NCBI RefSeq assembly: GCF_013409205.1
Contig: NZ_JACCAE010000001.1
Coordinates: 868,001 to 932,000, forward strand
Direction: 5' to 3'
Length of the DNA: 64,000 nt
Source of the DNA: Janibacter cremeus
Lineage (GTDB): Bacteria; Actinomycetota; Actinomycetes; Actinomycetales; Dermatophilaceae
Position numbers and translations under genes: made by a program. A model generated the notes under the pieces. The model worked only from the letters and a program-made list of their open reading frames with translations. It ran no database searches and was not told where the DNA came from. Positions 1-64,000 of the stretch are shown here, in pieces (the first letter of the stretch is position 1; each line of letters begins with the position of its first letter).

Positions 1-108
1 GGGGACATGAATCGCGCCAACCATACCCGCCACAACTCGCCCTGCACGCTAGCGGTGCGGGTGGTGTCACAGCGCGTTGCCGGGGCGAGGACCGCTGCAC
101 CTGTCAGA

Positions 109-1335
109 ATGCAACGCGTGACCGCACCTGCCCGCGCCCACCAGCACTGCCCCCCCTTCGCCCAGCTCGACGCTCTCGAGCGGCTGCGGGTCGGCGCCTG
201 TGCACCGACCGACCCCACGCTGCCCATCGCCGACGAGGTGCGGGATGCGGCGCAGCGTCACGGACTGGAGGTCGTGGACCCGGAGGGCGTCCCCATTGCC
301 CGGTTCCCGGCCGAGCAGATCGGCAGCAGCGGCGCCACCGGGACCCCTGAGTGGTTGGGCAACGGCTCCCCCCGGCCCTACGAGCGCCTCTACCTCTCCC
401 CCGCCCAGGTGCGCTCGACGGTGGACGCTGACGCGCTGACTGTGGTCGTCGACCGACGACTCAACCGCACCGACACCGCCGAGATCCGCTCCCTCGCCGA
501 CGGCCGACCCATCCTGCTGCTCGTCCTGTCCGGTCCGACGATGTCGCCCTACACCCGGGGAGTGACCCTGCTGCGTCGCAGCCTCGAGGTGGCCAAGAGT
601 CTGACGGACGCTGGCGTCGTTGCCGTGCCCCTCGACCCGAAGATCGCGGCCACGGACCCTGCGTTGCAGGACGAAGTGGTCTCCGCGTACGCGCCCGGCA
701 AGCTCGCCTGGCTCGGCGCCCACACCACCGGCCTACCCGGCAGCCAGACGATGCACGGTGCCGGCGACTCGGGAGGACTGGTGCTCTTCTTCACCGGGCT
801 GTCCGGCTCCGGCAAGTCCACCGTGGCCCGAGCCGTCCGCGAGGCGATCCTCGAGGAGGACGGCCGTCCCGTCTCCATCCTCGACGGCGACGTCGTGCGG
901 CGCCACCTCTCGGCGGGCCTCACCTTCTCCCCCGAGGACCGCGAGACCAACATCCGCCGCATCGGGTGGGTCGCTGCCGAGATCGCCTACCACGGTGGCG
1001 CCGCGATCTGCTCCCCCATCGCGCCCTACGACTCCACCCGCAAGGCCGTGCGTGCGATGGCCACCGACCGCGGCGGCGACTTCGTCCTGGTCCACGTCAG
1101 CACCCCCGTCGAGGAGTGCGCCCGACGCGACCGCAAGGGCCTGTACGCCAAGGCCATGGCAGGGGAGATCACCGACTTCACCGGCGTCAACGCGCCCTAC
1201 GAGGCGCCCGCGGACGCCGAGCTCGATCTCGACACGTCGTCGATCAGCGTCGAGCAGGCCCGGGACCGTGTACTGGACCTGCTGCGAGAGCGCGGCCATC
1301 TCGCCGACGGCTCCCAGCCGGAGTGGAGCATCTGA
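109..1335 (+). CDS. cysC: Adenylylsulfate (APS) kinase with an extra N-terminal domain
   Basis: Phosphorylates adenosine 5'-phosphosulfate to PAPS in cytoplasmic sulfate activation. The C-terminal ~180 residues carry the kinase P-loop GLSGSGKST (about residues 230-238 from this start), followed by DGDVVRRHLS and the RKGLYAKA segment typical of CysC. The first ~210 residues form a separate domain (including YERLYLSPAQVR) that I cannot assign; it may be a degenerate sulfurylase-like or PUA-like domain. The ATG at 109 was chosen because the 34 residues before it look non-conserved; a GTG at 61 or the ATG at 7 remain possible. The stop overlaps the next start (TGATG), so it is translationally coupled to the permease. 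No cysD or cysN lies inside the window. Confidence 0.85.
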   Translation: MQRVTAPARAHQHCPPFAQLDALERLRVGACAPTDPTLPIADEVRDAAQRHGLEVVDPEGVPIARFPAEQIGSSGATGTPEWLGNGSPRPYERLYLSPAQVRSTVDADALTVVVDRRLNRTDTAEIRSLADGRPILLLVLSGPTMSPYTRGVTLLRRSLEVAKSLTDAGVVAVPLDPKIAATDPALQDEVVSAYAPGKLAWLGAHTTGLPGSQTMHGAGDSGGLVLFFTGLSGSGKSTVARAVREAILEEDGRPVSILDGDVVRRHLSAGLTFSPEDRETNIRRIGWVAAEIAYHGGAAICSPIAPYDSTRKAVRAMATDRGGDFVLVHVSTPVEECARRDRKGLYAKAMAGEITDFTGVNAPYEAPADAELDLDTSSISVEQARDRVLDLLRERGHLADGSQPEWSI

Positions 1336-2300
1336 TGTGGGATGTCACCTCCCTGCTTCTGGTCGCCTTCGGCGTCGGGATCGTCATCGGCCTGACCGGC
1401 ATGGGCGGTGGCGCCCTGATGACCCCTGCCCTGATCTTCCTGGGCATCCCCCCGACGGTCGCCGTGGCCAACGACCTCGTCGCCGCCGCCGTCAACAAGT
1501 CGGTCGGAGCCGCCGCCCACCTGAAGCACGGCGCACCCGACCTCAGGCTGGCCGGGCTCCTGATCGTGGGCTCCGTCCCGACCGCCGCCGCCGGGGGGTG
1601 GCTGATCAACCAAGTCGGCTCGCCCGAAGAGCAGCAGGCCTTCGTCAAGGCCGCTATCGGCGTTGCGCTGCTCCTGGCTGCAGGCACGTACGTGCTGCGC
1701 ACCCTGCTGAACATGCGCCACAACATCCAGGTCGCCAGCGAGGGTGGCACCACCCACCACGAGGACACCCCCAAACTGCGGGTCGTCCCCACGATCGTCA
1801 TCGGCGCCCTCGGCGGCCTGCTCGTCGGCCTGACCAGCGTCGGGTCCGGCTCGCTGATCATGGTCGCCCTGCTCATGCTCTATCCGCGTTTGGCGCCGAA
1901 CAAGTTGGTCGGTACCGACCTCGTCCAGGCCATCCCGCTCGTGCTGGCCGCAGCGGTCGGCCACGTGCTCTACGAGGGCGTCGATTGGTCCATCCTGCTG
2001 CCGCTGATCATCGGCGGCGCGCCCGGCACCTACCTCGGCGCCCGCCTAGCCTCCTGGGTCCAGCAGAACGTCGTGCGCCGCGGCATCGCCATCGTGCTCT
2101 CGCTGACCGGACTGGGCATGCTTGGCCTGCCCCCGGTATGGGTCGGGATCGCCGGCGCGACGTTGCTCGTCCTCGGGCCCATCGTGTGGGGACTGGTCCG
2201 CAAGGGCCACGGGCTTCCTCCCTTCCCCAACACCCGAGAAGAAGGCCTGCAGGCCGCCGCGAACCGCTACAAGCAACGACAAGGAAGCCACCATGACTGA
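1335..2300 (+). CDS. TauE/SafE-family sulfite/anion permease
   Basis: A 321-residue integral membrane protein with about eight hydrophobic segments arranged as two similar halves, each starting with a glycine-rich segment (GLTGMGGGALMTPAL near the N-terminus and GLTSVGSGSLIM in the middle). This is the TauE/SafE (DUF81) pattern. The ATG overlaps the cysC stop and the 3' end overlaps cysQ by 8 bases, so the three genes form one operon. The context suggests import or export of sulfate, sulfite or another sulfur anion; substrate and direction cannot be read from the sequence. Confidence 0.88.
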   Translation: MWDVTSLLLVAFGVGIVIGLTGMGGGALMTPALIFLGIPPTVAVANDLVAAAVNKSVGAAAHLKHGAPDLRLAGLLIVGSVPTAAAGGWLINQVGSPEEQQAFVKAAIGVALLLAAGTYVLRTLLNMRHNIQVASEGGTTHHEDTPKLRVVPTIVIGALGGLLVGLTSVGSGSLIMVALLMLYPRLAPNKLVGTDLVQAIPLVLAAAVGHVLYEGVDWSILLPLIIGGAPGTYLGARLASWVQQNVVRRGIAIVLSLTGLGMLGLPPVWVGIAGATLLVLGPIVWGLVRKGHGLPPFPNTREEGLQAAANRYKQRQGSHHD

Positions 2301-3042
2301 CGACCACACCCTCGCCGCCGAGCTGGCGACCGCAGCCGGCGACCTGCTCCTGCGCACCCGTGATCAGCACGCCGGCATCGACCCCAAGGAGCTGAAGGAC
2401 ATCGGCGACCAAGTCGCCCACGACTTCCTGATGGCCGAGCTGGCGAAGGCTCGACCCCAGGACGCCGTGCTCTCCGAGGAGGGCGCCGACGACCACGCCC
2501 GGCTCACGGCCGCACGCGTGTGGATCGTCGACCCGCTCGACGGCACCCGTGAGTTCAGCGAGGCGGGGCGCGACGACTGGGCCGTGCACGTCGCCCTGTG
2601 GCAGGACGGCCAGCTCGTCGCGGGAGCCGTGGGTCGCCCCGCGAAGGACGTCACCTACTCCAGCGCCGACAACGCCCCCGCAGCCGGCACGACGGGTGCC
2701 CCCCTTCGCCTCGCCGTCAGCCGCAGCCGTCCGCCGGAGTTCGTCACCCTCCTGGCCGACCACCTCGGGGCCGAGCTCGTCGAGATGGGCTCGGCCGGGG
2801 TGAAGGCGATGTCCGTCCTCGAGGGTCAGACCGATGCCTACGTCCACGCCGGCGGGCAGTACGAGTGGGACTCCGCCGCACCGGTCGCCGTCGCCAGCGC
2901 CCACGGTCTGCACACCAGCCGCATCGACGGATCAAGGCTGGTCTACAACAACGAGAACCCCTACCTGCCGGACCTCGTCGTCTGCCGGCCCGAGGTCGCC
3001 GAGACGGTCCTCGAGGGGATCCGCGCGGTCAACCGGGGCTGA
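2293..3042 (+). CDS. cysQ: 3'(2'),5'-bisphosphate nucleotidase
   Basis: Removes the 3'-phosphate from PAP or PAPS and so keeps the sulfate-activation pathway from being inhibited. The protein has 249 residues and shows the inositol-monophosphatase-superfamily metal sites: a glutamate-rich SEEGADD segment, WIVDPLDGTREF (the DPLDGT site) and YEWDSAAPVAVA near the C-terminus. The ATG at 2293 lies inside the end of the permease gene. It is the last gene of the cysC-permease-cysQ operon, which supports the CysQ role over a generic inositol phosphatase. Confidence 0.88.
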   Translation: MTDDHTLAAELATAAGDLLLRTRDQHAGIDPKELKDIGDQVAHDFLMAELAKARPQDAVLSEEGADDHARLTAARVWIVDPLDGTREFSEAGRDDWAVHVALWQDGQLVAGAVGRPAKDVTYSSADNAPAAGTTGAPLRLAVSRSRPPEFVTLLADHLGAELVEMGSAGVKAMSVLEGQTDAYVHAGGQYEWDSAAPVAVASAHGLHTSRIDGSRLVYNNENPYLPDLVVCRPEVAETVLEGIRAVNRG

Positions 3043-3043
3043 C

Positions 3044-3892
3044 TCAGCGACGCGCTGCGCGTCGCATCCGCAGCCAGAGAATCTGCCAACGGCTGCGGTA
3101 GACCACCCGGTGCGTATCCGCCCAGAAGCGAGCCACCGTCGGATCGAGGGTCAACTGCTCCCAGACGACCCTGGGGATGTGCTGCGGGGCACGACGGATG
3201 ATGTCGACCACCAGCCCCCTGCCGCTGTTCCGGGCGCCACGTCGCACCCAGTGGTCGTAGCCCGCCGGCGTCGGTCCCGTCGGCGCGGGCCCACCCAAGG
3301 CCGTGATGAGCGGTGACGCCGTGTGCCGGGCGCCGAGCTCTTCCACCGCGCTCAGTATGGCCAGCAGGTCCCCCTCGTCGGCGAGCGTCGCCACTCGCTC
3401 GACCGCGGCTCGCCAGCGCTGTGGCTCGATCATCTTCATCGAGTTGAGCGCCTCGACGACCACGGCATGCTCACGACACACGGTCTCCACCGGGTGGTGG
3501 GCCAGCTCCACCACTCCGCGCCTCGTCCACATCACCTCGAACGTCACAGCCGGTGGAGCGAGCATGCCCGTAAATCGGTGATGCAGATCGAGGGTGACCG
3601 GGTAGTGCGGGTGATGGAAGGTCGTCGAGTAGATGACGTCGTCCAGGGCCGGCGGGAACCAGTGCGAGATGATCGCCCACCCCACACTCGCGAGAGCTTC
3701 GGTGGCGCTGGCGCGGTCGTCGGGATGGACGATCATGTCGATGTCGTTGCTGCGTCGCTCGGCACGGACCCCTAGCGCCACGAAGGCGGGCCCCTTGATC
3801 ACGAGCGAGCGCACGCCGGCCTCGTCGAGGAGTCGCTGCAGGTACACGGTGCCCAACGGCACAGCCTCTGCGAGGGTCAGAGAGTCGGTCAC
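3044..3892 (-). CDS. Nucleotidyltransferase-fold family protein
   Basis: A 282-residue protein with the core of the uncharacterised NTP_transf_5-like group: an IKGPAFVALG segment followed by RRSNDIDMIVHPDD, where the DID would be the metal-binding pair of a nucleotidyltransferase, then DLHHRF. Similar proteins often sit in polysaccharide or peptide-modification clusters. The GTG start at 3892 overlaps the TGA of the PqqD-like gene, so the pair is co-translated. The stop is two bases from the convergent cysQ stop. The true substrate is unknown. Confidence 0.6.
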   Translation of the reverse strand: MTDSLTLAEAVPLGTVYLQRLLDEAGVRSLVIKGPAFVALGVRAERRSNDIDMIVHPDDRASATEALASVGWAIISHWFPPALDDVIYSTTFHHPHYPVTLDLHHRFTGMLAPPAVTFEVMWTRRGVVELAHHPVETVCREHAVVVEALNSMKMIEPQRWRAAVERVATLADEGDLLAILSAVEELGARHTASPLITALGGPAPTGPTPAGYDHWVRRGARNSGRGLVVDIIRRAPQHIPRVVWEQLTLDPTVARFWADTHRVVYRSRWQILWLRMRRAARR

Positions 3893-4179
3893 TCGGGCTC
3901 CACCTGCATCACGAGTGAGGCGTCCTGCAGCATCTCCAAGGCGGCGCGCACGAAACCCGCGGAGTCGTCCTCGACGACCTCGTCGGCCGCCACTCGCAGC
4001 TGCTCGATCGTCGCCGGGCCATCCGCGAGCGTCGGCCACAGGCTGGCCACTGGCTCATGGACGAGCAGCGGCAAGGGCTCCACGGCGCGGGTGTCGATGA
4101 GGGCGACCCGGCCCTCCCCCGCGACCCAGGCGATGCCTTCCGGCGTGCGCCACCGCTGGTCACCGTCGGCGATCGTCAT
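3889..4179 (-). CDS. PqqD-like small winged-helix protein
   Basis: A 96-residue protein whose layout matches the PqqD fold: a short beta region (VALIDTRAVEPLPLLV), then a helix with SLWPTLADGPATIEQL and an acidic helix ending in a hydrophobic strand. PqqD-type domains bind leader peptides of ribosomal peptides or act as partners of surface-polysaccharide enzymes. No radical-SAM maturase or obvious precursor is adjacent; the partner seen is the nucleotidyltransferase-like gene that overlaps its stop. The start ATG at 4179 follows a region without coding signal. Confidence 0.5.
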   Translation of the reverse strand: MTIADGDQRWRTPEGIAWVAGEGRVALIDTRAVEPLPLLVHEPVASLWPTLADGPATIEQLRVAADEVVEDDSAGFVRAALEMLQDASLVMQVEPE

Positions 4180-4356
4180 GACCGCAGCATAGGGACCACA
4201 TCGAGCGGGACGCGCCCCGGCCCTCAGCGAGGGGTACACACCTGTCGCGTCGGCTGCATTGCGTGAGGCCCACCACAAAAGTAAGGAAACAGTAAGGAGT
4301 CTTGCTACGTTTCGCACGGCCATGCCGAAACTACACCCGTAGACCCAGGAGACACC

Positions 4357-5178
4357 TTGCCCCACGCCACGAACACCGCACCGAGTCCCAGCCGGCGCTC
4401 CGTCGCCAAGGGGGTGGCGTGGTTGGCCCCAGCCGTGACCATCGCCGCGGCCGCACCCCGACTGGCAGCCTCCGACGTGGGATGTTCAGCGGAAGGCCAG
4501 CAGGAGATCGACAACGCCATCACGCTGGCCAAGACCAAGAGCGCCCAGCTGCAGCTGAACTTCTACCAGCTGGCCGCAGCCCTGGACGGCACGGCCCAGC
4601 GGGTCTACGTGAATCTCAAGAACCTCGGCACCGCCCCCGTCTTGGCGAGCCCGGAGAACCCGATCATCATCACGCTGACCCTCCACACGGCCGACCCCGC
4701 GCAGACCCGGTGGGTGACCTCGTTCGGCACGCGCGGTTGGGGCACCGTCGACAAGGGCGAGTGGACCAACGGCATGCTGACGTTCACATGGACCATCACC
4801 ACGGACCTGCCCGTCGTCACCAGCGCGGGCAGCGAGTGCGACATGTACCTCGCCCTCGGCCCCGGTGGCGGCGTGACACCGGGCAAGCAGGTCCACGCGG
4901 AGGCCGTCATGACCTCCTTCGGCGTCAACGACGTCCTCACGGGCGACGACTTCCCCGCCCTGCACGACATCGTCGACACCACCCAGGTCATGGAGTGCCA
5001 GGAGCACTACTACGCCCAGGTACAGGCGAACCTCACTGCCAACTACACGCTGTACGCCTCCGGCAGCAGGACGACCGGGATGGGCATCGACTGGCCCGTC
5101 GGCGAGACGGTGAGCTCCAAGACCATCGGCAATGGCACCTCCGGGGGCAGCGACACCTCGGAGAACGGCATCTGGTGA
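4357..5178 (+). CDS. Secreted protein with a Tat-like leader, unknown function
   Basis: A 273-residue exported protein. The leader contains SRRSVAKGVAWLAPAV followed by an alanine-rich stretch ending near RLAAS, which looks like a twin-arginine signal. The mature part is Thr/Gly-rich with beta-like strands (IIITLTLHTADP, TFTWTITTDLP) and a few cysteines, as in a surface-exposed beta-sandwich protein. The TTG start at 4357 is supported by AGGAGA ending four bases upstream. The same leader type occurs in the protein at 6886-7362, so the two are probably paralogs. No family was recognised. Confidence 0.65.
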   Translation: MPHATNTAPSPSRRSVAKGVAWLAPAVTIAAAAPRLAASDVGCSAEGQQEIDNAITLAKTKSAQLQLNFYQLAAALDGTAQRVYVNLKNLGTAPVLASPENPIIITLTLHTADPAQTRWVTSFGTRGWGTVDKGEWTNGMLTFTWTITTDLPVVTSAGSECDMYLALGPGGGVTPGKQVHAEAVMTSFGVNDVLTGDDFPALHDIVDTTQVMECQEHYYAQVQANLTANYTLYASGSRTTGMGIDWPVGETVSSKTIGNGTSGGSDTSENGIW

Positions 5179-5184
5179 CCCCGC

Positions 5185-5352
5185 ACCCCCTGACGGGGCA
5201 GTGCGCCGGTCCAGCGGCAGGGTCACCGTCAGCACCCCGGTGTCATAGTGCGCCGTGATCCGGTCGGGGTCGATGTCGTCCCCGAAGGTGACCTGGCGGC
5301 GGTAGCTGCCCGAGAACCGCTCGCTGGTCAGGCCACTGCCGACGCCCCGGCC
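5185..5352 (-). pseudogene. Hsp20/alpha-crystallin C-terminal relic
   Basis: Translating the minus strand from 5352 gives an alpha-crystallin tail: LTSERFSGSYRRQVTF, then DDIDPDRITAHYDTG and VLTVTLPLDRR, which matches the GVLTVTLP signature strand of small heat-shock proteins. An in-frame stop (TGA, 5355-5353) lies just upstream and there is no N-terminal half or start, so this is a gene remnant between the secreted protein and the tyrosine kinase. The coding frame continues to about 5185 without obvious conservation. Confidence 0.65.
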
Positions 5353-5370
5353 TCATTGGGGACCCGAGGG

Positions 5371-6753
5371 TCACGTGGCAGCGCTGCGGTCGGATGCCCC
5401 GTAGTAGTTGGTCGCGCCTCCGTAGTAGGCGGAGCTCTCCCGGCGCGAGACCTGGTTGACCACCACACCGAGGATCCGGCCGTTGACCTCGGTCAGACTC
5501 TCGGTCACTCGCTCGACATGGGTGTCAAGGGTCTTGCCCGCCGTGACGACGAGGATGACCCCATCGGCGTGAGTGCTCAGCACAGCACCATCGGTCACCG
5601 GCAGCAACGGGGGTGCGTCGATGATGACTGGTCCGTACTGGGACAGCTCCGCCAGAACCCGCTCCATCGCTCGGGAACCCAGGATCTCGCTCGGGTTGGG
5701 CGGGATGTTCCCCGCGGCCAGCACCTGCAGATTGGGCTCGCCCGGTGCCTCCTGGAGCACATCGGCAAGGGTCGCTTCACCGATGAGCACGTCCGTGAGT
5801 CCCGCGCCCTCGACCACGCCGATGCCGCTGCTGATGACCGGGCGGCGCAGGTCGGCGTCGACGATCGTCGTCGGCTCACCGGAGGCCGCCATCGCGTAGG
5901 CGAGGTTGACCGCGATCGTCGACTTCCCGTCCCCCTCGTTGGGGCTGGAGACGACAACGACCTTCGGGGGGTCGTCGACATCCATGTAACGCAGGTTGGT
6001 GCGCAGCTTGCGCAGGGCCTCGCTGGCCGACGGATCCCCGACACGGGTGGTCCCACCAGCCAGGGCCGGGATGAGGCCACCGGAACTGCGGGCCAGCGCC
6101 TTGCTCGCCGGGACCGTTGCCATCGCCGAGAGGCCGAAGCCCTTCAGGTCATCGGGAGTACGGATGCGCCGGTCCAGCTGGTTGCGCACCACGGCGATCC
6201 CGAAGCCGATGAGCAGACCGACGATGAGCGCCAAGGGCAGGTCGCGCTGCGGATTGGGTGAGGTCGGAGACGACGGCAGGACCGCAGAGTCCTGCGGCAT
6301 GACCTTCAGACCCCCCTTGCCCTCGATCTCCTCGACCTCGCCCGCGAGAGCAGTGATCCACGCATTCGCCAGGTCAGTGGCCTCCTGCGGCGTGGGTCCA
6401 TCGGCAGTGACGCGGATGAGGACCGTCTCCGGCGGCTGGGTCACCTGGACCCGGCCGATGAGTGACGGCACGGTCGCAGAACTGCCGGAGGCCTCCTTGG
6501 CGGCCTCCGCGGTACCGCGGCTCGTGGCGACATCGACGTAGGAGGCGACGCGCGACTTGGCCAACGAGTCATTGATCGACGCCTCGGCCGGGCTCGTCGC
6601 CGAGCCGGTCGTGACGAAGCCCGACGCGCTGGCCGAGTACACCTTCGGACGCGTCAGGTCATAGACCCCGACGGCCAGCACGCTGACGACGACCGAGATC
6701 ACCACGGCGCGCCAGTGCCACCGCAGGATGCGCAGGTAGTCCCCTAGCTCCAT
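5371..6753 (-). CDS. Polysaccharide co-polymerase / bacterial tyrosine autokinase (Wzz-CpsD fusion)
   Basis: Controls chain length and export in capsule or exopolysaccharide synthesis. The 460-residue protein has a membrane helix near residues 15-33, an extracytoplasmic Wzz-like region, a second helix (LPLALIVGLLIGFGIAVV, ~175-192) and a cytoplasmic BY-kinase domain. That domain shows Walker A SSPNEGDGKST, Walker A' VDADLRRP and Walker B VIIDAPPLLPVTD. The C-terminus has a tyrosine cluster (YYGGATNYYG), the usual autophosphorylation tail. Start ATG 6753 is preceded by AGAGGGA. No glycosyltransferase or Wzy gene is nearby, so it may serve a cluster outside the window. Confidence 0.88.
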   Translation of the reverse strand: MELGDYLRILRWHWRAVVISVVVSVLAVGVYDLTRPKVYSASASGFVTTGSATSPAEASINDSLAKSRVASYVDVATSRGTAEAAKEASGSSATVPSLIGRVQVTQPPETVLIRVTADGPTPQEATDLANAWITALAGEVEEIEGKGGLKVMPQDSAVLPSSPTSPNPQRDLPLALIVGLLIGFGIAVVRNQLDRRIRTPDDLKGFGLSAMATVPASKALARSSGGLIPALAGGTTRVGDPSASEALRKLRTNLRYMDVDDPPKVVVVSSPNEGDGKSTIAVNLAYAMAASGEPTTIVDADLRRPVISSGIGVVEGAGLTDVLIGEATLADVLQEAPGEPNLQVLAAGNIPPNPSEILGSRAMERVLAELSQYGPVIIDAPPLLPVTDGAVLSTHADGVILVVTAGKTLDTHVERVTESLTEVNGRILGVVVNQVSRRESSAYYGGATNYYGASDRSAAT

Positions 6754-6885
6754 CAATCCCTCTCCTCACACGCCCGGGGCGGGTGAGCTCCCCTTTCCGC
6801 CCGCAGCGACGGCACGCCACGACCGCGAGGACACGGGTCCACGGCACCCGCGTCTCCCGGCCAATGGCGTAGCCCCTACGAGCTG

Positions 6886-7362
6886 TCAGACCCAGGTGCC
6901 CGCGGACGGGCCTCCCGGAGCGGAACCGAGGACATGCACCGTGATGCTGCCCGGGACATCGATCGTCGCGTACAGCGATGCGACGACCACCCCGTCGGTC
7001 GGGACCACCGTGTAGATGCCCGCTGCGTCAGGGCCGGAGATGGAGGCAATGCCGGTCTGGTCCGCCGGGTCGATCTCGATGGTGGCCCCGTCTGACGGGG
7101 TCAGCGTGAAGGTGGTTCCAGCGGGGATCGCTCCATCGACCGGTCGCGAGTCGCCCGCTCGTCCGGTGACCTTGACCAGACCCCACTGGCCGGCGGTACG
7201 TCCCTGGTCGACGGTGATCTGGGTCGTCGTGGCCTCTGGCGGGTCCGGCTCGTTGCTGGCGGCCAGCGACGGCGCGGCAGCGGCGATGCTCACGGCAGGG
7301 ACGGACCACGCGACCCCCTTCGCCACGGTGCGGCGGGACATCGACGAAGAGAAGTCAGACAT
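6886..7362 (-). CDS. Secreted protein with a Tat-like leader, paralog of 4357-5178
   Basis: A 158-residue exported protein. Its N-terminus, MSRRTVAKGVAWSVPAVSI followed by AAAAPSLAAS, is almost the same leader as in the protein at 4357-5178. The mature part is Thr/Asp/Gly-rich and lacks cysteine and long hydrophobic segments, and predicted strands such as GTTFTLTPSDGATIEID suggest an Ig-like surface domain. The two relatives face each other across the BY-kinase gene and the Hsp20 relic. Function unknown. Confidence 0.65.
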   Translation of the reverse strand: MSDFSSSMSRRTVAKGVAWSVPAVSIAAAAPSLAASNEPDPPEATTTQITVDQGRTAGQWGLVKVTGRAGDSRPVDGAIPAGTTFTLTPSDGATIEIDPADQTGIASISGPDAAGIYTVVPTDGVVVASLYATIDVPGSITVHVLGSAPGGPSAGTWV

Positions 7363-7572
7363 GATGCGAGGCGCTCCTTAACTGCAACGAATGTGTCGGT
7401 CAGGACCCATCGGATCCACCTCGGGAATGGTGCCCCCGGGAACCTCACTCCCGCCTTCGCCTAGAGTGACAGCGCCATAGCACGACGTGACTGCATCCGC
7501 ATCTCGAGCGTCTGCGTGCTGGTGGGGACGATCCGCGAGCGGTGGGCACGCGGTGGCGAGAGGGGTAGCCGG

Positions 7573-8733
7573 TTGTTGACCAAGGACCGCACGACGAACG
7601 GGATCGCCCGGCGTCTGTTGTTGCGCTACGACGGCGACGTCGAGCGCATCGCGCCCGAGATGCTCCGGGAAGTCACCACCGAGCTCGGGCTGCGACCGCT
7701 GCCGATCGAACATCAGTGGCCGGCGGATTTCGTCGATGTCGTCCGGGTCTTCCTGGTCCATGTGGCGACGAACGACCTCGAGGGCATCCGCGCGGCGGAC
7801 AGCATCTTCGAGAACGGGGGCCACGAGTCGGCTCGAGGGGGCGTGCCCTTCGACACCGCCGCCGCAGCAGCTCGCCTCATCACACGCAGGATCCAGGCCC
7901 ACGTGCATCGCGCGGCGATCGCGGACGGCCTCACCGATGACCCGGATGCCCTGCTCGAGCTGCTCTCCCGAGTCATCGCTGCCGGAGAGTACGCCGTCGA
8001 GGCGCTGAGCCATGGGTACGCGCTGACCGCGGGACATCCCGTGGACGGGGGCGCACTGGCCGAGAGCCTCGGCGGTGCGCTCATCCACGGACGGGCCCGC
8101 GCCGTCGAGCAGGCTGCCGCGGCCGGCTGGCCCGAGGATGCCCTGGTCTGCGCAATCCTCACCTCGGCCGAGACAGCCAAACGGATCAGCAGCGAGTCCG
8201 ACATCGTCGTCGGTCGGTACCACCGCGATGACGACGACGTCCTGCTCATGCATCCCGTGCAGCCAGGGACGTTGGCCACGACCCTGCACCGGACACTCAC
8301 CGGGCATCCCTGCGTCGTCGGCCCAGCCGTCCCACTGACCGATGTCCGGGAATCCCTCGACCTGGCCCAGCGCACATCGGCCCTCGCAGCGAACGACGAG
8401 GGGCCGGTCTTCGCCGATGACCTCATCCTGCGACTGGCAGGACCCGTCGATGACGTCGTGGTCGACGCGCTGCACCGCAAGTACTTCCTGGACCTCGACG
8501 AGCTTCCTGACGACCAGCGCTCACTCCTGGTGGGCACGCTGCGGGAATGGCTGCTGCAGTGGGGTCACCGCCCCGGGATCGCGCGGACGCTTGGCGTCCA
8601 CCCCCAGACCGTGAGCGGCCGCATGCAACGGATCAAGGACCTCGTGGCCAACGACCTTGAGGACTCGACCGTGCGAGCCGAGCTGCTCATGCTGACCATC
8701 GCCGAGCGCCCGGGGGCAAGCGGCACGACGTGA
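7573..8733 (+). CDS. PucR/CdaR-type transcriptional regulator
   Basis: A 386-residue regulator. The C-terminal ~55 residues carry the PucR helix-turn-helix (GIARTLGVHPQTVSGRMQRI), preceded by the helical linker WLLQWGHRP. The N-terminal part is all-alpha with no obvious ligand domain. I chose the TTG at 7573 because GAGAGGGG lies eight bases upstream; the open frame extends to a GTG at 7516 without a ribosome site. It stands divergent from the secreted protein at 6886-7362 and may regulate it, but nothing in the sequence proves this. Confidence 0.75.
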   Translation: MLTKDRTTNGIARRLLLRYDGDVERIAPEMLREVTTELGLRPLPIEHQWPADFVDVVRVFLVHVATNDLEGIRAADSIFENGGHESARGGVPFDTAAAAARLITRRIQAHVHRAAIADGLTDDPDALLELLSRVIAAGEYAVEALSHGYALTAGHPVDGGALAESLGGALIHGRARAVEQAAAAGWPEDALVCAILTSAETAKRISSESDIVVGRYHRDDDDVLLMHPVQPGTLATTLHRTLTGHPCVVGPAVPLTDVRESLDLAQRTSALAANDEGPVFADDLILRLAGPVDDVVVDALHRKYFLDLDELPDDQRSLLVGTLREWLLQWGHRPGIARTLGVHPQTVSGRMQRIKDLVANDLEDSTVRAELLMLTIAERPGASGTT

Positions 8734-8778
8734 CCAGGCCCCTGGCCTGCGGTGGCGTCGTCACCGGACGAGGCGACG

Positions 8779-8840
8779 CCCCGGCCCCAAGACGACCCCC
8801 CTTCGCCCTGAACCGAAGGGGGGCCTCCTTGGGGCCGGGG
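8779..8840. terminator. Large nested bidirectional terminator hairpin
   Basis: Two stacked inverted repeats form one long stem: outer arms 8779-8791 and 8828-8840 (13 paired bases, CCCCGGCCCCAAG) and inner arms 8796-8805 and 8814-8823 (CCCCCCTTCG), with an eight-base loop. It lies between the convergent regulator and malic enzyme genes and would end transcription from both sides. No long T run follows. Confidence 0.7.
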
Positions 8841-8855
8841 TGTGCTTTCGAGGAC

Positions 8856-8925
8856 GTGGCTTCGAGGCTCCTTCGTCGCACCTCAAGAAGCGGGTTCGTG
8901 GCGCTCCTCGCGCCTCAACCACCGT
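8856..8925. repeat. Intergenic CCTCGAA/TTGAGG repeat, two degenerate copies
   Basis: Two diverged copies of the repeat family seen through the left 23 kb: GGCTTCGAGGCTCCTTCG...CACCTCAAG and a second with GGCGCTCCTCGCGCCTCAACC. They sit between the terminator and the malic enzyme stop codon. Confidence 0.7.
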
Positions 8926-8935
8926 CTGAGCGAGG

Positions 8936-10096
8936 TCAGCCGGCGTGGGCCGCCACTGCCGCGGCGACCGCCTCGGCGACGCCCTCCTGGAAGACCGGGG
9001 GGACGATGCACTCGGCCGTGGGCTCCGCGACGAGGTCGGCGATGGCGCGCGCGGCAGCGAGCTTCATCTCCTCGCTGATCTGCACTCCCCCGGCGTCCAG
9101 GGCTCCGCGGAAGATCCCGGGGAAGGCGAGCACGTTGTTGATCTGGTTCGGGTAGTCGCTGCGGCCCGTCGCCACGACCGAGGCGTACTTGTGCGCGATG
9201 TCCGGGTGGACCTCGGGCGTGGGGTTGGCCAGCGCGAAGATCATCGGACCGTCGGCCATCGAGGCGACCTGCTCCTCGGGGATGTTGCCACCCGAGACAC
9301 CGATGTAGACATCCGCGCCCTTCAGGGCGTCGGCCATCGTGCCGGTCCTGCCGGGGACGTTCGTCGTCGCGGCGAGCATCTCCTTGTGCGCAATCAGGTC
9401 GTTGCGGTGCTTGCCGATGATCCCGCGTGAGTCGCACACGACGACGTCCGTCACGCCGGCGAGCTGCAGCAGCTGGGTCACGGCGACGCCGGCTGCGCCG
9501 GCACCTCCGACGACGACGCGCAGCGAGCCGATGGGGCGGTCGACGACGCGGCAGGCGTTGATCAGACCGGCGAGCACGACGATGGCCGTGCCGTGCTGGT
9601 CGTCGTGGAAGACGGGGATCTCCAGGCGCTCGCGCAGCCGGCGCTCCAGGTCGAAGCAACGCGGTGCGGAGATGTCCTCGAGGTTGATGCCGCCGTAGCT
9701 GGGCGCGATCCGCACGATCGTCTCGAAGAGCTCGTCGACCGACCCGGACTCCAGGCACACCGGGATGGCGTCGACCCCGGCGAAGTGCTTGAAGAGGACG
9801 GCCTTGCCCTCCATCACCGGCATCGCCGCGAGCGGGCCGATGTCACCCAGCCCGAGCACCGCGGTGCCGTCGGTGATGACGGCGACGGTGTTGTTGCGGG
9901 CGGTGAAGCGGCGCGAGAGGGAGGGGTCCTCCTCGATCGCGAGGCAGACGTCGGCGACACCCGGGGTGTAGAGGAGGGAGAGATCCTCCTGCCCCGCAAG
10001 CGGCTTCGTCGCCCGTACCTCGACCTTGCCGCCCTCGTGGGCGACGAACTGCGCAGCAGTGAGGTCATGGGTGGTGGTGGGCTCGGACGCAGACAC
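8936..10096 (-). CDS. NAD(P)-dependent malic enzyme
   Basis: Oxidatively decarboxylates malate to pyruvate in the cytoplasm. The 386-residue length and motifs fit the short bacterial type: [31 protein letters not shown], metal ligands in [12 protein letters not shown], a dinucleotide site [13 protein letters not shown], and ALANPTPEV. The GTG at 10096 is taken as the start ([10 protein letters not shown]); a TTG at 10105 is the alternative. The frame stays open upstream, but that part has no family similarity. NAD versus NADP preference cannot be read reliably. Confidence 0.9.
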
Positions 10097-10235
10097 GGCA
10101 GACAAACCTCGGAGAAATCGAAAAGGATCTTGGGACGCCCTGGGCGGCCGGGTGTGGTCACGGCGGGCGGCTGGTGAGCCGACACTGATCTTCCCACACG
10201 CTCCGAGCAGCTTTGCACTCCCTCGCCGAAGTCCC

Positions 10236-10262
10236 TTCGAGGCTCCTTCGTCGCACCTCAGG
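10236..10262. repeat. Single intergenic CCTCGAA/TTGAGG repeat
   Basis: One copy (TTCGAGGCTCCTTCGTCGCA then CCTCAGGG) between the divergent malic enzyme and sodX genes, same family as at 8856-8925. Confidence 0.7.
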
Positions 10263-10291
10263 GACCGTTGTCGGCCGACGCTCGTGCGACG

Positions 10292-10630
10292 ATGCCGCCC
10301 ATGATCCGTCCCGGACTGGCCCGCGTCGTCGGCACCTCGATGGAGCCGACGTTGCACGAGGGCGACCTGCTGCTGGTGCTCTGGGGCGCTTCGGCGCGGG
10401 TGGGCTCGCTGGCGATCGTGCGCCTCCCCCACGACGAGCACGGCGCCCCGCGGCCGACCTCGATCAAGCGCGTCACGGGCGTCGACCCCTCGGACCCGCA
10501 GCGCTGGTGGGTCGAGCGGGACAACCCGAGCGCGGGGGTGGACTCCTGGCTGGTCGGCTCCCTGCCGCATTCGGCGGTCCTCGCCAGGGTGTTGTTGCGA
10601 ATCCCTTGCAGGAGAGTTCCCTTCACGTGA
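10292..10630 (+). CDS. sodX: Nickel-type superoxide dismutase maturation protease
   Basis: An S26 (signal peptidase-like) protease that trims the SodN propeptide so that His1 becomes the free N-terminal nickel ligand. The ~112-residue protein has the Ser box GTSMEPTLHEGDLLLV and the Lys-box region TSIKRVTGVDP with the general-base lysine, and it lacks a membrane anchor. It lies 84 bases upstream of sodN in the same direction, the expected pairing. The start is uncertain: ATG 10292 or ATG 10301, neither with a clear ribosome site. Confidence 0.88.
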   Translation: MPPMIRPGLARVVGTSMEPTLHEGDLLLVLWGASARVGSLAIVRLPHDEHGAPRPTSIKRVTGVDPSDPQRWWVERDNPSAGVDSWLVGSLPHSAVLARVLLRIPCRRVPFT

Positions 10631-10714
10631 CCTTCGGTGGATCGCCGAGTAGGTTGAGGACAACGCCGCTCGTACGACGGGCGGCTGCACCCGACCACGA
10701 GAGGAAGGCACCCA

Positions 10715-11116
10715 ATGCGTCTTCGCGACATCTTCCAGATCACCGAGGTCAGCGCCCACTGCGACCTCCCCTGCGGTGTCTACGACCCCGCTCAGGCTCG
10801 CATCGAGGCCGAGTCGGTCAAGATGATCATCAAGAAGGCCAACGAGAGCGACGACCCGGACTTCCGCACGCGCGCGATCATGATCAAGGAGCAGCGCGCG
10901 GAGCTGGTCAAGCACCACCTGTGGGTGCTGTGGACGGACTACTTCAAGCCGCCGCACTTCGAGAAGTACCCGCAGCTGCACGTCCTGGTCAACGAGGCCA
11001 CCAAGCTCGCGGGCGCCTCCGGCACCAAGGGCGAGTTCGACGAGGCCAAGGCCGACGAGCTGCTGGCCAAGATCGCCGAGATCGACAAGATCTTCTGGGA
11101 GACCAAGCAGGGCTGA
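10715..11116 (+). CDS. sodN: Nickel superoxide dismutase
   Basis: Disproportionates superoxide in the cytoplasm. The 133-residue precursor starts with a 14-residue prosequence (MRLRDIFQITEVSA). The nickel hook HCDLPCGVYDP follows, giving His1, Cys2, Cys6 and Tyr9 of the mature enzyme. The remainder is the four-helix bundle with HHLWVLWTDYFKP. GAGAGGAAGG just upstream supports the ATG at 10715. sodX precedes it. Confidence 0.96.
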   Translation: MRLRDIFQITEVSAHCDLPCGVYDPAQARIEAESVKMIIKKANESDDPDFRTRAIMIKEQRAELVKHHLWVLWTDYFKPPHFEKYPQLHVLVNEATKLAGASGTKGEFDEAKADELLAKIAEIDKIFWETKQG

Positions 11117-11132
11117 CCTGCTCGTTCCCAAT

Positions 11133-11173
11133 CGAAGGGGGCTCGCTGCACACGGTGCGGTGGGCCCCCTTCG
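11133..11173 (+). terminator. Terminator of sodN
   Basis: Inverted arms CGAAGGGGGC (11133-11142) and GCCCCCTTCG (11164-11173) lie 17 bases after the sodN stop. A ten-pair GC-rich stem is followed by a T/G-rich stretch. Confidence 0.7.
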
Positions 11174-11183
11174 TCGTGCCTCC

Positions 11184-11407
11184 CCCGCTGGTTGAGGAGC
11201 GAGGAACGAGCCTCGAAACCCCCGCTGGTTGAGGAGCGAGGAACGAGCCTGGAAAACCCCGCTGGTTGAGGAGCGAGGAACGAGCCTCGAAACCCCCGCT
11301 GGTTGAGGAGCGAGGAACGAGCCTGGGAAACCCCCGCTGGTTGAGGAGCGAGGAACGAGCCTGGGAAACCCCCGCTGGTTGAGGAGCGAGGAACGAGCCT
11401 CGAAACC
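11184..11407. repeat. Six tandem copies of the intergenic repeat
   Basis: Six near-identical units of about 37 bases with the core GGTTGAGGAGCGAGGAACGA followed by GCCTCGAAA, joined by CCCCCGCT. Units vary mainly at CCTCGAA/CCTGGAA/CCTGGGAA. The array ends a few bases from the stop codon of the convergent HD-domain gene. Units abut without unique spacers, so it is not CRISPR. Confidence 0.9.
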
Positions 11408-11410
11408 ACC

Positions 11411-12685
11411 TCAGACCACCAGCACTCCCTCGTCGACGAAGACCTGCTCGAGTGCCGCGACGACGTCCGGGTCGTACTCGTAGCCCAGCCCGAGGTGCAG
11501 ACGCTCCAGGGCCACCTGGCGGGCCCGGGGCGAGCGCGCACCCTCGGTGATGTCGTCCCAGGCATTCGCGACGCGCACGATGCGCGACTCGAGCGGGATG
11601 TGCTCACCGAGCTCACGTGACTGGCGGAAGGGCGTGCGCACCTGGTCCAGCAGCGGCAGCAGCTCCTCGAACATCGACGCGCTCCCGACGATGCGGACCG
11701 CAGTCTCGGCGATCCGGGCCTGCGTGCGCGATGAGGCGTGGAGTGTCCGGCCTCCGGGGAGCGGCTCCCGCAGACCCAGGTGCCCGAGGTCGTGCAGCAG
11801 AGCAGTGCGCTCGATGCGGTGGCACATCTCCGGTTCGACACCCATCACATTCGCGATCCGCACGGCGACATCGGCCACCCGGCGGCCGTGCCCGGTCCGG
11901 GAGAAGCCACTGACCTCCGGCAACCGCGACAGGGCAGCGACCGACTCCTCGAGGTCGCGGCGACTGTCCTGCACCCACTGGACCGCGAGGTACATCATCA
12001 GCACGGGGAGGAGCAGAAGCGGAATGGCCACCCAGTCCAGGACCGGTTGCGCCACCGCGATGAGAGGGCCTGCGGACGCGGTGGCTGCCGCGACCCCGGC
12101 GAGCGGACGCATCTCGTCGGTCACCATCCCCATGAGCGTGCCGCCCTCGTCGAGCCAGATGACGGCCTTCTCCAGGACGGTCTCGAAGAGGCCCCCAACG
12201 GCCGCCACCGCGAACAGGGCGAAGGCCGCGACCGCTCGCCGCGTGCCGTCCTCGTAGGCCCACTCGATCAGCGTGGTGTCACCGATGCCGATGTTGCGCG
12301 CGAGGACGGCGGTCAGGGCCATCCCGAGGAAGCGGGCGCCGAGCGACCCCTCGACCACCGACTTCCCCCGCAGCCGGCGGATCAGGGCGCCAAAAAGCAT
12401 GCTCAACCAGATGATCGCCAGGACCGAGGCAGCGCTGGGAACCTGGCCGCCGAACATCAGCGGAGCGAGGATCAGACCGAGGGCCGGGGCCGTGGTCAGC
12501 GGCGTCAGTACCCGCTGGGCGAGGCGGATCGGCAGCTGCTCGCCAATGATGATCGCGGCGATCGCGATGACGACGAAGGGGGTCAGCGCCGACTCGGTCA
12601 ACTCTCCGCGGAACGCCGCCAAGGTCCCGACGAGGATGGTGAGGGTGAAGAGGATCAGCCCGGGTGGCACGTGCAGTCGGTTCAT
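11411..12685 (-). CDS. Membrane-anchored HD-domain protein (HD-GYP-like)
   Basis: A 424-residue protein with about seven to eight N-terminal membrane helices (from LILFTLTILVG to LLLLPVLMMYLAV), then a cytoplasmic HD domain. TALLHDLGHLGL retains an intact HD pair, and HIPLESRIVRVANAWDDI is an HD-GYP-like helix. The GYP motif itself is not seen, so c-di-GMP phosphodiesterase activity is doubtful. ATG 12685 overlaps the stop of the upstream gene (ATGA), and the partner has the complementary pattern, so the two may act as one complex. Confidence 0.7.
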   Translation of the reverse strand: MNRLHVPPGLILFTLTILVGTLAAFRGELTESALTPFVVIAIAAIIIGEQLPIRLAQRVLTPLTTAPALGLILAPLMFGGQVPSAASVLAIIWLSMLFGALIRRLRGKSVVEGSLGARFLGMALTAVLARNIGIGDTTLIEWAYEDGTRRAVAAFALFAVAAVGGLFETVLEKAVIWLDEGGTLMGMVTDEMRPLAGVAAATASAGPLIAVAQPVLDWVAIPLLLLPVLMMYLAVQWVQDSRRDLEESVAALSRLPEVSGFSRTGHGRRVADVAVRIANVMGVEPEMCHRIERTALLHDLGHLGLREPLPGGRTLHASSRTQARIAETAVRIVGSASMFEELLPLLDQVRTPFRQSRELGEHIPLESRIVRVANAWDDITEGARSPRARQVALERLHLGLGYEYDPDVVAALEQVFVDEGVLVV

Positions 12686-13878
12686 CCGTCGGTCACCGCC
12701 GGTAGTTGCCCACGCCCATGGGCGCGCCGCAGAGCGTTGACGCACACCTCATCCAAGGACGAGCCCATCGAGGACTCGCAGAGCCGGACGGCCTCCTCGG
12801 CGCTGTGTCCGGCCATGACCGCATCGCTCCAGACGTCGGCGACCGCGAGGACACGGCTGCCGAGGGGGATCTGCTCCCCGACGAGGCCATTCGGCCACCC
12901 GTGGCCGTCGATGCGCTCGTGGTGACCGGCGACGTACACCAACGGACTGGCAAGGAAGCCGACTTTGCCCAACACTGAAGCCGAGGTCACCGCAAGGTCG
13001 CGACGGACGATCGCCGCTGGTTTGCCTTCGAGCGCCAGCATGCCCACGTCACGCAGGCGCGCAGACACGGCCACCTTGTCGACGAACGGGGGCCGGCCGC
13101 CAACGCCGGCCGCGATCGCGCTCGCCGCGCCAGCAGCCAGACGGCCGGACTCGGCCGCACCCGGCTGGCGCACGTCGAGGGCCGTGACGAAGGGAGCCAG
13201 CAACTCGTGACGGGTCGCCCACTCCCCCGCCAGTTGCCGCAGGCTCCACTGGATGACGACTATCGAGGGAAGGAAGAACAGCGCCGAGATCCACCCCAGA
13301 CGGGCCGGCGACCACAGGACCACCAAGATGTAGGCGGCGACGAACGACGTGGGATAGGAGCTGAGGACCCGCGGCACCGTGTCCCGAATATTGAAGATGA
13401 GGGACCCACCTGAGTCCTGTTGCAGAGCACCAGCAAGCAGGGCCGTGTTCATCAGACCAGCCGCCACGGTGGCAAGGGCCATCGCGAAGGCGAGCGTGAC
13501 GAGGTCGACGTGCACGAGACCTGGCCGCAACGCGATCCCACCGGCCCAGTAGTACGCCAGCGAACCGGCCAGCACGAGCAGCACCCGCTGGGCCGCGTTG
13601 AAGACTCGCTTCACCGCAGGTGTGCCTTCGGTGATGGCTGGGACGAGCGAGACCAGGCTGGCGCCGACAGCCCCGATGAGGGGGATGGCGGCAAGCTGCA
13701 CCATGGCCGAGACGGAAAACTGCATCGGGCCGATGGCTTGCGGTCGCCCTTTCGAGGCGATGAAGGCCACGACAAGGAGAGCGACCACCCACGTCGTCGG
13801 CTGGGGGCCGCTGAAGAACCAGCCTGCCCACAGAAGCGCTGCCAATGCCACTGTCGCGACAATGACAACGTAAATCAC
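12682..13878 (-). CDS. Membrane-anchored degenerate HD-GYP protein
   Basis: A 398-residue protein with multiple N-terminal membrane segments (VVIVATVALAALLWAGWFF onward) and a C-terminal HD-GYP-like domain. It keeps GHHERIDGHGWPNGLVGEQI (an HHE-DG-GxP match) and GSRVLAVADVWSD. The canonical HD pair is replaced by LRDVGMLAL, so catalysis is probably lost. The next gene retains the HD pair but lacks GYP. The coupled stop/start suggests a two-subunit sensor. Confidence 0.7.
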   Translation of the reverse strand: MIYVVIVATVALAALLWAGWFFSGPQPTTWVVALLVVAFIASKGRPQAIGPMQFSVSAMVQLAAIPLIGAVGASLVSLVPAITEGTPAVKRVFNAAQRVLLVLAGSLAYYWAGGIALRPGLVHVDLVTLAFAMALATVAAGLMNTALLAGALQQDSGGSLIFNIRDTVPRVLSSYPTSFVAAYILVVLWSPARLGWISALFFLPSIVVIQWSLRQLAGEWATRHELLAPFVTALDVRQPGAAESGRLAAGAASAIAAGVGGRPPFVDKVAVSARLRDVGMLALEGKPAAIVRRDLAVTSASVLGKVGFLASPLVYVAGHHERIDGHGWPNGLVGEQIPLGSRVLAVADVWSDAVMAGHSAEEAVRLCESSMGSSLDEVCVNALRRAHGRGQLPAVTDG

Positions 13879-13949
13879 GGTCGACCGAGGCGCCTCGGTC
13901 GACCGGCGACCCGGCTTCAGTCGAGCCTCACGCGGTTGCGGCCCGCGGG

Positions 13950-14156
13950 TCAGACCCAGTCGACGTTGTCCGTGCCTGCGACCCAGTCGACGTTGAGGTC
14001 GGTCGCGACCCAGTCGACGTTGAGGGTCGTGGCGACCCAGTCCACGTTGAGATTGGACTTGACCCAGTCGACGTTACCGGTGGCGCTGACACCACCAATG
14101 AGGCCGCCGAGGGAAAGCGCAAGGGCAGCAGCGGCGAGCATCATCTTCGTCTTCAT
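13950..14156 (-). CDS. Small secreted peptide made of five NVDWV repeats
   Basis: A 68-residue ORF. Residues 1-~26 (MKTKMMLAAAALALSLGG then LIGGVSA) form a clear Sec signal with an AxA-like cleavage site at VSA. The mature ~42 residues are five copies of NVDWV separated by four-residue linkers (KSNL, ATTL, ATDL, AGTD), the last copy at the extreme C-terminus. The DNA units (27 bases) are well conserved at the core but vary in the linkers, as if selected at the protein level. There is no cysteine. A second in-frame ATG at 14165 would add three residues. It is not a recognised family; a surface or signalling peptide is possible. Confidence 0.6.
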   Translation of the reverse strand: MKTKMMLAAAALALSLGGLIGGVSATGNVDWVKSNLNVDWVATTLNVDWVATDLNVDWVAGTDNVDWV

Positions 14157-14282
14157 GTGGGACATGATGCCAGTAATAGTGGTAGTGCAGGGCGAGATGA
14201 GGCGATCATTTTGTCGACGTGCCAGAATGGGCACCTGGCCACAGCCCGCCGATCGGTGGGCCCCCGACCCGGAGGAGTCACC

Positions 14283-14357
14283 TTGAGCAAGCGCGCTCGC
14301 AAGCGTCGTGACCGCAAGAAGAAGAACGCGAACCACGGCAAGAAGCCGAACGCCTGA
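14283..14357 (+). CDS. 50S ribosomal protein bL37
   Basis: A 24-residue, very basic protein (SKRARKRRDRKKKNANHGKK then PNA). It matches the actinobacterial-specific ribosomal protein bL37, whose mycobacterial form has the same KRxRKxRDRK...ANHGKxPN pattern. The start is TTG at 14283 with a strong GGAGGAG five bases upstream. A terminator hairpin follows 18 bases after the stop. Confidence 0.85.
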   Translation: MSKRARKRRDRKKKNANHGKKPNA

Positions 14358-14375
14358 GGTCATTTCCCAGGCAAC

Positions 14376-14412
14376 GAAGGGGCGGTGTCCGGATGACGGA
14401 TACCGCCCCTTC
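14376..14412 (+). terminator. Terminator of bL37
   Basis: Eleven-base arms GAAGGGGCGGT (14376-14386) and ACCGCCCCTTC (14402-14412), with an inner GTCCG/CGGAT pairing, followed by CTCTGTCC. Confidence 0.75.
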
Positions 14413-14454
14413 CTCTGTCCACTCCACCCCGGCAGCGCACTCTCCAGGAGCAAC

Positions 14455-14700
14455 CACACGCTGGCTGAGGCGTGAGGAGCCCTGCGACGAACCTCGAAGC
14501 CGATTTCGAGGCCGCGGCCGCGAGCGGCCTTCACACCTCAATCACCGAAGCCACACGCTGGCTGAGGCGTGAGGAGCCCTGCGATGAACCTCGAAGCCGA
14601 TTTCGAGGCCGCGGCCGCGAGCGGCCTTCACACCTCAATCACCGAAGCCACACGCTGGCTGAGGTGTGAGGAGCCCCTGCGACGAACCTCGAAGCCCAGG
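14455..14700. repeat. Three long tandem copies of the intergenic repeat
   Basis: Units of about 97 bases (ACACGCTGGCTGAGGCGTGA...CCTCGAAGCC...GATTTCGAGGCC...CACCTCAATCACCGAAGCC) repeated almost exactly twice, with a partial third. Each unit contains one repeat in each orientation around the palindromic GGCCGCGGCCGCGAGCGGCC centre. Confidence 0.85.
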
Positions 14701-14761
14701 CTGGGCACAGACCTGTGGACAGCTCCCCTTCGCCTTTTGCCGAACCTGCTGTGCTGGCCGG

Positions 14762-15067
14762 ATGGCACACGTGTACATCCTCCGCTGCGGTGATGGCAGC
14801 TACTACGTCGGCAGCACCCGAAACCTCCAGCATCGGATGCATCAACATGGGTCCGGCCACGGCTCGCGCTACACCAGCACCCGCATGCCGGTGGAACTCG
14901 TCTGGGCACACGAGACCGAGCTCGTCACCGAGGCCTACGCGCTGGAAAAGCGGATCCAGGGGTGGTCCCGCGCCAAGAGAGAAGCGTTGATCCGGGGGGA
15001 CTTCGCGGCGTTGCCAGGCTTGGCGCGACGCCGAGGAGGCAAGGGGTTCGCAGACTCGGAGAGGTGA
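14762..15067 (+). CDS. GIY-YIG nuclease family protein
   Basis: A 101-residue single-domain protein of the UPF0213/YhbQ type. HVYILRCGDGSYYVGSTRNL holds the GIY-YIG pair, followed by the catalytic-arginine region HQHGSGHGSRYT and the E-K segment ALEKRIQGWSRAKREALI. It probably acts on DNA in repair, but members are largely uncharacterised. The ATG at 14762 fits the family start. The gene is bracketed by repeats, and its stop codon is followed directly by TTTCGAGGC. Confidence 0.85.
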   Translation: MAHVYILRCGDGSYYVGSTRNLQHRMHQHGSGHGSRYTSTRMPVELVWAHETELVTEAYALEKRIQGWSRAKREALIRGDFAALPGLARRRGGKGFADSER

Positions 15068-15260
15068 TTTCGAGGCTACGGCCGCGGGCGGCCTCCGCAC
15101 CTCAATCACCGGGTGGGCTACGGCCGCGAGCGGCCTCCACACCTCAATCACCAAAACCACACGCCAGCTGAGGCGTGAGGAGCCCAGCGACGAACCCCGA
15201 AGCCGATTTCGAGGCTACGGCCGCGAGCGGCCTTCGCACCTCAATCACCGGGTGGCGGGC
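15064..15260. repeat. Intergenic repeats between GIY-YIG and sigR
   Basis: Three copies in alternating orientation with TTTCGAGGCTACGGCCGCG and CACCTCAATCACC arms, overlapping the stop of the GIY-YIG gene and ending about 20 bases before the sigR promoter. Confidence 0.8.
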
Positions 15261-15281
15261 AGCACCCGCGGGTGGGTCGCT

Positions 15282-15308
15282 GGGAATGAGGGCGGCGCGG
15301 TCCCTGTT
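15282..15308 (+). promoter_or_regulatory. SigR-type autoregulatory promoter
   Basis: GGGAAT at 15282-15287 and GTT at 15306-15308 are separated by exactly 18 bases, matching the SigR/SigH consensus GGAAT-N18-GTT for thiol-oxidative-stress promoters. It lies ~93 bases before the sigR ATG (39 before an upstream GTG), so sigR-rsrA should be autoinduced. Confidence 0.8.
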
Positions 15309-15400
15309 GACCATCTTGAGACAACCACGAGGGACAGGAGCAGGACGTGCTCGTGCTGCACGCCGGAGAGCGCACCGCCACCCCGCTAGGGTGGAGTGCG

Positions 15401-16051
15401 ATGACCGACCCCACGACCGACGAGCTGGAGGCACAGGCCCAGGCCGATGCCGCCGCTGACGTCGAGACCGAGACCACCGAGCAGCGCCGTGCGCGCTTCG
15501 AGCGCGAGGCCATGCCGCTGCTCGACCAGCTCTACTCCGCCGCGCTGCGCACCACGCGCAACCCGACGGACGCCGACGACTTGGTCCAGGAGACCTACGC
15601 GAAGGCCTTCGCCGCCTTCCACCAGTACCGCCCGGGGACCAACCTCAAGGCGTGGATGTACCGGATCCTGACCAACACCTACATCAACACCTACCGCAAG
15701 AAGCAGCGCGAGCCGAAGCAGTCGGACAACCCCGAGGTCGAGGACTACCAGCTGCACAAGGCCGAGCAGCACACGTCCAAGGGACTGCGCTCCGCCGAGG
15801 TCGAGGCCTTGGACCGGATGCCGGACAGCCAGGTCAAGCAGGCACTGCAGGACCTGCCGGACGACTTCCGGATGGCGGTCTACCTGGCCGACGTCGAGGG
15901 ATTCGCCTACAAGGAGATCGCCGAGATCATGGGCACTCCGATCGGAACCGTCATGTCGCGCCTGCACCGAGGACGTCGTCAGCTGCGCGAGAAGCTCACC
16001 GACTACGCCGCCGACCGCGGGGTCGCCGCCGCGAAGGAGAACCAGTCATGA
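15401..16051 (+). CDS. sigR: ECF RNA polymerase sigma factor for thiol-oxidative stress
   Basis: A 216-residue ECF sigma factor: sigma-2 region with [40 protein letters not shown] and [20 protein letters not shown], then sigma-4 with [20 protein letters not shown] and [20 protein letters not shown]. It matches SigR/SigH and is followed by its zinc anti-sigma factor in an ATGA overlap. ATG 15401 has GGTGGAG upstream. An in-frame GTG at 15347 with AGGAG six bases upstream would add 18 residues and may give a second isoform, as reported for Streptomyces SigR. Confidence 0.93.
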
Positions 16052-16344
16052 GCCAGGACGAGCACGTGGACTGCTCGCAGGCGCTCTACCGGATGAGCGA
16101 GTACCTCGATGGCGAGATGACCACCGAGGAGGCCCGCGAGGTCGCCCGCCACCTCACCGAGTGCGCCCCATGCCTCGAGGAGCACGAGCGGGAGCAGATC
16201 ATCAAGCAGATCATCCGACGATCCTGCTCCCAGGAGAGCGCCCCGGCCCAGCTGCGCACGACGATCATGCAGCGCATCACGACCATCTGCGACGACGGCT
16301 CATGGGCCGAGGTCACCCAGGTGCGGCGCATCAGCGAGGGCTGA
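16048..16344 (+). CDS. rsrA: Zinc-binding redox-sensitive anti-sigma factor
   Basis: A 98-residue ZAS-family protein that binds SigR and releases it on disulfide stress. [20 protein letters not shown] carries the first cysteine, and HLTECAPC gives the H-x3-C-x2-C zinc motif. Extra cysteines follow in RRSCSQE and TICDDG. The ATG overlaps the sigR stop. The repeat beginning a few bases after its TGA suggests the end of the transcript. Confidence 0.92.
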
Positions 16345-16349
16345 GGAGC

Positions 16350-16482
16350 AGGTTTCGAGGCTCGCCCGCTGGGCGGACTCACACCTCAACCAGCATGCGC
16401 CGACTTCGGGCGGACTCACACCTCACCCAGCATGCGCCGACTTGGGCGGACTCACACCTCAACCAGCATGCGCCGATTAGGG
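16350..16482. repeat. Intergenic repeats after rsrA
   Basis: One full copy (TTTCGAGGCTCGCCCGC...GGACTCACACCTCAACCAGC) plus two shortened copies with GGCGGACTCACACCTCA and CATGCGCCGA, ending just before galE. Confidence 0.75.
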
Positions 16483-16489
16483 TAGTGCC

Positions 16490-17515
16490 ATGCGCGTACT
16501 CGTCACCGGTGGAGCCGGCTACATCGGCTCCCACACCGTCGTCCAGCTCGTCGCCGCCGGCCACGACGTCGTCATCGTCGACAGCTTCGTCAACTCCAGC
16601 CCCAAGGCTCTCCCCCGCATCGAGGCGCTCACGGGCACACCCATCGAGACGCACTCCTTCGACGTGCGGGACGAGGACAAGCTCTCGCTGCTCTTCGCCG
16701 AGCGCACCTTCGACGCGGTGATCCACTTCGCCGGACTGAAGGCAGTTGGCGAGTCGAGCGAGATCCCGGTGGAGTACTACGACAACAATCTGGGCACCAC
16801 CTTCGCGCTGCTTCGGGCGATGAAGCGCCACGGCGTCAGGACCATCGTCTTCTCCTCCTCCGCGACCGTCTACGGCGAGACGACCGAGGTCCCGATGCAC
16901 GAGGAGCTGCCGACCTCGTCGACCAACCCCTACGGGTGGACCAAGGTCATGCAGGAGCAGATCCTCACCGACGCCGCGCGGGCCGACGAGAACCTGCACG
17001 TCGCGCTCCTGCGCTACTTCAACCCCGTCGGCGCCCACGCGTCGGGCACCATCGGCGAGGACCCCCAGGGCATCCCCAACAACCTCATGCCCTTCATCGC
17101 CCAGGTCGCCGTCGGCCGACGCGAGAAGCTGCAGGTCTTCGGGGACGACTACGACACCCCCGACGGGACCGCTCTGCGCGACTACATCCACGTCGAGGAC
17201 CTCGCCGCCGGCCACGTGGCAGCCCTCGAGCACCTCAAGACGCACCCGGACGTCCGAGTGCGAGCGTGGAACCTCGGCACCGGCCGAGGGTCGTCCGTGC
17301 TCGACATGGTGGCGGCCTTCGAGACCGCGAGCGGACGCCCCCTTCCGTACGAGATCGCTGCGCGCCGCCCGGGTGACCTGGCGGTCTGCTATGCCGACCC
17401 CTCCCGCGCCGAGGCAGAGCTCGGCTGGCGCGCCCAGCGCACGATCGAGCAGATGTGCGCCGACACCTGGCGCTGGCAGTCGGAGAACCCGCAAGGGTAC
17501 GACAGCGCCGATTGA
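16490..17515 (+). CDS. galE: UDP-glucose 4-epimerase
   Basis: Interconverts UDP-glucose and UDP-galactose for sugar catabolism and cell-surface glycans. The 341-residue SDR has the N-terminal NAD site VTGGAGYIGSHT, IHFAGLKAVGESSEIP, the serine of SSSATVYGE, the catalytic NPYGWTK (YxxxK), and RYFNPVGAHASG. Length and motifs are those of a full GalE. It stands alone between repeat arrays. Confidence 0.93.
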   Translation: MRVLVTGGAGYIGSHTVVQLVAAGHDVVIVDSFVNSSPKALPRIEALTGTPIETHSFDVRDEDKLSLLFAERTFDAVIHFAGLKAVGESSEIPVEYYDNNLGTTFALLRAMKRHGVRTIVFSSSATVYGETTEVPMHEELPTSSTNPYGWTKVMQEQILTDAARADENLHVALLRYFNPVGAHASGTIGEDPQGIPNNLMPFIAQVAVGRREKLQVFGDDYDTPDGTALRDYIHVEDLAAGHVAALEHLKTHPDVRVRAWNLGTGRGSSVLDMVAAFETASGRPLPYEIAARRPGDLAVCYADPSRAEAELGWRAQRTIEQMCADTWRWQSENPQGYDSAD

Positions 17516-17567
17516 GCGCAGGGCCACCCCCTGCGCGGCCCTGCACTCGATCGGTCGGTCTGCCCGT

Positions 17568-17888
17568 GGCTTCGAGGCTCGTTCCTCGCACCTCAGCCAG
17601 CGTGGGGGGTGGCTTCGAGGCTCGTTCCCCGCACCTCAGCCAGCGCGAGGCTCGTTCCCCGCACCTCAACCAGCGCGAGGCTCGTTCCCCGCACCTCAAC
17701 CAGCGCGAGGCTGTGATTTCGAGGCTCGTCGCTGGCGCTCCTCACGCCTCAATCAGCGTGGGGGGAGGCTTCGAGGCTCGTTCCTCGCACCTCAGCCAGC
17801 GCGGGGGGGCTTCGAGGCTCGTTCCTCGCAACTCAATCAGCGTGGGGGGGTGGCTTCGAGGCTCGTTCCTCACGCCTCAATCAGCGCA
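17568..17888. repeat. Array of about eight intergenic repeats
   Basis: Copies of GGCTTCGAGGCTCGTTCC followed by TCGCACCTCAGCCAGCG in one orientation, including a sub-array of three short 27-base units (GCGAGGCTCGTTCCCCGCAC then CTCAACCA). It fills the space between convergent galE and the desaturase gene. Confidence 0.88.
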
Positions 17889-17896
17889 GGTATCGC

Positions 17897-19147
17897 TCAG
17901 CGCGCGTAGACGTGGCGCGTCTGGCGCGCACGGGCCCGCAGGCCCTTCATGCCCTTCGTCCGCAGGATGCCGATGGTCTGGCGCAGCGACGTGTCGTTGG
18001 GCAGCGACAGGCGGATGATCTCGCTCCACGCCGAGCCGACCTGCTTGTGCAGCGGGCCGGTGACGTACTCCAGGCCGTACTTGTCGAAGAGTGCCTCGAT
18101 CTTCGGGGCGATCTCCGGGTAACGGCGGCTGGGCATGTCGGGGAAGAGGTGGTGCTCGATCTGGTAGCTGAGGTGACCGGTCGCGATGTGCATCGCCGTC
18201 GAGCCGGTGATGTTCGCCGAGCCGAGCATCTGGCGCAGGTACCACTCGCCGCGCGTCTCCCCCTCGATCGAGTTCTTGGCGAAGGTCTTCACCCCGGCCG
18301 GGAAGTGACCGCACATGATCACCGAGTGCGTCCAGTAGTTGCGCACGAGGTTGGCGACGACGTTCGCGCCGAGGGTGGTCAGGAAGTTCGGCCCGGACAG
18401 CAGCGGGAAGAGAAGGTAGTCCTTGCCGGCCTGCTTCTTGATCTTGTTGACGACCTTCTTCGCCTCGGCCATCCACTCCGGGTTGTCGTGGCGGGTCGCC
18501 CAGTGCTTGCCCAGCTCGAGGTCGTAGGCGGCGATGCCGTACTCGAAGAGGGTCGCGTTGATGAACTGGGTGACCGGCTGGATGAGGTAGCCCGGGAACC
18601 ACTTCTGGGCGTCGTCGACGCGCATGATCCCGTAGCCGAGGTCGTTGTCGTGGCCGACGACGTTGGTGTAGGTGTGGTGCACCTTGTTGTGGCTGTTCTT
18701 CCAGTGGTCCGCCGGGGTGACGTTGTCCCACTCCCACGTCGAGGAGTGGATCTTCGGGTCACGCATCCAGTCCCACTGGCCGTGGATGATGTTGTGCCCG
18801 ACCTCCATGTTGTCCAGGATCTTCGACGCGCTCAGCGCGGCGGTACCGGCCACCCAGGCGATCGGGTTGCCCGAGAAGAACAGGGCCGCGCGGCCACCGA
18901 TCTCGAGGTAGCGCTGGGCAGCGATCACCCGACGGATGTACTGGGCGTCCTTCTCCCCCAGCGAGTCCATCGTCTCGGCGCGGATCTCGTCGAGCTCGCG
19001 GCCGAGCTGCTCGATCTGCTGCGGGGTCAGGTGCTCGATCGGGGACGGCGTCATCGTGACGTCGGTGTGGATGATCTCCGACGAGCCGCCGGTGATCCGG
19101 GCGTCGGTCGTGCGTGCAGTGGTGGGGCGCTCGAGGGTCGCAGTCAT
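17897..19147 (-). CDS. Membrane fatty acid desaturase (DesA3-like, acyl-CoA delta-9 type)
   Basis: Introduces a double bond into membrane acyl chains. The 416-residue protein has the three histidine boxes in order: HNIIHG, HNKVHH and QIEHHLFP, with hydrophobic segments between them. The ATG at 19147 overlaps the stop of the reductase gene upstream (TGATG), so the electron donor and the desaturase are co-translated. This is the same pair as mycobacterial DesA3 (Rv3229c) with its oxidoreductase Rv3230c. A PucR-type gene is divergent and is the probable regulator. Confidence 0.92.
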
Positions 19148-20232
19148 CACTTCTCCTGGGTCTCGATGGTGCAGGTGCCGGCGACCGCCGAGATGCAGGT
19201 CTGCACCTTCACCGGCGGGTCATCGGGGGTGGTCGTGGTCAGATCGCCGTTGCGCAGGTCGCGCACGGCTCCGTCGGTCATGGGCAGGACGCAGCCGAAG
19301 CAGATGCCCATCCGGCACCCGCTCGGCATGAGGACGCCGGCGTCCTCCGCCGCGTCGAGGATCGTGGTGCCACCGTCCAGCTCCAGCGACGTGGTGTCCG
19401 GCCCGACGAGCAGGGAGGCGGTGCCCCCTTCGCCGACCTCGATGATCGCGGGACGGAAGCGCTCCACGTGCAGCATCTCGCTGCGGTCGTGTGCCGCGTA
19501 GTGCTCCTCGAAGGCGTCGAGCATCGGGGTGGGTCCGCAGATCCAGGTCTCGCGCTCGCGCCAGTCCGGCACGTGCTCGTCGAGCTGGTCGGGGGTGAAC
19601 ATCCCCTCCTCGTCGGTGTGGCGCAGCAGGACGCGCACGCCGGGAGCCGGGTCGGCCAGCTCACGGGCGAAGATCACGTCATCGACCGTCGGCGCAGAGT
19701 GCGCGTGGACGACGTCCAGCCCGTCGAAGTCGTGGTTGCGCAGCATCCCCATCACCGGGGTGATGCCCGATCCGCCGGTGAGGAAGAGGACCTTGGCCGG
19801 GACCGACTGCGGCAGCATGAAGTCACCGGTCGCCTGGTCCAGCTGGATCAGCGTGCCCGGACTGGTGTGGTGGACCAGGTGGCGCGAGACGACGCCGTCG
19901 GGCATCGCCTTGACGGTGATCGAGATCAGTCCGTCGCGCGCACTCGTGTCCGAGGTCAGGGAGTAGGCCCGCCAGCAGCGCACACCGTCGACGTCGACGC
20001 CCAGGCGGATGTACTGGCCGGGCGCGTGGCCCTGCCAGTCCCTGCCGGGGCGGATGGTGATGGTGGCGGCATCCGCGGTCTCCGGGGTGATCGCGACGAT
20101 GCGCCCCCGCAGGTCGGAGCCGGAGCGAAGGGGGGCGAAGAGGTCGAGGTAGTCCTCGGGGATGACCGGCGTGGCCAGGCCACGCGCAAAGCGCGCCGCG
20201 GTGTCGCGGGCTCGGGTGAGAGTCGTGGTCAT
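19147..20232 (-). CDS. Ferredoxin-type oxidoreductase (FAD, NAD(P) and 2Fe-2S) for the desaturase
   Basis: A 361-residue electron-transfer protein. The FAD domain shows RAYSLTSD, the pyridine-nucleotide domain [14 protein letters not shown] and WICGPTPML, and a C-terminal plant-type 2Fe-2S domain has [10 protein letters not shown] with a distal cysteine in VQTC. It delivers electrons from NAD(P)H to the desaturase encoded next. The start at 20232 ([10 protein letters not shown]) was preferred over an ATG seven codons upstream because the upstream residues overlap the promoter region. Confidence 0.9.
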
Positions 20233-20329
20233 GTATCCATCCTCCCGGCTCAACTACCCACGCCCGCTGTCCTGAGTGGGTAGGATTTGATCGAAGTATT
20301 TGTTCACTGGAGACAACAGGGGTGATGAG

Positions 20330-21613
20330 ATGGCGGACGAATCGTCACGAGAGCCGACACCGGGGCGCACGGACGGGATCAGCGCCCGTCCGCGCGACGG
20401 CCGCCGGACCGCGCAACGTGCCGCGGCGCTCGCCCTCGACGAGGCGACGGTCACCGCCCTTCGCCGGCAGCTGCCGCGGGTGGCCAAGCTCGTCGTCGCC
20501 GAGGTCATGCGCGAGGTACCGGCCTATGACGTTCCCTTCCAGGGCCGGATGGGCCGCATCATCGAGAAGGCCGTGCAGGTCTCCCTGGAGAGCTTCGTCT
20601 CGCTCGCAGCCCAGTCGGCGCCCCGCTCCGGCGCGCGGGTCGGCGTCGGCGTCGCCGCGGCCCGCGACCTGGGCCAGGCCGAGGCGCGCGCCGGCCGCCC
20701 CGTCGAGGCCCTGCTGTCCGCCTACCGCGTCGGGGCCGGCGCCGCGTGGCGTGAGCTGTCCGTCGAGGCCATCGCCGCCGGGGTGGACGCGGCGACGCTG
20801 GGACGCTTCGCCGAGCTGGTCTTCACCTACATCGACGAGCTGTCCGCCGCCTCCGTCGCCGGGCACAACAGCCAGACCACGAGCGTCGAGCGCGCCCGCA
20901 TCGTCCACCTCGACCGTCTGACTCGCGCCCTGCTCACCGACGCCGGGGACGCCGAGCTCGACGCCGCAGCGGCCGCGGCCACCTGGACCCCACCGCGCAC
21001 GCTCACCGCCGTCCTCGTCCCCGCCGAGCGCCTGGCCGCCACCGCCGCGGTCCTCGACCCGAGGACGCTCACCCTGTCCGAGGACCTGCCCCAGCGCGAG
21101 GAGCACCCCGTCACCGGCCACGCCGTGCTGCTCGTGCCCGACGCGGGGGGCCGCGCCCGCGCGCACCTGCACGAGGTCCTGGGCGGGCGCCCGGCCGTCC
21201 TGGGCCCCGCCCGCCCCTGGCAGCTCGCCGGACAGTCCTACGACCGGACCATCCGGGCCCTGCCGCTGGCCGCCGACGATGTCCCGCTCGACACCGACGA
21301 GGTGCTGCCCGAGCTCGTCCTGCACGCCGACCCCACGGCTCTGGCCGACCTGCGCGAGGCGGCGCTGGCCCCCTTCGACGACCTGGCCGAGGGGACTGCC
21401 GACCGGCTCGCCGAGACGCTGCGCGCATGGCTGCTGCTGCAGGGCCGGCGCGAGCTCGTCGCCGAGACGCTGCACGTGCACCCGCAGACGGTGCGCTACC
21501 GGATGAACCAGGTGCGCGATCTCTTCGGCGAGCGTCTGGCCGACCCGGACGAGGTCCTCGCGATCATCCTCGCTCTGGGGCGGTCAGACCGCGCCAACCC
21601 TCCCGCTCGTTGA
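20330..21613 (+). CDS. PucR-family transcriptional regulator
   Basis: A 427-residue regulator with a C-terminal PucR helix-turn-helix (RRELVAETLHVHPQTVRYRM), preceded by the usual LAETLRAWLLLQG helix. The middle is a long helical sensor-like domain (residues ~40-190) found in many actinobacterial members. It is divergent from the reductase-desaturase operon, and the 97-base gap must hold both promoters, so it likely controls membrane unsaturation. Start ATG 20330 has GGGGTGATGAG upstream. Its TGA lies inside an intergenic repeat. Confidence 0.85.
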   Translation: MADESSREPTPGRTDGISARPRDGRRTAQRAAALALDEATVTALRRQLPRVAKLVVAEVMREVPAYDVPFQGRMGRIIEKAVQVSLESFVSLAAQSAPRSGARVGVGVAAARDLGQAEARAGRPVEALLSAYRVGAGAAWRELSVEAIAAGVDAATLGRFAELVFTYIDELSAASVAGHNSQTTSVERARIVHLDRLTRALLTDAGDAELDAAAAAATWTPPRTLTAVLVPAERLAATAAVLDPRTLTLSEDLPQREEHPVTGHAVLLVPDAGGRARAHLHEVLGGRPAVLGPARPWQLAGQSYDRTIRALPLAADDVPLDTDEVLPELVLHADPTALADLREAALAPFDDLAEGTADRLAETLRAWLLLQGRRELVAETLHVHPQTVRYRMNQVRDLFGERLADPDEVLAIILALGRSDRANPPAR

Positions 21614-21705
21614 GGTGCGCGGAGCTCTGCGACAAGCCTCGAAACGACGTGGCTTCGAGGCTCAGGCCCCAGAGGGCCTTCGCACCTCAGCCAGCCGGGG
21701 GTGAG
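21612..21705. repeat. Palindromic repeat pair supplying two convergent stop codons
   Basis: GTTGAGGTGCG begins at the stop of the PucR gene, and the mirror arm CGCACCTCAGCC ends at the stop of the minus-strand hydrolase gene. In both, the TGA of TTGAGG or CTGAGG is the in-frame stop. Between them lie CCTCGAAAC and GGCTTCGAGGC arms. Confidence 0.8.
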
Positions 21706-22352
21706 CCAGCGTGGCCGCAGACGAGGGCGGCCACCGCCGCGCCATCGGTGAAGGCGTGCCTCCCGGGAGCCTCGTCGACGCGTACGCGCTCGCCGTCGAT
21801 CTCGACGCCCTCGCCCGCGAGCGCACGACGCACGTGGCCGGGCCCGCCGAAGGGATCGCGCTTCCCCTGCACGACGTGCACCGGCAGACCTGCGTACACC
21901 GGCAGGACCAGCTCGCCGATCCGGGACTTCTGCGGGGGCTTGCCGGCCGGGAGCAGCGGGAAGGACAGGCACAGCACGCCGTCCACCCCGAGCTCCTCCG
22001 CCAGCCGGCAGGCCACCCGCGCACCGGCGCTGCGCCCCCCCATGACCAGCCGCCCAGGCAGCTCGCAACGCACGGCGGCGACGATCTCGCGCCACGCGGC
22101 GTCGAGCTTCGGCGGCATCGGCGCGACCTTCTTGCCGGCCACCCGCCAGGGCATCTCGACCAGCGCGACGGTCCAGCCCGCCCGTGGCAGCTCGGTCGCG
22201 ATCGCGGCGAGGTCTTTCGCCCCGACCCCGCCACCGGCGCCGTGGGTCAGGAGCAGGGAACCGTTGGGCTCACCCCTCGCCTCGTGGAGGTGGACCCGGG
22301 CCGGGCCCTGCTCGGTGGTGGTTTCGAGGCTCGTCCCTCGCTCCTCAACCAT
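21687..22352 (-). CDS. Alpha/beta-hydrolase (KANL3/Tex30-like, dienelactone-hydrolase type)
   Basis: A 221-residue serine hydrolase-fold protein: SLLLTHGAGGGVGAKDL, the nucleophile elbow RLVMGGRSAGARVACRL (G-R-S-A-G), a likely acid in VVQGKRDPFGG, and a late histidine in APGRHAFTDG. Substrate unknown. The first ~12 residues (MVEERGTSLETT) are encoded by an intergenic repeat, so the native start may be a downstream codon or may have been replaced by the repeat. The stop is also inside a repeat. Confidence 0.75.
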   Translation of the reverse strand: MVEERGTSLETTTEQGPARVHLHEARGEPNGSLLLTHGAGGGVGAKDLAAIATELPRAGWTVALVEMPWRVAGKKVAPMPPKLDAAWREIVAAVRCELPGRLVMGGRSAGARVACRLAEELGVDGVLCLSFPLLPAGKPPQKSRIGELVLPVYAGLPVHVVQGKRDPFGGPGHVRRALAGEGVEIDGERVRVDEAPGRHAFTDGAAVAALVCGHAGSPPAG

Positions 22353-22555
22353 CGTGGCTCACCGCATTCGTCTCGCTCGCACCTCAACCATCGTGGCTCA
22401 CCGCATTCGTCTCGCCTCGCACCTCAACCATCGTGGCTCACCGCATCCGTCTCGCCTCGCACCTCAACCATCGTGGCTCACCGCATCCGTCTCGCCTCGC
22501 ACCTCAACCATCGTGGCTCACCGCATCCGTCTCGCCTCGCACCTCAATCACCGTT
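22318..22555. repeat. Five-unit tandem repeat array between hydrolase and SRAP genes
   Basis: Units of about 44 bases with CACCTCAACCATCGTGGCTC, ACCGCAT(T/C)CGTCTCGCCTCG. The array overlaps the start of the hydrolase gene at one end and the stop codon of the SRAP gene at the other (CCTCAATCACC). Confidence 0.88.
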
Positions 22556-23422
22556 GATCACCTCGCCGGTCTCCGGGTCGACGACGCCGACCAGCTCGCC
22601 CCGCGGCAGCGGCTCGAGCAACCCCGGTCCGTTGTTGCGCGTGGCATTGACCGCCGTCGAGATCGGGTGGGCGGCAAAGCGTCCCGACTGCCGGAAGTCC
22701 AGCAGGTCCGCAATGCCCGCAGGATCAGTCAGGTCCGGGTCGAGCCAGCGCTCGTGGTCGCCGCGCTCGAGGACCAGCGGCTGGCGGTCGTGGATGCGGT
22801 CCATGCCCGGGTCCGCCGCGGTGGTGATGATCGTGAAGCTGACCAGCCACGCCGCCGGGTCGTCGTCGGCCACCGCGCGGTCCCGCCAGAACTCGTAAAG
22901 CCCCGCGAAGGCCAGCAGGTCCCCATCACCCCGGTGGATGAAGAAGGGCTGCTTGCGCGGTTTGCCCTTGCTGTCCTCGGCGACCGGGGAGACCTGCCAC
23001 TCGTACCAGCCGGCGGCCGGGACGAGGCAGCGCCGCACGGCCGCCGCCCGGGCGAAGGAGGACTTCTCCAGCACGGTCTCCGCGCGGGCATTGGTCATCC
23101 GCAGCCCCACCTTGGTCTCCCTGGCCCAGGACGGCACGAGGCCCCAGGTCAGCAACCGCAGCTGGCGAAGGCGGTGCCCTGAGGTGCGAGGGCCCCCGGG
23201 CCCGAGCCTCGAAGGGGGGGCCGCCGGCTCCCCCTTCGGCGCGCGGGTGAGGATGACGGGCGCCTGCTTCGTCGGCGCCATGTTGTGGTCCGGGGTGGCC
23301 GGCGGCGGGTCCTGGGGGGACTTCAGCAGCGAGCGGGTGGGCTCATCCGTGAAGTCGGCATCGATCTCGAACTCCTCGATGAGGTCACCCGGATCTGCCG
23401 TGGCCGCATATCGTCCGCACAC
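22544..23422 (-). CDS. SRAP-family abasic-site protein (YedK/HMCES-like)
   Basis: Cross-links to abasic sites in single-stranded DNA through Cys2 after removal of the initiator residue. GTG 23422 gives (V)CGRYAATAD, the required CGRY N-terminus, with GGGAGGG just upstream. Other family residues are NARAETV, CLVPAAGWYEW, FAGLYEFW, RQPLVLE and a C-terminal AVNATRNNGPGL. The 292-residue protein is longer than usual: a segment near residues 80-93 (PSRLGPGGPRTSG) is encoded by a copy of the genomic repeat family. The stop codon also falls in a repeat. Confidence 0.9.
   Translation of the reverse strand: MCGRYAATADPGDLIEEFEIDADFTDEPTRSLLKSPQDPPPATPDHNMAPTKQAPVILTRAPKGEPAAPPSRLGPGGPRTSGHRLRQLRLLTWGLVPSWARETKVGLRMTNARAETVLEKSSFARAAAVRRCLVPAAGWYEWQVSPVAEDSKGKPRKQPFFIHRGDGDLLAFAGLYEFWRDRAVADDDPAAWLVSFTIITTAADPGMDRIHDRQPLVLERGDHERWLDPDLTDPAGIADLLDFRQSGRFAAHPISTAVNATRNNGPGLLEPLPRGELVGVVDPETGEVINGD
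23176..23216. repeat. Intergenic-type repeat inside the SRAP coding sequence
   Basis: CTGAGGTGCGAGGGCCCCCG then GGCCCGAGCCTCGAAGG has both arms (TGAGGTGCGAGG and GAGCCTCGAA) of the repeat family. It lies in frame within the SRAP gene and codes for 13-14 extra residues before LRLLTWGLVP. Confidence 0.75.
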
Positions 23423-23438
23423 CCTCCCAGCGTAGGAC

Positions 23439-24449
23439 TCAGCCCAGCAGGAGGGCACCGCCGAGGCCGACGAGCGAGACCCAGACGGTGGCCACGGCCG
23501 CGAGGAGGACCGGTCGGGACCCCGCCTTGCGCAGGTCCGCGAAGCGCACCCCGCACCCGAGAGCGAACATCGCCGCGGCGAGCAGCACGGTCTGGACCAT
23601 CGAGGCCACGTCCGTCACACCACCGGGCAGCGGCACCCAGGTGCCGATGAGCACCATGACGATGAAGCCGATGACGAAGGGCGGCACCAGAGGCGGCTGG
23701 GTACCGCCCGACCCGGTGGCGCGGGCCCGCTGCTGCCAGCCGATGAAGGCCATGACCGGGGCGAGCATGAGGACGCGGGCGAGCTTGACCACGACGGCGA
23801 TGCTCAGCGTGGCACCGCTGATGATGCCGCCGGCGGCGACCACCTGGGCGACCTCGTGGATGGATGCTCCCGCCCACAGGCCGGCGGCCTCGTCGCCGAG
23901 GCCGAGCCCGAGGACGGCGAGGGGGATGATGCCGATCATCGCGGTGCCGAAGACCACGACGAGCGCGATGCCGGTGGCCACCTCCTCGTCCTCGGAGTCG
24001 ACCACGTCCTTCGCCGCCGCGACGGCCGCGGCCCCGCAGATGGAGAAGCCGCACGCGATGAGCATCCGCTGCGACCAGGTCAGCCCGAGCAGCCGACCGA
24101 CGGTGAGCGTGACGGCGATGCCACTGGCTACCACGAGCAGCACCAACGCGACCGTCCCGACTCCGAGGGCGGCGATCCCGCGCAGCGACAGCTGCAGTCC
24201 CAGCAGCACGATCCCCGCACGCAGCAGCGTGCGGCCGGACAGGTCCAGACCCGGACGAAGGGGGGCCGGCAGCGGCCGCACGGCCGCGAGGGCCACTCCG
24301 AGCAGGATGGCGACGAGCAGCGGGGACAGCACGGGGTGGATGCGTCCGACGAGGGCGGACACGACTGCTGCGGCGAGGCAGAGGGCGAGTCCGGGCAGAA
24401 CCGATGACGGCACGGTGGTGCGCACGGTCGATGTGGTGGAAGTGGTCAT
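23439..24449 (-). CDS. YeiH/UPF0324-family putative sulfate exporter
   Basis: A 336-residue membrane protein with about ten helices and the family signatures LLRAGIVLLGLQLSL, ACGFSICGAAAVAA and GASIHEVAQVVAAG. The family is annotated as putative sulfate or sulfonate-related exporters on weak experimental ground. A LysR regulator is encoded divergently 70 bases away, the same arrangement as yeiE-yeiH in enterobacteria, so regulation by that protein is likely. Confidence 0.88.
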   Translation of the reverse strand: MTTSTTSTVRTTVPSSVLPGLALCLAAAVVSALVGRIHPVLSPLLVAILLGVALAAVRPLPAPLRPGLDLSGRTLLRAGIVLLGLQLSLRGIAALGVGTVALVLLVVASGIAVTLTVGRLLGLTWSQRMLIACGFSICGAAAVAAAKDVVDSEDEEVATGIALVVVFGTAMIGIIPLAVLGLGLGDEAAGLWAGASIHEVAQVVAAGGIISGATLSIAVVVKLARVLMLAPVMAFIGWQQRARATGSGGTQPPLVPPFVIGFIVMVLIGTWVPLPGGVTDVASMVQTVLLAAAMFALGCGVRFADLRKAGSRPVLLAAVATVWVSLVGLGGALLLG

Positions 24450-24506
24450 GCCTCCACGGTGTCGTGTCCCGAGCGCATCGGGTAGCCCACGATCCGGCAT
24501 GGAGGG

Positions 24507-24521
24507 ATATCCTCGGGATAT
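24507..24521. promoter_or_regulatory. LysR-type operator overlapping the regulator start
   Basis: ATATCCTCGGGATAT is a perfect inverted repeat (arms ATATCC/GGATAT) with the T-N11-A spacing expected for LysR proteins. It overlaps the start codon of the LysR gene and lies 58 bases from the divergent yeiH-like start, fitting autorepression plus control of the exporter. Confidence 0.6.
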
Positions 24522-25404
24522 GACCTCGTGGCCCGAGATGTCCGCAATCGAGCTCTTCGTCGCGGTGGCGGACCACGGCAGCCTCGGCGCGGGAGCCCGC
24601 GCCGTCGGCATGGCCCAGCCCAACGCGAGCCGTTCCCTCTCCCGCCTGGAGCGCGGTCTCGGCGTCACCCTCGTCACCCGGTCCACCACCGGGTCGAAGC
24701 TGACCGTCGAGGGGATGCTGGCCCTCGAGTGGGCCCGCGCCGTCGTGGACTCCGCCCGTGCGCTGGTGGACGGCACGGCCGGGCTGACGGACTCCGGCGG
24801 ACCGGTGCTCATGGTCTCCGCCAGCCAGACCATCGCCGAGCACGTCCTGCCCCGCTGGCTGGCCGAGCTCAACCGGCGCCGACCCGGCGTCGCCCTGGAT
24901 CTTCGGGTTGCCAACACCGCAGCCGTCGTCGACGACGTGCGCAGCGGGTCGGCCTCCGTCGGTTTCATCGAGGGGCCGGAGGCCCCACCGGGCCTGCACT
25001 CGCAGATCGTCGCCACCGACGAGCTCGTCCTCGTCGTCGCCCCCGAACACCACCTGGCCGAGCACGCAGGTGCGTTGTCCGCGCAGGAGCTGCGCTCCCT
25101 TCCCCTGATCACGCGGGAGGCCGGGTCCGGCACCCGGGTCACCCTCGAGGAGGCCCTCGGGGCCCCTGCTCGCACCTCCCAGGTGCTCTCGAGCATCGCC
25201 GCAGTGCGCCTGGCCGTGCAGGCCGGCACCGGCCAGACCGTCCTGAGCCGACTCGCCGTCGACGACGCGCTCCGGGCGGGGACGCTGCTCGCGGTGCCCG
25301 TCGACCTGGATCTTCGCCGGCACCTGCGCGCAGTGTGGGCGGGCCCGACCCGGCTCAGCGGTCGGGCCGCGGAGCTCGTCGACGCCGCAACGACCATGCA
25401 CTGA
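24520..25404 (+). CDS. LysR-family transcriptional regulator
   Basis: A 294-residue regulator: N-terminal winged HTH (LFVAVADHGSLGAGARAVGM, AQPNASRSLSRLERGLGVTL), then a periplasmic-binding-type effector domain (PVLMVSASQTIAEHVLPRWL, LPLITREAGSGTR). Start ATG 24520 has GGAGG 14 bases upstream, a little long; an alternative ATG at 24538 would lose six residues before the HTH. Divergent from the YeiH exporter gene, its probable target. Confidence 0.85.
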   Translation: MTSWPEMSAIELFVAVADHGSLGAGARAVGMAQPNASRSLSRLERGLGVTLVTRSTTGSKLTVEGMLALEWARAVVDSARALVDGTAGLTDSGGPVLMVSASQTIAEHVLPRWLAELNRRRPGVALDLRVANTAAVVDDVRSGSASVGFIEGPEAPPGLHSQIVATDELVLVVAPEHHLAEHAGALSAQELRSLPLITREAGSGTRVTLEEALGAPARTSQVLSSIAAVRLAVQAGTGQTVLSRLAVDDALRAGTLLAVPVDLDLRRHLRAVWAGPTRLSGRAAELVDAATTMH

Positions 25405-25517
25405 CCACATGCCGGGCCGGCAGGAGGAGATCAGCGGGCCGGAGGACATACGGTAGGAGGAGAATCGGTGCGCCGGAAACCGACCGGCCGCCCTGCGACG
25501 ACAAGGAGAACCGCACC

Positions 25518-26000
25518 ATGATCGTTCGTCGAATCGCCCGCCCCCTGCTCTCGAGCATCTTCATCTTCGGTGGCATCAACGCCCTGCGCTACGCCACCGC
25601 GCACAAGGACGCCGCGGAGCCGGTGATCAAGAAGCTGGCCGCCCCCCTCGGCCTGCCCGAGGACTCCGAGCTCCTCGTGCGCGTCAACGGCGCCGCGATG
25701 GTCGGCGGCGGCGTGCTCGTCGCGACGGGCAAGGCCCCCCGCCTGGGCTCGCTGGTCCTGCTCGGCTCGATCATCCCGACGACGCTGACGCACCAGTGGT
25801 GGGCCGAGACCGACCCGCAGAAGAAGCAGGGCGAGCAGGTCCAGTTCTTCAAGAACCTCTCCCTCCTGGGCGGTCTGCTCCTCGCCGCCGCCGACACCGA
25901 GGGCAAGCCCGGTCTGACCTACCGCGCCAAGCAGGCCAAGAACACCGCCCGCCGCGAGGCGAAGATGGCGGCCCTCCAGGCGAAGAACGCGGCGCACTGA
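25518..26000 (+). CDS. DoxX-family membrane protein
   Basis: A 160-residue protein with four hydrophobic segments and family signatures PLLSSIFIFGGINALR near the start and GAAMVGGGVLVATGKAPRLG in the middle. Proteins of this family sit in the membrane and are loosely linked to oxidative-stress or thiol protection. The C-terminus is basic and alanine-rich. AAGGAG precedes the ATG at 25518. It ends four bases before aroA and may be co-transcribed with it. Confidence 0.8.
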   Translation: MIVRRIARPLLSSIFIFGGINALRYATAHKDAAEPVIKKLAAPLGLPEDSELLVRVNGAAMVGGGVLVATGKAPRLGSLVLLGSIIPTTLTHQWWAETDPQKKQGEQVQFFKNLSLLGGLLLAAADTEGKPGLTYRAKQAKNTARREAKMAALQAKNAAH

Positions 26001-26004
26001 CCGA

Positions 26005-27309
26005 ATGACCAGCCCAGATTGGCATCCCCCGGCGGCGTCCGGACCGCTCGATGCGACCGTGACGCTGCCGGGGAGCAAGTCCCTGACCAACCGATACCTC
26101 GTCCTGGCCGCCCTGGCGAGCGGGACCTCCCGGCTGCGCCGCCCCCTTCGCTCCCGTGACACCGAGCTGATGGCGCAGGCGCTGCGCCAGCTCGGCGCCG
26201 GAGTCGACGACGCCACCTCCTCGGCGAACGCGCTGGCCTCCCCCGACTGGCTGGTCACCCCCGCCACCCTGCGTGGTGGCCGGGCGATCGACTGCGGCCT
26301 CGCCGGGACCGTGATGCGCTTCCTGCCGCCGGTGGCGGCGCTCGCCGATTCCCCCGTGACCTTCGACGGCGACGAGCACGCCCGGGTGCGGCCCATGGCC
26401 GCGACCATCGATGCGCTCCGGGACCTCGGGGTCGACGTCGACGACGGCGGAACCGGCACCCTCCCCTTCGTCGTGACCGGAGGAGGCTCGGTCGGTGGCG
26501 GGAGAGTCGTGGTCGACGCGTCGGCGTCCTCGCAGTTCGTCTCCGCCCTGCTGCTGGCCGGGTCCCGCTTCGAGGAGGGGATCACCGTCGTGCACGAGGG
26601 CGAGCAGCTCCCCTCACTCCCGCACATCGAGATGACCGTCGAGACGCTGCGCGATGCCGGCGCCGAGGTCGACGACTGCGAGCCGCACACCTGGCGCGTC
26701 GAGCCGGGCGAGCTGCTGCCGCTGGACGTCACGGTCGAGCCGGACCTGTCCAACGCGGCGCCCTTCCTCGCCGCTGCGGTCGTCGCGGGAGGGACGGTCG
26801 TCGTGCCGGACTGGCCGCAGCACACCACCCAGGCCGGGGACCGCATCCGCGACGTGCTCGACCAGATGGGCGCCGAGGTCCGGCTGGACGCGCACACGCT
26901 CACCGTGATCGGTGACGGCAGCCCGCACGGCGTCGACATCGACCTCAGCGACGCCGCCGAGCTGACGCCGGTCGTCGCCGCCCTCGCGGGCTGCGCCGAC
27001 GGGCCCTCGATCATCCGGGGGGTCGGGCACATCCGCGGCCACGAGACCGACCGGATCGCCGCCCTGTCGCGGGAACTGGGCGCGCTGGGCGTCGAGGTGA
27101 CCGAGCGCGAGGACGGGCTGCGGATCGACCCGCAACCGCTGCGCCCGGCGACGTTCCACACCTATGCCGACCACCGCATGGTCATGGCCGGCGCCGTCAT
27201 GTCGGTCGCCGCGCCCGGCACCGTCATCGAGGACCCGGGGACGGTGGCGAAGACGGTGCCCGACTTCGTCGGACTCTGGGAGTCCATGATCGGGACGTCG
27301 GCCCCCTGA
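26005..27309 (+). CDS. aroA: 3-phosphoshikimate 1-carboxyvinyltransferase (EPSP synthase)
   Basis: Sixth step of the shikimate pathway, joining shikimate-3-phosphate and PEP. The 434-residue protein has LPGSKSLTNRYLVLAALASG (substrate lysine), CGLAGTVMRFLPPVAAL, SSQFVSALLLAG, the central EPDLSNAAPFLAAAV and HRMVMAGAVMSVAAPG near the end. It is followed by rsgA (TGATG overlap) and hisN, the usual actinobacterial order. Confidence 0.95.
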   Translation: MTSPDWHPPAASGPLDATVTLPGSKSLTNRYLVLAALASGTSRLRRPLRSRDTELMAQALRQLGAGVDDATSSANALASPDWLVTPATLRGGRAIDCGLAGTVMRFLPPVAALADSPVTFDGDEHARVRPMAATIDALRDLGVDVDDGGTGTLPFVVTGGGSVGGGRVVVDASASSQFVSALLLAGSRFEEGITVVHEGEQLPSLPHIEMTVETLRDAGAEVDDCEPHTWRVEPGELLPLDVTVEPDLSNAAPFLAAAVVAGGTVVVPDWPQHTTQAGDRIRDVLDQMGAEVRLDAHTLTVIGDGSPHGVDIDLSDAAELTPVVAALAGCADGPSIIRGVGHIRGHETDRIAALSRELGALGVEVTEREDGLRIDPQPLRPATFHTYADHRMVMAGAVMSVAAPGTVIEDPGTVAKTVPDFVGLWESMIGTSAP

Positions 27310-28397
27310 TGGGTCGCTCGGCGCGCCAGTGGGACGAGTCCGACGTCCGGGTGCGCCCGAACCGCCGGGGCTCGCGACCACGCACCAAGGAACGCCCCAA
27401 GCACGAGGACGCGATCATCGGTCGCGTCACCGCCGTCGACCGGGGACGCTGGACGACACTCGTGCCGGGTACCCCCGAGCGCGTCGTCACCGCCATGCGT
27501 GCCCGCGAGCTCGGCCGCACCCCGATCGTCGTCGGCGACCGGGTCGGCATGGTCGGTGACACCTCCGGGCAACGCGACACCCTCGCCCGGATCGTGCGCG
27601 TCCAGGAGCGCGAGACCGTGCTGCGGCGCACCGCCGACGACACCGACCCGGTCGAGCGGGTCATCGTCGCCAACGCCGACCAGCTCGTCGTCGTCGCGGC
27701 GCTCGCCGACCCGCAGCCGAGGCCCCGACTCATCGACCGGTGCCTCGTTGCCGCGTACGACGCCGGCATGGACCCGCTGCTCGTGCTGACGAAGGCCGAC
27801 CTCGCATCGGCGCATGACTTCCTGGCGCAGTACGCGCCGCTGGACGTGCCGCACGTCGTCACCTCGGTGCTGGTGCCCGGGAGCACGGGTCTGGCGCACC
27901 TGCGCGAGCGCCTCGCCGGGCGAGTCTCCGTGCTCGTCGGGCACTCCGGCGTCGGCAAGTCCACCCTCGTCAACGCGCTCGTGCCCGCTGCCCATCGGGC
28001 CACCGGCCTCGTCAACGACGTCACCGGCCGCGGCCGCCACACCTCCACCAGTGCTCTCGCCCTACGCCTGCCCGCCGTGGATCCGCAGGAGCCGCTGCTC
28101 GCCGTGGATCCGCAGGAGCCGCTGCTCGAGGGGGACCCGGACGTGGCGGGCTGGATCATCGACACACCCGGCATCCGCTCCTTCGGGCTCGCGCACGTCG
28201 AGGCGGAGACGATCATCCGGCACTTCCCCGAGCTGTGGGCGGGCGCCGATGCCGGCTGCCCGCGGGGCTGCAGCCACGACGAGGACGACTGCGCACTCGA
28301 TGCCTGGGTGGCCGAAGGACACGCCGGACCGGGCGGGGAGCAGCGGCTGGACTCCCTTCGCCGGCTGCTGCGGGCGCGCTCCGGCGAGGACTCCTGA
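27309..28397 (+). CDS. rsgA: Ribosome small-subunit-dependent GTPase A
   Basis: A late 30S assembly factor. The 362-residue protein has an N-terminal OB-like domain, then the circularly permuted G motifs: G4 LTKAD, G1 GHSGVGKST, the switch region TGRGRHTST, and G3 DTPGIRSFG. A C-terminal zinc knuckle follows, GCPRGCSHDEDDCAL. Between the switch and G3 the residues AVDPQEPLL occur twice in a row because of a 27-base direct duplication (28074-28127). The ATG overlaps the aroA stop. Confidence 0.94.
   Translation: MGRSARQWDESDVRVRPNRRGSRPRTKERPKHEDAIIGRVTAVDRGRWTTLVPGTPERVVTAMRARELGRTPIVVGDRVGMVGDTSGQRDTLARIVRVQERETVLRRTADDTDPVERVIVANADQLVVVAALADPQPRPRLIDRCLVAAYDAGMDPLLVLTKADLASAHDFLAQYAPLDVPHVVTSVLVPGSTGLAHLRERLAGRVSVLVGHSGVGKSTLVNALVPAAHRATGLVNDVTGRGRHTSTSALALRLPAVDPQEPLLAVDPQEPLLEGDPDVAGWIIDTPGIRSFGLAHVEAETIIRHFPELWAGADAGCPRGCSHDEDDCALDAWVAEGHAGPGGEQRLDSLRRLLRARSGEDS
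28074..28127 (+). repeat. 27-base tandem duplication inside rsgA
   Basis: Positions 28074-28100 and 28101-28127 are identical and in frame, each coding for AVDPQEPLL. No other rsgA segment is repeated, so it looks recent. Confidence 0.9.
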
Positions 28398-28454
28398 TCG
28401 GCTGCGCCGCGACACGGTCCACGCGGGTGCGGCCCGCTCGGGTACGTTGACGAG

Positions 28455-29249
28455 ATGCCCGCGAGCCCCTACGCCGACGACCTCCAACTGGCCCATGTCC
28501 TCGCCGACCGGGTCGAGCAGATCACGATGGCGCGGTTCCGGGCCGATGATCTCGTCGTCGAGTCCAAGCCGGACCTGACCCCGGTCAGCGACGCCGATCG
28601 GGCCTGCGAGGAGACCATCCGCTCCCAGCTCGCGCGCTCGCGCGGGCGGGATGCGGTCGTCGGTGAGGAGTTCGGTACCACCGGGTCCGGCGACCGGCGC
28701 TGGATCATCGACCCGATCGACGGCACGAAGAACTACGTCCGCGGCGTCCCCGTCTGGGCCACGCTGATCGGCCTCGTCGACGGCGACGAGTGCGTCATGG
28801 GGCTCGTCGCCGCTCCCGCACTCGGCCGCCGCTGGTGGGCCGCGCAGGGGGCCGGCGCCTGGACCGGGCGGTCACTCGCACAGGCCCGCTCGATCTCGGT
28901 GTCCAAGGTCTCGCGGCTCGGCGACGCCTCGCTCTCCTACAGCTCGCTCGAGGGGTGGCGAGAAGGGGGCCGCGGCCGCTCCTTCCTCAACCTCACCTCC
29001 GACCTGTGGCGCACGCGGGCGTACGGCGACTTCTGGTCCTACATGCTCGTCGCCGAGGGAGCGGTCGACATGGCTGCCGAGCCCGAGCTCGAGCTGTACG
29101 ACATGGCCGCCCTCGTCACGATCGTCGAGGAGGCCGGTGGGCGCTTCACGTCCTTGGCCGGCGAGCGCGGGCCCTGGGGTGGCAATGCCGTCGCCACCAA
29201 CGGGCTGCTGCACGACGAGGTGCTGGCGCGGTTGCAGCCCGACGCCTGA
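28455..29249 (+). CDS. hisN: Histidinol-phosphatase of the inositol-monophosphatase family
   Basis: Dephosphorylates histidinol phosphate in actinobacterial histidine synthesis. The 264-residue protein shows the metal sites [11 protein letters not shown] and [15 protein letters not shown], and the C-terminal [19 protein letters not shown]. The aroA-rsgA-hisN order is the conserved actinobacterial arrangement, which favours HisN over a generic inositol phosphatase. Confidence 0.88.
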
Positions 29250-29435
29250 CTCTCGCCCAGCGCAGGCGGGAGCGCGCCACGCTCGACGTCCGGCTTCTCA
29301 CCCGGATCAGGTGATGCCACCGACTCCTGCCGGTGACAGGCTCGGACCACCCCGGACCCCTCGCGCACGCGGAAGCGCTACCCGGGCGCGTCGAGCGAGC
29401 CAACGCCGGCGCCGTCGAGCGGACAGGGAAAGCAC

Positions 29436-30815
29436 ATGGACGAGCACACCCGGTCATCGCACGCCGACTCGGACCTCTTCGGCAATCGATTCGCCACCAG
29501 GGAGGTGCCCAGCCGGACCTTCCCCGCGTCCGGCATGTCAGCCCTGGACGCGATGCGTCTGGTCAGTCAGGACCTCGCGCTGGAGGGCGACCCCGCCCGG
29601 AACCTCGCCACCTTCGTCACCACGTGGATGGAACCCGAGGCACAGCGGCTGATCGCCACCAACCTCCACCGCAACTTCATCGACCACGCCGAGTACCCCC
29701 GCACCGCGGAGATCGAGCAGCGCTGCATCCGCATGCTCGCCGACCTCTTCCATGCGCCGGGCCCGACGACCGGCGCACGCACGCAGGGCTCCTCCGAGGC
29801 GATCATGCTCGGGGCGATGTCGCTGAAGTGGAACTGGCGGCAGCGTCGGGGCCTGGACCGCGACTCGCCGCAGGCGCCCAACCTCGTCTTCGGTGGCGAT
29901 GTCCACGTCGTCTGGGAGAAGTTCTGCCGCTACTTCGACGTCGAACCACGCATCGTTCCCCTTCAGCCCGGCAAGTACACCATCGGGCCGGAGGACGTGG
30001 AGCCCCACCTCGACGAGAACACCATCGGGGTCGCTGCCGTGCTCGGGACGACCTTCACCGGCCACAAGGACGACATCACCGGCATCAACGACCTGCTGGT
30101 CAGGGTGAAGTCCGAGCGCGGTCTGGACATCCCACTGCACGTCGACGCCGCGAGTGGCGGATTCGTGTGGCCCTTCCTCTACCCGGACTCCGCGTGGGAC
30201 TTCCGACTGGAGCAGGTGCGCTCGATCAACGTCTCCGGCCACAAGTTCGGGCTGGTCTATCCGGGCATCGGATGGCTGATCTTCCGTGAGCGGGCCGACC
30301 TGGCGCAGGACCTCGTCTTCACCGAGAACTACCTGGGCAAGACCGACGAGACCTTCACGCTGAACTTCTCCACCGGGTCGGCCATGCTCCTGGCCCAGTA
30401 CTACAACCTCGTGCGGTACGGCCGCGCCGGGTACCGGTACGTCATGACGAACATGCAGACGAATGCGCAGGCGCTGGCCGAGCAGCTGAAGGCGATGGGA
30501 CGGTTCGAGATCATCGGTGAGGACGAGGAGCAGCTGCCGCTGGTCGCGTTCCGCCTTGCCGGGGATCCCGGCTACGACGAGTTCGACATCGCCTGGCAGC
30601 TGTCGGCCGAGCGCGGCTGGATGGTTCCGGCCTACACCCTGCCGCCCGACGCACACGAGGTGACGATCATGCGAGCCCTCGTCAAGGAGACGATGAGTCG
30701 CGAGCACGTCGACACGCTCGCCCGTGACATCGACCAGGCGTGCGGCACGCTGGACAAGAAGGGCAGCGCCCACGCGTCCGAGCGCCGGAAGGTCGTGACC
30801 GGTCCTGGTCACTGA
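29436..30815 (+). CDS. Glutamate decarboxylase
   Basis: Converts glutamate to GABA with proton consumption, for acid resistance and nitrogen flow. The 459-residue group-II PLP enzyme has TGARTQGSSEAIMLGAMSLK, HVDAASGGFVWPFLYP and the PLP-lysine motif NVSGHKFGLVYPGIGW. The N-terminus (LFGNRFATREVPSRTFP) is typical of GadB-type proteins. No GABA antiporter gene is adjacent. A strong hairpin follows. Confidence 0.93.
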   Translation: MDEHTRSSHADSDLFGNRFATREVPSRTFPASGMSALDAMRLVSQDLALEGDPARNLATFVTTWMEPEAQRLIATNLHRNFIDHAEYPRTAEIEQRCIRMLADLFHAPGPTTGARTQGSSEAIMLGAMSLKWNWRQRRGLDRDSPQAPNLVFGGDVHVVWEKFCRYFDVEPRIVPLQPGKYTIGPEDVEPHLDENTIGVAAVLGTTFTGHKDDITGINDLLVRVKSERGLDIPLHVDAASGGFVWPFLYPDSAWDFRLEQVRSINVSGHKFGLVYPGIGWLIFRERADLAQDLVFTENYLGKTDETFTLNFSTGSAMLLAQYYNLVRYGRAGYRYVMTNMQTNAQALAEQLKAMGRFEIIGEDEEQLPLVAFRLAGDPGYDEFDIAWQLSAERGWMVPAYTLPPDAHEVTIMRALVKETMSREHVDTLARDIDQACGTLDKKGSAHASERRKVVTGPGH

Positions 30816-30877
30816 CGTGCCTCGACGCGGTACCTCGCGCGGCCCGGGCCTCGACGCGGCCGGAGACGTGCCTTGAT

Positions 30878-30912
30878 GCGGCCGGGCCACACCGCTTGGT
30901 GTGCCCGGCCGC
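30878..30912. terminator. Bidirectional terminator after the glutamate decarboxylase
   Basis: Arms GCGGCCGGGCCACACC (30878-30893) and GGTGTGCCCGGCCGC (30898-30912) around GCTT, one bulge, between convergent genes. The stem is 15 pairs. Confidence 0.75.
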
Positions 30913-30919
30913 GCCACGG

Positions 30920-31372
30920 TCAGGCGCGTACCCGCCCGGCGGACTCGCGGCCCTGAGTCGTCAGGGCCCAGATGACTGCCACGTCGAGGGCGATGATGAC
31001 GATCCCCCACAACGGGTAGTACGGCAGCCACATGAAGGCCGCGATCGCACTGAGGCCGGCGATGAACACGCCGACGGAGCGGGCCACGACATTCCCGGTG
31101 AAGATACCTATGCCCGACAGCAGCAGCACCACACCCAGGACGAGGTGGATCCATCCCCATGTCGTCACGTCGAACTTGAAGATCCAGTCGTTCGTCACGA
31201 CGTAGAGCTCGTCACTGGCAACCGCCACGATGCCGGCGATGATCTGGAAGATCCCGGTGAGGGCGAGGATCGTCCCGGCGAAAACCGTCCATCCGGTGGC
31301 CCAGGCACTCGGTTGATCCCCGGACGTGCGACTGTCCCGGGTTGGTTGCGTCATGTCGCCCGTGTCCTGCAT
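30920..31372 (-). CDS. Four-helix membrane protein of the DUF7144 type
   Basis: A 150-residue protein with four membrane helices (VFAGTILALTGIFQIIAGI; WIHLVLGVVLLLSGIGIF; SVGVFIAGLSAIAAFMWLPY; GIVIIALDVAVIWALT). It has the WxxFxGxxLxLxGxFQxIxG start typical of this small actinobacterial family. The first ~25 residues are hydrophilic. Start at 31372 or the ATG six codons later. No function known. Confidence 0.75.
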   Translation of the reverse strand: MQDTGDMTQPTRDSRTSGDQPSAWATGWTVFAGTILALTGIFQIIAGIVAVASDELYVVTNDWIFKFDVTTWGWIHLVLGVVLLLSGIGIFTGNVVARSVGVFIAGLSAIAAFMWLPYYPLWGIVIIALDVAVIWALTTQGRESAGRVRA

Positions 31373-31476
31373 GGCTACCCCCAGATCTCGTGGTCACCCG
31401 TGATGAGTGACCCATTCACGGTAGGAGGAGACCCGCGTCGAGGGCATCACCCACGATGGGTGACGCATCCTGCGCT

Positions 31477-31544
31477 CACGAGGGACTCTGGGCAACCGAC
31501 ACCCCAAACTTTCCGTCTGTTGTGTGCTAGGAGTCCCTCTCGTG
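31477..31544. repeat. 70-base hairpin element, left copy
   Basis: Inverted arms CACGAGGGACTC and GAGTCCCTCTCGTG enclose a core with ACCGACACCCCAAA and GTTGTGTGCTAG. A second copy in the same orientation is at 58745-58816. This copy lies 9 bases after the stop of the split endonuclease-like gene (minus strand). It could be a terminator or a mobile hairpin unit. Confidence 0.8.
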
Positions 31545-31552
31545 CACGGTGA

Positions 31553-31949
31553 TCACGCCCGACGACTGCGGATCCAGCGTTCCGGGGCGACGAGATGCTG
31601 CCGGGACGCGGTGATCTGCGCCAGCCGGGTCTGGGTCGCTCCCCACTGGCCGAAGACCATCCTGTACGTCAGCCGCGTCGTGAAGTAACCCAGCTCGAGG
31701 GCACCCCCGTCCCGGTGGCGGTCGTACTCGTACCCGGACTCACCCGTGTGGTGGGCCCGGCTGTCGAGCTCGATGATCCAGCGCCGGCCGACCAGCAGGT
31801 CCACGCGGCCGACCCCGGGGATCTCGACCTGGGCCCGGACCGGGATGTTGCGCAGCTGGAAGTACAGCCGCACCTTGCTCTCCGTCCCCGACTCGGCCGA
31901 GGCACTGGCTCGTGCCAGCACGCGGTTAACCGATCGTGGCACGGAGCTG
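31553..31949 (-). pseudogene. Split AbiEi/DUF559-type protein, C-terminal half
   Basis: Carries the DUF559/Vsr-like endonuclease fold: RASASAESGTESKVRLYFQL, VPGVGRVDLLVGRRWIIELD, then HHTGESGYEYDRHRD. The N-terminal half lies 26 kb away at 58219-58646 on the same strand. Bases 31947-31949 (CTG) also flank the right edge of the island; joining the halves at one CTG gives an uninterrupted frame reading IDVIRSSVPRSVNRVLARA. The ORF runs past 31949 into island DNA, but that part is not native. Confidence 0.85.
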
Positions 31950-32072
31950 TGCCGCGACAGATCAGTCCCGTCAGCTTCGAACTGCAACACTGCAACCAGC
32001 ACGCGGCATCAAGCCGCATAACCCGGTGACCAAGAAACGGGGTCAAGGCAAGGCCAATGTAAGGATGTGGGT

Positions 32073-32804
32073 GTGAAGTCACTCTATGTCGGCGTGCAAG
32101 ACGTGCCACCCCTACTCAACGATCCGGTTGTTGTCATCGATGTGCTGCGGGCTTTCACAACCTCAGCGTGGGTGCTAAGTCGACGGCCGGCAGGCTTATC
32201 GCTGAGTCCTACACGCATAGGTGCGCTTCGCCTCAAAGCAGAGTTGGGGGCCGGCGCGGTGGCGATCACCGATGGCGAGTTGTCTGAGGGGTTCGACATG
32301 GGTAACTCTCCTGGTCAAGCCCGAAGATTCCCTCTCCAAGGGAGGCCCGTCGTGCAAGTCACCAGCAACGGGACCGTCGGAGTACACGCTGCCCGCCATG
32401 CCCCCCTCATTCTGTGCGCGAGCCTTGCCAATGCATCTGCCACGGCACGAGCCATACGGGCCAGCGGCTCTAAGCGCGTCATCTATGTAGTAACGGGCAA
32501 CCAGGGAACAGCCGATGAAGACCTCGCCTGCGCCGATCTCATCCACGCACAGACCAAGGGAACCGGGTTGCCAACCGACAGCGTCGAACGAGTTCGTGGG
32601 TCGGCCGCGGCACACGCGCTGCGAGAAGACATCGCCGCGTGCCGCCCAGGGGTCAGCAGTGACGACGTCGATCTCGCATGCGAGATCGATCGCTTCGATT
32701 TCGCCCTGATCACGGAAGAAAACCATGGACGCTTCGATCTACGGTCGAGTACTTCTGAGCGGGGACGCTGGCTGGAGGGTGGTGGTGTGAGACGAACCAC
32801 GTAG
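32073..32804 (+). CDS. ComB-like 2-phosphosulfolactate phosphatase family protein
   Basis: A 243-residue protein with the family core VVVIDVLRAFTTSAWVL, GFDMGNSPGQARRF, TSNGTVGVHAA and a late NHGRFDL. ComB enzymes make sulfolactate in the coenzyme M route; actinobacterial members have no settled role. GTG 32073 was preferred because AAGGA lies seven bases upstream; GTG 32067 is too close. First gene inside the island's left end. Confidence 0.75.
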   Translation: MKSLYVGVQDVPPLLNDPVVVIDVLRAFTTSAWVLSRRPAGLSLSPTRIGALRLKAELGAGAVAITDGELSEGFDMGNSPGQARRFPLQGRPVVQVTSNGTVGVHAARHAPLILCASLANASATARAIRASGSKRVIYVVTGNQGTADEDLACADLIHAQTKGTGLPTDSVERVRGSAAAHALREDIAACRPGVSSDDVDLACEIDRFDFALITEENHGRFDLRSSTSERGRWLEGGGVRRTT

Positions 32805-33029
32805 GCGTCATCGTTGGGTGTGCGGCCTATCGGCGATGACCTGGATCACACAGGGAGCGAGTAAACTAGCGGACAAAGACGATCATCAACAACGTGGAAA
32901 CGGAGACGGCTTCCACCTGACGCACAGGGTCTCGGTGGGACACCTCCCTACCCGGAGTGCTTGGGGAATGTCTGCAGAAGCCATATTCGGGGTTGCGGGC
33001 GCAACCATTGCAGTGAACTGACTCGTGGC

Positions 33030-34373
33030 TCAGCCTTCGTCGGGGTCGCGGGAGATCCCCGGGAGAAGGGTGTATCCCCTGCGCAGCGCGTCCATCGCTC
33101 CCGGGGACTCGGCTACGAGGTCTAGTGAGCGTTGGTGGTAGCGCCAGATCATCCACGCGCCGAAACCCCACAGCAGGAACTGCGAGCTCATCGCGATCCG
33201 GAAGTTGTCCAGCGTGTAGGTCTGCGGTCCGCCCGGCGCGATCTGGTCGAGGATGATCCCCACGAGGGCCATCGTCGTCAACGACGCGACGAAGCCGCCC
33301 ATGTTGACCATCCCGGACGCCCGCCCGTAGCGCTCGCTGCGGTGGAAGCTACGGGCCAAGTCGAAGGCGATCAAAGACCCCGGACCACCGACCGCGGTGA
33401 CCGAGACGAGGACGATCAGCAGCCACAGCGGCGACTGGGTCGGCAACGCGAGCACGATCGCCCAGACCAGCGAGATGGCACCGACGAGCACCAGGGCCAT
33501 CAGCGAGCGGTAGTAGGGGTGACGGCCGGTCCAGCGGCCGATCGTCGGCCCGGCGAAGAGCGCAACGAAGGTCATCCACGTCAGCAGCGCCGAGGCCTGC
33601 CCCGGCGTCAGACCCTGCCCCGCGACGAGGAAAGGGAACCCCCAGAGCAGCGCGAAGACGGTCGGGGCGAACTGCGTGGTGAAGTGCACGGAGAACCCGA
33701 GTCGGGTTCCCGGATCACGCCACACCTGACCGAGACTGTCGCGCAGGGCGCGGATCTTGATCTTCTCGACGGCGCCGCGCTCGTAGGGCGAGTCCTTGGC
33801 GACGAGGAAGATCCCGAGGATGCCCACGACGCCGAGGAAGCCGGCCGTCGCGTAGGTCATCGTCCAGCCCCAGGCGTGCAGGGCGGCGCTGAGCGGGATG
33901 GCCGCGGCGACGGCACCCATCTGCCCGACCATCCCGGTGAGCTGGGTGATGACCGGCGCTTGGCGCACGAGGAACCACAAGGCGATCAGGCGCAACACGG
34001 AGGTGAAGACCATCGCGTCGCCGGCACCGATCAGGGCTCGAGCACCCAGGCCCATCGCGAAGCTGTCCGCCGTGGCGAACCACAGCTGTCCCGCGGTCAT
34101 CGCCACGAGCCCGCTGATGATCAGCGCCTTGGACCCGAAGCGGTCGAGCAGCACACCGACCGGGATCTGCATCCCCGCGTACACCGCGAGTTGGAGCACG
34201 GTGAAGGTCGCCAGCTGGCTGCCGCTGATGTCGAAGCGCTCGGCCGCGAGGAGCCCGGCGACCCCAAGGGAGGTGCGGTGGAAGACCGCGAGCACGTAGA
34301 CGGCGAGCGCAGTCGCCCAGATGACGTAGGCACGACGCCGCCCTATGTTGTGCAGCTGTTGTGCCCCGGTCAC
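33030..34373 (-). CDS. Major facilitator superfamily transporter
   Basis: A 447-residue permease with twelve predicted helices and the MFS loop LLDRFGSKALIISGL (GxLxDRxG-like). Other helices include YAGMQIPVGV and SLIAFDLARSFHRSERYGRA in the second half. Its GC and codon use resemble the chromosome more than the other island genes do. Substrate unknown. It faces the ComB-like gene convergently, and IS3 remnants begin 46 bases upstream of its start. Confidence 0.85.
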   Translation of the reverse strand: MTGAQQLHNIGRRRAYVIWATALAVYVLAVFHRTSLGVAGLLAAERFDISGSQLATFTVLQLAVYAGMQIPVGVLLDRFGSKALIISGLVAMTAGQLWFATADSFAMGLGARALIGAGDAMVFTSVLRLIALWFLVRQAPVITQLTGMVGQMGAVAAAIPLSAALHAWGWTMTYATAGFLGVVGILGIFLVAKDSPYERGAVEKIKIRALRDSLGQVWRDPGTRLGFSVHFTTQFAPTVFALLWGFPFLVAGQGLTPGQASALLTWMTFVALFAGPTIGRWTGRHPYYRSLMALVLVGAISLVWAIVLALPTQSPLWLLIVLVSVTAVGGPGSLIAFDLARSFHRSERYGRASGMVNMGGFVASLTTMALVGIILDQIAPGGPQTYTLDNFRIAMSSQFLLWGFGAWMIWRYHQRSLDLVAESPGAMDALRRGYTLLPGISRDPDEG

Positions 34374-34418
34374 GAATTCATGCCATTGAATACGGCCGCA
34401 TCGCCGGAGAGGGCTCTC

Positions 34419-34740
34419 TGTCGCGTTCCAGGTCTGATGGAGCTCTCATTCCACGGAAGGATGAGGGTCATGGCAGCACCAAGAAAGTACCCCGAGGAGC
34501 TTCGGGAGCGGGCAATCCGGATGGCAGTCGATCTGGGTCGTGACCCAACAACGATGGCGGGTGGACGGTCAGCGAGAAGACCGTCGCGGATTCGATACGC
34601 CGCCAGTGCCTGGTCGTGCGAACGGTCAAGCGTCGCAACGGTTTGACCGTCCAGGACAGGACGACGCCGAAGTTCCCGGATCTGGTCCGACGGGACTTCA
34701 CCGCGCAGTGCCAGGACAGCAAGTGGGTAGGCGTTCTGCA
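34419..34740 (+). mobile_element. Chimeric IS3-family remnant
   Basis: 34419-34555 matches the left end and orfA start of the IS3 copy at 55563 (TGTCGCG terminus, then MRVMAAPRKYPEELRERAIR). At about 34556 it fuses to part of a different IS3 orfB (GGWTVSEKTVADSIRRQ, LTVQDRTTPKFPDLVRRDFT). A run of C residues follows near 34750. Not functional. Confidence 0.8.
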
Positions 34741-34848
34741 AGACCATTGCCCCCCCCCCCCGACTTCGGCTCCACCTAGCTTCCACCACTGCTACACCTC
34801 GTGAGGTAGTTAGTGCGTCAAGTCTCTACCTTGGATCTAGCTCCATAC

Positions 34849-35832
34849 TCATTTGACCCGCGATTTGTTCTGCTTAGCCATTAGCCATTCTCCAGCCATG
34901 AATACTTCCTGCGGCTTCTGATTTGTTCCATCATGAGGTGAAATGGGCGCAATCAGAGCATCGTAGTTCGGGTTTTGAAAGAAGGGAATCGACAAGCGGC
35001 GCGAGGAGCCCCGCACCGAGTCGTTTGGGTTTACCACTCGGTGCACGGTGGATACCCAACGACCATCTGTCCACTTCGACATCATGTCGCCAATGTTGAT
35101 CACATACGCATTCGGGACATTCGGTGCGTCGACCCACTCGCCAGTGGGCGCCTGTACTTGCAGACCGCCCGGCGCGTCATCAGTCATTAGGAGAGTCAAA
35201 GTTCCGTAGTCGGTATGTGCGCCGGCGCGCAATTGACCGGGAAGCGGCTCTTCATCTTGTGCAGGATAATTGACGCAGCGAAGGTAATCGACGCTGCGGT
35301 CGAGCTTATCGGCAAAGAAATCATGGGGAAGATTGAGGGCCCCTGCAAAAAGACGCATCACCCGTTGCGCCAACCTTTCCATCTCATGGTAATACTCGGT
35401 CCACGTTTCGCGGAATTCGTCCGGATCTTTTGGCCATACCATTGGCCGGAAGAAGTATTGCCCCATTCCCGAGTTGTAGTACTCATCCTCAGGTGCATCG
35501 GGGCGACGGATGTCAAAACTCTCCTTGAGGTCCGGCGGAGTATCTTCCTCCCGAGTTGCGGCAAGACTTTCCTTTTGCGACGGCACCCACCCCATAGTTT
35601 GCCCCGGCTCGGAGACGGACTGCCGCTTCAGCCTCTCGGGCAAGTCGAAGAAGGCGGTGGAGACTTGGCGCATGCGCAAAATCACATCGTCAGGCACCCC
35701 ATGTCCAGTCACAACCAAGAACCCAATATTCTCGCAGGCCTCCTTTACTGCTAGTTCCACATTTCGACTCTCCTCCGCGTCTGGGCCTTCGAACGGGGAC
35801 AAATCTATAATGGGAACACCGGTGGCACTCAT
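34849..35832 (-). CDS. 2-oxoglutarate/Fe(II) oxygenase of the isopenicillin-N-synthase family
   Basis: A 327-residue oxygenase with the DIOX_N start (VPIIDLSPFEG) and CENIGFLVVTGHGVPDDV. The iron triad is AHTDYG (HxD) and STVHRVVNP (distal H), with the 2OG-binding RRLSIPFF. Such enzymes hydroxylate, demethylate or desaturate small molecules. The gene is clearly less GC-rich than its neighbours, a sign of separate origin. A promoter-like region with a palindromic motif precedes it. Confidence 0.85.
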   Translation of the reverse strand: MSATGVPIIDLSPFEGPDAEESRNVELAVKEACENIGFLVVTGHGVPDDVILRMRQVSTAFFDLPERLKRQSVSEPGQTMGWVPSQKESLAATREEDTPPDLKESFDIRRPDAPEDEYYNSGMGQYFFRPMVWPKDPDEFRETWTEYYHEMERLAQRVMRLFAGALNLPHDFFADKLDRSVDYLRCVNYPAQDEEPLPGQLRAGAHTDYGTLTLLMTDDAPGGLQVQAPTGEWVDAPNVPNAYVINIGDMMSKWTDGRWVSTVHRVVNPNDSVRGSSRRLSIPFFQNPNYDALIAPISPHDGTNQKPQEVFMAGEWLMAKQNKSRVK

Positions 35833-35885
35833 CGCTATGTCACTCCTATTACTTCGACAGCAGATTCCTGCATATCATGGATGGG

Positions 35886-35916
35886 CCTAAACATACACTG
35901 TATTCTGTATACATCA
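35886..35916 (-). promoter_or_regulatory. Putative oxygenase promoter with a GntR-like operator
   Basis: On the minus strand TTGATG and TATGTT are 16 bases apart, and the spacer carries TATACAGAATACAGTGTA. A related ATACAGTACCGTACACCGTA lies 66 bases upstream of the GntR gene (38104-38128). Shared ATACAGT cores suggest one regulator. Confidence 0.35.
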
Positions 35917-36048
35917 AGCGTATTGGCGGCTCTTCACAGGTGAGCAGTTCGGCGCCGCCTTCGGGGCGCACCATGGGTCCGCGAAGATTCCGGGGTGTGC
36001 GGTCGGGCTGCGAGTCTCGGTTGGATGCTGGTCATGTCCGTCGTGGTC

Positions 36049-36272
36049 AACCCCCCATCCGGGCGGACCGGGCGCACCGCATCAACGACCGCACCGACAA
36101 GCGCGTCGGTGACCGCCTCGACGCCCGCCTCGCGGGCCAGCCCGGCGGCTTCGGCCGCGGCGACGTACCGGCGCGCGGTCTTGCGGTCCACCCCTGCCCG
36201 CTCGGCGACCTTGTGCAGACCGGCTCCCTCGAGCCAGGCCCGTAGCACCTCTCGTACCTCAACCACGCTGAC
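36049..36272 (-). pseudogene. IS21-family transposase N-terminal fragment (copy B)
   Basis: From GTG 36272: VSVVEVREVLRAWLEGAGLH, AERAGVDRKTARRYVAAAEA, then VTDALVGAVVDAVRP. This is the IstA helix-turn-helix start. Similarity ends after PDGG near 36049. Confidence 0.75.
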
Positions 36273-36299
36273 CTCCCTGAATCCCACCGCTGACGACCT

Positions 36300-36660
36300 C
36301 CGCGTCCACTGACATGACGCGAGCAACCAACGAGGCGACCGAGGACCCACCGGCAAGGCGCGCCGGGTGGTCCCATGAACCTGGCAGAAAACCGCTCAGA
36401 GCGGTCCCATGCTCATGGCAGGCGACATCCAGATCCTGGGTCAACCAGCGACGGACCGTGGCCTCGTGCGTGCCCAGTACCGGCGCCGCCCGCTCGGGGA
36501 CCTTCCTGGTGGGTGGGACCGCGTCCGCTAACGCCGCGCGCACGGTGCGTCGGTGGACCTTGTGTTTGGCGGCGAGCGCGCGAATCGACATGCCTTCATC
36601 GCGGGCGTCTCGTCGGATACGTTCGAACTGCTCCACTCTCGATCTCTCCTTCAACCCCAT
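36300..36660 (-). pseudogene. IS21-family transposase N-terminal fragment (copy A)
   Basis: From ATG 36660: [40 protein letters not shown], then [20 protein letters not shown]. It is a different IS21 istA start, truncated and fused to unrelated sequence that leads into copy B. An IS21-like terminus (CCCCAAGTGGGGCCACTTC) lies at about 36749-36767. Confidence 0.75.
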
Positions 36661-36797
36661 GGCCTCTCGTACTCGTCTTGGCGGACAAGTACGGAACCTA
36701 CGGGTCTGGTCGGGTCGAGGGTGGAGCCAAATCAAGCCATCACTACGCCCCCAAGTGGGGCCACTTCAGACTGGCACACTCATCGGCACGTCGGGAC

Positions 36798-37288
36798 CTG
36801 CTGGGGGTGAACGCGGCAACGTTGCACAACTGGACCAAGACAGCCGAGCGGACCGAAGGCTCTCGGGCTGCTGCGCCGGCCCGGGCGGGCGAGTCGGAGG
36901 AGGTCAAGACGTTGCGCCGGGAGAATGCTGAGCTGCGGCGGGCCAACGAGATTCTCAAGATCGCATCGGCGTTCTTCGCTCAGGCGGAGCTCGACCGCCG
37001 ACTCAAGTGATCGTGGCCTACATCGACTCCTACCGGGAGCGATTCGGCGTCGAGCCGATCTGTGCCGTGCTCTCCGAGCACGGCATCTCGATCGCGCCGT
37101 CCACGTACTATGTCCACAAGACCGTCCCGGTCAGTCCAGCTGCGTTGTGTCGAGTGGCAGCTCGCCTCCTGGGTGCACTGGTACGACACCCAGCGCCTCC
37201 ACTCCTCGATCGACCACCTGCCACCAATTGAGTTCGAACCGCATCACCGGCAGGCTAAGACCACGACCCCCATCCTGGCGGCCGTGTA
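36798..37288 (+). pseudogene. IS3-family element fragment (orfA end and internally deleted orfB)
   Basis: 36798-37010 is the orfA tail ([30 protein letters not shown]). 37007 begins orfB (IVAYIDSYRERFGVEPICAV), which jumps near 37137 to its C-terminal end in another frame (WVHWYDTQRLHSSIDHLPPI then EFEPHH). The catalytic core is deleted. Confidence 0.8.
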
Positions 37289-37360
37289 AACAACCAGCCC
37301 TCCGGGAAACTCAGTGCGGTTCAACCCCCGATGGACTGACTCTTTAGGTCAGTCTGTCGG

Positions 37361-38038
37361 CTAGTTGATCCCGTGCCTATCATAGGCGTCCATCATGCGC
37401 TGACGCACCTTGCTTAGGTGGGTTCGCATGGCAACGTCGGCAGCTACGTCATCGCCAGCATCTACCGCGTCCATGATCTCCAAGTGCTGGTCAGCGCATT
37501 CCACGGAGTAGGGAGTCCCTGGCGCGTCTCGCGCGCGCAAAGCACTAGTCAGGTCGTAAGAGTCTCGTACAAGCCGCATGAGTACGTCATTTTGGGTTGC
37601 TTCGCACAAGGACATATGGAAACGCTCATCATTTTGTCGAAATCCCTCGCGGTCGCCTCGCTCAGCAACTTCTTTACTCGATGTCGCATACGAACGCGTC
37701 TCCTCCAGCATGGATCGTACGCCCTTGAGCGCCGCGATACGCGCAACCTGAGCCTCCAGGCCCTCCCGCACGTCGTAGGCATCAGAAAGAGCTTGACGCG
37801 TGGGTGTCATCACTCGCCCGCCACCAGTGGCGCCAGACTGGACTAAGCCCACGTAGGCCAATCGCAGCATGGCCTCACGAACCGGAGTCTTGCTGACTCC
37901 GAGCTCCTTCGCCAGGCCCTCTTCAGTCAGGCGCTGACCAGCCGGAAACTTACTAGCCACGATGGCACTACGCACCGATGCGTAGACCCGATCGCTGAGG
38001 CTCATCGGGCGATCATCGATCTTGTCTAGTATGCCCAT
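37361..38038 (-). CDS. GntR-family regulator (FadR/FCD subgroup)
   Basis: A 225-residue regulator: winged HTH SDRVYASVRSAIVASKFPAG, LTEEGLAKELGVSKTPVREA, then an all-helical FCD ligand domain (YDVREGLEAQVARIAALKG, DERFHMSLCEATQND, HLEIMDAVDAGD) with metal/acid-binding His residues. ATG 38038 starts MGILDKIDDRPMSL; the frame stays open upstream but without family similarity. It probably senses a substrate or intermediate of the island's oxidative pathway and may control the oxygenase at 34849. Confidence 0.85.
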   Translation of the reverse strand: MGILDKIDDRPMSLSDRVYASVRSAIVASKFPAGQRLTEEGLAKELGVSKTPVREAMLRLAYVGLVQSGATGGGRVMTPTRQALSDAYDVREGLEAQVARIAALKGVRSMLEETRSYATSSKEVAERGDREGFRQNDERFHMSLCEATQNDVLMRLVRDSYDLTSALRARDAPGTPYSVECADQHLEIMDAVDAGDDVAADVAMRTHLSKVRQRMMDAYDRHGIN

Positions 38039-38368
38039 GGTGACCCCCGGCAGTGATTGGATTGGATCGAAGAACAGCCCAGAGCTTGCCCACTGGACAT
38101 CGTGCATACAGTACCGTACACCGTATCCAGAAACGTCGCAGACCGCAGAGGTGAAGCGAACACAGACGAATTGGATCGGCACCGGCTCACCTCGCCTGCC
38201 CTCAAAGCTAATCTGCACCGCCGTCGCCCCGAGGCCGCGCGCACCCGCCAAATCCGGCTCTCCGTGGTTCGTGGTGAGAGGGAGTCCCGCGTCGTAGCAG
38301 CGTAGGAGCTCGTGGCCCTGCGGTGATGAGTGTTGTCGATACATCCAAGTACAGAGGACCACGAGACT
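38039..38368. other. Gap without a supported gene
   Basis: Holds the GntR promoter region with ATACAGTACCGTACACCGTA (38106-38125) and a minus-strand open frame contiguous with the GntR gene that shows no family similarity. Confidence 0.5.
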
Positions 38369-39014
38369 GTGAGCGAGCCTACGGTCTCGCGGCGTGATGC
38401 TGCGAGCACGATCTTCAATCTGCCTGACTACCGCGTCATCGACGCCGTCGACCTGCCCGAGGGTGGTCGGCGGGTGACGGTGGTCTCGACCGGCCCTGCT
38501 GGGTGCCCCGAGTGCGGGTGATCGCGACGAGGGTCCACTCCCGTCGTCGCCAGCGGGTCCGGGACATCCCGGTCGCTGGCGCTGAGGAGGTGGTGTGGGC
38601 CAAGCGGCGCTGGTTCTGTCTCGAGCCGCGTTGTGGGCGAAGCACGTTCGCCGAGGCCACCACGCAGGTTCGCGGTTCGCGCGTTCGACCCAACGGTTGA
38701 AGAAGACGGTCGTGGCAGCGGTGATCGACTCCGGTCGCGCCGCCGCGGAGGTCGCCCGCGCCCACCGGGTCTCGTGGTGGCTGGTCCAGTCCGCCCTGAC
38801 GAGCGCGGCGACGCTCGTGTTGCCCGGCGTCGACGACGTCCTCGTCACCCGGCTGGGCGTGGATGAGCACCGCTACCGCTCGGTGCGCTTCTTCCGAGAC
38901 CAAGCCGGCACCTGGCGTCGATACGAGCCGTGGATGACCACGCTGGTCGATCTGGCCACCGGGCAGGTTCTCGGCATCGTCGACGGTCGCGACTCCACCG
39001 CTGTGGGCGCCTGG
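38369..39014 (+). pseudogene. ISL3-family transposase, 5' part, interrupted by IS256
   Basis: VSEPTVSRRDAASTIFNLPD and AGCPECG (zinc knuckle) end in a frameshift at ~38520. The other frame continues VIATRVHSRRRQRVRDIPVA, KRRWFCLEPRCGRSTFAE. A third segment resumes KKTVVAAVIDSGRAAAEVAR to VGAW at 39014. The C-terminal continuation is at 40443 after the IS256 insertion. Confidence 0.85.
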
Positions 39015-40434
39015 GGTCAAGTCCCCGGTAGTGGTGTAGCGCTGCGTGATCCTTCGGGGTGGGGTTAGGCGGTCAGGGCGGGCATGGTTTCGGCTCCGAT
39101 CTCGGGGTCGGTGGTGGTGATGAGAGTGACGCGGCAGCGGGCCAGGACGTCGAGGCCGAGGTAGCGCCGTCCTTCGGCCCATTCGTCGGTCTGTTCGGCC
39201 AGGACGGCTCCGACCAGACGCACGATGGCGTTGCGGTTGGGGAAGATCCCAACGGAGTCGGTCCGGCGTCGGATCTCGCGGTTGAGGCGCTCCTGGGGGT
39301 TGTTCGACCAGATCTGGGTCCACACGTCCTTGGGGAAGGCTGTGAACGCGAGGATGTCCTCCCGCGCGCCGGCGAGGTGCTCGGCCACCTGTGGGAGCTT
39401 CTCGTCGACGTACTCGATGAGCCGGTCGAACTGGGCCTGCACGCTGGGTGCGTCGGGCTGGTCATAGACACTGTGCAGCATCGCCTTGACGGCCGGCCAC
39501 ATCGACTTGGGCGTGACGTCCATCAGGTTCGCGGAGTAGTGGGTGCGGCATCGCTGCCACGCGGCGCCGGTCAGGTTCGCCGCGATCGCTTCCTTCAACC
39601 CTTGGTGGGCGTCGGAGGTGACCAGACGTACCCCGGTCAGGCCGCGGGCGGTCAGGTCGGCGAAGAACTCGTTCCATGCGGACCCGGTCTCGGAAGTGGC
39701 CACGCGCAGTCCGAGGACTTCGCGGTGCCCGTCGGCGTTGACCCCGGTCGCGAGCAGTACCGAGGTGGCGACCACGCGCCCGCCCTCGCGGACCTTCATC
39801 GTCAGCGCGTCGGCGGCGACGAAGGTGAACGGTCCCGCCTCGTCAAGGGGGCGGTGGCGGAAGTCCTCGACGATCTGGTCCAGGTCGGCCGCCATCCTGC
39901 TGACCTGCGACTTGGACAGGGAGTTGATGCCGAGGGTCTTGACGAGCTTGTCCATGCGGCGGGTGCTGACGCCGGCGAGGTAGCAGTCGGCGACGACGGT
40001 GATCATCGCCGACTCGGCCCGCTTGCGGCGCTCGAGCAGCCACTCGGGGAAGTAGCTGCCGGTGCGCAGCTTCGGGATGGCGACGTCGACGGTCCCCACG
40101 CGGGTGTCCAGGTCGCGGTGGCGGTACCCGTTGCGCTGCGCCGAGCGGCCCGGTGTGGGGCGGCCGTACTCGGCGCCGACGACGGCGTCGGCGTCCGCGG
40201 ACAGCAGCGCGTTGATCATCGTCTGCAACAGCGAACGCATCAGATCCGGGCTTGCTTCGGTCAGGGCTTCACTCAGCAGGCCCGCAGGGTCGACAATGTG
40301 TGGTGCGGTCATCGTGATGACTCCGTTCGAGGATTCGGTAGAAGGTTGACTCGAAGGATCACACGGTGGCCGCACCTATGCCCTCAGGGGCACCTAGTCT
40401 GCCACCGCGCTACACCACTATGCGGGACTCAACT
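39015..40434. mobile_element. Complete IS256-family insertion sequence
   Basis: Terminal inverted repeats of ~28 bases (GGTCAAGTCCCC...TAGTGGTGTAGCGC and its counterpart ending at 40434), with an 8-base target duplication GCGCCTGG at 39007-39014 and 40435-40442. It carries one intact transposase and is inserted in an ISL3 transposase pseudogene. Confidence 0.92.
39065..40312 (-). CDS. IS256-family transposase
   Basis: A 415-residue DDE transposase: YGRPTPGRSAQRNGYRHRDL, GTVDVAIPKLRTGSYFP, AADALTMKVREGGRVVATSV (first D), LVTSDAHQGLKEAI (second D), CRTHYSANLM, NNPQERLNREIRRRTDSVGI (catalytic E). The ATG at 40312 (MTAPHIVDPAG) is taken rather than an upstream codon. Complete, so the element may still be active. 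Confidence 0.93.
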   Translation of the reverse strand: MTAPHIVDPAGLLSEALTEASPDLMRSLLQTMINALLSADADAVVGAEYGRPTPGRSAQRNGYRHRDLDTRVGTVDVAIPKLRTGSYFPEWLLERRKRAESAMITVVADCYLAGVSTRRMDKLVKTLGINSLSKSQVSRMAADLDQIVEDFRHRPLDEAGPFTFVAADALTMKVREGGRVVATSVLLATGVNADGHREVLGLRVATSETGSAWNEFFADLTARGLTGVRLVTSDAHQGLKEAIAANLTGAAWQRCRTHYSANLMDVTPKSMWPAVKAMLHSVYDQPDAPSVQAQFDRLIEYVDEKLPQVAEHLAGAREDILAFTAFPKDVWTQIWSNNPQERLNREIRRRTDSVGIFPNRNAIVRLVGAVLAEQTDEWAEGRRYLGLDVLARCRVTLITTTDPEIGAETMPALTA

Positions 40435-40442
40435 GCGCCTGG

Positions 40443-40546
40443 CTGACCGAGCGCTCACCAGCGTGGCGCGAGCAGGTTTAGGTCGTCGCGATCGACCCCT
40501 CAGCGGCACTTCGCAAGGCACTGCGCGCGCACCAGCCCCACGCGGC
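40443..40546 (+). pseudogene. ISL3-family transposase, continuation after IS256
   Basis: LTERSPAWREQV, an in-frame TAG, then VVAIDPSAALRKALRAHQPH continues the frame broken at 39014 once one copy of the 8-base duplication is removed. It ends near 40546, where other IS debris starts. Confidence 0.85.
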
Positions 40547-40655
40547 TCCCTAGCATGACTCCATCTCTCCCACAATCAGAGTGGTGTGTACCGGCTTCCA
40601 CGGAGTCAAGATTTGTTGGATTCTCATGCCACAGTGATGATGCGGTTGCACCACG

Positions 40656-40784
40656 AAGAGGTACCCGGTCGAGTTGAAGGCTCGGGCGGTGCGGATGGTC
40701 GCGGAGCGACCTCAGGATGAGACGGAGTGGGCTGCGATGCAGCGGATCGCTCCTTTGCTGGGGATCGGTGGTGCTGAGCCCCGG
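40656..40784 (+). pseudogene. IS3-type orfA fragment
   Basis: KRYPVELKARAVRMVAERPQ, DETEWAAMQRIAPLLGIG: the N-terminal HTH of an IS3 orfA, cut at about 40784 and joined tail-to-tail to a second fragment. Confidence 0.75.
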
Positions 40785-40940
40785 CTGAAGTCCGCGGTCG
40801 ATCTGGTCCTGACGACGCCAGTTGTAGATCGTCTGATCACTCAGATCGAGGTCGTGCGCCACCGAGGCAACGCTTCGACCCTCCGCGCGCAGATCGAGGA
40901 CCTTGCCTCTGAACTCCGCCGAGTAGCCCTGTCGTCCCAT
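40770..40940 (-). pseudogene. Second IS3-type orfA fragment, opposite orientation
   Basis: From ATG 40940: MGRQGYSAEFRGKVLDLRAE, SVASVAHDLDLSDQTIYNWR, RQDQIDRGLQPGLS. It is a different IS3 orfA start; the open frame continues to 40500, but that tail is antisense to other IS debris. Confidence 0.75.
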
Positions 40941-41045
40941 CTGTTCCTCCTGATGTCAGACACCAGAATCCACAAATTTCGACGCCGTAGAACCCGGGAC
41001 ACACCAGCGTCTCCGGACATGCCGGGCCGGTCCAGGATGCGCCCT

Positions 41046-42266
41046 TCACAGTTCGAGGTAGTCGTTGGGGCTCAGCACATACTTGGTGGCTGCGCCGGCG
41101 TCGAACTCAGCGTAGCCGCGAGGTGCGTCATCAAGAGAGATTGCGGTGGCGTTGACAGCGTCCGCGATATTCACCTTGTCGTGAAGAATCGCCATCATTA
41201 GCTGGCGGTTGTACTTCATGACAGGGCATTGGCCGGTTGTGAACGACAGCGACTTGGCCCAGCCCGTCCCGAAGGATAGCGACAGCGTGCCGGCTTTGGC
41301 TGCGTCGTCGACGGCGCCGGGATCGCCGGTAACATAGAGGCCAGGTATACCGATGGCACCGCCGGCCCCTGTCACGTCCATGAGCGAGTTGAGCACTGTC
41401 GCGGGCGACTCCCCGGCACCCGCACCGTGGCCATGGCTGCGGGCCTCGAAGCCGACGGCGTCAACCGCGGCGTCGACCTCGGGTACGCCGAGCAATTGCT
41501 CGAGCTGATCGGGGACTGACCCCTCGCCGACGTTGATCGTCTCGCAGCCGAAGCTGCGCGCCTGGGCGAGGCGGTCGTCATTCAGGTCACCGACAATTAC
41601 GACTGCCGCGCCCAACAGTTGCGCGGACACCGCCGTCGCCAGCCCGACCGGCCCAGCGCCGGCGACGTAGACCGTAGAACCAACGGCCGTTCCGGCAGTG
41701 AGGGCGCCGTGGAACCCGGTCGGGAAGATGTCCGACAGCATCGTCAGGTCCAAGATCTTGTTGAGCGCCTGATCACGGTCGGGAAACTTTAGAACGTTCC
41801 AGTCCGCATACGGGACGAGAACGTATTGGGCCTGGCCTCCAACCCAGCCGCCCATGTCGACATAGCCGTAGGCGCTGCCCGGCCGATCCGGGTTGACGTT
41901 CTGGCAGATGCCGGTCTTGCCGTCCTTGCAGTTGCGGCATCGGCCACACGCGATGTTAAACGGGACCGAGACGATGTCGCCCACGTTGATGAACTCGACG
42001 TCAGGACCAGTCTCGACGACCTCGCCGGTGATCTCATGGCCCAAGATCAGGCCCGTCGGAGCCGCCGTACGCCCCCGAACCATGTGTTGATCTGACCCGC
42101 AGATGTTCGTCGTTACGGTCTTCAGGATTACCCCATGGGGAACCTTCCGGCCCACATTCGCCGGATTAACTCCCGGCCCCTCCTTTAGTTCAAACGTCGG
42201 ATACTCGATATCGATGACCTCGACGACACCCGACCCCTTGTACGCGACTGCCTTATTACCCAGCAT
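41046..42266 (-). CDS. Zinc alcohol dehydrogenase, glutathione-independent formaldehyde dehydrogenase type
   Basis: Oxidises formaldehyde to formate with NAD without added thiol in characterised relatives (Pseudomonas putida FdhA, about 399 residues; here 406). Catalytic zinc sites NICGSDQHMVRGR and GHEITGEVVE, structural zinc CGRCRNCKDGKTGIC, coenzyme site VAGAGPVGLATAV, and the family insert SVPFNIACGRC. ATG 42266 (LGNKAVAYKGSG) has AGAAGG five bases upstream. It lies beside an NHL protein and near two oxygenases that could release formaldehyde by demethylation. Confidence 0.85.
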   Translation of the reverse strand: MLGNKAVAYKGSGVVEVIDIEYPTFELKEGPGVNPANVGRKVPHGVILKTVTTNICGSDQHMVRGRTAAPTGLILGHEITGEVVETGPDVEFINVGDIVSVPFNIACGRCRNCKDGKTGICQNVNPDRPGSAYGYVDMGGWVGGQAQYVLVPYADWNVLKFPDRDQALNKILDLTMLSDIFPTGFHGALTAGTAVGSTVYVAGAGPVGLATAVSAQLLGAAVVIVGDLNDDRLAQARSFGCETINVGEGSVPDQLEQLLGVPEVDAAVDAVGFEARSHGHGAGAGESPATVLNSLMDVTGAGGAIGIPGLYVTGDPGAVDDAAKAGTLSLSFGTGWAKSLSFTTGQCPVMKYNRQLMMAILHDKVNIADAVNATAISLDDAPRGYAEFDAGAATKYVLSPNDYLEL

Positions 42267-42345
42267 GAATGCCTTCTTTCGCATCTTCAATAAACGTGCA
42301 TCCCTAGTCGTCGCCCGAGCAACAGGTAACCAGAAAAGGGGGCCG

Positions 42346-43398
42346 TCACTTCCGCTCGCCGCAAGGCTGCAACCTCGTATATCGCCCGCCAATAATCCAC
42401 TCGGCGACGACAAGATCACCGCCTGGACTCACTGCCACGGCGTGCGGCGAGTTCAATAGTCCGGGCGGTATACGCGCCGGCCGCCGTGCTACTCCGTCAT
42501 CATCCCAGGCATTGGGCCACCCCTTTCGGGACGTTGCCTGGGAGTCGGCACCTAAATGAGCGAGCAATTGATCGTTATCATCGAGAACAGTCAGCCGGGC
42601 GAAGAGTTCGGCAACTACCAAGCAGTCTTGCCATATCGTGAACCCGCTCGGAGAGTTCACAATGCCTTCGCCCGATAACCGCAAGAACCTACCCTCGAGG
42701 TCATAGACGGCGAGACGAGAATTTCCGCGATCTGCCACATACAATTCAACGGTCTTTCCTGGGCGTCGGTCGATGAACACTGCGTGCGGGCAGTCAAAGC
42801 GCCCACCGCCCTCAACGCCGTCAAGGGTTGACAAATGACGTCCGGATGCGTCGAATCGATGCACGACGTTGCTCCCGTAGCCATCCGCGACCCACATGTG
42901 CCCATCCCCACCCCAGCGAGTCTCGTTGACGGCCACGCTGGTCGGAGCGTACGGGGCGAAAGGCCCTCGGTGGTCGACGGCAGCGGTTGGCGGCCGTTCA
43001 AGCTCACGGACCACCTCGCCTGCGAGTGTCAACAGCACCACCCTGCCGGGTCCTCGCTGGATGTTGAGACCCAGACCAAAATCCGAAGGAGGCGCGCCAT
43101 CGCCGGCGCCTGCACCGCATTGGGTTGTGAAGCCAGGGTCGGCCACCCATACAAGCTCATCGGCGCCCTCTTGGATAATCGTCAAACCGTGTCCTTCAGT
43201 CAGATCAGTATGCGCCCTGTCGCGTATAGAGCCATCCTGATCAAACGTGACCAATTGGCCGGCGTGGAATGCCAGCAAATCTCCCGAGTGCGTGAATGCT
43301 AGCCCATGGTGGGCAAAACTATCGGATGCGCCCGGCACGGCCGAGAGATCGGCCCAATCGCTGACGATTTCGTAGGCTGAGGCGATAAGCGATGCCAT
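42346..43398 (-). CDS. NHL-repeat beta-propeller protein
   Basis: A 350-residue cytoplasmic protein with six-blade-type NHL repeats: APTSVAVNETRWGGDGHMWV, ADGYGSNVVHRFDASGRHL, DCPHAVFIDRR, LYVADRGNSRLAVYDLEGRF, LLNSPHAVAVSPGGDLVVAE. It resembles peptidyl-glycine-lyase-like or lactonase-like propellers. No signal peptide. It precedes the formaldehyde dehydrogenase gene by 79 bases and is probably in the same transcript. Lactonase or regulatory role possible. Confidence 0.75.
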   Translation of the reverse strand: MASLIASAYEIVSDWADLSAVPGASDSFAHHGLAFTHSGDLLAFHAGQLVTFDQDGSIRDRAHTDLTEGHGLTIIQEGADELVWVADPGFTTQCGAGAGDGAPPSDFGLGLNIQRGPGRVVLLTLAGEVVRELERPPTAAVDHRGPFAPYAPTSVAVNETRWGGDGHMWVADGYGSNVVHRFDASGRHLSTLDGVEGGGRFDCPHAVFIDRRPGKTVELYVADRGNSRLAVYDLEGRFLRLSGEGIVNSPSGFTIWQDCLVVAELFARLTVLDDNDQLLAHLGADSQATSRKGWPNAWDDDGVARRPARIPPGLLNSPHAVAVSPGGDLVVAEWIIGGRYTRLQPCGERK

Positions 43399-43760
43399 CC
43401 CTTGCTCCCTAGTAGAGATAATGTGACCTATCGGACAGCGCGAAGTCGGCTGCCACAGATAGGAACGACTTCAGCGTGAGGGTGGGTCGGCCCCCAACAT
43501 TCTGGTTGCGGTTCACGCGGATAGCCCACGTCTACATGGACAAGCACGCTACGTTCGCCCATGCTCTCGACGTGATCAAATAACTCACTCAACCTGCGTT
43601 TCAGCGCGCCGCCCCCACCCCCTCGCCGCGGAGAAATTCGAAACAACTCCCGTCGGCGTCGCTCCTCCCGCCAGGACCTCTTGGACTAGCCATCCGGATG
43701 GGTGATCAGCACACCCCTATCCGTGACGCGAGCGGTCTTCTCCCCAGACTGAGGTCACCG
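43399..43760. other. Gap without a supported gene
   Basis: Holds the probable promoter of the NHL/dehydrogenase pair (GGGAGCAAGG just before the ATG at 43398) and short open frames without family similarity. Confidence 0.5.
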
Positions 43761-44753
43761 TCAGCAGATCAGACCTCGTTTTCCACCATCTCCGTGGCCG
43801 GGAGGGTTGTCACCGACCCACCGTGCATCGGCGGGCTTGCTGGCAGGCTGGTAGCGACTGTCCGAGCTGAGCCGAATATGGTCCGATTGGTTGTCTAGGC
43901 TGCCGTGGACGGTAAAGATGCTGAAGATAAGGACGTCGCCTGCTGCGTAGTCGGTGGTGAGCCACCGGCCTCCGACCATTTCCTGGATGGTGTTGATGTC
44001 TGGCCCGATCGCGACATCGTCACCGTTGGTTTGCCGGTTGCGGGCCCACCAATCGGGTTGTTCGGGCCGGTTCTCACAGTGCGCGTCGACGTCCGTCGTG
44101 GAGTATCCATGCCGGAGCCCAGGGTGCCGGTGAGACCCCTCGAGGATCAGCAGACCTCCTTGTCTACGGTCGATGTCGCCCATCGGGGTCCAGGCGGTGA
44201 AGAGCTGTTCACGCTCGGCTCGTCCCATGAAGATCGCGTCGGTGTGAGGTCGAGTGCCCTTGCTGTGCGGAAAGGTAGACCTGAACCAGGTGAAGTCGAA
44301 GTGCTTGGCTGGTTCACCGAAAAAGTTCCCGAAGAACGACATCATGGTGGATCCGTATAGGAGTTCGTTCAGTGGGGCGTTGTTGCGCGCCAGCTGGTCA
44401 GGCATGAAGTCGATGCGGCGCTGGTAGTGCGAAGCATCGCCTCCGCGTTCGTGCTGGCGTCGTGCCTCTTCGACTGGAAGACCGACGGCTTCCTCGGGCG
44501 GGGTGTTTGGTTTGAGCAGTCCCTGCTCGGCGAGCCGTCGGGTCACCTCACCTCGTGCTTGGCGGACCTGTTCTGCCGGAAGCAGTCCTCGTAGTAGGAG
44601 ATACCCGTCCTCGCTCATGCGTCGGTTCAGTTCTCTGTAATCGGTGAGTGCGTCGCTGGAGTCTCGTGGTTCGCCGAAGACGGGCTCGGCGGTGCTGAGT
44701 TCGTCGCCTTGCACGCGTAGGGTCAGTTGAGCGTGGTCAGTTGTCAGTGTCAT
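43761..44753 (-). CDS. Phytanoyl-CoA dioxygenase (PhyH) family protein
   Basis: A 330-residue 2-oxoglutarate/Fe(II) oxygenase: DGYLLLRGLLPAEQVRQAR at the start, the iron motif TRPHTDAIFM (HxD), GGLLILEGSHRHPGLRHGY, and the distal TVHGSLDNQSDHIRLSSDSR (H then R for 2OG). Bacterial members act on small molecules rather than phytanoyl-CoA. It follows the AraC gene in the same direction and is probably part of the island pathway, either hydroxylating or demethylating the substrate. Confidence 0.82.
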   Translation of the reverse strand: MTLTTDHAQLTLRVQGDELSTAEPVFGEPRDSSDALTDYRELNRRMSEDGYLLLRGLLPAEQVRQARGEVTRRLAEQGLLKPNTPPEEAVGLPVEEARRQHERGGDASHYQRRIDFMPDQLARNNAPLNELLYGSTMMSFFGNFFGEPAKHFDFTWFRSTFPHSKGTRPHTDAIFMGRAEREQLFTAWTPMGDIDRRQGGLLILEGSHRHPGLRHGYSTTDVDAHCENRPEQPDWWARNRQTNGDDVAIGPDINTIQEMVGGRWLTTDYAAGDVLIFSIFTVHGSLDNQSDHIRLSSDSRYQPASKPADARWVGDNPPGHGDGGKRGLIC

Positions 44754-44873
44754 TCGTCCTCCTGTTCAATGTGTGCCCGCGGGTTCCGGGCTCGAGACCA
44801 GTCTTGCTGGGGGGCGATGGCGAAGCCATGCACGCCTTGAGCAGGTTTATGCACGAAGTGGTCAGGGCGCTGC

Positions 44874-45734
44874 TTACGGGCGCGTCGTTGTGCCCTCTGG
44901 CGACGGCCCTCCGAACGATCGTCGGAACTCGCTGGGCGTTTGCTCGATGACATCCCTGAACCGACGGCTGAAGTGGAACTCGTCGTAGAAGCCAAGCTCG
45001 CGTGCGATGCTCTTGATTGTGCGGTCTTCGGCCACTAAGAGTCGGCAGGCGGTTTCCATAGTTCGTGATACGCGGTATCGACTTGGAGGCATCCCGGACA
45101 GTCGAGCAAAGCGCCGTCGGAAGGTGTCGTAAGAGACCCCCAAGGCGTCGGCCGTTTCGCGGTCGTTGAGACCGGTGTCCATTAGGTCGCGGGCGTGTGC
45201 CAGCCACTGTCGGGTCTTGGGCTCCGCTTCTTCCTGGGCGAGCAGCTCACGTAGGAGGTTTTGGAGGCCAGTGAGCTCTCGGAGTGCTTGATCAGTATCG
45301 CCGCGGTTTCCCGTGCCCAACCCTGCGACCAGTCGCGGATACCAGTACCGCACCGGGTCTAGCCGCGGGCGACGGTCGCGCCGGTAGAGGAGTCCAGCGT
45401 CCTTCCAGGCGTCGAAGACGGGGCCCTCGAAGACGACGAAGAGTTCGTCCCACCTGCTGCCGTTCACAGGGCCGTACCAATGGGGGATGTTGGGGTCGAC
45501 AATGATGAGATCTCCGGCCCGCATGTCGCGTTCACCGTACGGGTCGGTGTAGGTACCGCTGCCGTGGACAAGGTAGACGAGTGCGTGACATTCAAGGGTC
45601 CGGGGCCTCTCCGGGACGCCATGACTGGCCCGAATCAGTCCTGCACCGGTCGGGCCGCCTGCGGGACTGATGTACCAGTTGCGAAACAGTGAAGTGGTGC
45701 TCTCCACTTGCGGGTCGGTGGGAGGCATGCCCAA
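44874..45734 (-). CDS. AraC-family transcriptional regulator
   Basis: A 286-residue regulator with a cupin-like N-terminal sensor (YLVHGSGTYTDPYGERDMRA, DLIIVDPNIPHWYGPV) and two C-terminal HTH motifs (DRETADALGVSYDTFRRRFA and IKSIARELGFYDEFHFSRRF). This is the sugar-responsive architecture. It lies 15 bases after the nucleoside hydrolase stop and before the PhyH gene, so it probably controls the catabolic cluster. Start 45734 or the ATG two codons later. Confidence 0.85.
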   Translation of the reverse strand: MGMPPTDPQVESTTSLFRNWYISPAGGPTGAGLIRASHGVPERPRTLECHALVYLVHGSGTYTDPYGERDMRAGDLIIVDPNIPHWYGPVNGSRWDELFVVFEGPVFDAWKDAGLLYRRDRRPRLDPVRYWYPRLVAGLGTGNRGDTDQALRELTGLQNLLRELLAQEEAEPKTRQWLAHARDLMDTGLNDRETADALGVSYDTFRRRFARLSGMPPSRYRVSRTMETACRLLVAEDRTIKSIARELGFYDEFHFSRRFRDVIEQTPSEFRRSFGGPSPEGTTTRP

Positions 45735-45749
45735 AGGTCACTAGGAGGA

Positions 45750-46745
45750 TCAGGTACGCCAGGGCTGCGGCGTACGCAGGGCCTGGGTGACCATGTCGAT
45801 AATCGCGGTGAAGTCGACGTCGAAAACGATTTCATGCCTGACCCGCGTATCATCCCGTTCAGGGTGCACCCCTGCGAGATAACTGACGCCGTCTTGATCG
45901 TGGAAGACTTGGAGTGGACGGTGGACGGAGGCGAGCAGCACCTCGGGTTCAAGCAGGCATGCTGCTGCGATGCTGTCGTTAATTCCCATCACGCGGGGCC
46001 CTCCATCCGGTCGGTAGGCCTTGGTGTAGAAGTCGGCGTAGAAGTGGCTGATGTCGGCGATGAGCCGTGCATGGGGGTTGGCAGTTGCCTGGGCGATCTC
46101 GTCGATCGTGGCCTTGGGGACCAAGCATTGGCGGGTGATGTACGGTCCGACCCAAGTGACGACGCCCTTCGCCGCGGCTACTTCGGCAGCGGCGGTGATG
46201 TCTCCCGAGACATTGGGGTCTTTGGAGACGCGGAAGCGATGATCGAGCCATGGTTGGTCGTCTTGGTACATGGCTGGCCCGAGGCTGCCCACGATGGTCA
46301 CCGTGCGCAGCATCTCGATCAGGCGAGGTTCTTGTCGCAACGCTGCCGCGAGGTTGGTCACCGGCCCCAAGGCGAGGTAGTGAAGTTCGCCAGGCCTGTC
46401 GCGTGCGAGCTCAACCAATCGGGTGACCGCGTCCGGGGTGGACTCAGCCCTCTGGCGCGGTTCGCGCCAAGTGTTGCCGAACCCGTCGTCGCCGTGGACC
46501 CTGCTGGACAGCTGTAATTTCTGGCCCAAGGGTTCACCTCGGCCGACATGGACCGGGACATCGGCGAATCCGCAGGTCTCGAGCACGTATCTGGCGTTGC
46601 CAGCTGCCCTCTCGGCGGTGCAGTTTCCGTGGGTGCTGTGCACCGAGATCACCTCAATGTCGCGGCGCGAGAGCAGCAACATCAGGGCCAGGGCGTCGTC
46701 GACTCCCGTATCTGTGTCCACGATCACCGGCTTGTTGAGCGGCAT
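45750..46745 (-). CDS. Nucleoside hydrolase (inosine-uridine-preferring family)
   Basis: Hydrolyses the N-glycosidic bond of ribonucleosides. The 331-residue protein has the calcium motif VIVDTDTGVDDALALMLLL, HSTHGNCTAERAAGNARYVL, LHYLALGPVTNLAAAL and the second-calcium Asp region MGINDSIAAACLLEP. Some relatives act on other ribosides. Its place beside AraC and downstream of a sugar-acid operon suggests that a nucleoside-like compound feeds the pathway. Confidence 0.85.
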   Translation of the reverse strand: MPLNKPVIVDTDTGVDDALALMLLLSRRDIEVISVHSTHGNCTAERAAGNARYVLETCGFADVPVHVGRGEPLGQKLQLSSRVHGDDGFGNTWREPRQRAESTPDAVTRLVELARDRPGELHYLALGPVTNLAAALRQEPRLIEMLRTVTIVGSLGPAMYQDDQPWLDHRFRVSKDPNVSGDITAAAEVAAAKGVVTWVGPYITRQCLVPKATIDEIAQATANPHARLIADISHFYADFYTKAYRPDGGPRVMGINDSIAAACLLEPEVLLASVHRPLQVFHDQDGVSYLAGVHPERDDTRVRHEIVFDVDFTAIIDMVTQALRTPQPWRT

Positions 46746-47163
46746 GACATCCCTTTCAGTTGGTGGAACGACTGTTACTCAGCGTCCGTCCATGTGTGGC
46801 TCGCATCGTCATTCGAGTGACGCGTCTCGCTGTGCTTCGTACTGAAGACCTCATGCGCCCCACCGAAGAGGACAGACATCACCGACTTGCGAGAGACGTC
46901 GTGGGTCGGTAGACGTCAATCGTCTTGTCGCATACGTCGAACGCATGACCCACGAGGTCGCGTCGCCCCGCTCGACGGGTCTACGTATCCAGCAGCGAAG
47001 CGGTGGGCCGGTACGTAGTGAATCTCGCCGATGGCCTGCCTGTCTTGGTGGCGAAATCGAAGGGGCGACAAGTCGATGTTGGTGCGTTGGCAGCGTGGGG
47101 AGCCCCAAGACCGGCTCTCCCCACGCCGCCTCGCCCGTGCTCTTGGCAAGCTTCGGCTCAGGC
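46746..47163. other. Gap without a supported gene
   Basis: 418 bases between the nucleoside hydrolase and the binding-protein gene. AAAGGGATGTC precedes the hydrolase ATG, so a promoter is likely. Short overlapping frames show no known family. Confidence 0.5.
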
Positions 47164-48216
47164 TCAGGTGTCGCCCATCCTGGCGTCTTTGGTGGCTTCC
47201 AAGATTTCGCTCGTCATGACCTTGTCGACGCTTGGTCTCGGGTTATCGAATAGGCCGAGTCGGTCGTAGATGTCCATTTGCTCCTCCCAGAGCTTGGGGT
47301 CCATCTCGCCGAACTCGTCTGATCCATCCGGGAAGACAAAGTCCAAAATCTTCTCCGCCGCAACAGCTTCATCTTCCTCGTTGAGGGAGTCGTATCTGCT
47401 CGCTAGCGCCTTGACAGCCTCCTCGGTGTTTTCGCGGGCGTAGAACCACCCTCTAGCGGAGGCGCGAGTGAAGGCTTCCAGCATTTCTCGGTCCTCCTTC
47501 AAGGATTTTTCGGTGGCGAAGTAGATCAGTGCGTACAGGGGGACACCCGCCTCAGCCAGCGTCATGGTGACGTAGTCCTCGGGTAGCTCCTTGAGTTGGC
47601 CCTGTTGGATGACCCAACCAGTCCAAACGTCGACCTGGCCGGTCAGCAACGGGGTGATCTCGCCGGAGGTGGTGACGATATCCACATCGGACTTCTTGTA
47701 GCCGTTCTCCGCCAGCAGAGCCTCCAGAAGAATGACACCTGTCTGGTTGACGCCTACCTTCTTGCCCACAATATCGGCTGGAGTCCTTACTGGGTTGTCC
47801 GGCAGGGAGAAGAACCCGTATGGGTGTGTCTGCGCGGCTACGGTGAAGGCCTTGATCGGGCGCCCTTCGCTGACTCCCAAGAAGATCGAAGGACTGGAGT
47901 TTCCCACCCCAATGTCGGTGTGGCCTCCTACCACGCTGGAGGTGGGATCAACACTGGGGCCACCTGGTGTGATCGAGACATTCAATCCTTCATCCTGATA
48001 GAAGCCCTGTTCAATGGCTGTGACCTCCCCGAGCTGGCTGACGTTCACGAGGAAGTTTGCCTGCAAAGTAACGTCTCGCAGCCCCTCAGAGTTGGTTGAG
48101 TCACCATCCGAGCCGCAAGCGCTGAGGACCAGCCCACCCCCCACAAAGGCGCCGCCGAGCCCCACAACGTGCAGAAACCCTCGTCGATCGGTCATGTACT
48201 GATGTGATTCCGTCAT
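47164..48216 (-). CDS. ABC transporter substrate-binding lipoprotein (NMT1/THI5-like)
   Basis: A 350-residue exported lipoprotein: DRRGFLHVVGLGGAFVGGG then LVLSACGSDGD, i.e. a Tat-compatible leader with a lipobox cysteine. The fold is that of SsuA/ThiY proteins (LQANFLVNVSQLGEVTAIEQ, GLNVSITPGGPSVDP, GHTDIGVGNSSPSIF, VGKKVGVNQTGVILLE). Relatives bind pyrimidine precursors, riboflavin, nucleobases, taurine or nitrate. It is the last gene of the importer set. Confidence 0.88.
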   Translation of the reverse strand: MTESHQYMTDRRGFLHVVGLGGAFVGGGLVLSACGSDGDSTNSEGLRDVTLQANFLVNVSQLGEVTAIEQGFYQDEGLNVSITPGGPSVDPTSSVVGGHTDIGVGNSSPSIFLGVSEGRPIKAFTVAAQTHPYGFFSLPDNPVRTPADIVGKKVGVNQTGVILLEALLAENGYKKSDVDIVTTSGEITPLLTGQVDVWTGWVIQQGQLKELPEDYVTMTLAEAGVPLYALIYFATEKSLKEDREMLEAFTRASARGWFYARENTEEAVKALASRYDSLNEEDEAVAAEKILDFVFPDGSDEFGEMDPKLWEEQMDIYDRLGLFDNPRPSVDKVMTSEILEATKDARMGDT

Positions 48217-48275
48217 TTCCGTACCTCACTATCGATGGATGCATGAGCCGCGCAGCACGAAGCGCGGAGAAGGGG

Positions 48276-49112
48276 TTATGGCTCTTCGCTCACCTCCCAG
48301 GTAACGACCAAGCGTTCGATGAGTCCAATAGAGGCGAAGAAAAGGGTCGCGAACAACGATGCAACGATCATCGATGCGTAGAGCAGCGAAGTTTGAAAGT
48401 TGTAGGTAGATTGGATGATGAGGTACCCGAGGCCCTGCTCAGAACCGACCCACTCGGCCACGAGGGCGCCAATCACCGAGGATGTGGCTGCGATCTTCAG
48501 AGCCGAGAAGAGGAAGGGTAGAGACGCGTATAGGCGGACCTTAAAGAAGAGCTCGCGCTTGCTCGCTGAGAGCACTCGCATCAACTCCAACGCTTGCGGG
48601 TCAACCGCCTGGAGCCCTCGGACCACGTTCACCAGTGTAGGGAAGAAGGAGATGAGGGCCGCGATGATGACCTTGGGCGTGTATCCGGTGCCGAAAATGA
48701 TCACAAGAATAGGCGCGATCGCAACGATAGGAATAGTCCGGATGAACACCGCGACCGGGAACAGCGCTTCTTCCGCTCTTTTGGCGTGAACGAATAGGAT
48801 AGCTAGCCCAATAGCCAAAACGTTTCCCGCCATAAAGCCAGCGACGGCTTCGATAGCGGTCGGCCAGAGATTGGACAGCAGCAAGTCTCGGCTGTCCACC
48901 AGCTCGCGGCCCACGTCCACTGGGGAGGGGACGATGTACTCTTCAACCCCGAAGATCTTGACAACCGCGTACCAAAGGACAACGAGGCCGCCGAGACCGG
49001 CGAGTGCCGTGAGGACGCGCTTGAACGCGTCGCGGCGTTTCCTGCTCTTCACCTCCGCCACGTGGGCGTCGTCGGCCACAGGGCCCTCTTGCGTGGGTTT
49101 CGTTGTTGTCAT
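48276..49112 (-). CDS. ABC transporter permease
   Basis: A 278-residue inner-membrane subunit with about six helices and the permease EAA-like loop (QAVDPQALELMRVLSASKRE, LFFKVRLYASLPFLFSALKI), as in SsuC/TauC. The ATG at 49112 overlaps the ATPase stop; a GTG one codon upstream is possible. It forms one importer with the ATPase upstream and the lipoprotein downstream. Confidence 0.9.
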   Translation of the reverse strand: MTTTKPTQEGPVADDAHVAEVKSRKRRDAFKRVLTALAGLGGLVVLWYAVVKIFGVEEYIVPSPVDVGRELVDSRDLLLSNLWPTAIEAVAGFMAGNVLAIGLAILFVHAKRAEEALFPVAVFIRTIPIVAIAPILVIIFGTGYTPKVIIAALISFFPTLVNVVRGLQAVDPQALELMRVLSASKRELFFKVRLYASLPFLFSALKIAATSSVIGALVAEWVGSEQGLGYLIIQSTYNFQTSLLYASMIVASLFATLFFASIGLIERLVVTWEVSEEP

Positions 49113-49891
49113 CACTTTCCCTCCAGCCCTCGCCGCAGGTAGGCGGCAAGCTCCGTGAACTGGGCGGTGTCGCGCACGTCGAGATGTCTGGGATGCGGCA
49201 GCGGAACGTTTACGATTTCCCGCAGACGACCAGGGTGGGCACTCATCACGGCTACCCTTTGGGAAAGGAATACCGCTTCGGCAATGCTGTGAGTGACGAA
49301 GACGATGGTGATTCCGGTTTCCTGCCAGATCCGCAGTAGTTCCTCGTTGAGTTTGTCGCGGGTGATTTCGTCGAGCGCGCCGAAAGGTTCGTCCATGAGC
49401 AGGACTTCAGGCTGGGTCACCAGCGCTCTGGCGATAGCCACGCGTTGACGCATGCCGCCGGAGAGCTCGTGAGGGTACGCCTCCTCGCGGCCTGCCAAAC
49501 CGACGAGCGCCAAGAGGTCTTGGGGGCTCGAGCTACTCTTGGCTCCCTTGTTCCCGCCCACTTCGAGAGGCAGTTGCACGTTCTGTAGGGCAGTTCGCCA
49601 TGGCAGAAGCGTGGAGTCTTGGAAGACAAAGCCGATCTCCCGGCGCTTTCGAGCCTCACTGGCCTTACCGCCGAGGACTGAGACTTCGCCATCTGTAGGA
49701 TTCACGAGATCGGCGACAATCCGCAGCAGTGTGGACTTGCCACAGCCAGATGGACCGAGCAAGGAAAAAAACTCGCCAACCTCGATCTCGCTGTGGTAAT
49801 CGTCCAGAGCGAGTACTTTGCCACGATCGGTGGAGAACTCGACGCTGACGTGGTCCAGATTTACGGCCGTTGGTGCTTTGGTAGTTGTCAT
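49112..49891 (-). CDS. ABC transporter ATP-binding protein
   Basis: A 259-residue nucleotide-binding subunit: Walker A LLGPSGCGKSTLLR, Q-loop VFQDSTLLPW, signature LSGGMRQRVAIARAL, Walker B LLMDEPFGALD, switch VTHSIAEAVFLS. It is of the nitrate/sulfonate/taurine type (SsuB/TauB). The stop overlaps the permease start; the BtpA-family gene ends 19 bases before its ATG. Confidence 0.93.
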   Translation of the reverse strand: MTTTKAPTAVNLDHVSVEFSTDRGKVLALDDYHSEIEVGEFFSLLGPSGCGKSTLLRIVADLVNPTDGEVSVLGGKASEARKRREIGFVFQDSTLLPWRTALQNVQLPLEVGGNKGAKSSSSPQDLLALVGLAGREEAYPHELSGGMRQRVAIARALVTQPEVLLMDEPFGALDEITRDKLNEELLRIWQETGITIVFVTHSIAEAVFLSQRVAVMSAHPGRLREIVNVPLPHPRHLDVRDTAQFTELAAYLRRGLEGK

Positions 49892-49910
49892 GGCATCTCC
49901 CGATGGTCGT

Positions 49911-50738
49911 TTAACGTGCCTGAAGACCGGTCGTCCACGCATTCGCGAACTCGGTTGCCATGTCGCTGCTGACAGGCTGGAGCATGTCGGCATTGGGCTT
50001 AGAGCCCCACCCGAAGACGGCGCCGTCGGCGACCTTTGCGTAGGTGGGAGCGTGCTCGACGGTCATACCGCTGCCCATGATCACCGGGGCGTCCGGTATG
50101 GCGTCCTTGATCTCGCGGATCCGATCTTGGCTTGCAGGCTGGCTGGAGTCATGGCCGGCGATGATGATGCCATCGGCTCCGCCACGCTTGATCATGTCGG
50201 CCGCGATGACGGGTACCGGACGCTCGACGAGCGGCGCCGCGTGCTTTGTGAGTAGGTCCGCGAGAATCAACACGTCGTCGGCGCCGATTTGCTTGCGGTA
50301 GCGGGATACCAGGTGGGCGGCACCGTTGATCATGCCTTGGTCGGTGATCATCGCGTCGGTCAGGATGTTAAGCCGAATGAACTTCGCGCCAACAGCGGCA
50401 GCAATACCTAGGGATGCCTTCCACGAGTTCCGTAGGATGTTGATGCCCATGGGGAGGTCGATCTCCTCGGCGACCGCCTTGGCACACACCGTGGCGGAGG
50501 CCACGGTCTCTGGTTCGATGGTTTCGGGGTAGTAGGGGTAGTCGTGCAAGTTTTCGACCAGCAGTGCGTCGACACCGGCGTCGGCTAGGGTCTGGGCGTC
50601 AGCCAGCGCCTTGGTGATGACGTCTTGGAGACTGCCGCCGAAGGTGGGCGATCCGGGCAGTGCGTGCAGGTGCACCATGCCAAGGATCGGCGGGCGGCTG
50701 GGGAATACGCTGTGGAAGCGCTCGGCGTACATGCTCAT
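49911..50738 (-). CDS. BtpA/SgcQ-family TIM-barrel protein
   Basis: A 275-residue protein with the family signatures ILGMVHLHALPGSP, DALLVENLHDYPYYPE, INILRNSWKASLGIAAAVG, FIRLNILTDAMITDQGMING, and GGADGIIIAGHDSSQP near the end. BtpA was described as a photosystem I assembly factor, while SgcQ sits in a sugar cluster of E. coli; the enzymatic role is unsettled and may involve a nucleoside or sugar phosphate. Its position inside a catabolic operon favours a metabolic role. Confidence 0.82.
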   Translation of the reverse strand: MSMYAERFHSVFPSRPPILGMVHLHALPGSPTFGGSLQDVITKALADAQTLADAGVDALLVENLHDYPYYPETIEPETVASATVCAKAVAEEIDLPMGINILRNSWKASLGIAAAVGAKFIRLNILTDAMITDQGMINGAAHLVSRYRKQIGADDVLILADLLTKHAAPLVERPVPVIAADMIKRGGADGIIIAGHDSSQPASQDRIREIKDAIPDAPVIMGSGMTVEHAPTYAKVADGAVFGWGSKPNADMLQPVSSDMATEFANAWTTGLQAR

Positions 50739-50804
50739 GGTGGTTTCTCCTTGTGACGTATTGGCATTGGCTCGGGGTGGAACGGTTGGGCACGTGCGAT
50801 CAGA

Positions 50805-51584
50805 TCACCAGACACCCCCGCGGTATTCCGGGTCAGCGAAGGGACCGCCCTGATGTTCGGGTTCGTCCGTCTCGGCAACGGACGACAAGTGGTCCTCGGC
50901 GTCGTCGACGGGGTGGTAGGCGAGCAGTTCGGCCGACGGGCTGTTGTTCCACCAGCTGCGGGTGTTGGCTGAGACGCCGTATGTGACGAGGAAGCCCACG
51001 TCTTCGGCCGCAATGGCTCGCCGGACGAGGTGGATGCCGTCGCGATGGCTCAACCACACGCTCAGATGTCGACGGTCTTCGGGCGTTGGGCGAAAGGCCC
51101 CGATCCGCAGACAGACGGCCTCCAGGCCCCACTTGTCGTGGTAAAGCCGCGCGGCTCCCTCCCCGAATACCTTGCTCAGACCGTAGTACGTATCCGGACG
51201 GACCGGTTCCTCGGTACCGAGGAACTGACCGGCTGGATACCCACCGATGATGTGATGCGAACTGGCATAGACCACCCGGCGCACGCCCGCACGGCGAGCA
51301 GCCTCGAAGATGGCCCATGTGCCCATGATGTTGCTCTCGGCGATGTCCGCGAAAGGGGCTTCATCGGCGATGCCGGCGAAGTGCAGGACCACGTCGACCC
51401 CCGCCATGGCATTGGTGAGGGTGTCCAGATCGTCCAACTCACCGACCACGACCTCCTCGCCGGGGTTGAGGTCTGGAATGTCGCGGCGCGCGTACAGGAC
51501 CACGCGCTCAAACTCGCCGGACAGGCCAGCTCGCAGAACGGTGCCCATACGGCCACCGCCTCCGGTGTACAAGATGACGGTCAT
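50805..51584 (-). CDS. NAD-dependent epimerase/dehydratase-fold protein, uronate-dehydrogenase-like
   Basis: A 259-residue SDR: YTGGGGRMGTVLRAGL (NAD site), VVLHFAGIADEAPF, IMGTWAIFEAARRAGVRRVV, SSHHIIGGYP, and the catalytic TYYGLSKVFGE (YxxxK). Size and motifs match uronate dehydrogenases, which oxidise an aldose or uronate C1 to a lactone with NAD. The lactonase gene overlaps its start (ATGA), which supports a dehydrogenase-lactonase pair. Confidence 0.78.
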   Translation of the reverse strand: MTVILYTGGGGRMGTVLRAGLSGEFERVVLYARRDIPDLNPGEEVVVGELDDLDTLTNAMAGVDVVLHFAGIADEAPFADIAESNIMGTWAIFEAARRAGVRRVVYASSHHIIGGYPAGQFLGTEEPVRPDTYYGLSKVFGEGAARLYHDKWGLEAVCLRIGAFRPTPEDRRHLSVWLSHRDGIHLVRRAIAAEDVGFLVTYGVSANTRSWWNNSPSAELLAYHPVDDAEDHLSSVAETDEPEHQGGPFADPEYRGGVW

Positions 51585-52561
51585 GAGAGATTTCTCCTTG
51601 GGAAGTCGTGATCCAGCAGGCGCGAAAGGTCAGCGGTGAGCACCGTCGATGTCTCGGACTCGGTGACAAAGACGCGTCCGTTGTCGGTGACGCACAGGTT
51701 GGTGACGGCTCGTCCCGTTGGGCTATGCAGGGCCATGACGGCGGTGCCGGTGGGGTCGAAGACCCAGACCACCCCGAGGCCGAGGTGGGCCACCAGCAGC
51801 GTGCCCTGCGGGCCGGCAGCCATGCCGTCCGGCCCCAAGCCACCGCTAAGCTGCAGGTATCGTCCGACGCGATGGGGAACGGACTCCACCAAGGGCACCC
51901 GCCAGATGGCGTTGTCACGGGTGACTGCGACGAAGACCGTAGCGCTCTTCTCGTCCCAGACCAGACCGTTCGGGCTGGGGATGCCCTCGAGCACCACCTC
52001 GACAGCGACCTGCGTCGCATTCCCTTCTTCGGTCGCGTTCTCGCCCCCTGCGGGGAGACGGACCCGCAGCAACCTTCCGTAAGGATCGTCCAGACCCGAG
52101 TCACCCTGGTCCGTCACGTAGACAGTGCCGTCGCTGGTAACGACCAGATCGTTGAGACCGTGAAAAGCTGCACCGTCGACCTCGTGGACCACCACTCCCA
52201 CCCGTGGCTCCCCACGCAAGTCGGCGATCTCCACAAGCCCTCGCTGGTAGTCGGCCACCAGCAGACGGTCCGGACCGGCAAGAGCCAAGCCATTCGGCTC
52301 GCCGTCGTACTCGACGACGACCCGGAACTCACCGTACCGGTCGACGTACAGGATCCGACCCCACGCCACATCCACCATGTACAGACCGCCGGCACCGTCG
52401 AGCACCGGTCCCTCCAAGAAAGCCAACGGTGCAGGGACACCCCGGTCGTGGCGCATCCAACCGGGCTGGCGGTCGGTGACCGCCAAGCTCTGCGTCACCC
52501 GGGCGTAGACCTCGAGCCGTTCGCTTTGAGGGACGAGTGTCGTTGGCAGCAAGATGGTCAC
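51581..52561 (-). CDS. SMP-30/gluconolactonase-family lactonase
   Basis: Opens sugar lactones to the free acids. The 326-residue six-blade propeller has FLEGPVLDGAGGLYMVD (metal Glu), YDGEPNGLALAGPDRLLVAD, FHGLNDLVVTSDGTVYVTDQ, IPSPNGLVWDEKSATVFVAV and GLGPDGMAAGPQGTLLVAHL (metal Asn and Asp). The GTG at 52561 overlaps the TGA of the FAH gene (GTGA). It acts between the dehydrogenase and the dehydratase of the cluster. Confidence 0.87.
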   Translation of the reverse strand: MTILLPTTLVPQSERLEVYARVTQSLAVTDRQPGWMRHDRGVPAPLAFLEGPVLDGAGGLYMVDVAWGRILYVDRYGEFRVVVEYDGEPNGLALAGPDRLLVADYQRGLVEIADLRGEPRVGVVVHEVDGAAFHGLNDLVVTSDGTVYVTDQGDSGLDDPYGRLLRVRLPAGGENATEEGNATQVAVEVVLEGIPSPNGLVWDEKSATVFVAVTRDNAIWRVPLVESVPHRVGRYLQLSGGLGPDGMAAGPQGTLLVAHLGLGVVWVFDPTGTAVMALHSPTGRAVTNLCVTDNGRVFVTESETSTVLTADLSRLLDHDFPRRNLS

Positions 52562-53424
52562 ACCTGCTCGGCGCGCACTGGGTTCAGCAGCGGCATGAGT
52601 CCGTCAATTCGGGCCTCGGCCACGCATCCTGGCGTGAGAACACCAGCGCCTGGGGTGCCTGTGGAAATGATGTCGCCCGGATAGAGCGGCATCATCTGAC
52701 TGTGAAAGCTCACCAGATCAGCCGGTGCGTGGGTCATGTTGGCCACGCGATCCCGCCGCACCTCGGATCCGTCCAGGAGCGTGCACACCTCGATGTCCTC
52801 CAGAGGACCCTCGGCAAGGAACTCGTCGAGGGTCACGACCTCGGGGCCGAAAGAGAAAAAGGTGGGGAAGTTCTTCGACCGAGTGAGGTAGCGCGGGTTG
52901 AGCTGGAGGATGTCCTCCGCGGTTTGGTCCAGGACGGCACACACACCGAACACGTGGGCCATGGCGTCTGTCGGGTCGACGCCCTGGGTACGCCTCCCCA
53001 CGACTAGTCCGACCTCCGCCTCGGCGGTCGTGCGCTCGCTCTGCGTCGGCAGGACGATGGCCTCACCAGCACCGATAATGGTGTGATCTGCCTTGATGAA
53101 GGAAGCCGGCTGGTCCGGCGCTTGCTCGGACAAGTCACCAGCATGCTTGCCGTAGTTGAGGCCGATGCCCCAGATCTTGCGCGGTCGCCGATACGGCGGC
53201 TGGAAGCGCGCGTCGGCCTCCCGAATGACCATGTGTGATGGCATGTCGTCGGCGACTTGCTGCAGACCGACGAACTCGTCGGTAAGCCAAGTCCCGCTGT
53301 CCAGGAAAACCAGCAGGTCACCTTGGAACTCTGGACGCACGTGATTCAGTGGAGCCCAATCGCGGTCGGACCGGCGGATGCAGGCCTGATCGGACCCGGC
53401 GATCTCCAGTGTTGCGAATCGCAT
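52558..53424 (-). CDS. Fumarylacetoacetate hydrolase family protein
   Basis: A 288-residue FAH-fold protein: KIWGIGLNYGKHAGD, IIGAGEAIVLPTQSERTTAE (metal and base residues), AEVGLVVGR, SKNFPTFFSFGPEVVT, and YPGDIISTGTPGAGV. Family members hydrolyse or decarboxylate 2-keto acids such as 2,4-diketo-3-deoxy sugar acids. Placed between the lactonase and the dehydratase, it fits the terminal cleavage step of a non-phosphorylative sugar-acid route. Confidence 0.88.
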   Translation of the reverse strand: MRFATLEIAGSDQACIRRSDRDWAPLNHVRPEFQGDLLVFLDSGTWLTDEFVGLQQVADDMPSHMVIREADARFQPPYRRPRKIWGIGLNYGKHAGDLSEQAPDQPASFIKADHTIIGAGEAIVLPTQSERTTAEAEVGLVVGRRTQGVDPTDAMAHVFGVCAVLDQTAEDILQLNPRYLTRSKNFPTFFSFGPEVVTLDEFLAEGPLEDIEVCTLLDGSEVRRDRVANMTHAPADLVSFHSQMMPLYPGDIISTGTPGAGVLTPGCVAEARIDGLMPLLNPVRAEQV

Positions 53425-53433
53425 ACCTGCCCC

Positions 53434-54564
53434 CTAGGCCCAGCTGTCCAGGGCGCAGTCCTCGACCACGTCATCGACGAAGTCGAAGCCGAGTCCATGG
53501 CGAGTCGGCAGCCTCACCCCAGCGGGCACAATTTCCAACTGGTGCGAGACCGCTCGGCGGAAGTTGAGCACCTGGTCGTTGGGGAAGTACTCCACATACT
53601 GCCCGTTGGTCAGGGACCCGACCAGATGCACATGCAGGTCATGGAACCAGTGCGGGCACATGGACACGCCGAATGAGGCGGCAGTGTCGGCGATGCGCTG
53701 GTACTCGGTGATCCCGCCACAAACGGCGGCGTCAGTCTGCAAGATGCCCGCGGCGCCCTGGGTGAGCAGTTGGAGATGGCGCCAGCGGCCCTGCTCGATC
53801 TCACCGGTTGCTACGGTCACCGGGGTGCGCTCTGCCAACCTGGCATGGTTGATGATGTCGTCAGGAAAGAAGGGCTCCTCGATCCAGTACGGGTCATACG
53901 GCTCCAGCAGCCGTAGCGCACCCAGTGCGGTGGGGAGGTCCGGCCACGCATTGTTGGCATCGAGCATCACCTTGACCTCTGACCCCACCGCAGCCCGGAC
54001 TGCGGCCAGGCGTTCGGCGTCCGCTTCCGGAGCAACACCCACCCGACCGACTTTCATCTTCACCGCGTCGAAGCCCAGCTCCACATAGCCCTTCATCTCG
54101 TCTGCCAGATCATCGGGGGTCTTGCCGGCGAGGTAGTAGCCACCGCTGGCGTATGCGGGTACCCAGTCCCGCGTGGTCGCACCCCCAAGGAATTGCCACA
54201 AAGGCTGCCCCACGGCCCTGGCGTTCAGATCCCAAAGAGCGATGTCGACCGCGCTGTGGGCCCGAGTCACAAGTCCAGCTCGGCCATGCAGGATGGTCTC
54301 GGCGTAGACCTCGTCCCAAAGTGCGCGGACGTTTCGGCTGTCATGGCCCACCAGAATGGGGGCCACCAGGTCTCGCACGGCACCGGAGAGCAAGGGGCCA
54401 CCGAAGTTGCCGGCGTAGCAGAACCCGATGCCCGTGTTGCCGTCCTCGTCGGTGATGCGCACAAAGCAGTAGTGCCGCTCGGTCACCTCTCTACGGGCCA
54501 TCGCGGTGGGGGTATCCAGGGGAATCGCCACGGTGCGCGCCTGGATACTGGTAATGCGGGTCAT
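53434..54564 (-). CDS. Enolase-superfamily sugar-acid dehydratase (mandelate racemase subgroup)
   Basis: A 376-residue protein with the MLE_N capping domain and the barrel residues in order: FDAVKMKVG (KxK), VMLDANNAW (metal D), YWIEEPF (metal E), VATGE (third metal ligand), and a late CPHWFHDLHVHLVGS (His region). This matches the mandelate-racemase/dehydratase group that removes water from aldonic or aldaric acids. The exact substrate cannot be read. It starts 39 bases after the SDR gene. Confidence 0.88.
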   Translation of the reverse strand: MTRITSIQARTVAIPLDTPTAMARREVTERHYCFVRITDEDGNTGIGFCYAGNFGGPLLSGAVRDLVAPILVGHDSRNVRALWDEVYAETILHGRAGLVTRAHSAVDIALWDLNARAVGQPLWQFLGGATTRDWVPAYASGGYYLAGKTPDDLADEMKGYVELGFDAVKMKVGRVGVAPEADAERLAAVRAAVGSEVKVMLDANNAWPDLPTALGALRLLEPYDPYWIEEPFFPDDIINHARLAERTPVTVATGEIEQGRWRHLQLLTQGAAGILQTDAAVCGGITEYQRIADTAASFGVSMCPHWFHDLHVHLVGSLTNGQYVEYFPNDQVLNFRRAVSHQLEIVPAGVRLPTRHGLGFDFVDDVVEDCALDSWA

Positions 54565-54603
54565 CGGAACTCCTGTCGTTGAAGATTGTCGATTGCGGGG
54601 CGG

Positions 54604-55392
54604 TCAGGGGAGGGAAGCTGTCAGGCCGCCGTCGACGAGAATCGTTTGCCCTGTCACGTAGGAGGCGGCCTCGGACGCCAAGAAGCCGACGAGCGCAGCG
54701 AACTCCTCAACCCGGCCATAGCGACCCATGGGGATCGAGCCCTCGGACGCGGCCCGGACCTCCTCGGCAGTCCGCCCGGTGCGCTCAGCGCCCGCAAGGT
54801 CAAGTTGCCGTACGCGGTCGGTGTCGACGCGGCCAGGGGCCACGACATTCACCGTCACGTTGTCTGCGGCAAGATCGATGGCCAAGTCCTTGACCAGCCC
54901 ATTGAGCGCGGGCCGGAAAGTGTTGGACAGCGTCAGGTTGGGGATCGGCCGTCGGACGCTGGATGAGCCGATCAGGATGATGCGACCACCGCCGAGGGCG
55001 CGCATGTCGGGCAGCACTTCCCGAACGCACCGCACGAAACTCATCAACGTCAGCTGATAGGCCGTCTCCCAACTCTCGTCAGCCAAGGCCTCGAAGCCTC
55101 CTGCAGGAGGCCCACCCGCGTTGGCGACCAGGACCGAGATGGGGCCCAGTTCGGTGCGGACACGTTCCACAGCCTCGTGGAGCTGTTCGGGATCGGAAAC
55201 GTCCGCGGCCACGCCGAGGGAACGTGTATGGGCCGCGAGTGTGCTCGCCGCGGCCTCCGCGCTCTCCGCACTCCGGGCGCAGAGCGCCACGTCATGACCG
55301 TCTTCAGCCAGCCTACTGGCGCATCCATATCCAAGACCCTTGCTGCCAGCCAGCACCAAGGCGGTCGAGCGGGTGGTGGTGGTGAAACTCAT
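54604..55392 (-). CDS. SDR-family oxidoreductase lacking the canonical YxxxK
   Basis: A 262-residue Rossmann protein: ALVLAGSKGLGYGCASRL (NAD(P) site), VLVANAGGPPAGGFEAL, IILIGSSSVRRPIPNLTLSN, VNVVAPGRVDTDR, and ASYVTGQTILVDGGL. At the usual YxxxK site the residues are SNTFR (in LTLSNTFRPALNG), so the catalytic Tyr and Lys are absent; this fits an uncharacterised SDR subgroup. First gene of the minus-strand catabolic operon, start ATG 55392. Confidence 0.85.
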   Translation of the reverse strand: MSFTTTTRSTALVLAGSKGLGYGCASRLAEDGHDVALCARSAESAEAAASTLAAHTRSLGVAADVSDPEQLHEAVERVRTELGPISVLVANAGGPPAGGFEALADESWETAYQLTLMSFVRCVREVLPDMRALGGGRIILIGSSSVRRPIPNLTLSNTFRPALNGLVKDLAIDLAADNVTVNVVAPGRVDTDRVRQLDLAGAERTGRTAEEVRAASEGSIPMGRYGRVEEFAALVGFLASEAASYVTGQTILVDGGLTASLP

Positions 55393-55425
55393 AAGATGAC
55401 CTGCCTCACGTTGGGTATGCGAGAC

Positions 55426-55453
55426 ACAGTATCTAGTACTCAAGAACTGTCAA
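55426..55453 (-). promoter_or_regulatory. Promoter and operator of the catabolic operon
   Basis: On the minus strand TTGACA (55453-55448) and TACTGT (55431-55426) are 16 bases apart. AGTACTAGATACT, an inverted repeat with AGTA/TACT arms, overlaps the -10 region and is a likely operator. It lies 34 bases upstream of the SDR start. Confidence 0.5.
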
Positions 55454-55614
55454 TGGGGTGAAGACTTACGAGAAGAGAGCTGGCCCGCGGAAACCTTCGG
55501 TGGACTCCGCCGTTGTTTCGTTGGTGGATGGGCGTGCACTGGGGCGTGCTCCGGTGAAGGTCTGCCGCGTGCCGGGTCTGATGGAGGCTCTCATTCCACG
55601 GAAGGATGAGAGTC

Positions 55615-55935
55615 ATGGCAGCACCAAGGAAGTACCCCGAGGAGCTTCGGGAACGGGCGATCCGGATGGCGGTCGATCTGCGGCGTGACCCGGCCACGAG
55701 GAGCGGTGCTCTTCGTCGGGTCGGTGAGCAGCTGGGGATCAACCCTGAGACGCTGCGGAACTGGGTCTCCCAGGCCGAGATCGACCAGGGTCACCGCCCC
55801 GGCGTCACCACGGCCGAGGGTCAGCGCATCGCCCAGCTTGAACGTGAGAACAAGGAGCTGCGGCGAGCGAATGAGATCTTGCGGACGGCCTCGGCGTTTT
55901 TCGCCGCGGCGGAGCTCGACCGCAAGCTGAAGTGA
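55615..55935 (+). CDS. IS3-family OrfA
   Basis: 106 residues: APRKYPEELRERAIRMAVDL (HTH), LGINPETLRNWVSQAEIDQG, then the leucine zipper [20 protein letters not shown]. The ATG at 55606 is an alternative start. It ends overlapping orfB by four bases, where a programmed frameshift would fuse the two. Confidence 0.9.
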   Translation: MAAPRKYPEELRERAIRMAVDLRRDPATRSGALRRVGEQLGINPETLRNWVSQAEIDQGHRPGVTTAEGQRIAQLERENKELRRANEILRTASAFFAAAELDRKLK

Positions 55936-56642
55936 CTACGGCGGTGCTGGTCGACTACATCGACCAGCACCGCGACCGGTTCGGGGTCGAGCCGATCTGC
56001 ACCGTCCTTCGCAGGGCGGGGATGCAGATCGCCCCGAGCAGCTATTACGCCGCCAAGACCAGACCGCCGTCGGCCAGAGCGGTGGCCGACCGGCGGCACC
56101 TGGAAGTGCTCCAGCGGGTGCACGCGGAGAACTACGGCGTCTACGGGGTCCGGAAGATGCACGCCGAGCTCAACCGGCGCGGTCATCGGATCGCCAGGTG
56201 CACCGTGCACCGGCTGATGCGAGCCGACGGGCTGCGCGGAATCAGTCGGGCCAAGGGTCCGCGCACCACCATCGCCGGCGCCGGTCCGGATACCCGCCCC
56301 GACCTGCTCGACCGCGACTTCAAGGCGCCCGCACCAAACCGGGTCTGGGTCGCGGACATCACCTACTGCCGCACCTTCGCCGGCTGGGTCTACGCGGCCT
56401 TTGTCATCGACGTCTACTCCCGCCGGGTGGTGGGCTGGCAACTGTCGAAGAGTCTGCGCACCGACCTGGCGCTGGACGCCCTCGAGATGGGCTTGTGGAC
56501 CCGCGACCACGCCGGCCAGGACACCACCGGTGTGATCGCACATTCGGACAAGGGAGTGCAGTACCTCGCGGTGCGCTACACCCAGCGGCTGGCCGAGGCC
56601 GGCGCCGTAGCGTCGGTCGGATCCACCGGTAACAGCTACGAC
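55932..56642 (+). pseudogene. IS3-family OrfB transposase, 5' part, split by IS110
   Basis: VDYIDQHRDRFGVEPICTVL, KMHAELNRRGHRIARCTVHR (HTH_21), then the DDE core NRVWVADITYCRTF (first D), TGVIAHSDKGVQYLAVRYTQ (second D) and GSTGNSYD at 56642. The following catalytic-Glu segment is displaced to 57967, after the IS110. Confidence 0.92.
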
Positions 56643-56873
56643 TGTGAGAGTCTCAATCACCATCAGGCGGCCTGACTCTTGCTTACGACTGACCCCGAAG
56701 TCTGGGTGTCCTGGCTGTTGATCTGTCGTCCGCTTGGTGGTGCACCACCACATGGTGCTGGCCGGGCGGGCGTGACCTCATAGGAGCCTGATTCAGCAGT
56801 CTCATCACAGTCCCGTCCACCCGACCGGCCAGCGTCACTCGCCCTGTCCCTGGTCTGGTTGGAGCAAGTACTG
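56643..56873 (+). ncRNA. Candidate IS110 bridge-RNA region
   Basis: Non-coding left end with self-complementary parts, e.g. GGTGGTGCACCACC at 56736-56749 and GGCCGGGCGGG/CCCGTCC stretches. Known IS110-subgroup elements express a guide RNA from this position whose loops pair with donor and target. Loop-target pairing was not computed here. Confidence 0.45.
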
Positions 56874-57950
56874 ATGAGCATGCAACAGGTCCCCGCACAC
56901 CGTCGAGTCGTCATCGGCGTCGACACCCACAAACACGTCCACGTCGCCGTCGCGATCGACGAGCTCGGCGCCACCTTGGGCAATCGCTCATTCGCAGCCG
57001 ATACAGGCGGCTACCTCGAATTGATCGACTGGGCACTGGCCTTCGGCGGCAAGCCCACTTTCGGCATCGAGGGAACCGGCTCTTACGGCGCCGGTCTGGC
57101 TAGCGCGGTGCGCCGCCGCGATATCGGCGCTATAGAGGTCGTGCGTACTGACCGGCGCGATAGGCGCCTGCGGGGCAAGTCCGACTCCATCGACGCTGAG
57201 AACGCTGCCCGCGCTGTTTTGGCCGGGCAGGCCACCGCGATCCCGAAGACCGCCGACGGCACCGTGGAGATGATCCGCCAGGTCAAGGTGGCCAAGGACA
57301 TCGCGGTCAAGGCACGCACTGCGGCGATGATCAGCCTCAAGCAGGTCATCGTCAACGCTCCACCGCAGCTGCGTGAGGATCTGCAGCCGCTGTCGAAGAT
57401 GGCGCTGATCAACCGGTGCGCCGCACTGCGACCCGGCCAGGTCACCACGATCCTGTCGTCCTCGAAGTACACCCTGCGTGCGATCGCTCGACGGTGGCAG
57501 CACCTGAACGAGGAGATCAGCGGCCACGAGAAGGTCCTGGAACAGCTGACCACCCAGGTGGCGCCGGACCTGACCGCAGCGTTCGCGGTTGGTCCCGACA
57601 CGGCAGCTGAGATGCTCATCGTCGCTGGCGACAACCCTGAGCGGATTCGCTCCGAGCCGGCCTTCGCACGACTGTGCGGCGTCGCCCCGATCCCGGCCTC
57701 CTCCGGTATGACCAACCGACACAGGCTCAACCGCGGCGGCCACAGGCAAGCAAACGCCGCCCTCTATCGCGTCGTGATCGTGCGGATGCAACACCACGAG
57801 CCGACGAAGGCCTACGTTGCTCGGCGCACCGCGGAGGGCAAGACCAAAGCCGAGATCATCCGATGCCTGAAACGACTCCTCGCCCGCGAACTCTGGGCCG
57901 CAATGCGACCCCTGCGCCAGCCCCGCGAAGCATCACCCGAAGCCGCTTGA
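56874..57950 (+). CDS. IS110-family transposase (DEDD recombinase)
   Basis: A 358-residue recombinase: RuvC-like DEDD domain with VVIGVDTHKHVHVAVAI (first D), TFGIEGTGSYGAGLA (E), DRRDRRLRGKSDSIDAENAA (D, D). The C-terminal Tnp_20 domain has FARLCGVAPIPASSGMTNRH (candidate nucleophile Ser) and RLNRGGHRQANAALYRVV. ATG 56874 is taken; a TTG at 56859 is possible. It appears intact. Confidence 0.9.
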   Translation: MSMQQVPAHRRVVIGVDTHKHVHVAVAIDELGATLGNRSFAADTGGYLELIDWALAFGGKPTFGIEGTGSYGAGLASAVRRRDIGAIEVVRTDRRDRRLRGKSDSIDAENAARAVLAGQATAIPKTADGTVEMIRQVKVAKDIAVKARTAAMISLKQVIVNAPPQLREDLQPLSKMALINRCAALRPGQVTTILSSSKYTLRAIARRWQHLNEEISGHEKVLEQLTTQVAPDLTAAFAVGPDTAAEMLIVAGDNPERIRSEPAFARLCGVAPIPASSGMTNRHRLNRGGHRQANAALYRVVIVRMQHHEPTKAYVARRTAEGKTKAEIIRCLKRLLARELWAAMRPLRQPREASPEAA

Positions 57951-57966
57951 CAGATATAGGAGCATC

Positions 57967-58203
57967 AACGCGCTGGCCGAGGCGTTCAACTCGCTGTTCA
58001 AGGCCGATCTGGTCCGCAACAAGGGCCCCTGGAAGAACATCGACGACCTCGAGATCGCGGTCGCTGAGTACATCGACTGGTTCAACTATCGACGCCTCCA
58101 CGGCGAGATCGGACTCGTCCCACCGGTCGAGTTCGAAGAGCAGCACTACCGGCACAACCCCGTAGCGACTACCGTCGCTACGTCAGTTCAGAGTCTCCAC
58201 TGA
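57967..58203 (+). pseudogene. IS3-family OrfB transposase, 3' part
   Basis: NALAEAFNSLFKADLVRNKG (catalytic E in AEAF), PWKNIDDLEIAVAEYIDWFN, RRLHGEIGLVPPVEFEEQHY: the C-terminal end of the OrfB that starts at 55932. In frame from 57967 to the TGA at 58201-58203. Confidence 0.92.
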
Positions 58204-58218
58204 ACCCGGCACGCGACA

Positions 58219-58646
58219 CTGCGGATGACATCGATCTGGGACTCGTGCAGCCTGCCCTGCCGCAGCGCGGAGTCAGCGAGGATGCCCACGTCGAGCGGGT
58301 CGAGGCACCGGGCCGCGTGCTCGATGAGCAACGCCGGGGAGGCCACCGGCAGGTCCTCCGGCCACACCCGGTGCCATCCGTGCCCGACATAGGAGTCCGG
58401 GAGGTCGACCCGACGTCGACCATGGACGTGGGTACCGGAGCCCGGGGGAAGCCACAGCCCGTGGTGCTCGGCCGCCGTGAGGCACGTGGGCCGCAGCCCG
58501 TGGCGGAGAGCCTCGACCACCACGTCGTCCTCGGAGCGGGAGGCGAAGAATCGCCCCGCCCGCCTCAGCGTCCCGGCATCCACCAGCGTGTCGATCGTGC
58601 GGCGTGAGTAGCGTTCGCCACGCAGCTGCCGGTAGGTGTAGAGCAT
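58219..58646 (-). pseudogene. Split AbiEi/DUF559-type protein, N-terminal half
   Basis: From ATG 58646: LYTYRQLRGERYSRRTIDTL (wHTH of the AbiEi-antitoxin type), RAGRFFASRSEDDVVVEALR, CLTAAEHHGLWLPPG, VASPALLIEHAARCLDPLDV, LADSALRQGRLHESQIDVIR. The frame then runs into the IS3 terminus. Its C-terminal half is at 31553-31949; together they would give a protein of about 275 residues, near the usual length for this family. Confidence 0.85.
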
Positions 58647-58744
58647 CGCCCCAGCCCACCCGCACTCCGCCGACCGATCTGCGGTTCGCACCGATCTGGG
58701 GACGACCCGACCACAGGTTCGCGGCTTGTGGACAGGATCCGTGT

Positions 58745-58816
58745 GCACAAGAGGGACTCCCGGTTACCGACACCCCAAAGTTCTCGGGGGTTGTGCACCA
58801 GGAGTCCCTCCTGTGC
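58745..58816. repeat. 70-base hairpin element, right copy
   Basis: Arms GCACAAGAGGGACTCC and GGAGTCCCTCCTGTGC with core ACCGACACCCCAAAG and GTTGTGCACCAG. It is a direct repeat of 31477-31544, so the two copies bracket the split gene. It begins five bases after the stop of the minus-strand M16 gene. Confidence 0.8.
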
Positions 58817-58820
58817 CCGC

Positions 58821-60179
58821 TCAGTTCGGGACGACGGTGACCGGGCCGAGCCCGAGCTCGGTGACCTCGTCCTTGTAGAGCGAGGCGTCGCCCACGACGA
58901 CGACCGTCCACTCGTGGGTGACCTGCTCGCGCCAGGCTCGGCTGAGGTCGTCCGCGGTCAGCCGACGCATGGCCGCGATCGTGTCGCTGGTGAAGGTCAG
59001 CGGCAGCTCGTCACCCGCCAGTCCCGCGGTCTCGTCGGCGATGGCGTCCGCGGTGTCGTAGCGACCCGGGGCGGTGAGGGTCATGAAGTCGACGCCGGCG
59101 CGGGTCTCCTCCTCGGTGAAGCCCTCCTGCGCACCAGCGAGGATCTCCTCGAGCAGACGGAGGGAGTCGACGGTCGAGTCGGCACGCACGGACCCGGCGA
59201 CGGTGAACGCCGAGCCGACCTGGCGGGGACGAAAGCCGGAGCGGATGCCGTAGGTGTACCCCTTCTCCTCGCGCAGCACCTGGTCGATGCGGGCATTGGG
59301 GGCGCCACCCATGACGTAGGCCAGCACGGGGAAGGGGGCCCACCCGGACTCGACACGTCGGTCCGGGCCGGGAGCGCCGATGAGGATCTCCGACTGCACC
59401 GAGCCGGGACGGTCGACCAGGACGACGCGGGCGGCATCGGCAGCGCGCGGGGCCGGCTCACGGTCGACCGGCCGGGCACGACCCGAGGTCGTCCAGGCAC
59501 CCAGGGTCGAGCCGAGCAGCTCCTCGACGTCGATCCCGGTGAGGTCGCCGGCCACGACGACGGTCGTCCCCTCGGGGTGGACGTGGGCGGCATGGAAGTC
59601 GACGACGTCCTGCCGGGTCACGTCGGCGACGGTCTCGGCCTGACCACCACCGGGACGCGACGCGCGGATGGTGGGGTCGTAGTAGGTCCTCGCCCACTCC
59701 TTGAAGGCGCGACGACCGGCCGAGGCCCGCTCCTGCTCGATCTCGGCCAGGCGGGTGCGCACGATGCGCGAGACCTCCGTCTGCTCGAAGACCGGCTCGC
59801 TGACGCACTCGGTGAGCAGCTCCAGCGCCTGGCCCAGGAAGCGCTGCGGCACGTCGAGGTCGACACCGAGCGAGGCCTCGCTCATGCCGGCACCGAGGGC
59901 GATGCCACGACGCTCGAGCAGCTCCGACAGCTCACGCTGGCCGTGCGTGCGGGTGCCCTCGTCGAGCAGTCGCGCCATGACCCAGGCGACGCCCTCCTTG
60001 GACCCCGGCTCGTGGCGCAGCGCGACCGGGACGGTCAGGCGCACGGAGATGACGTACTGGCCGGGGACGTCGTGCACGAGGGCACCGATGCCGTTGGGCA
60101 GCGTGAGCTCACGCGGCTGGGGGAAGGACCACTCCCCCGGCGCGGTGACCTGCGGACGTGGGACCGTGGGCGTGCTCAT
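58821..60179 (-). CDS. M16-family peptidase, non-catalytic partner subunit
   Basis: A 452-residue M16 protein (LTLPNGIGALVHDVPGQYVI, GVAWVMARLLDEGTRTHG, VMGGAPNARIDQVLREEKGY, TYGIRSGFRP). It lacks the HxxEH zinc motif at the position where the next gene has it, so it is the structural half of a two-subunit M16B enzyme. ATG 60179 overlaps the stop of the catalytic subunit (ATGA). Confidence 0.88.
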   Translation of the reverse strand: MSTPTVPRPQVTAPGEWSFPQPRELTLPNGIGALVHDVPGQYVISVRLTVPVALRHEPGSKEGVAWVMARLLDEGTRTHGQRELSELLERRGIALGAGMSEASLGVDLDVPQRFLGQALELLTECVSEPVFEQTEVSRIVRTRLAEIEQERASAGRRAFKEWARTYYDPTIRASRPGGGQAETVADVTRQDVVDFHAAHVHPEGTTVVVAGDLTGIDVEELLGSTLGAWTTSGRARPVDREPAPRAADAARVVLVDRPGSVQSEILIGAPGPDRRVESGWAPFPVLAYVMGGAPNARIDQVLREEKGYTYGIRSGFRPRQVGSAFTVAGSVRADSTVDSLRLLEEILAGAQEGFTEEETRAGVDFMTLTAPGRYDTADAIADETAGLAGDELPLTFTSDTIAAMRRLTADDLSRAWREQVTHEWTVVVVGDASLYKDEVTELGLGPVTVVPN

Positions 60180-61471
60180 GCTGCCTCCTCCTGCTGCTCG
60201 GCGGCTCGGTAGACGACGGCGGCTCGGTGCTGTGGGCGCAGCCACGCGTCCGCGGCGGCGCGCACCTGCTCAGCGGTGATCCTCTCGAGCCGGTCGAGGA
60301 AGGTGTTGATGTAGCCGGGGTCGTCGTGCAGGCACGTGTAGTGGCTGATCAGGTCGGCACGCTCGTCCTTGTCGGCCAGTGCCGACAGCCACGCCCGCTC
60401 GGCCTGGGCCCGGACCGCTTCCATCTGCTCGGGCGTCGGGCCGGCATCGGCGAAGGCGCTCAGCTGCGCGCACACCTGCTCCTCCAGCTCCTGGGTGTCC
60501 ACGCCGTCCGCGACGTCGACGATCACCAGGCCGAGGGAGACCCCGTCGACGAAGCCCATCGCCCCGACGTCGATGGCATTGGCCCGCTGCTCCTCACGCA
60601 CGAGGCGCTGCTCCAGCGGGGAGAAGCTGAGCCCGCCGAGGCAGTCCAGGGCCATCGACGAGGCGAGGAACTGATCACGGGTGTCGCCCCCTTCGGCAGG
60701 CAGACGGAAGGCGAGGTGGATGCGGTCGTTGGGCACGTCGTCGACGATCTCCTCGCGGGCCGGCTCCGGCAGGGGACGGAGGGGGTCGACCGGCCCCCTT
60801 CGCGGCTCGGCCCGGTGCTCGATGTGGCCGAAGTAGCGCTCGGCCAGCTCCAGCCCACGCTCCGCGGTGACGTCCCCGACGATCGTCAGGACCGTGTTGC
60901 CCGGGGCGTAGTGCCGGCGGAAGAAGTCGTGCACGTCCGCCACCGTCGCGGCGTCGAGGTCGGCCATCGAGCCGATCGTCGGGTGGTGGTACGGGTGCCC
61001 CTCGGGGAAGACGGTCGCGTAGATCCGCGTCATCGCCTGGCCGTAGGGCTGATTGTCGTAGCGCTGCCGCTTCTCCTCCTTGACGACGTCGCGCTGGTTG
61101 TCGAGGTTGTCCTGGGTCACGGCCGCCAAGAGGTTGGCGTGCCGGTCGGCCTCGAGCCACAGCGCGAGCTCGAGCGCGCCCGAGGGGATCGTCTCGAAGT
61201 AGGTCGTGCGGTCGAACCACGTCGTCGCATTGAGCCGACCGCCGACACCCATGAGTGCCTGGAAGTGCTCACCGTTGGCGACGTTCTCGCTCCCCTGGAA
61301 CATCAGGTGCTCGAAGAGGTGGGCGAAACCGGTCGCCCCCGCCTCCTCGTGCCGGGAGCCGACGCCCACCCACATGTTGACCGTGACGGTGGGTGTCGTG
61401 GCGTCGGGCTGCACGATGACGCGCAGTCCGTTGGTCAGGGTGTGGTCCTCGAAAGGGAAGTCCAGAGCCAT
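60176..61471 (-). CDS. M16-family zinc metallopeptidase, catalytic subunit
   Basis: A 431-residue peptidase with the inverted zinc motif HLFEH in GATGFAHLFEHLMFQGSEN and the downstream Glu in EKRQRYDNQPYGQAM. NTVLTIVGDVTAERGLELAE and PLEQRLVREEQRANAID are typical of M16B. No signal peptide, so it acts in the cytoplasm or on imported peptides. Co-translated with the partner subunit. Confidence 0.92.
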   Translation of the reverse strand: MALDFPFEDHTLTNGLRVIVQPDATTPTVTVNMWVGVGSRHEEAGATGFAHLFEHLMFQGSENVANGEHFQALMGVGGRLNATTWFDRTTYFETIPSGALELALWLEADRHANLLAAVTQDNLDNQRDVVKEEKRQRYDNQPYGQAMTRIYATVFPEGHPYHHPTIGSMADLDAATVADVHDFFRRHYAPGNTVLTIVGDVTAERGLELAERYFGHIEHRAEPRRGPVDPLRPLPEPAREEIVDDVPNDRIHLAFRLPAEGGDTRDQFLASSMALDCLGGLSFSPLEQRLVREEQRANAIDVGAMGFVDGVSLGLVIVDVADGVDTQELEEQVCAQLSAFADAGPTPEQMEAVRAQAERAWLSALADKDERADLISHYTCLHDDPGYINTFLDRLERITAEQVRAAADAWLRPQHRAAVVYRAAEQQEEAA

Positions 61472-61480
61472 GCCCGCAGC

Positions 61481-62863
61481 CTACGACGCGTTGCGCTCGG
61501 ACTCCTCGTCGTCATCATCCGCCCGGTCCGACAGGTCCGGGTAGGCGCTCGGCCCCAGGTCCTGCATCGCCGTGCGCGCGAAGACCTGCTGGAAGGTCGA
61601 GACCCGCTCGTTGCGGTTGTCCCCGACGAAGGTGATGATCCAGTTCAGCAGCGTGGAGATGCGGTTCTTGAAGCCGACCATGGCCATGAGGTGCACGGCC
61701 AGCCACGCCAGCCAGGCGAGGAACCCGGTGAAGTTGATCCTGCCGATGCTGGCGACGGCCGAGTACTTCGAGATCGTGGCCATGGAGCCCTTGTCCCGGT
61801 ACCTGAAGGCGCCCTGCTCCTCCTTGCCCTCGAGCCGGCGCACGATGGCACGACCCGCGTAGCGCCCACCCTGGATGGCCAGCTGTGCGACACCCGGGTA
61901 GCCCTTGAGGTTGACCATGTCGCCGACGACGAAGATCTCGGGGTGGCCGGGGACCGTCAGGTCGTCCTCGACGTGCAGGCGCCCGGCGCGGTCGACCTCG
62001 CTGCCGGTCTGCTCGGCGAGCATGGCCCCCAGGGGCGAGGCGGCGACGCCGGCCGCCCACACCTTCGTCATCGTCTCGATGGTCCGGTGGCTGCCGTCGG
62101 GGTCCTTGACCTGGATCCCGTACTGGTCGACGTCGGTCACCATCGCATCGAGCTGGACCTCGACGCCCTGCTTCTCCAGGCTCCGTTGTGCCTTGACGCT
62201 GAGCCGGTCACCGAAGCTCGGGAGGACCTTCGGGGCCGCGTCGACGAGGATGACGTGGGCCTCGCCCGGGTCGATCTGGCGGAACTCGTCGGCCAGGGTG
62301 CGCTGGGCCAGCTCCGCGATCTGGCCGGCCATCTCCACCCCGGTGGGTCCGGCACCGACGACGACGAAGGTGAGCAGCCGTCGGCGCTGGTCGGGGTCGG
62401 TGGACGTCTCGGCGAGCTCGAAGGAGCCGAAGATGCGCCCGCGCAGCTCCAGTGCGTCGTCGATGCTCTTCATCCCCGGCGCGAAGCGGGAGAAGTGGTT
62501 GTTGCCGAAGTAGGACTGGCCTGCCCCGGCGGCCACGATCAGGCTGTCGTAGTGCGTGACCGTGTGCTGGTTGAGCGACTCGGAGTGCACGGCCCTGGAC
62601 TCGACATCGATGTCCGTGACGTCACCGAGGATGACCCGCACGTTGCGTTGGCGCTGGACGATGTCACGGGTCGTCGGAGCGATGTCGCCCTCGGAGAGGA
62701 TGCCGGTGGCCACCTGGTACAGCAGGGGCTGGAAGAGGTGGTGGCTGGTCTTGGAGATCAGCGTGACCTCGACATCCTTGTTGCCCAGCTCCTTGGCGGC
62801 GAAGAGACCGCCGAAGCCGGATCCGATGATGACGACATGGTGCTTGCCAGAGTTAGCGCTCAC
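61481..62863 (-). CDS. Type II NADH dehydrogenase (NDH-2)
   Basis: Transfers electrons from NADH to the quinone pool without pumping protons. The 460-residue flavoprotein has the FAD site VVIIGSGFGGLFAAKEL, FQPLLYQVATGILSEGDIAP (quinone-site region), the NADH site FVVVGAGPTGVEMAGQIAEL, IFVVGDMVNLKG and GVAQLAIQGGRYAGRAI. A C-terminal amphipathic/membrane segment (FLAWLAWLAVHLMAMVGF) follows. GTG 62863 begins SANSGKHHV; the open frame upstream has no family similarity. Confidence 0.92.
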   Translation of the reverse strand: MSANSGKHHVVIIGSGFGGLFAAKELGNKDVEVTLISKTSHHLFQPLLYQVATGILSEGDIAPTTRDIVQRQRNVRVILGDVTDIDVESRAVHSESLNQHTVTHYDSLIVAAGAGQSYFGNNHFSRFAPGMKSIDDALELRGRIFGSFELAETSTDPDQRRRLLTFVVVGAGPTGVEMAGQIAELAQRTLADEFRQIDPGEAHVILVDAAPKVLPSFGDRLSVKAQRSLEKQGVEVQLDAMVTDVDQYGIQVKDPDGSHRTIETMTKVWAAGVAASPLGAMLAEQTGSEVDRAGRLHVEDDLTVPGHPEIFVVGDMVNLKGYPGVAQLAIQGGRYAGRAIVRRLEGKEEQGAFRYRDKGSMATISKYSAVASIGRINFTGFLAWLAWLAVHLMAMVGFKNRISTLLNWIITFVGDNRNERVSTFQQVFARTAMQDLGPSAYPDLSDRADDDDEESERNAS

Positions 62864-62997
62864 CCGTCCATTCTGCCGCTCGGAGCGGCCCGAGCACCAA
62901 TTCAGGGACAGTGATCTCCCCGACCCTGAGCAGCCACCTGCACGGGGCCACGTCACCGCAGTGGGTGCGAAGCGTCGTCGTCCCGAGGCAAGCGAAG

Positions 62998-63030
62998 AGG
63001 CCCCCGAACCATTGGTTCGGGAGCCTCTTC
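62998..63030 (-). terminator. Terminator after tRNA-Met
   Basis: On the minus strand GAGGCTCCCGAACC and GGTTCGGGGGCCTC pair around AAT with one mismatch, followed by TTCGCTT, a few bases after the tRNA 3' end. Confidence 0.8.
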
Positions 63031-63033
63031 AGG

Positions 63034-63110
63034 TGGTAGCGGGGGCAGGATTTGAACCTGCGACCTCCGGGTTATGAGCCCGGCGAGCTACCGAACTGCT
63101 CCACCCCGCG
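63034..63110 (-). tRNA. tRNA-Met (CAT), initiator type
   Basis: Minus strand, 77 bases with encoded CCA. It folds as a cloverleaf: acceptor CGCGGGG/CCCCGCT with position 1 unpaired, D-arm GAGCAGTTCGGTAGCTC, anticodon arm CCGGGCTCATAACCCGG, T-arm GCAGGTTCAAATCCTGC. The mismatched 1-72 pair and the three G-C pairs next to the CAT loop mark an initiator tRNA. Confidence 0.93.
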
Positions 63111-63154
63111 TCGTTGCAGTAGCAACTCTACGTGAACCTGCGGGGAGCGCCAAA

Positions 63155-64000
63155 TCAGTTGCCCTCCAAGTCTGCCGACCCCCCTGAGGGCTGAGCGGCA
63201 GCGGCGTCCTCGAGGTACTTCTTCAGCTCCTTCTGCGCCTTGTCGTAGGCGGCGAAGTCGCCCTTCTTCAGCGCCTCCTGGCCATCCGCGTAGGCCTTCT
63301 CCATGCCGGCGATGGCCTCGCGCAGGGCCTTCGGGTCGTTCGCGGCGGGAGGCGTCGGCTCGTCATTGCCGTCGTCGGCGCCGTCGCCGTCGCCCCCTTC
63401 GTCCTCGGACCCGGGCACGGTGGGCTCGCCCTCCTCGGCCGGCGTGGAGTCGCCGCCCTCGACACCGGCATCGCCCTCGAAGAGCTGGTCCAGCGCCGAG
63501 TCGAGCGTCTGGCCCCAGGCGACCTTGCCGCCGAAGGTGGCCACGACGATCCGCAGCTGCGGGTACGAGGTCCCCGAGGAGGAGGAGAGGTAGATCGGCT
63601 CCACGTGCAGGAAGCCCTCCCCGACCGGCAGGGCCAGCTGGTTGCCGAAGTGCACCTGCGAGCCACCGCGGTTGGCGTTGTTGAGGTAGTCCTGCAGGGT
63701 CTGGGTGCCATCTCCGGAGGTGGCGTTGGAGGAGACGATGTCGTTCTGCACCTGCCCGACGCCGGGCACGGTCGTGTTGCGTGGCACGGAGAGCAGCCGC
63801 AGCTGCCCGTACCCCTTGGCAGGGTCGCCACCGGTCGCGCCGGCATCGGCGTCGACGGCCAGATACCCGGCCATGACGTTGCGCGAACCACGCGGGATGT
63901 AGGTCGAGGTGAGCGACCACGAGGGCTTGTCCTGCGTGGGCATCGCCAGCGACAGGTAGTACGGCGGCTGGGCCACGCCGTCATCACCGCGCGACGGGTC
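63155..64000 (-). CDS. UPF0182-family membrane protein, C-terminal part (runs off the window)
   Basis: The frame is open to the window edge, so only the last ~281 residues are seen. AQPPYYLSLAMPTQDKPSWS, LTSTYIPRGSRNVMAGYLAV, GYGQLRLLSVPRNTTVPGVG and EPIYLSSSSGTSYPQLRIVV are typical of the extracytoplasmic domain of UPF0182 proteins. An acidic Glu/Asp/Gly linker and a helical tail (KALREAIAGMEKAYADGQEA) follow. The membrane part lies beyond 64000. Function unknown. Confidence 0.9.
   Translation of the reverse strand, partial: DPSRGDDGVAQPPYYLSLAMPTQDKPSWSLTSTYIPRGSRNVMAGYLAVDADAGATGGDPAKGYGQLRLLSVPRNTTVPGVGQVQNDIVSSNATSGDGTQTLQDYLNNANRGGSQVHFGNQLALPVGEGFLHVEPIYLSSSSGTSYPQLRIVVATFGGKVAWGQTLDSALDQLFEGDAGVEGGDSTPAEEGEPTVPGSEDEGGDGDGADDGNDEPTPPAANDPKALREAIAGMEKAYADGQEALKKGDFAAYDKAQKELKKYLEDAAAAQPSGGSADLEGN

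Follow-up and report, generated by a model that had tools for sequence, protein, structure and literature searches.

A foreign catabolic island bounded by IS3-family ends in a split gene of Janibacter cremeus, with its right-hand IS3-family copy interrupted by an IS110 element

Composite transposons carry passenger genes between outer insertion sequence (IS) ends, and their entry is marked by a short target duplication and by an empty site in relatives. The IS110-family element ISEc21 is described in PMC11187229 as targeting second-aspartate codons of IS3 transposase genes. Both systems have a counterpart in the 64,000-nucleotide stretch of the Janibacter cremeus chromosome analyzed here (the window; NZ_JACCAE010000001.1, positions 868,001 to 932,000), in which a 26.27-kb island occupies positions 31950-58218. 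The island resembles a composite transposon in its IS ends on both sides, its CTG/CTG target duplication, its passenger genes and its empty site in relatives, but differs in that 7 bp are all that is left of one IS and another element interrupts the IS on the right, and we infer, rather than observe, its movement as a unit.

The first-pass annotation had proposed that the island splits one gene and can be excised to the exact base. The two halves of a DUF559/REase-like gene were indeed found on the minus strand, the N-terminal half at 58222-58646 (start ATG 58644-58646) and the C-terminal half, placed by its frame and its match to J. alittae, at 31553-31949. Each junction carries a CTG (31947-31949 and 58219-58221), read as the two copies of a 3-bp target duplication in line with the 3-bp duplications of ISx relatives described below. 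Removal of 31950-58218 plus one CTG in silico restored, as proposed, a single open frame of 273 amino acids (..IDVIRS-SVPRSVNRVL..), but keeping both CTGs also left the frame open with one additional residue, so that the open frame by itself cannot fix the exact base. Janibacter alittae P0001 has an uninterrupted protein of exactly this length, 273 aa, to which the joined protein (31949|58222) aligns without a gap (254/273 identical), and the joined flanking DNA aligned through the joint at 175 of 196 bases with 0 gaps, the host gene having neither lost nor gained a base. J. alittae no longer has the same bases at the target triplet, so the position is fixed by this length match and by the CTG repeat, and the claim of exact excision stands with the qualification that the cut could lie anywhere inside the three CTG bases.

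The alignment to related genomes that the annotation had called for bore out the empty site, as the joined flanks could be aligned across the joint in all 11 fetched Janibacter relatives, each with the same M16-peptidase neighbour. In no relative did the halves turn up as two genes of their own; in one 120-contig assembly (G006) the host-gene match was in pieces on two contigs, and two further assemblies (G002 and G014) had no match to the host gene. Other matches to the split gene within its own genome reached only 28-36% identity. The proposed family assignment fared less well. DUF559 is the UniRef name of the protein, but the J. alittae orthologue scored below the Pfam cut-offs for both DUF559 (13.3 bits, cut-off 20.6) and REase_MTES_1575 (14.5 bits, cut-off 38.2), and AbiEi was not listed for it in Pfam even at an E-value of 10, leaving 'DUF559/AbiEi' as a weak label.

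On the right the island stops at 58218, the outer limit of an IS3-family element that we call ISx (55563-58218, plus strand). Its terminal inverted repeats, at 55563 and at 58218, differ from each other at 5 of 19 positions. ISx contains orfA (55606-55935) and an orfB divided into 55932-56642 and 57967-58203, both on the plus strand; the open reading frame list gives 55606-55935 and 55932-56675 for its left part. An ALIL frameshift pseudoknot (RF01497, 68 bits against a gathering threshold of 50) spans the overlap of orfA and orfB at 55893-56036 on the same strand, and Pfam detected rve (PF00665) and HTH_21 (PF13276) domains, indicative of a DDE transposase of the rve type. This frameshift layout and transposase type, together with imperfect terminal repeats starting TGYCGCG and the 3-bp duplications of some of its relatives (the family range being 3-4 bp), place ISx in the IS3 family, and apart from its interrupted orfB no difference from that family was observed.

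The left end of ISx was defined by similarity to a Rhodococcus copy (L108), which begins at 55563 (query base 3), and to a Janibacter relative (L113) which likewise begins at 55563. On the right, similarity to the Rhodococcus copy stops at 58218, with 1 of the 12 outer bases alike. A second copy of the ISx right end in the J. cremeus genome (L002) is also alike at 5 of the 6 bases past 58218 and does not fix that base. Target duplications were scanned at 13 loci of ISx relatives, of which 5 were readable at both ends and 8 were not. Among these 5, 3-bp duplications were found in three (CTC in L109, CAC in L147 and CTT in L148), while L108 and L151 had none.

At the left terminus the island begins with TGCCGCG (31950-31956, plus strand), which equals the opening 7 bp of ISx at 55563 and is interpreted as what is left of the left inverted repeat in another ISx copy. 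As the right flanking copy is nearly complete although interrupted and the left amounts to 7 bp, we infer two flanking copies rather than see them. The unequal flanks of the right-hand ISx, GTC on the inner side and CTG on the outer, rule it out as a lone insertion. Within 3 mismatches of 19, 58218 is the only ISx right end in the island; a 4-mismatch site at 31990 lies inside the remnant of another element, ISy (described below), and was taken as a chance match.

Several further IS pieces lie in the interior. The 7-bp terminus is followed by what remains of ISy, an IS3-family element distinct from ISx, of which the 3' part with the orfB end and the right end is present (31957-32045, plus strand, outer limit set by eye), and positions 31958-32052 are 88% identical to 1144146-1144245 of the same genome. 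Part of the left end of one more ISx-type element (34419-34563, plus strand) is approximately 90% identical to the sequence from 55563 onwards, and this internal end, with 3 mismatches in 22, indicates that the left side was rearranged. A third IS3-family element is represented by a fragment at about 36918-37280 (plus strand, outer limits approximate), in which a frameshift pseudoknot occupies 36968-37099, and an IS256-family element lies with a Transposase_mut domain at 39015-40436 (minus strand); two more copies of the latter, 100% identical, were present in fetched stretches of the genome.

The cargo is foreign by composition: island G+C is 63.1%, whereas the two flanks have 69.8% and 69.7%. 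It starts with a 2-phosphosulfolactate phosphatase-like gene (PF04029; 32067-32804, plus strand), and the remaining genes are on the minus strand: an MFS transporter (PF07690; 33030-34373), a 2OG-Fe(II) oxygenase (34849-35832), a GntR/FCD regulator region (37361-38236), a series of genes for a glutathione-independent formaldehyde dehydrogenase, an NHL-repeat protein, a PhyH oxygenase, an AraC regulator and a nucleoside hydrolase (41046-46745), an ABC importer with an NMT1-type binding protein, permease and ATPase (47164-49993), and a core encoding a BtpA/SgcQ protein, a uronate-dehydrogenase-like enzyme, an SMP-30 lactonase, an FAH hydrolase, an MR-type dehydratase and an SDR (49911-55443). 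The cargo resembles an oxidative sugar-acid pathway. A locus of Aeromicrobium sp. PE09-221 contains SDR, MR dehydratase, FAH, lactonase, uronate-dehydrogenase-like and BtpA genes in the order of the island, with nucleoside hydrolase and 2OG oxygenase continuing the same series, all at 53-72% identity (68% for the oxygenase); a 55% homologue of the GntR/FCD regulator is also present. The Aeromicrobium locus differs in having a peptide-type ABC importer and ADH, ECH and CoA-ligase genes, whereas the island has the NMT1-type importer, AraC, PhyH and the formaldehyde dehydrogenase (FdhA).

PMC12709175 prompted the idea that PhyH, nucleoside hydrolase and formaldehyde dehydrogenase might demethylate 2'-O-methyl-nucleosides, but this function was unsupported. 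At an E-value of 0.001 the island PhyH hit just 2rdn and 5ep9, both weak structural relatives, while PHYHD1 entries were absent from its hits, and no PhyH match was found in 21 kb of the syntenic Aeromicrobium locus, of which 10 ORFs were profiled.

In a search for the BtpA cargo gene (E 1e-40) across 186 genomes of the family, the single positive was the J. cremeus genome itself. The 62 plasmid records that came up as near-matches of 32050-55560 each covered less than 80% of the query, and a plasmid origin was rejected on this basis; of the 20 matches listed, 19 fell within the IS256 element alone and one (H1) had a second piece. Neither a second site in the BtpA search and the plasmid matches listed, nor a relative carrying the island, was found.

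We favor, at a probability of roughly 0.75, an insertion of the composite-transposon type, bounded by two ISx copies in like orientation, of which the left would since have eroded and the right was cut by IS110. A block with its outer ends from these two copies would have inserted into the DUF559/REase-like gene and duplicated CTG, entering either as a composite transposon or as an ISx-bearing circle that recombined with an ISx already at that CTG. A later deletion would have cut the left ISx down to its first 7 bp and fused it to the ISy 3' remnant. IS110 cut the right ISx orfB just before the catalytic-glutamate codon. With 7 bp of one ISx left and the orfB of the other broken, there is no working ISx pair; the island looks immobile and should not move alone.

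The patchwork of IS3 remnants (31957, 34419 and 36918), IS256 and IS110 in the interior, together with the survival of only one nearly complete ISx, could also fit an island that never moved as a unit, in which a single ISx arrived first at the CTG and the rest grew in place as later IS elements inserted, ISx copies recombined homologously and segments were deleted. We consider this unlikely, given that the GTC and CTG flanks of the right ISx call for at least a second ISx copy, and that the core cargo order common to the Aeromicrobium locus indicates that the core probably arrived as a block. Illegitimate recombination, with the shared CTG and the 7-bp match as coincidences, would account for the meagre 7 bp of ISx on the left, where the junction with the ISy remnant is also an illegitimate one. 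It appears very improbable: TGCCGCG occurs 22 times in the window (both strands summed), or 1.7e-4 per position for a match at that exact base, CTG has a frequency of 0.018, the host gene has no base loss or gain relative to J. alittae, and on the right the island finishes with an IS terminus. The size and foreign composition of the island would also suit an integrase-driven element (ICE, integrative element or prophage), for which CTG would be a very short att core, but apart from transposases, Pfam profiles of 21 island ORFs revealed neither a site-specific recombinase nor any relaxase or phage domain, and the window's only tRNA (63034) lies 4.8 kb outside the island and not at its ends. A tRNA or integrase origin was rejected on these two results, and with IS end sequence at both ends we give this explanation next to no weight relative to the composite-transposon-type insertion.

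The element within ISx (56643-57966, plus strand) is of the IS110 family, with a 216-nt upstream noncoding region and a coding sequence at 56859-57950 whose Pfam domains, PF01548 and PF02371 (Transposase_20), are those of a DEDD transposase. It splits orfB at SYD|NALAE, between the codons for D and N and just before the catalytic-Glu codon. It is like ISEc21 in being an IS110 element with an upstream noncoding region inserted in catalytic-site codons of an IS3-family transposase gene, but its split at D|NA before the catalytic glutamate differs from the second-aspartate codons of ISEc21; a fetched copy annotated as ISEc21 (L154) splits its target after ..FHSD. Genome searches gave 26 IS110 loci (L120-L145), of which six read as D|NA splits at both junctions and L141 as a second-D split, whereas the other 19 fit neither pattern. 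A further 15 plasmid loci (L153-L167) were chosen partly for their nested look and give no rate. In the IS110 tree, the window element and 14 other rows split their targets at D|NA, and a branch with support of 100/99 separates the second-D rows. The closest relative (L158, 86%) was excluded from the tree as its transposase is broken; its left junction, in another frame, also reads D-C-E and was not caught by the motif rule.

TACGAC of the target recurs in the noncoding region, a candidate guide (shuffle p about 0.07), and in a search of 14 loci with shuffle controls 7 had 6- to 7-base matches (p 0.007 to 0.16) and the other 7 matches of 4-5 bases only. The case for a guide therefore rests on repeated offsets. 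One locus (L161) has CTGGGAT in both target and noncoding region and another (L163) has TTACGAC for its own target at the same offset, so that guide and target seem to change together. A second genomic copy of the element (L121, 2 differences in 1333 bp) sits in a target unmatched by its guide, which speaks against tight guide control. On balance it is probable that an RNA-guided group of IS110 elements uses the conserved D|NAxAE codons, immediately ahead of the catalytic glutamate in IS3-family transposases, as a landing site, beside the ISEc21 type, thereby disarming IS3 elements wherever it lands and being able to freeze bounded composite islands, as here.

Beyond the first-pass annotation, the analysis adds the IS3-family ends, the 7-bp remnant on the left, an entry that cannot be ascribed to the present right-hand ISx alone, and the disabling IS110. 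The locus offers a case, near base level, of a foreign catabolic block that would have entered a chromosome between IS ends and been locked in when one IS decayed and the other was struck. From the IS110 data it seems that the catalytic-site codons of one mobile family can serve another as a docking address. Such a D|NAxAE target would be hard to escape, because the prey would lose activity if the encoded residues changed.

The window (G000:C1:868001-932000) lies in a 3.31-Mb genome assembled as a single contig, and the island at 31950-58218, which splits a DUF559/REase-like gene on the minus strand, is flanked by CTG on either side. The first-pass annotation held that the gene becomes continuous again when the island and one CTG are deleted, and it was right both as observation and as interpretation. 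The excision yields a single 273-aa frame, and the joined protein aligns gap-free with the intact 273-aa protein of Janibacter alittae (254/273 identical), which is carried by the nearest genus relative of the window's genome (G001); 175/196 DNA positions across the joint were alike, with 0 gaps. In our search of 16 genus genomes, the gene was matched in 14, including the window's own, and no match was found in G002 or G014. It lay in one stop-free stretch of ~250 aa or longer in 12 of the 15 other genomes, and in pieces on two contigs in G006. The annotation's proposed comparison with related genomes bore it out: we compared the joined flanks with 11 of the 12 single-stretch loci (G009 was left out), and in all 11 the alignment crossed the joint, with an M16-peptidase neighbour next.

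The right-hand element of the island, here referred to as ISx (55563-58218), is an IS3-family IS. One of its repeats, TGCCGCGTGCCGGG, is at 55563; the other, TGTCGCGTGCCGGG on the reverse strand, ends at 58218. Likeness to a Rhodococcus relative (L108) begins at 55563 and breaks off at 58218. A copy of the last 141 bp of ISx elsewhere in the genome (L002) does not fix base 58218, because 5 of the 6 bases that follow are also alike. The left terminus (31950-31956) reads TGCCGCG, the same as the first 7 bp at 55563 and a word with 22 occurrences in the window when both strands are taken together; the 3' orfB part of a different IS3-family element, ISy, begins at 31957 and shares 88% identity with a copy at 1.144 Mb. 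The left end of another ISx-type element, truncated inside the island, was also observed beside the MFS gene (34419-34563). Among 13 ISx-related loci scanned, five were readable at both ends; three of these have 3-bp duplications (CTC in L109, CAC in L147 and CTT in L148, the latter two depending on our placement of the element ends in the flanks), and L108 and L151 were without one. On its inner side, the right ISx is flanked by GTC. The two outer ends thus share a duplication that the right ISx alone lacks, which is the signature either of composite insertion or of recombination between a carrier circle and an ISx that already occupied CTG, two routes indistinguishable here.

Pfam and NCBIfam assigned the cargo to a 2-phosphosulfolactate phosphatase-like gene, MFS transporter, 2OG oxygenase, GntR regulator, glutathione-independent formaldehyde dehydrogenase (scoring over its cut-off), NHL protein, PhyH oxygenase, AraC regulator, nucleoside hydrolase, NMT1-type ABC importer, BtpA/SgcQ, uronate-dehydrogenase-like enzyme, SMP-30 lactonase, FAH hydrolase, MR-type dehydratase and SDR. 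The top solved relatives of the uronate-dehydrogenase-like enzyme are uronate dehydrogenases (E 3e-53). Those of the MR-type dehydratase are unassigned or sugar-acid MR enzymes, and its top NCBIfam match, L-talarate/galactarate dehydratase, is under that model's cut-off. Of 186 family genomes searched at E 1e-40, one had the BtpA gene. Eight cargo genes are collinear in Aeromicrobium sp. PE09-221 (L027:790-17599), the sole locus with so many among the best 80 of 414 matches to the cargo dehydratase; this locus has a different ABC importer and also contains CoA-ligase and enoyl-CoA-hydratase-like genes. The likeliest role of the cargo would be an oxidative sugar-acid route, with the acid perhaps freed from a nucleoside-like compound by the cargo hydrolase. 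Near the 2OG-oxygenase gene, a run of 12 C (34750-34761), the window's only plus-strand run of at least 9 C, is possibly a sequencing-sensitive or phase-variable tract.

The genome has three IS256 copies that are 100% identical (window 39015-40436; L024:3357-4777; L025:10695-12001 with L024:1-116), two of which have flanks suggestive of a 7-bp duplication (CGCCTGG, ACCTCCA). An IS110-family element (56643-57966) interrupts orfB of the right ISx at SYD/NALAE. With the left ISx lost and the right one cut, self-mobilisation of the island is unlikely. In an intact relative (L111), 35 residues separate the second D (HSD) from the E by a hand count, a spacing that identifies this E as the DDE glutamate under the DD35E rule for DDE transposases, as described in PMC1525189. 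At 1.144 Mb, ISy is split at the identical codon pair by the same IS110 (L121; 2 differences in 1333 bp).

Genome searches supplied 26 IS110 loci for comparison (L120-L145), and plasmids a further 15 (L153-L167); 38 entered the tree, after L123 and L135 had been dropped as partial and L158 as broken. By a motif rule, 15 rows have the D/NA split at one or more junctions, three are split at the second D and 20 at neither, a rule that misses cases, as L160 and L158 resemble D/NA on other readings. The D/NA rows (window 56643-57966, L121, L124, L128, L132, L139, L153, L155, L161-L167) share the codon pair, immediately ahead of the catalytic Glu, in different IS3-family transposase genes of actinomycetes and alphaproteobacteria. 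The second-D split occurs in ISEc21-like relatives (L141, L154, L157); according to PMC11187229, the codons that ISEc21 targets in IS3 transposases are those at the second D, and L154, annotated as ISEc21, splits after HSD in line with this. A branch with support 100/99 separates the 15 D/NA rows from the three second-D rows, a count over labelled rows between which the 20 unlabelled ones may fall. This separation was equalled by 2 of 500 label shuffles, with near-copies contributing. The tree shows two separated types, the D/NA type not being shown to be one clade. No paper on a glutamate-side IS110 target was found in a limited literature search that included passages of PMC11187229, PMC11208160, PMC2516522 and PMC1525189.

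Guide words were searched in 14 loci with a D/NA left junction; offsets take base 13 of the noncoding region as their origin. In five loci a word that matches the left side of the target lies at offset 28-31, in three such a word lies at 55-56, and GGCGTTG is at offset 80 in four. L121 is an exception, its guide not matching its own target. At one offset of the upstream noncoding region, L161 has CTGGGAT whereas L163 has TTACGAC, each left-side word fitting its own target; an RNA guide would be expected to change with its target in this way. Among these results, it is the IS110 target type that a specialist may not anticipate.
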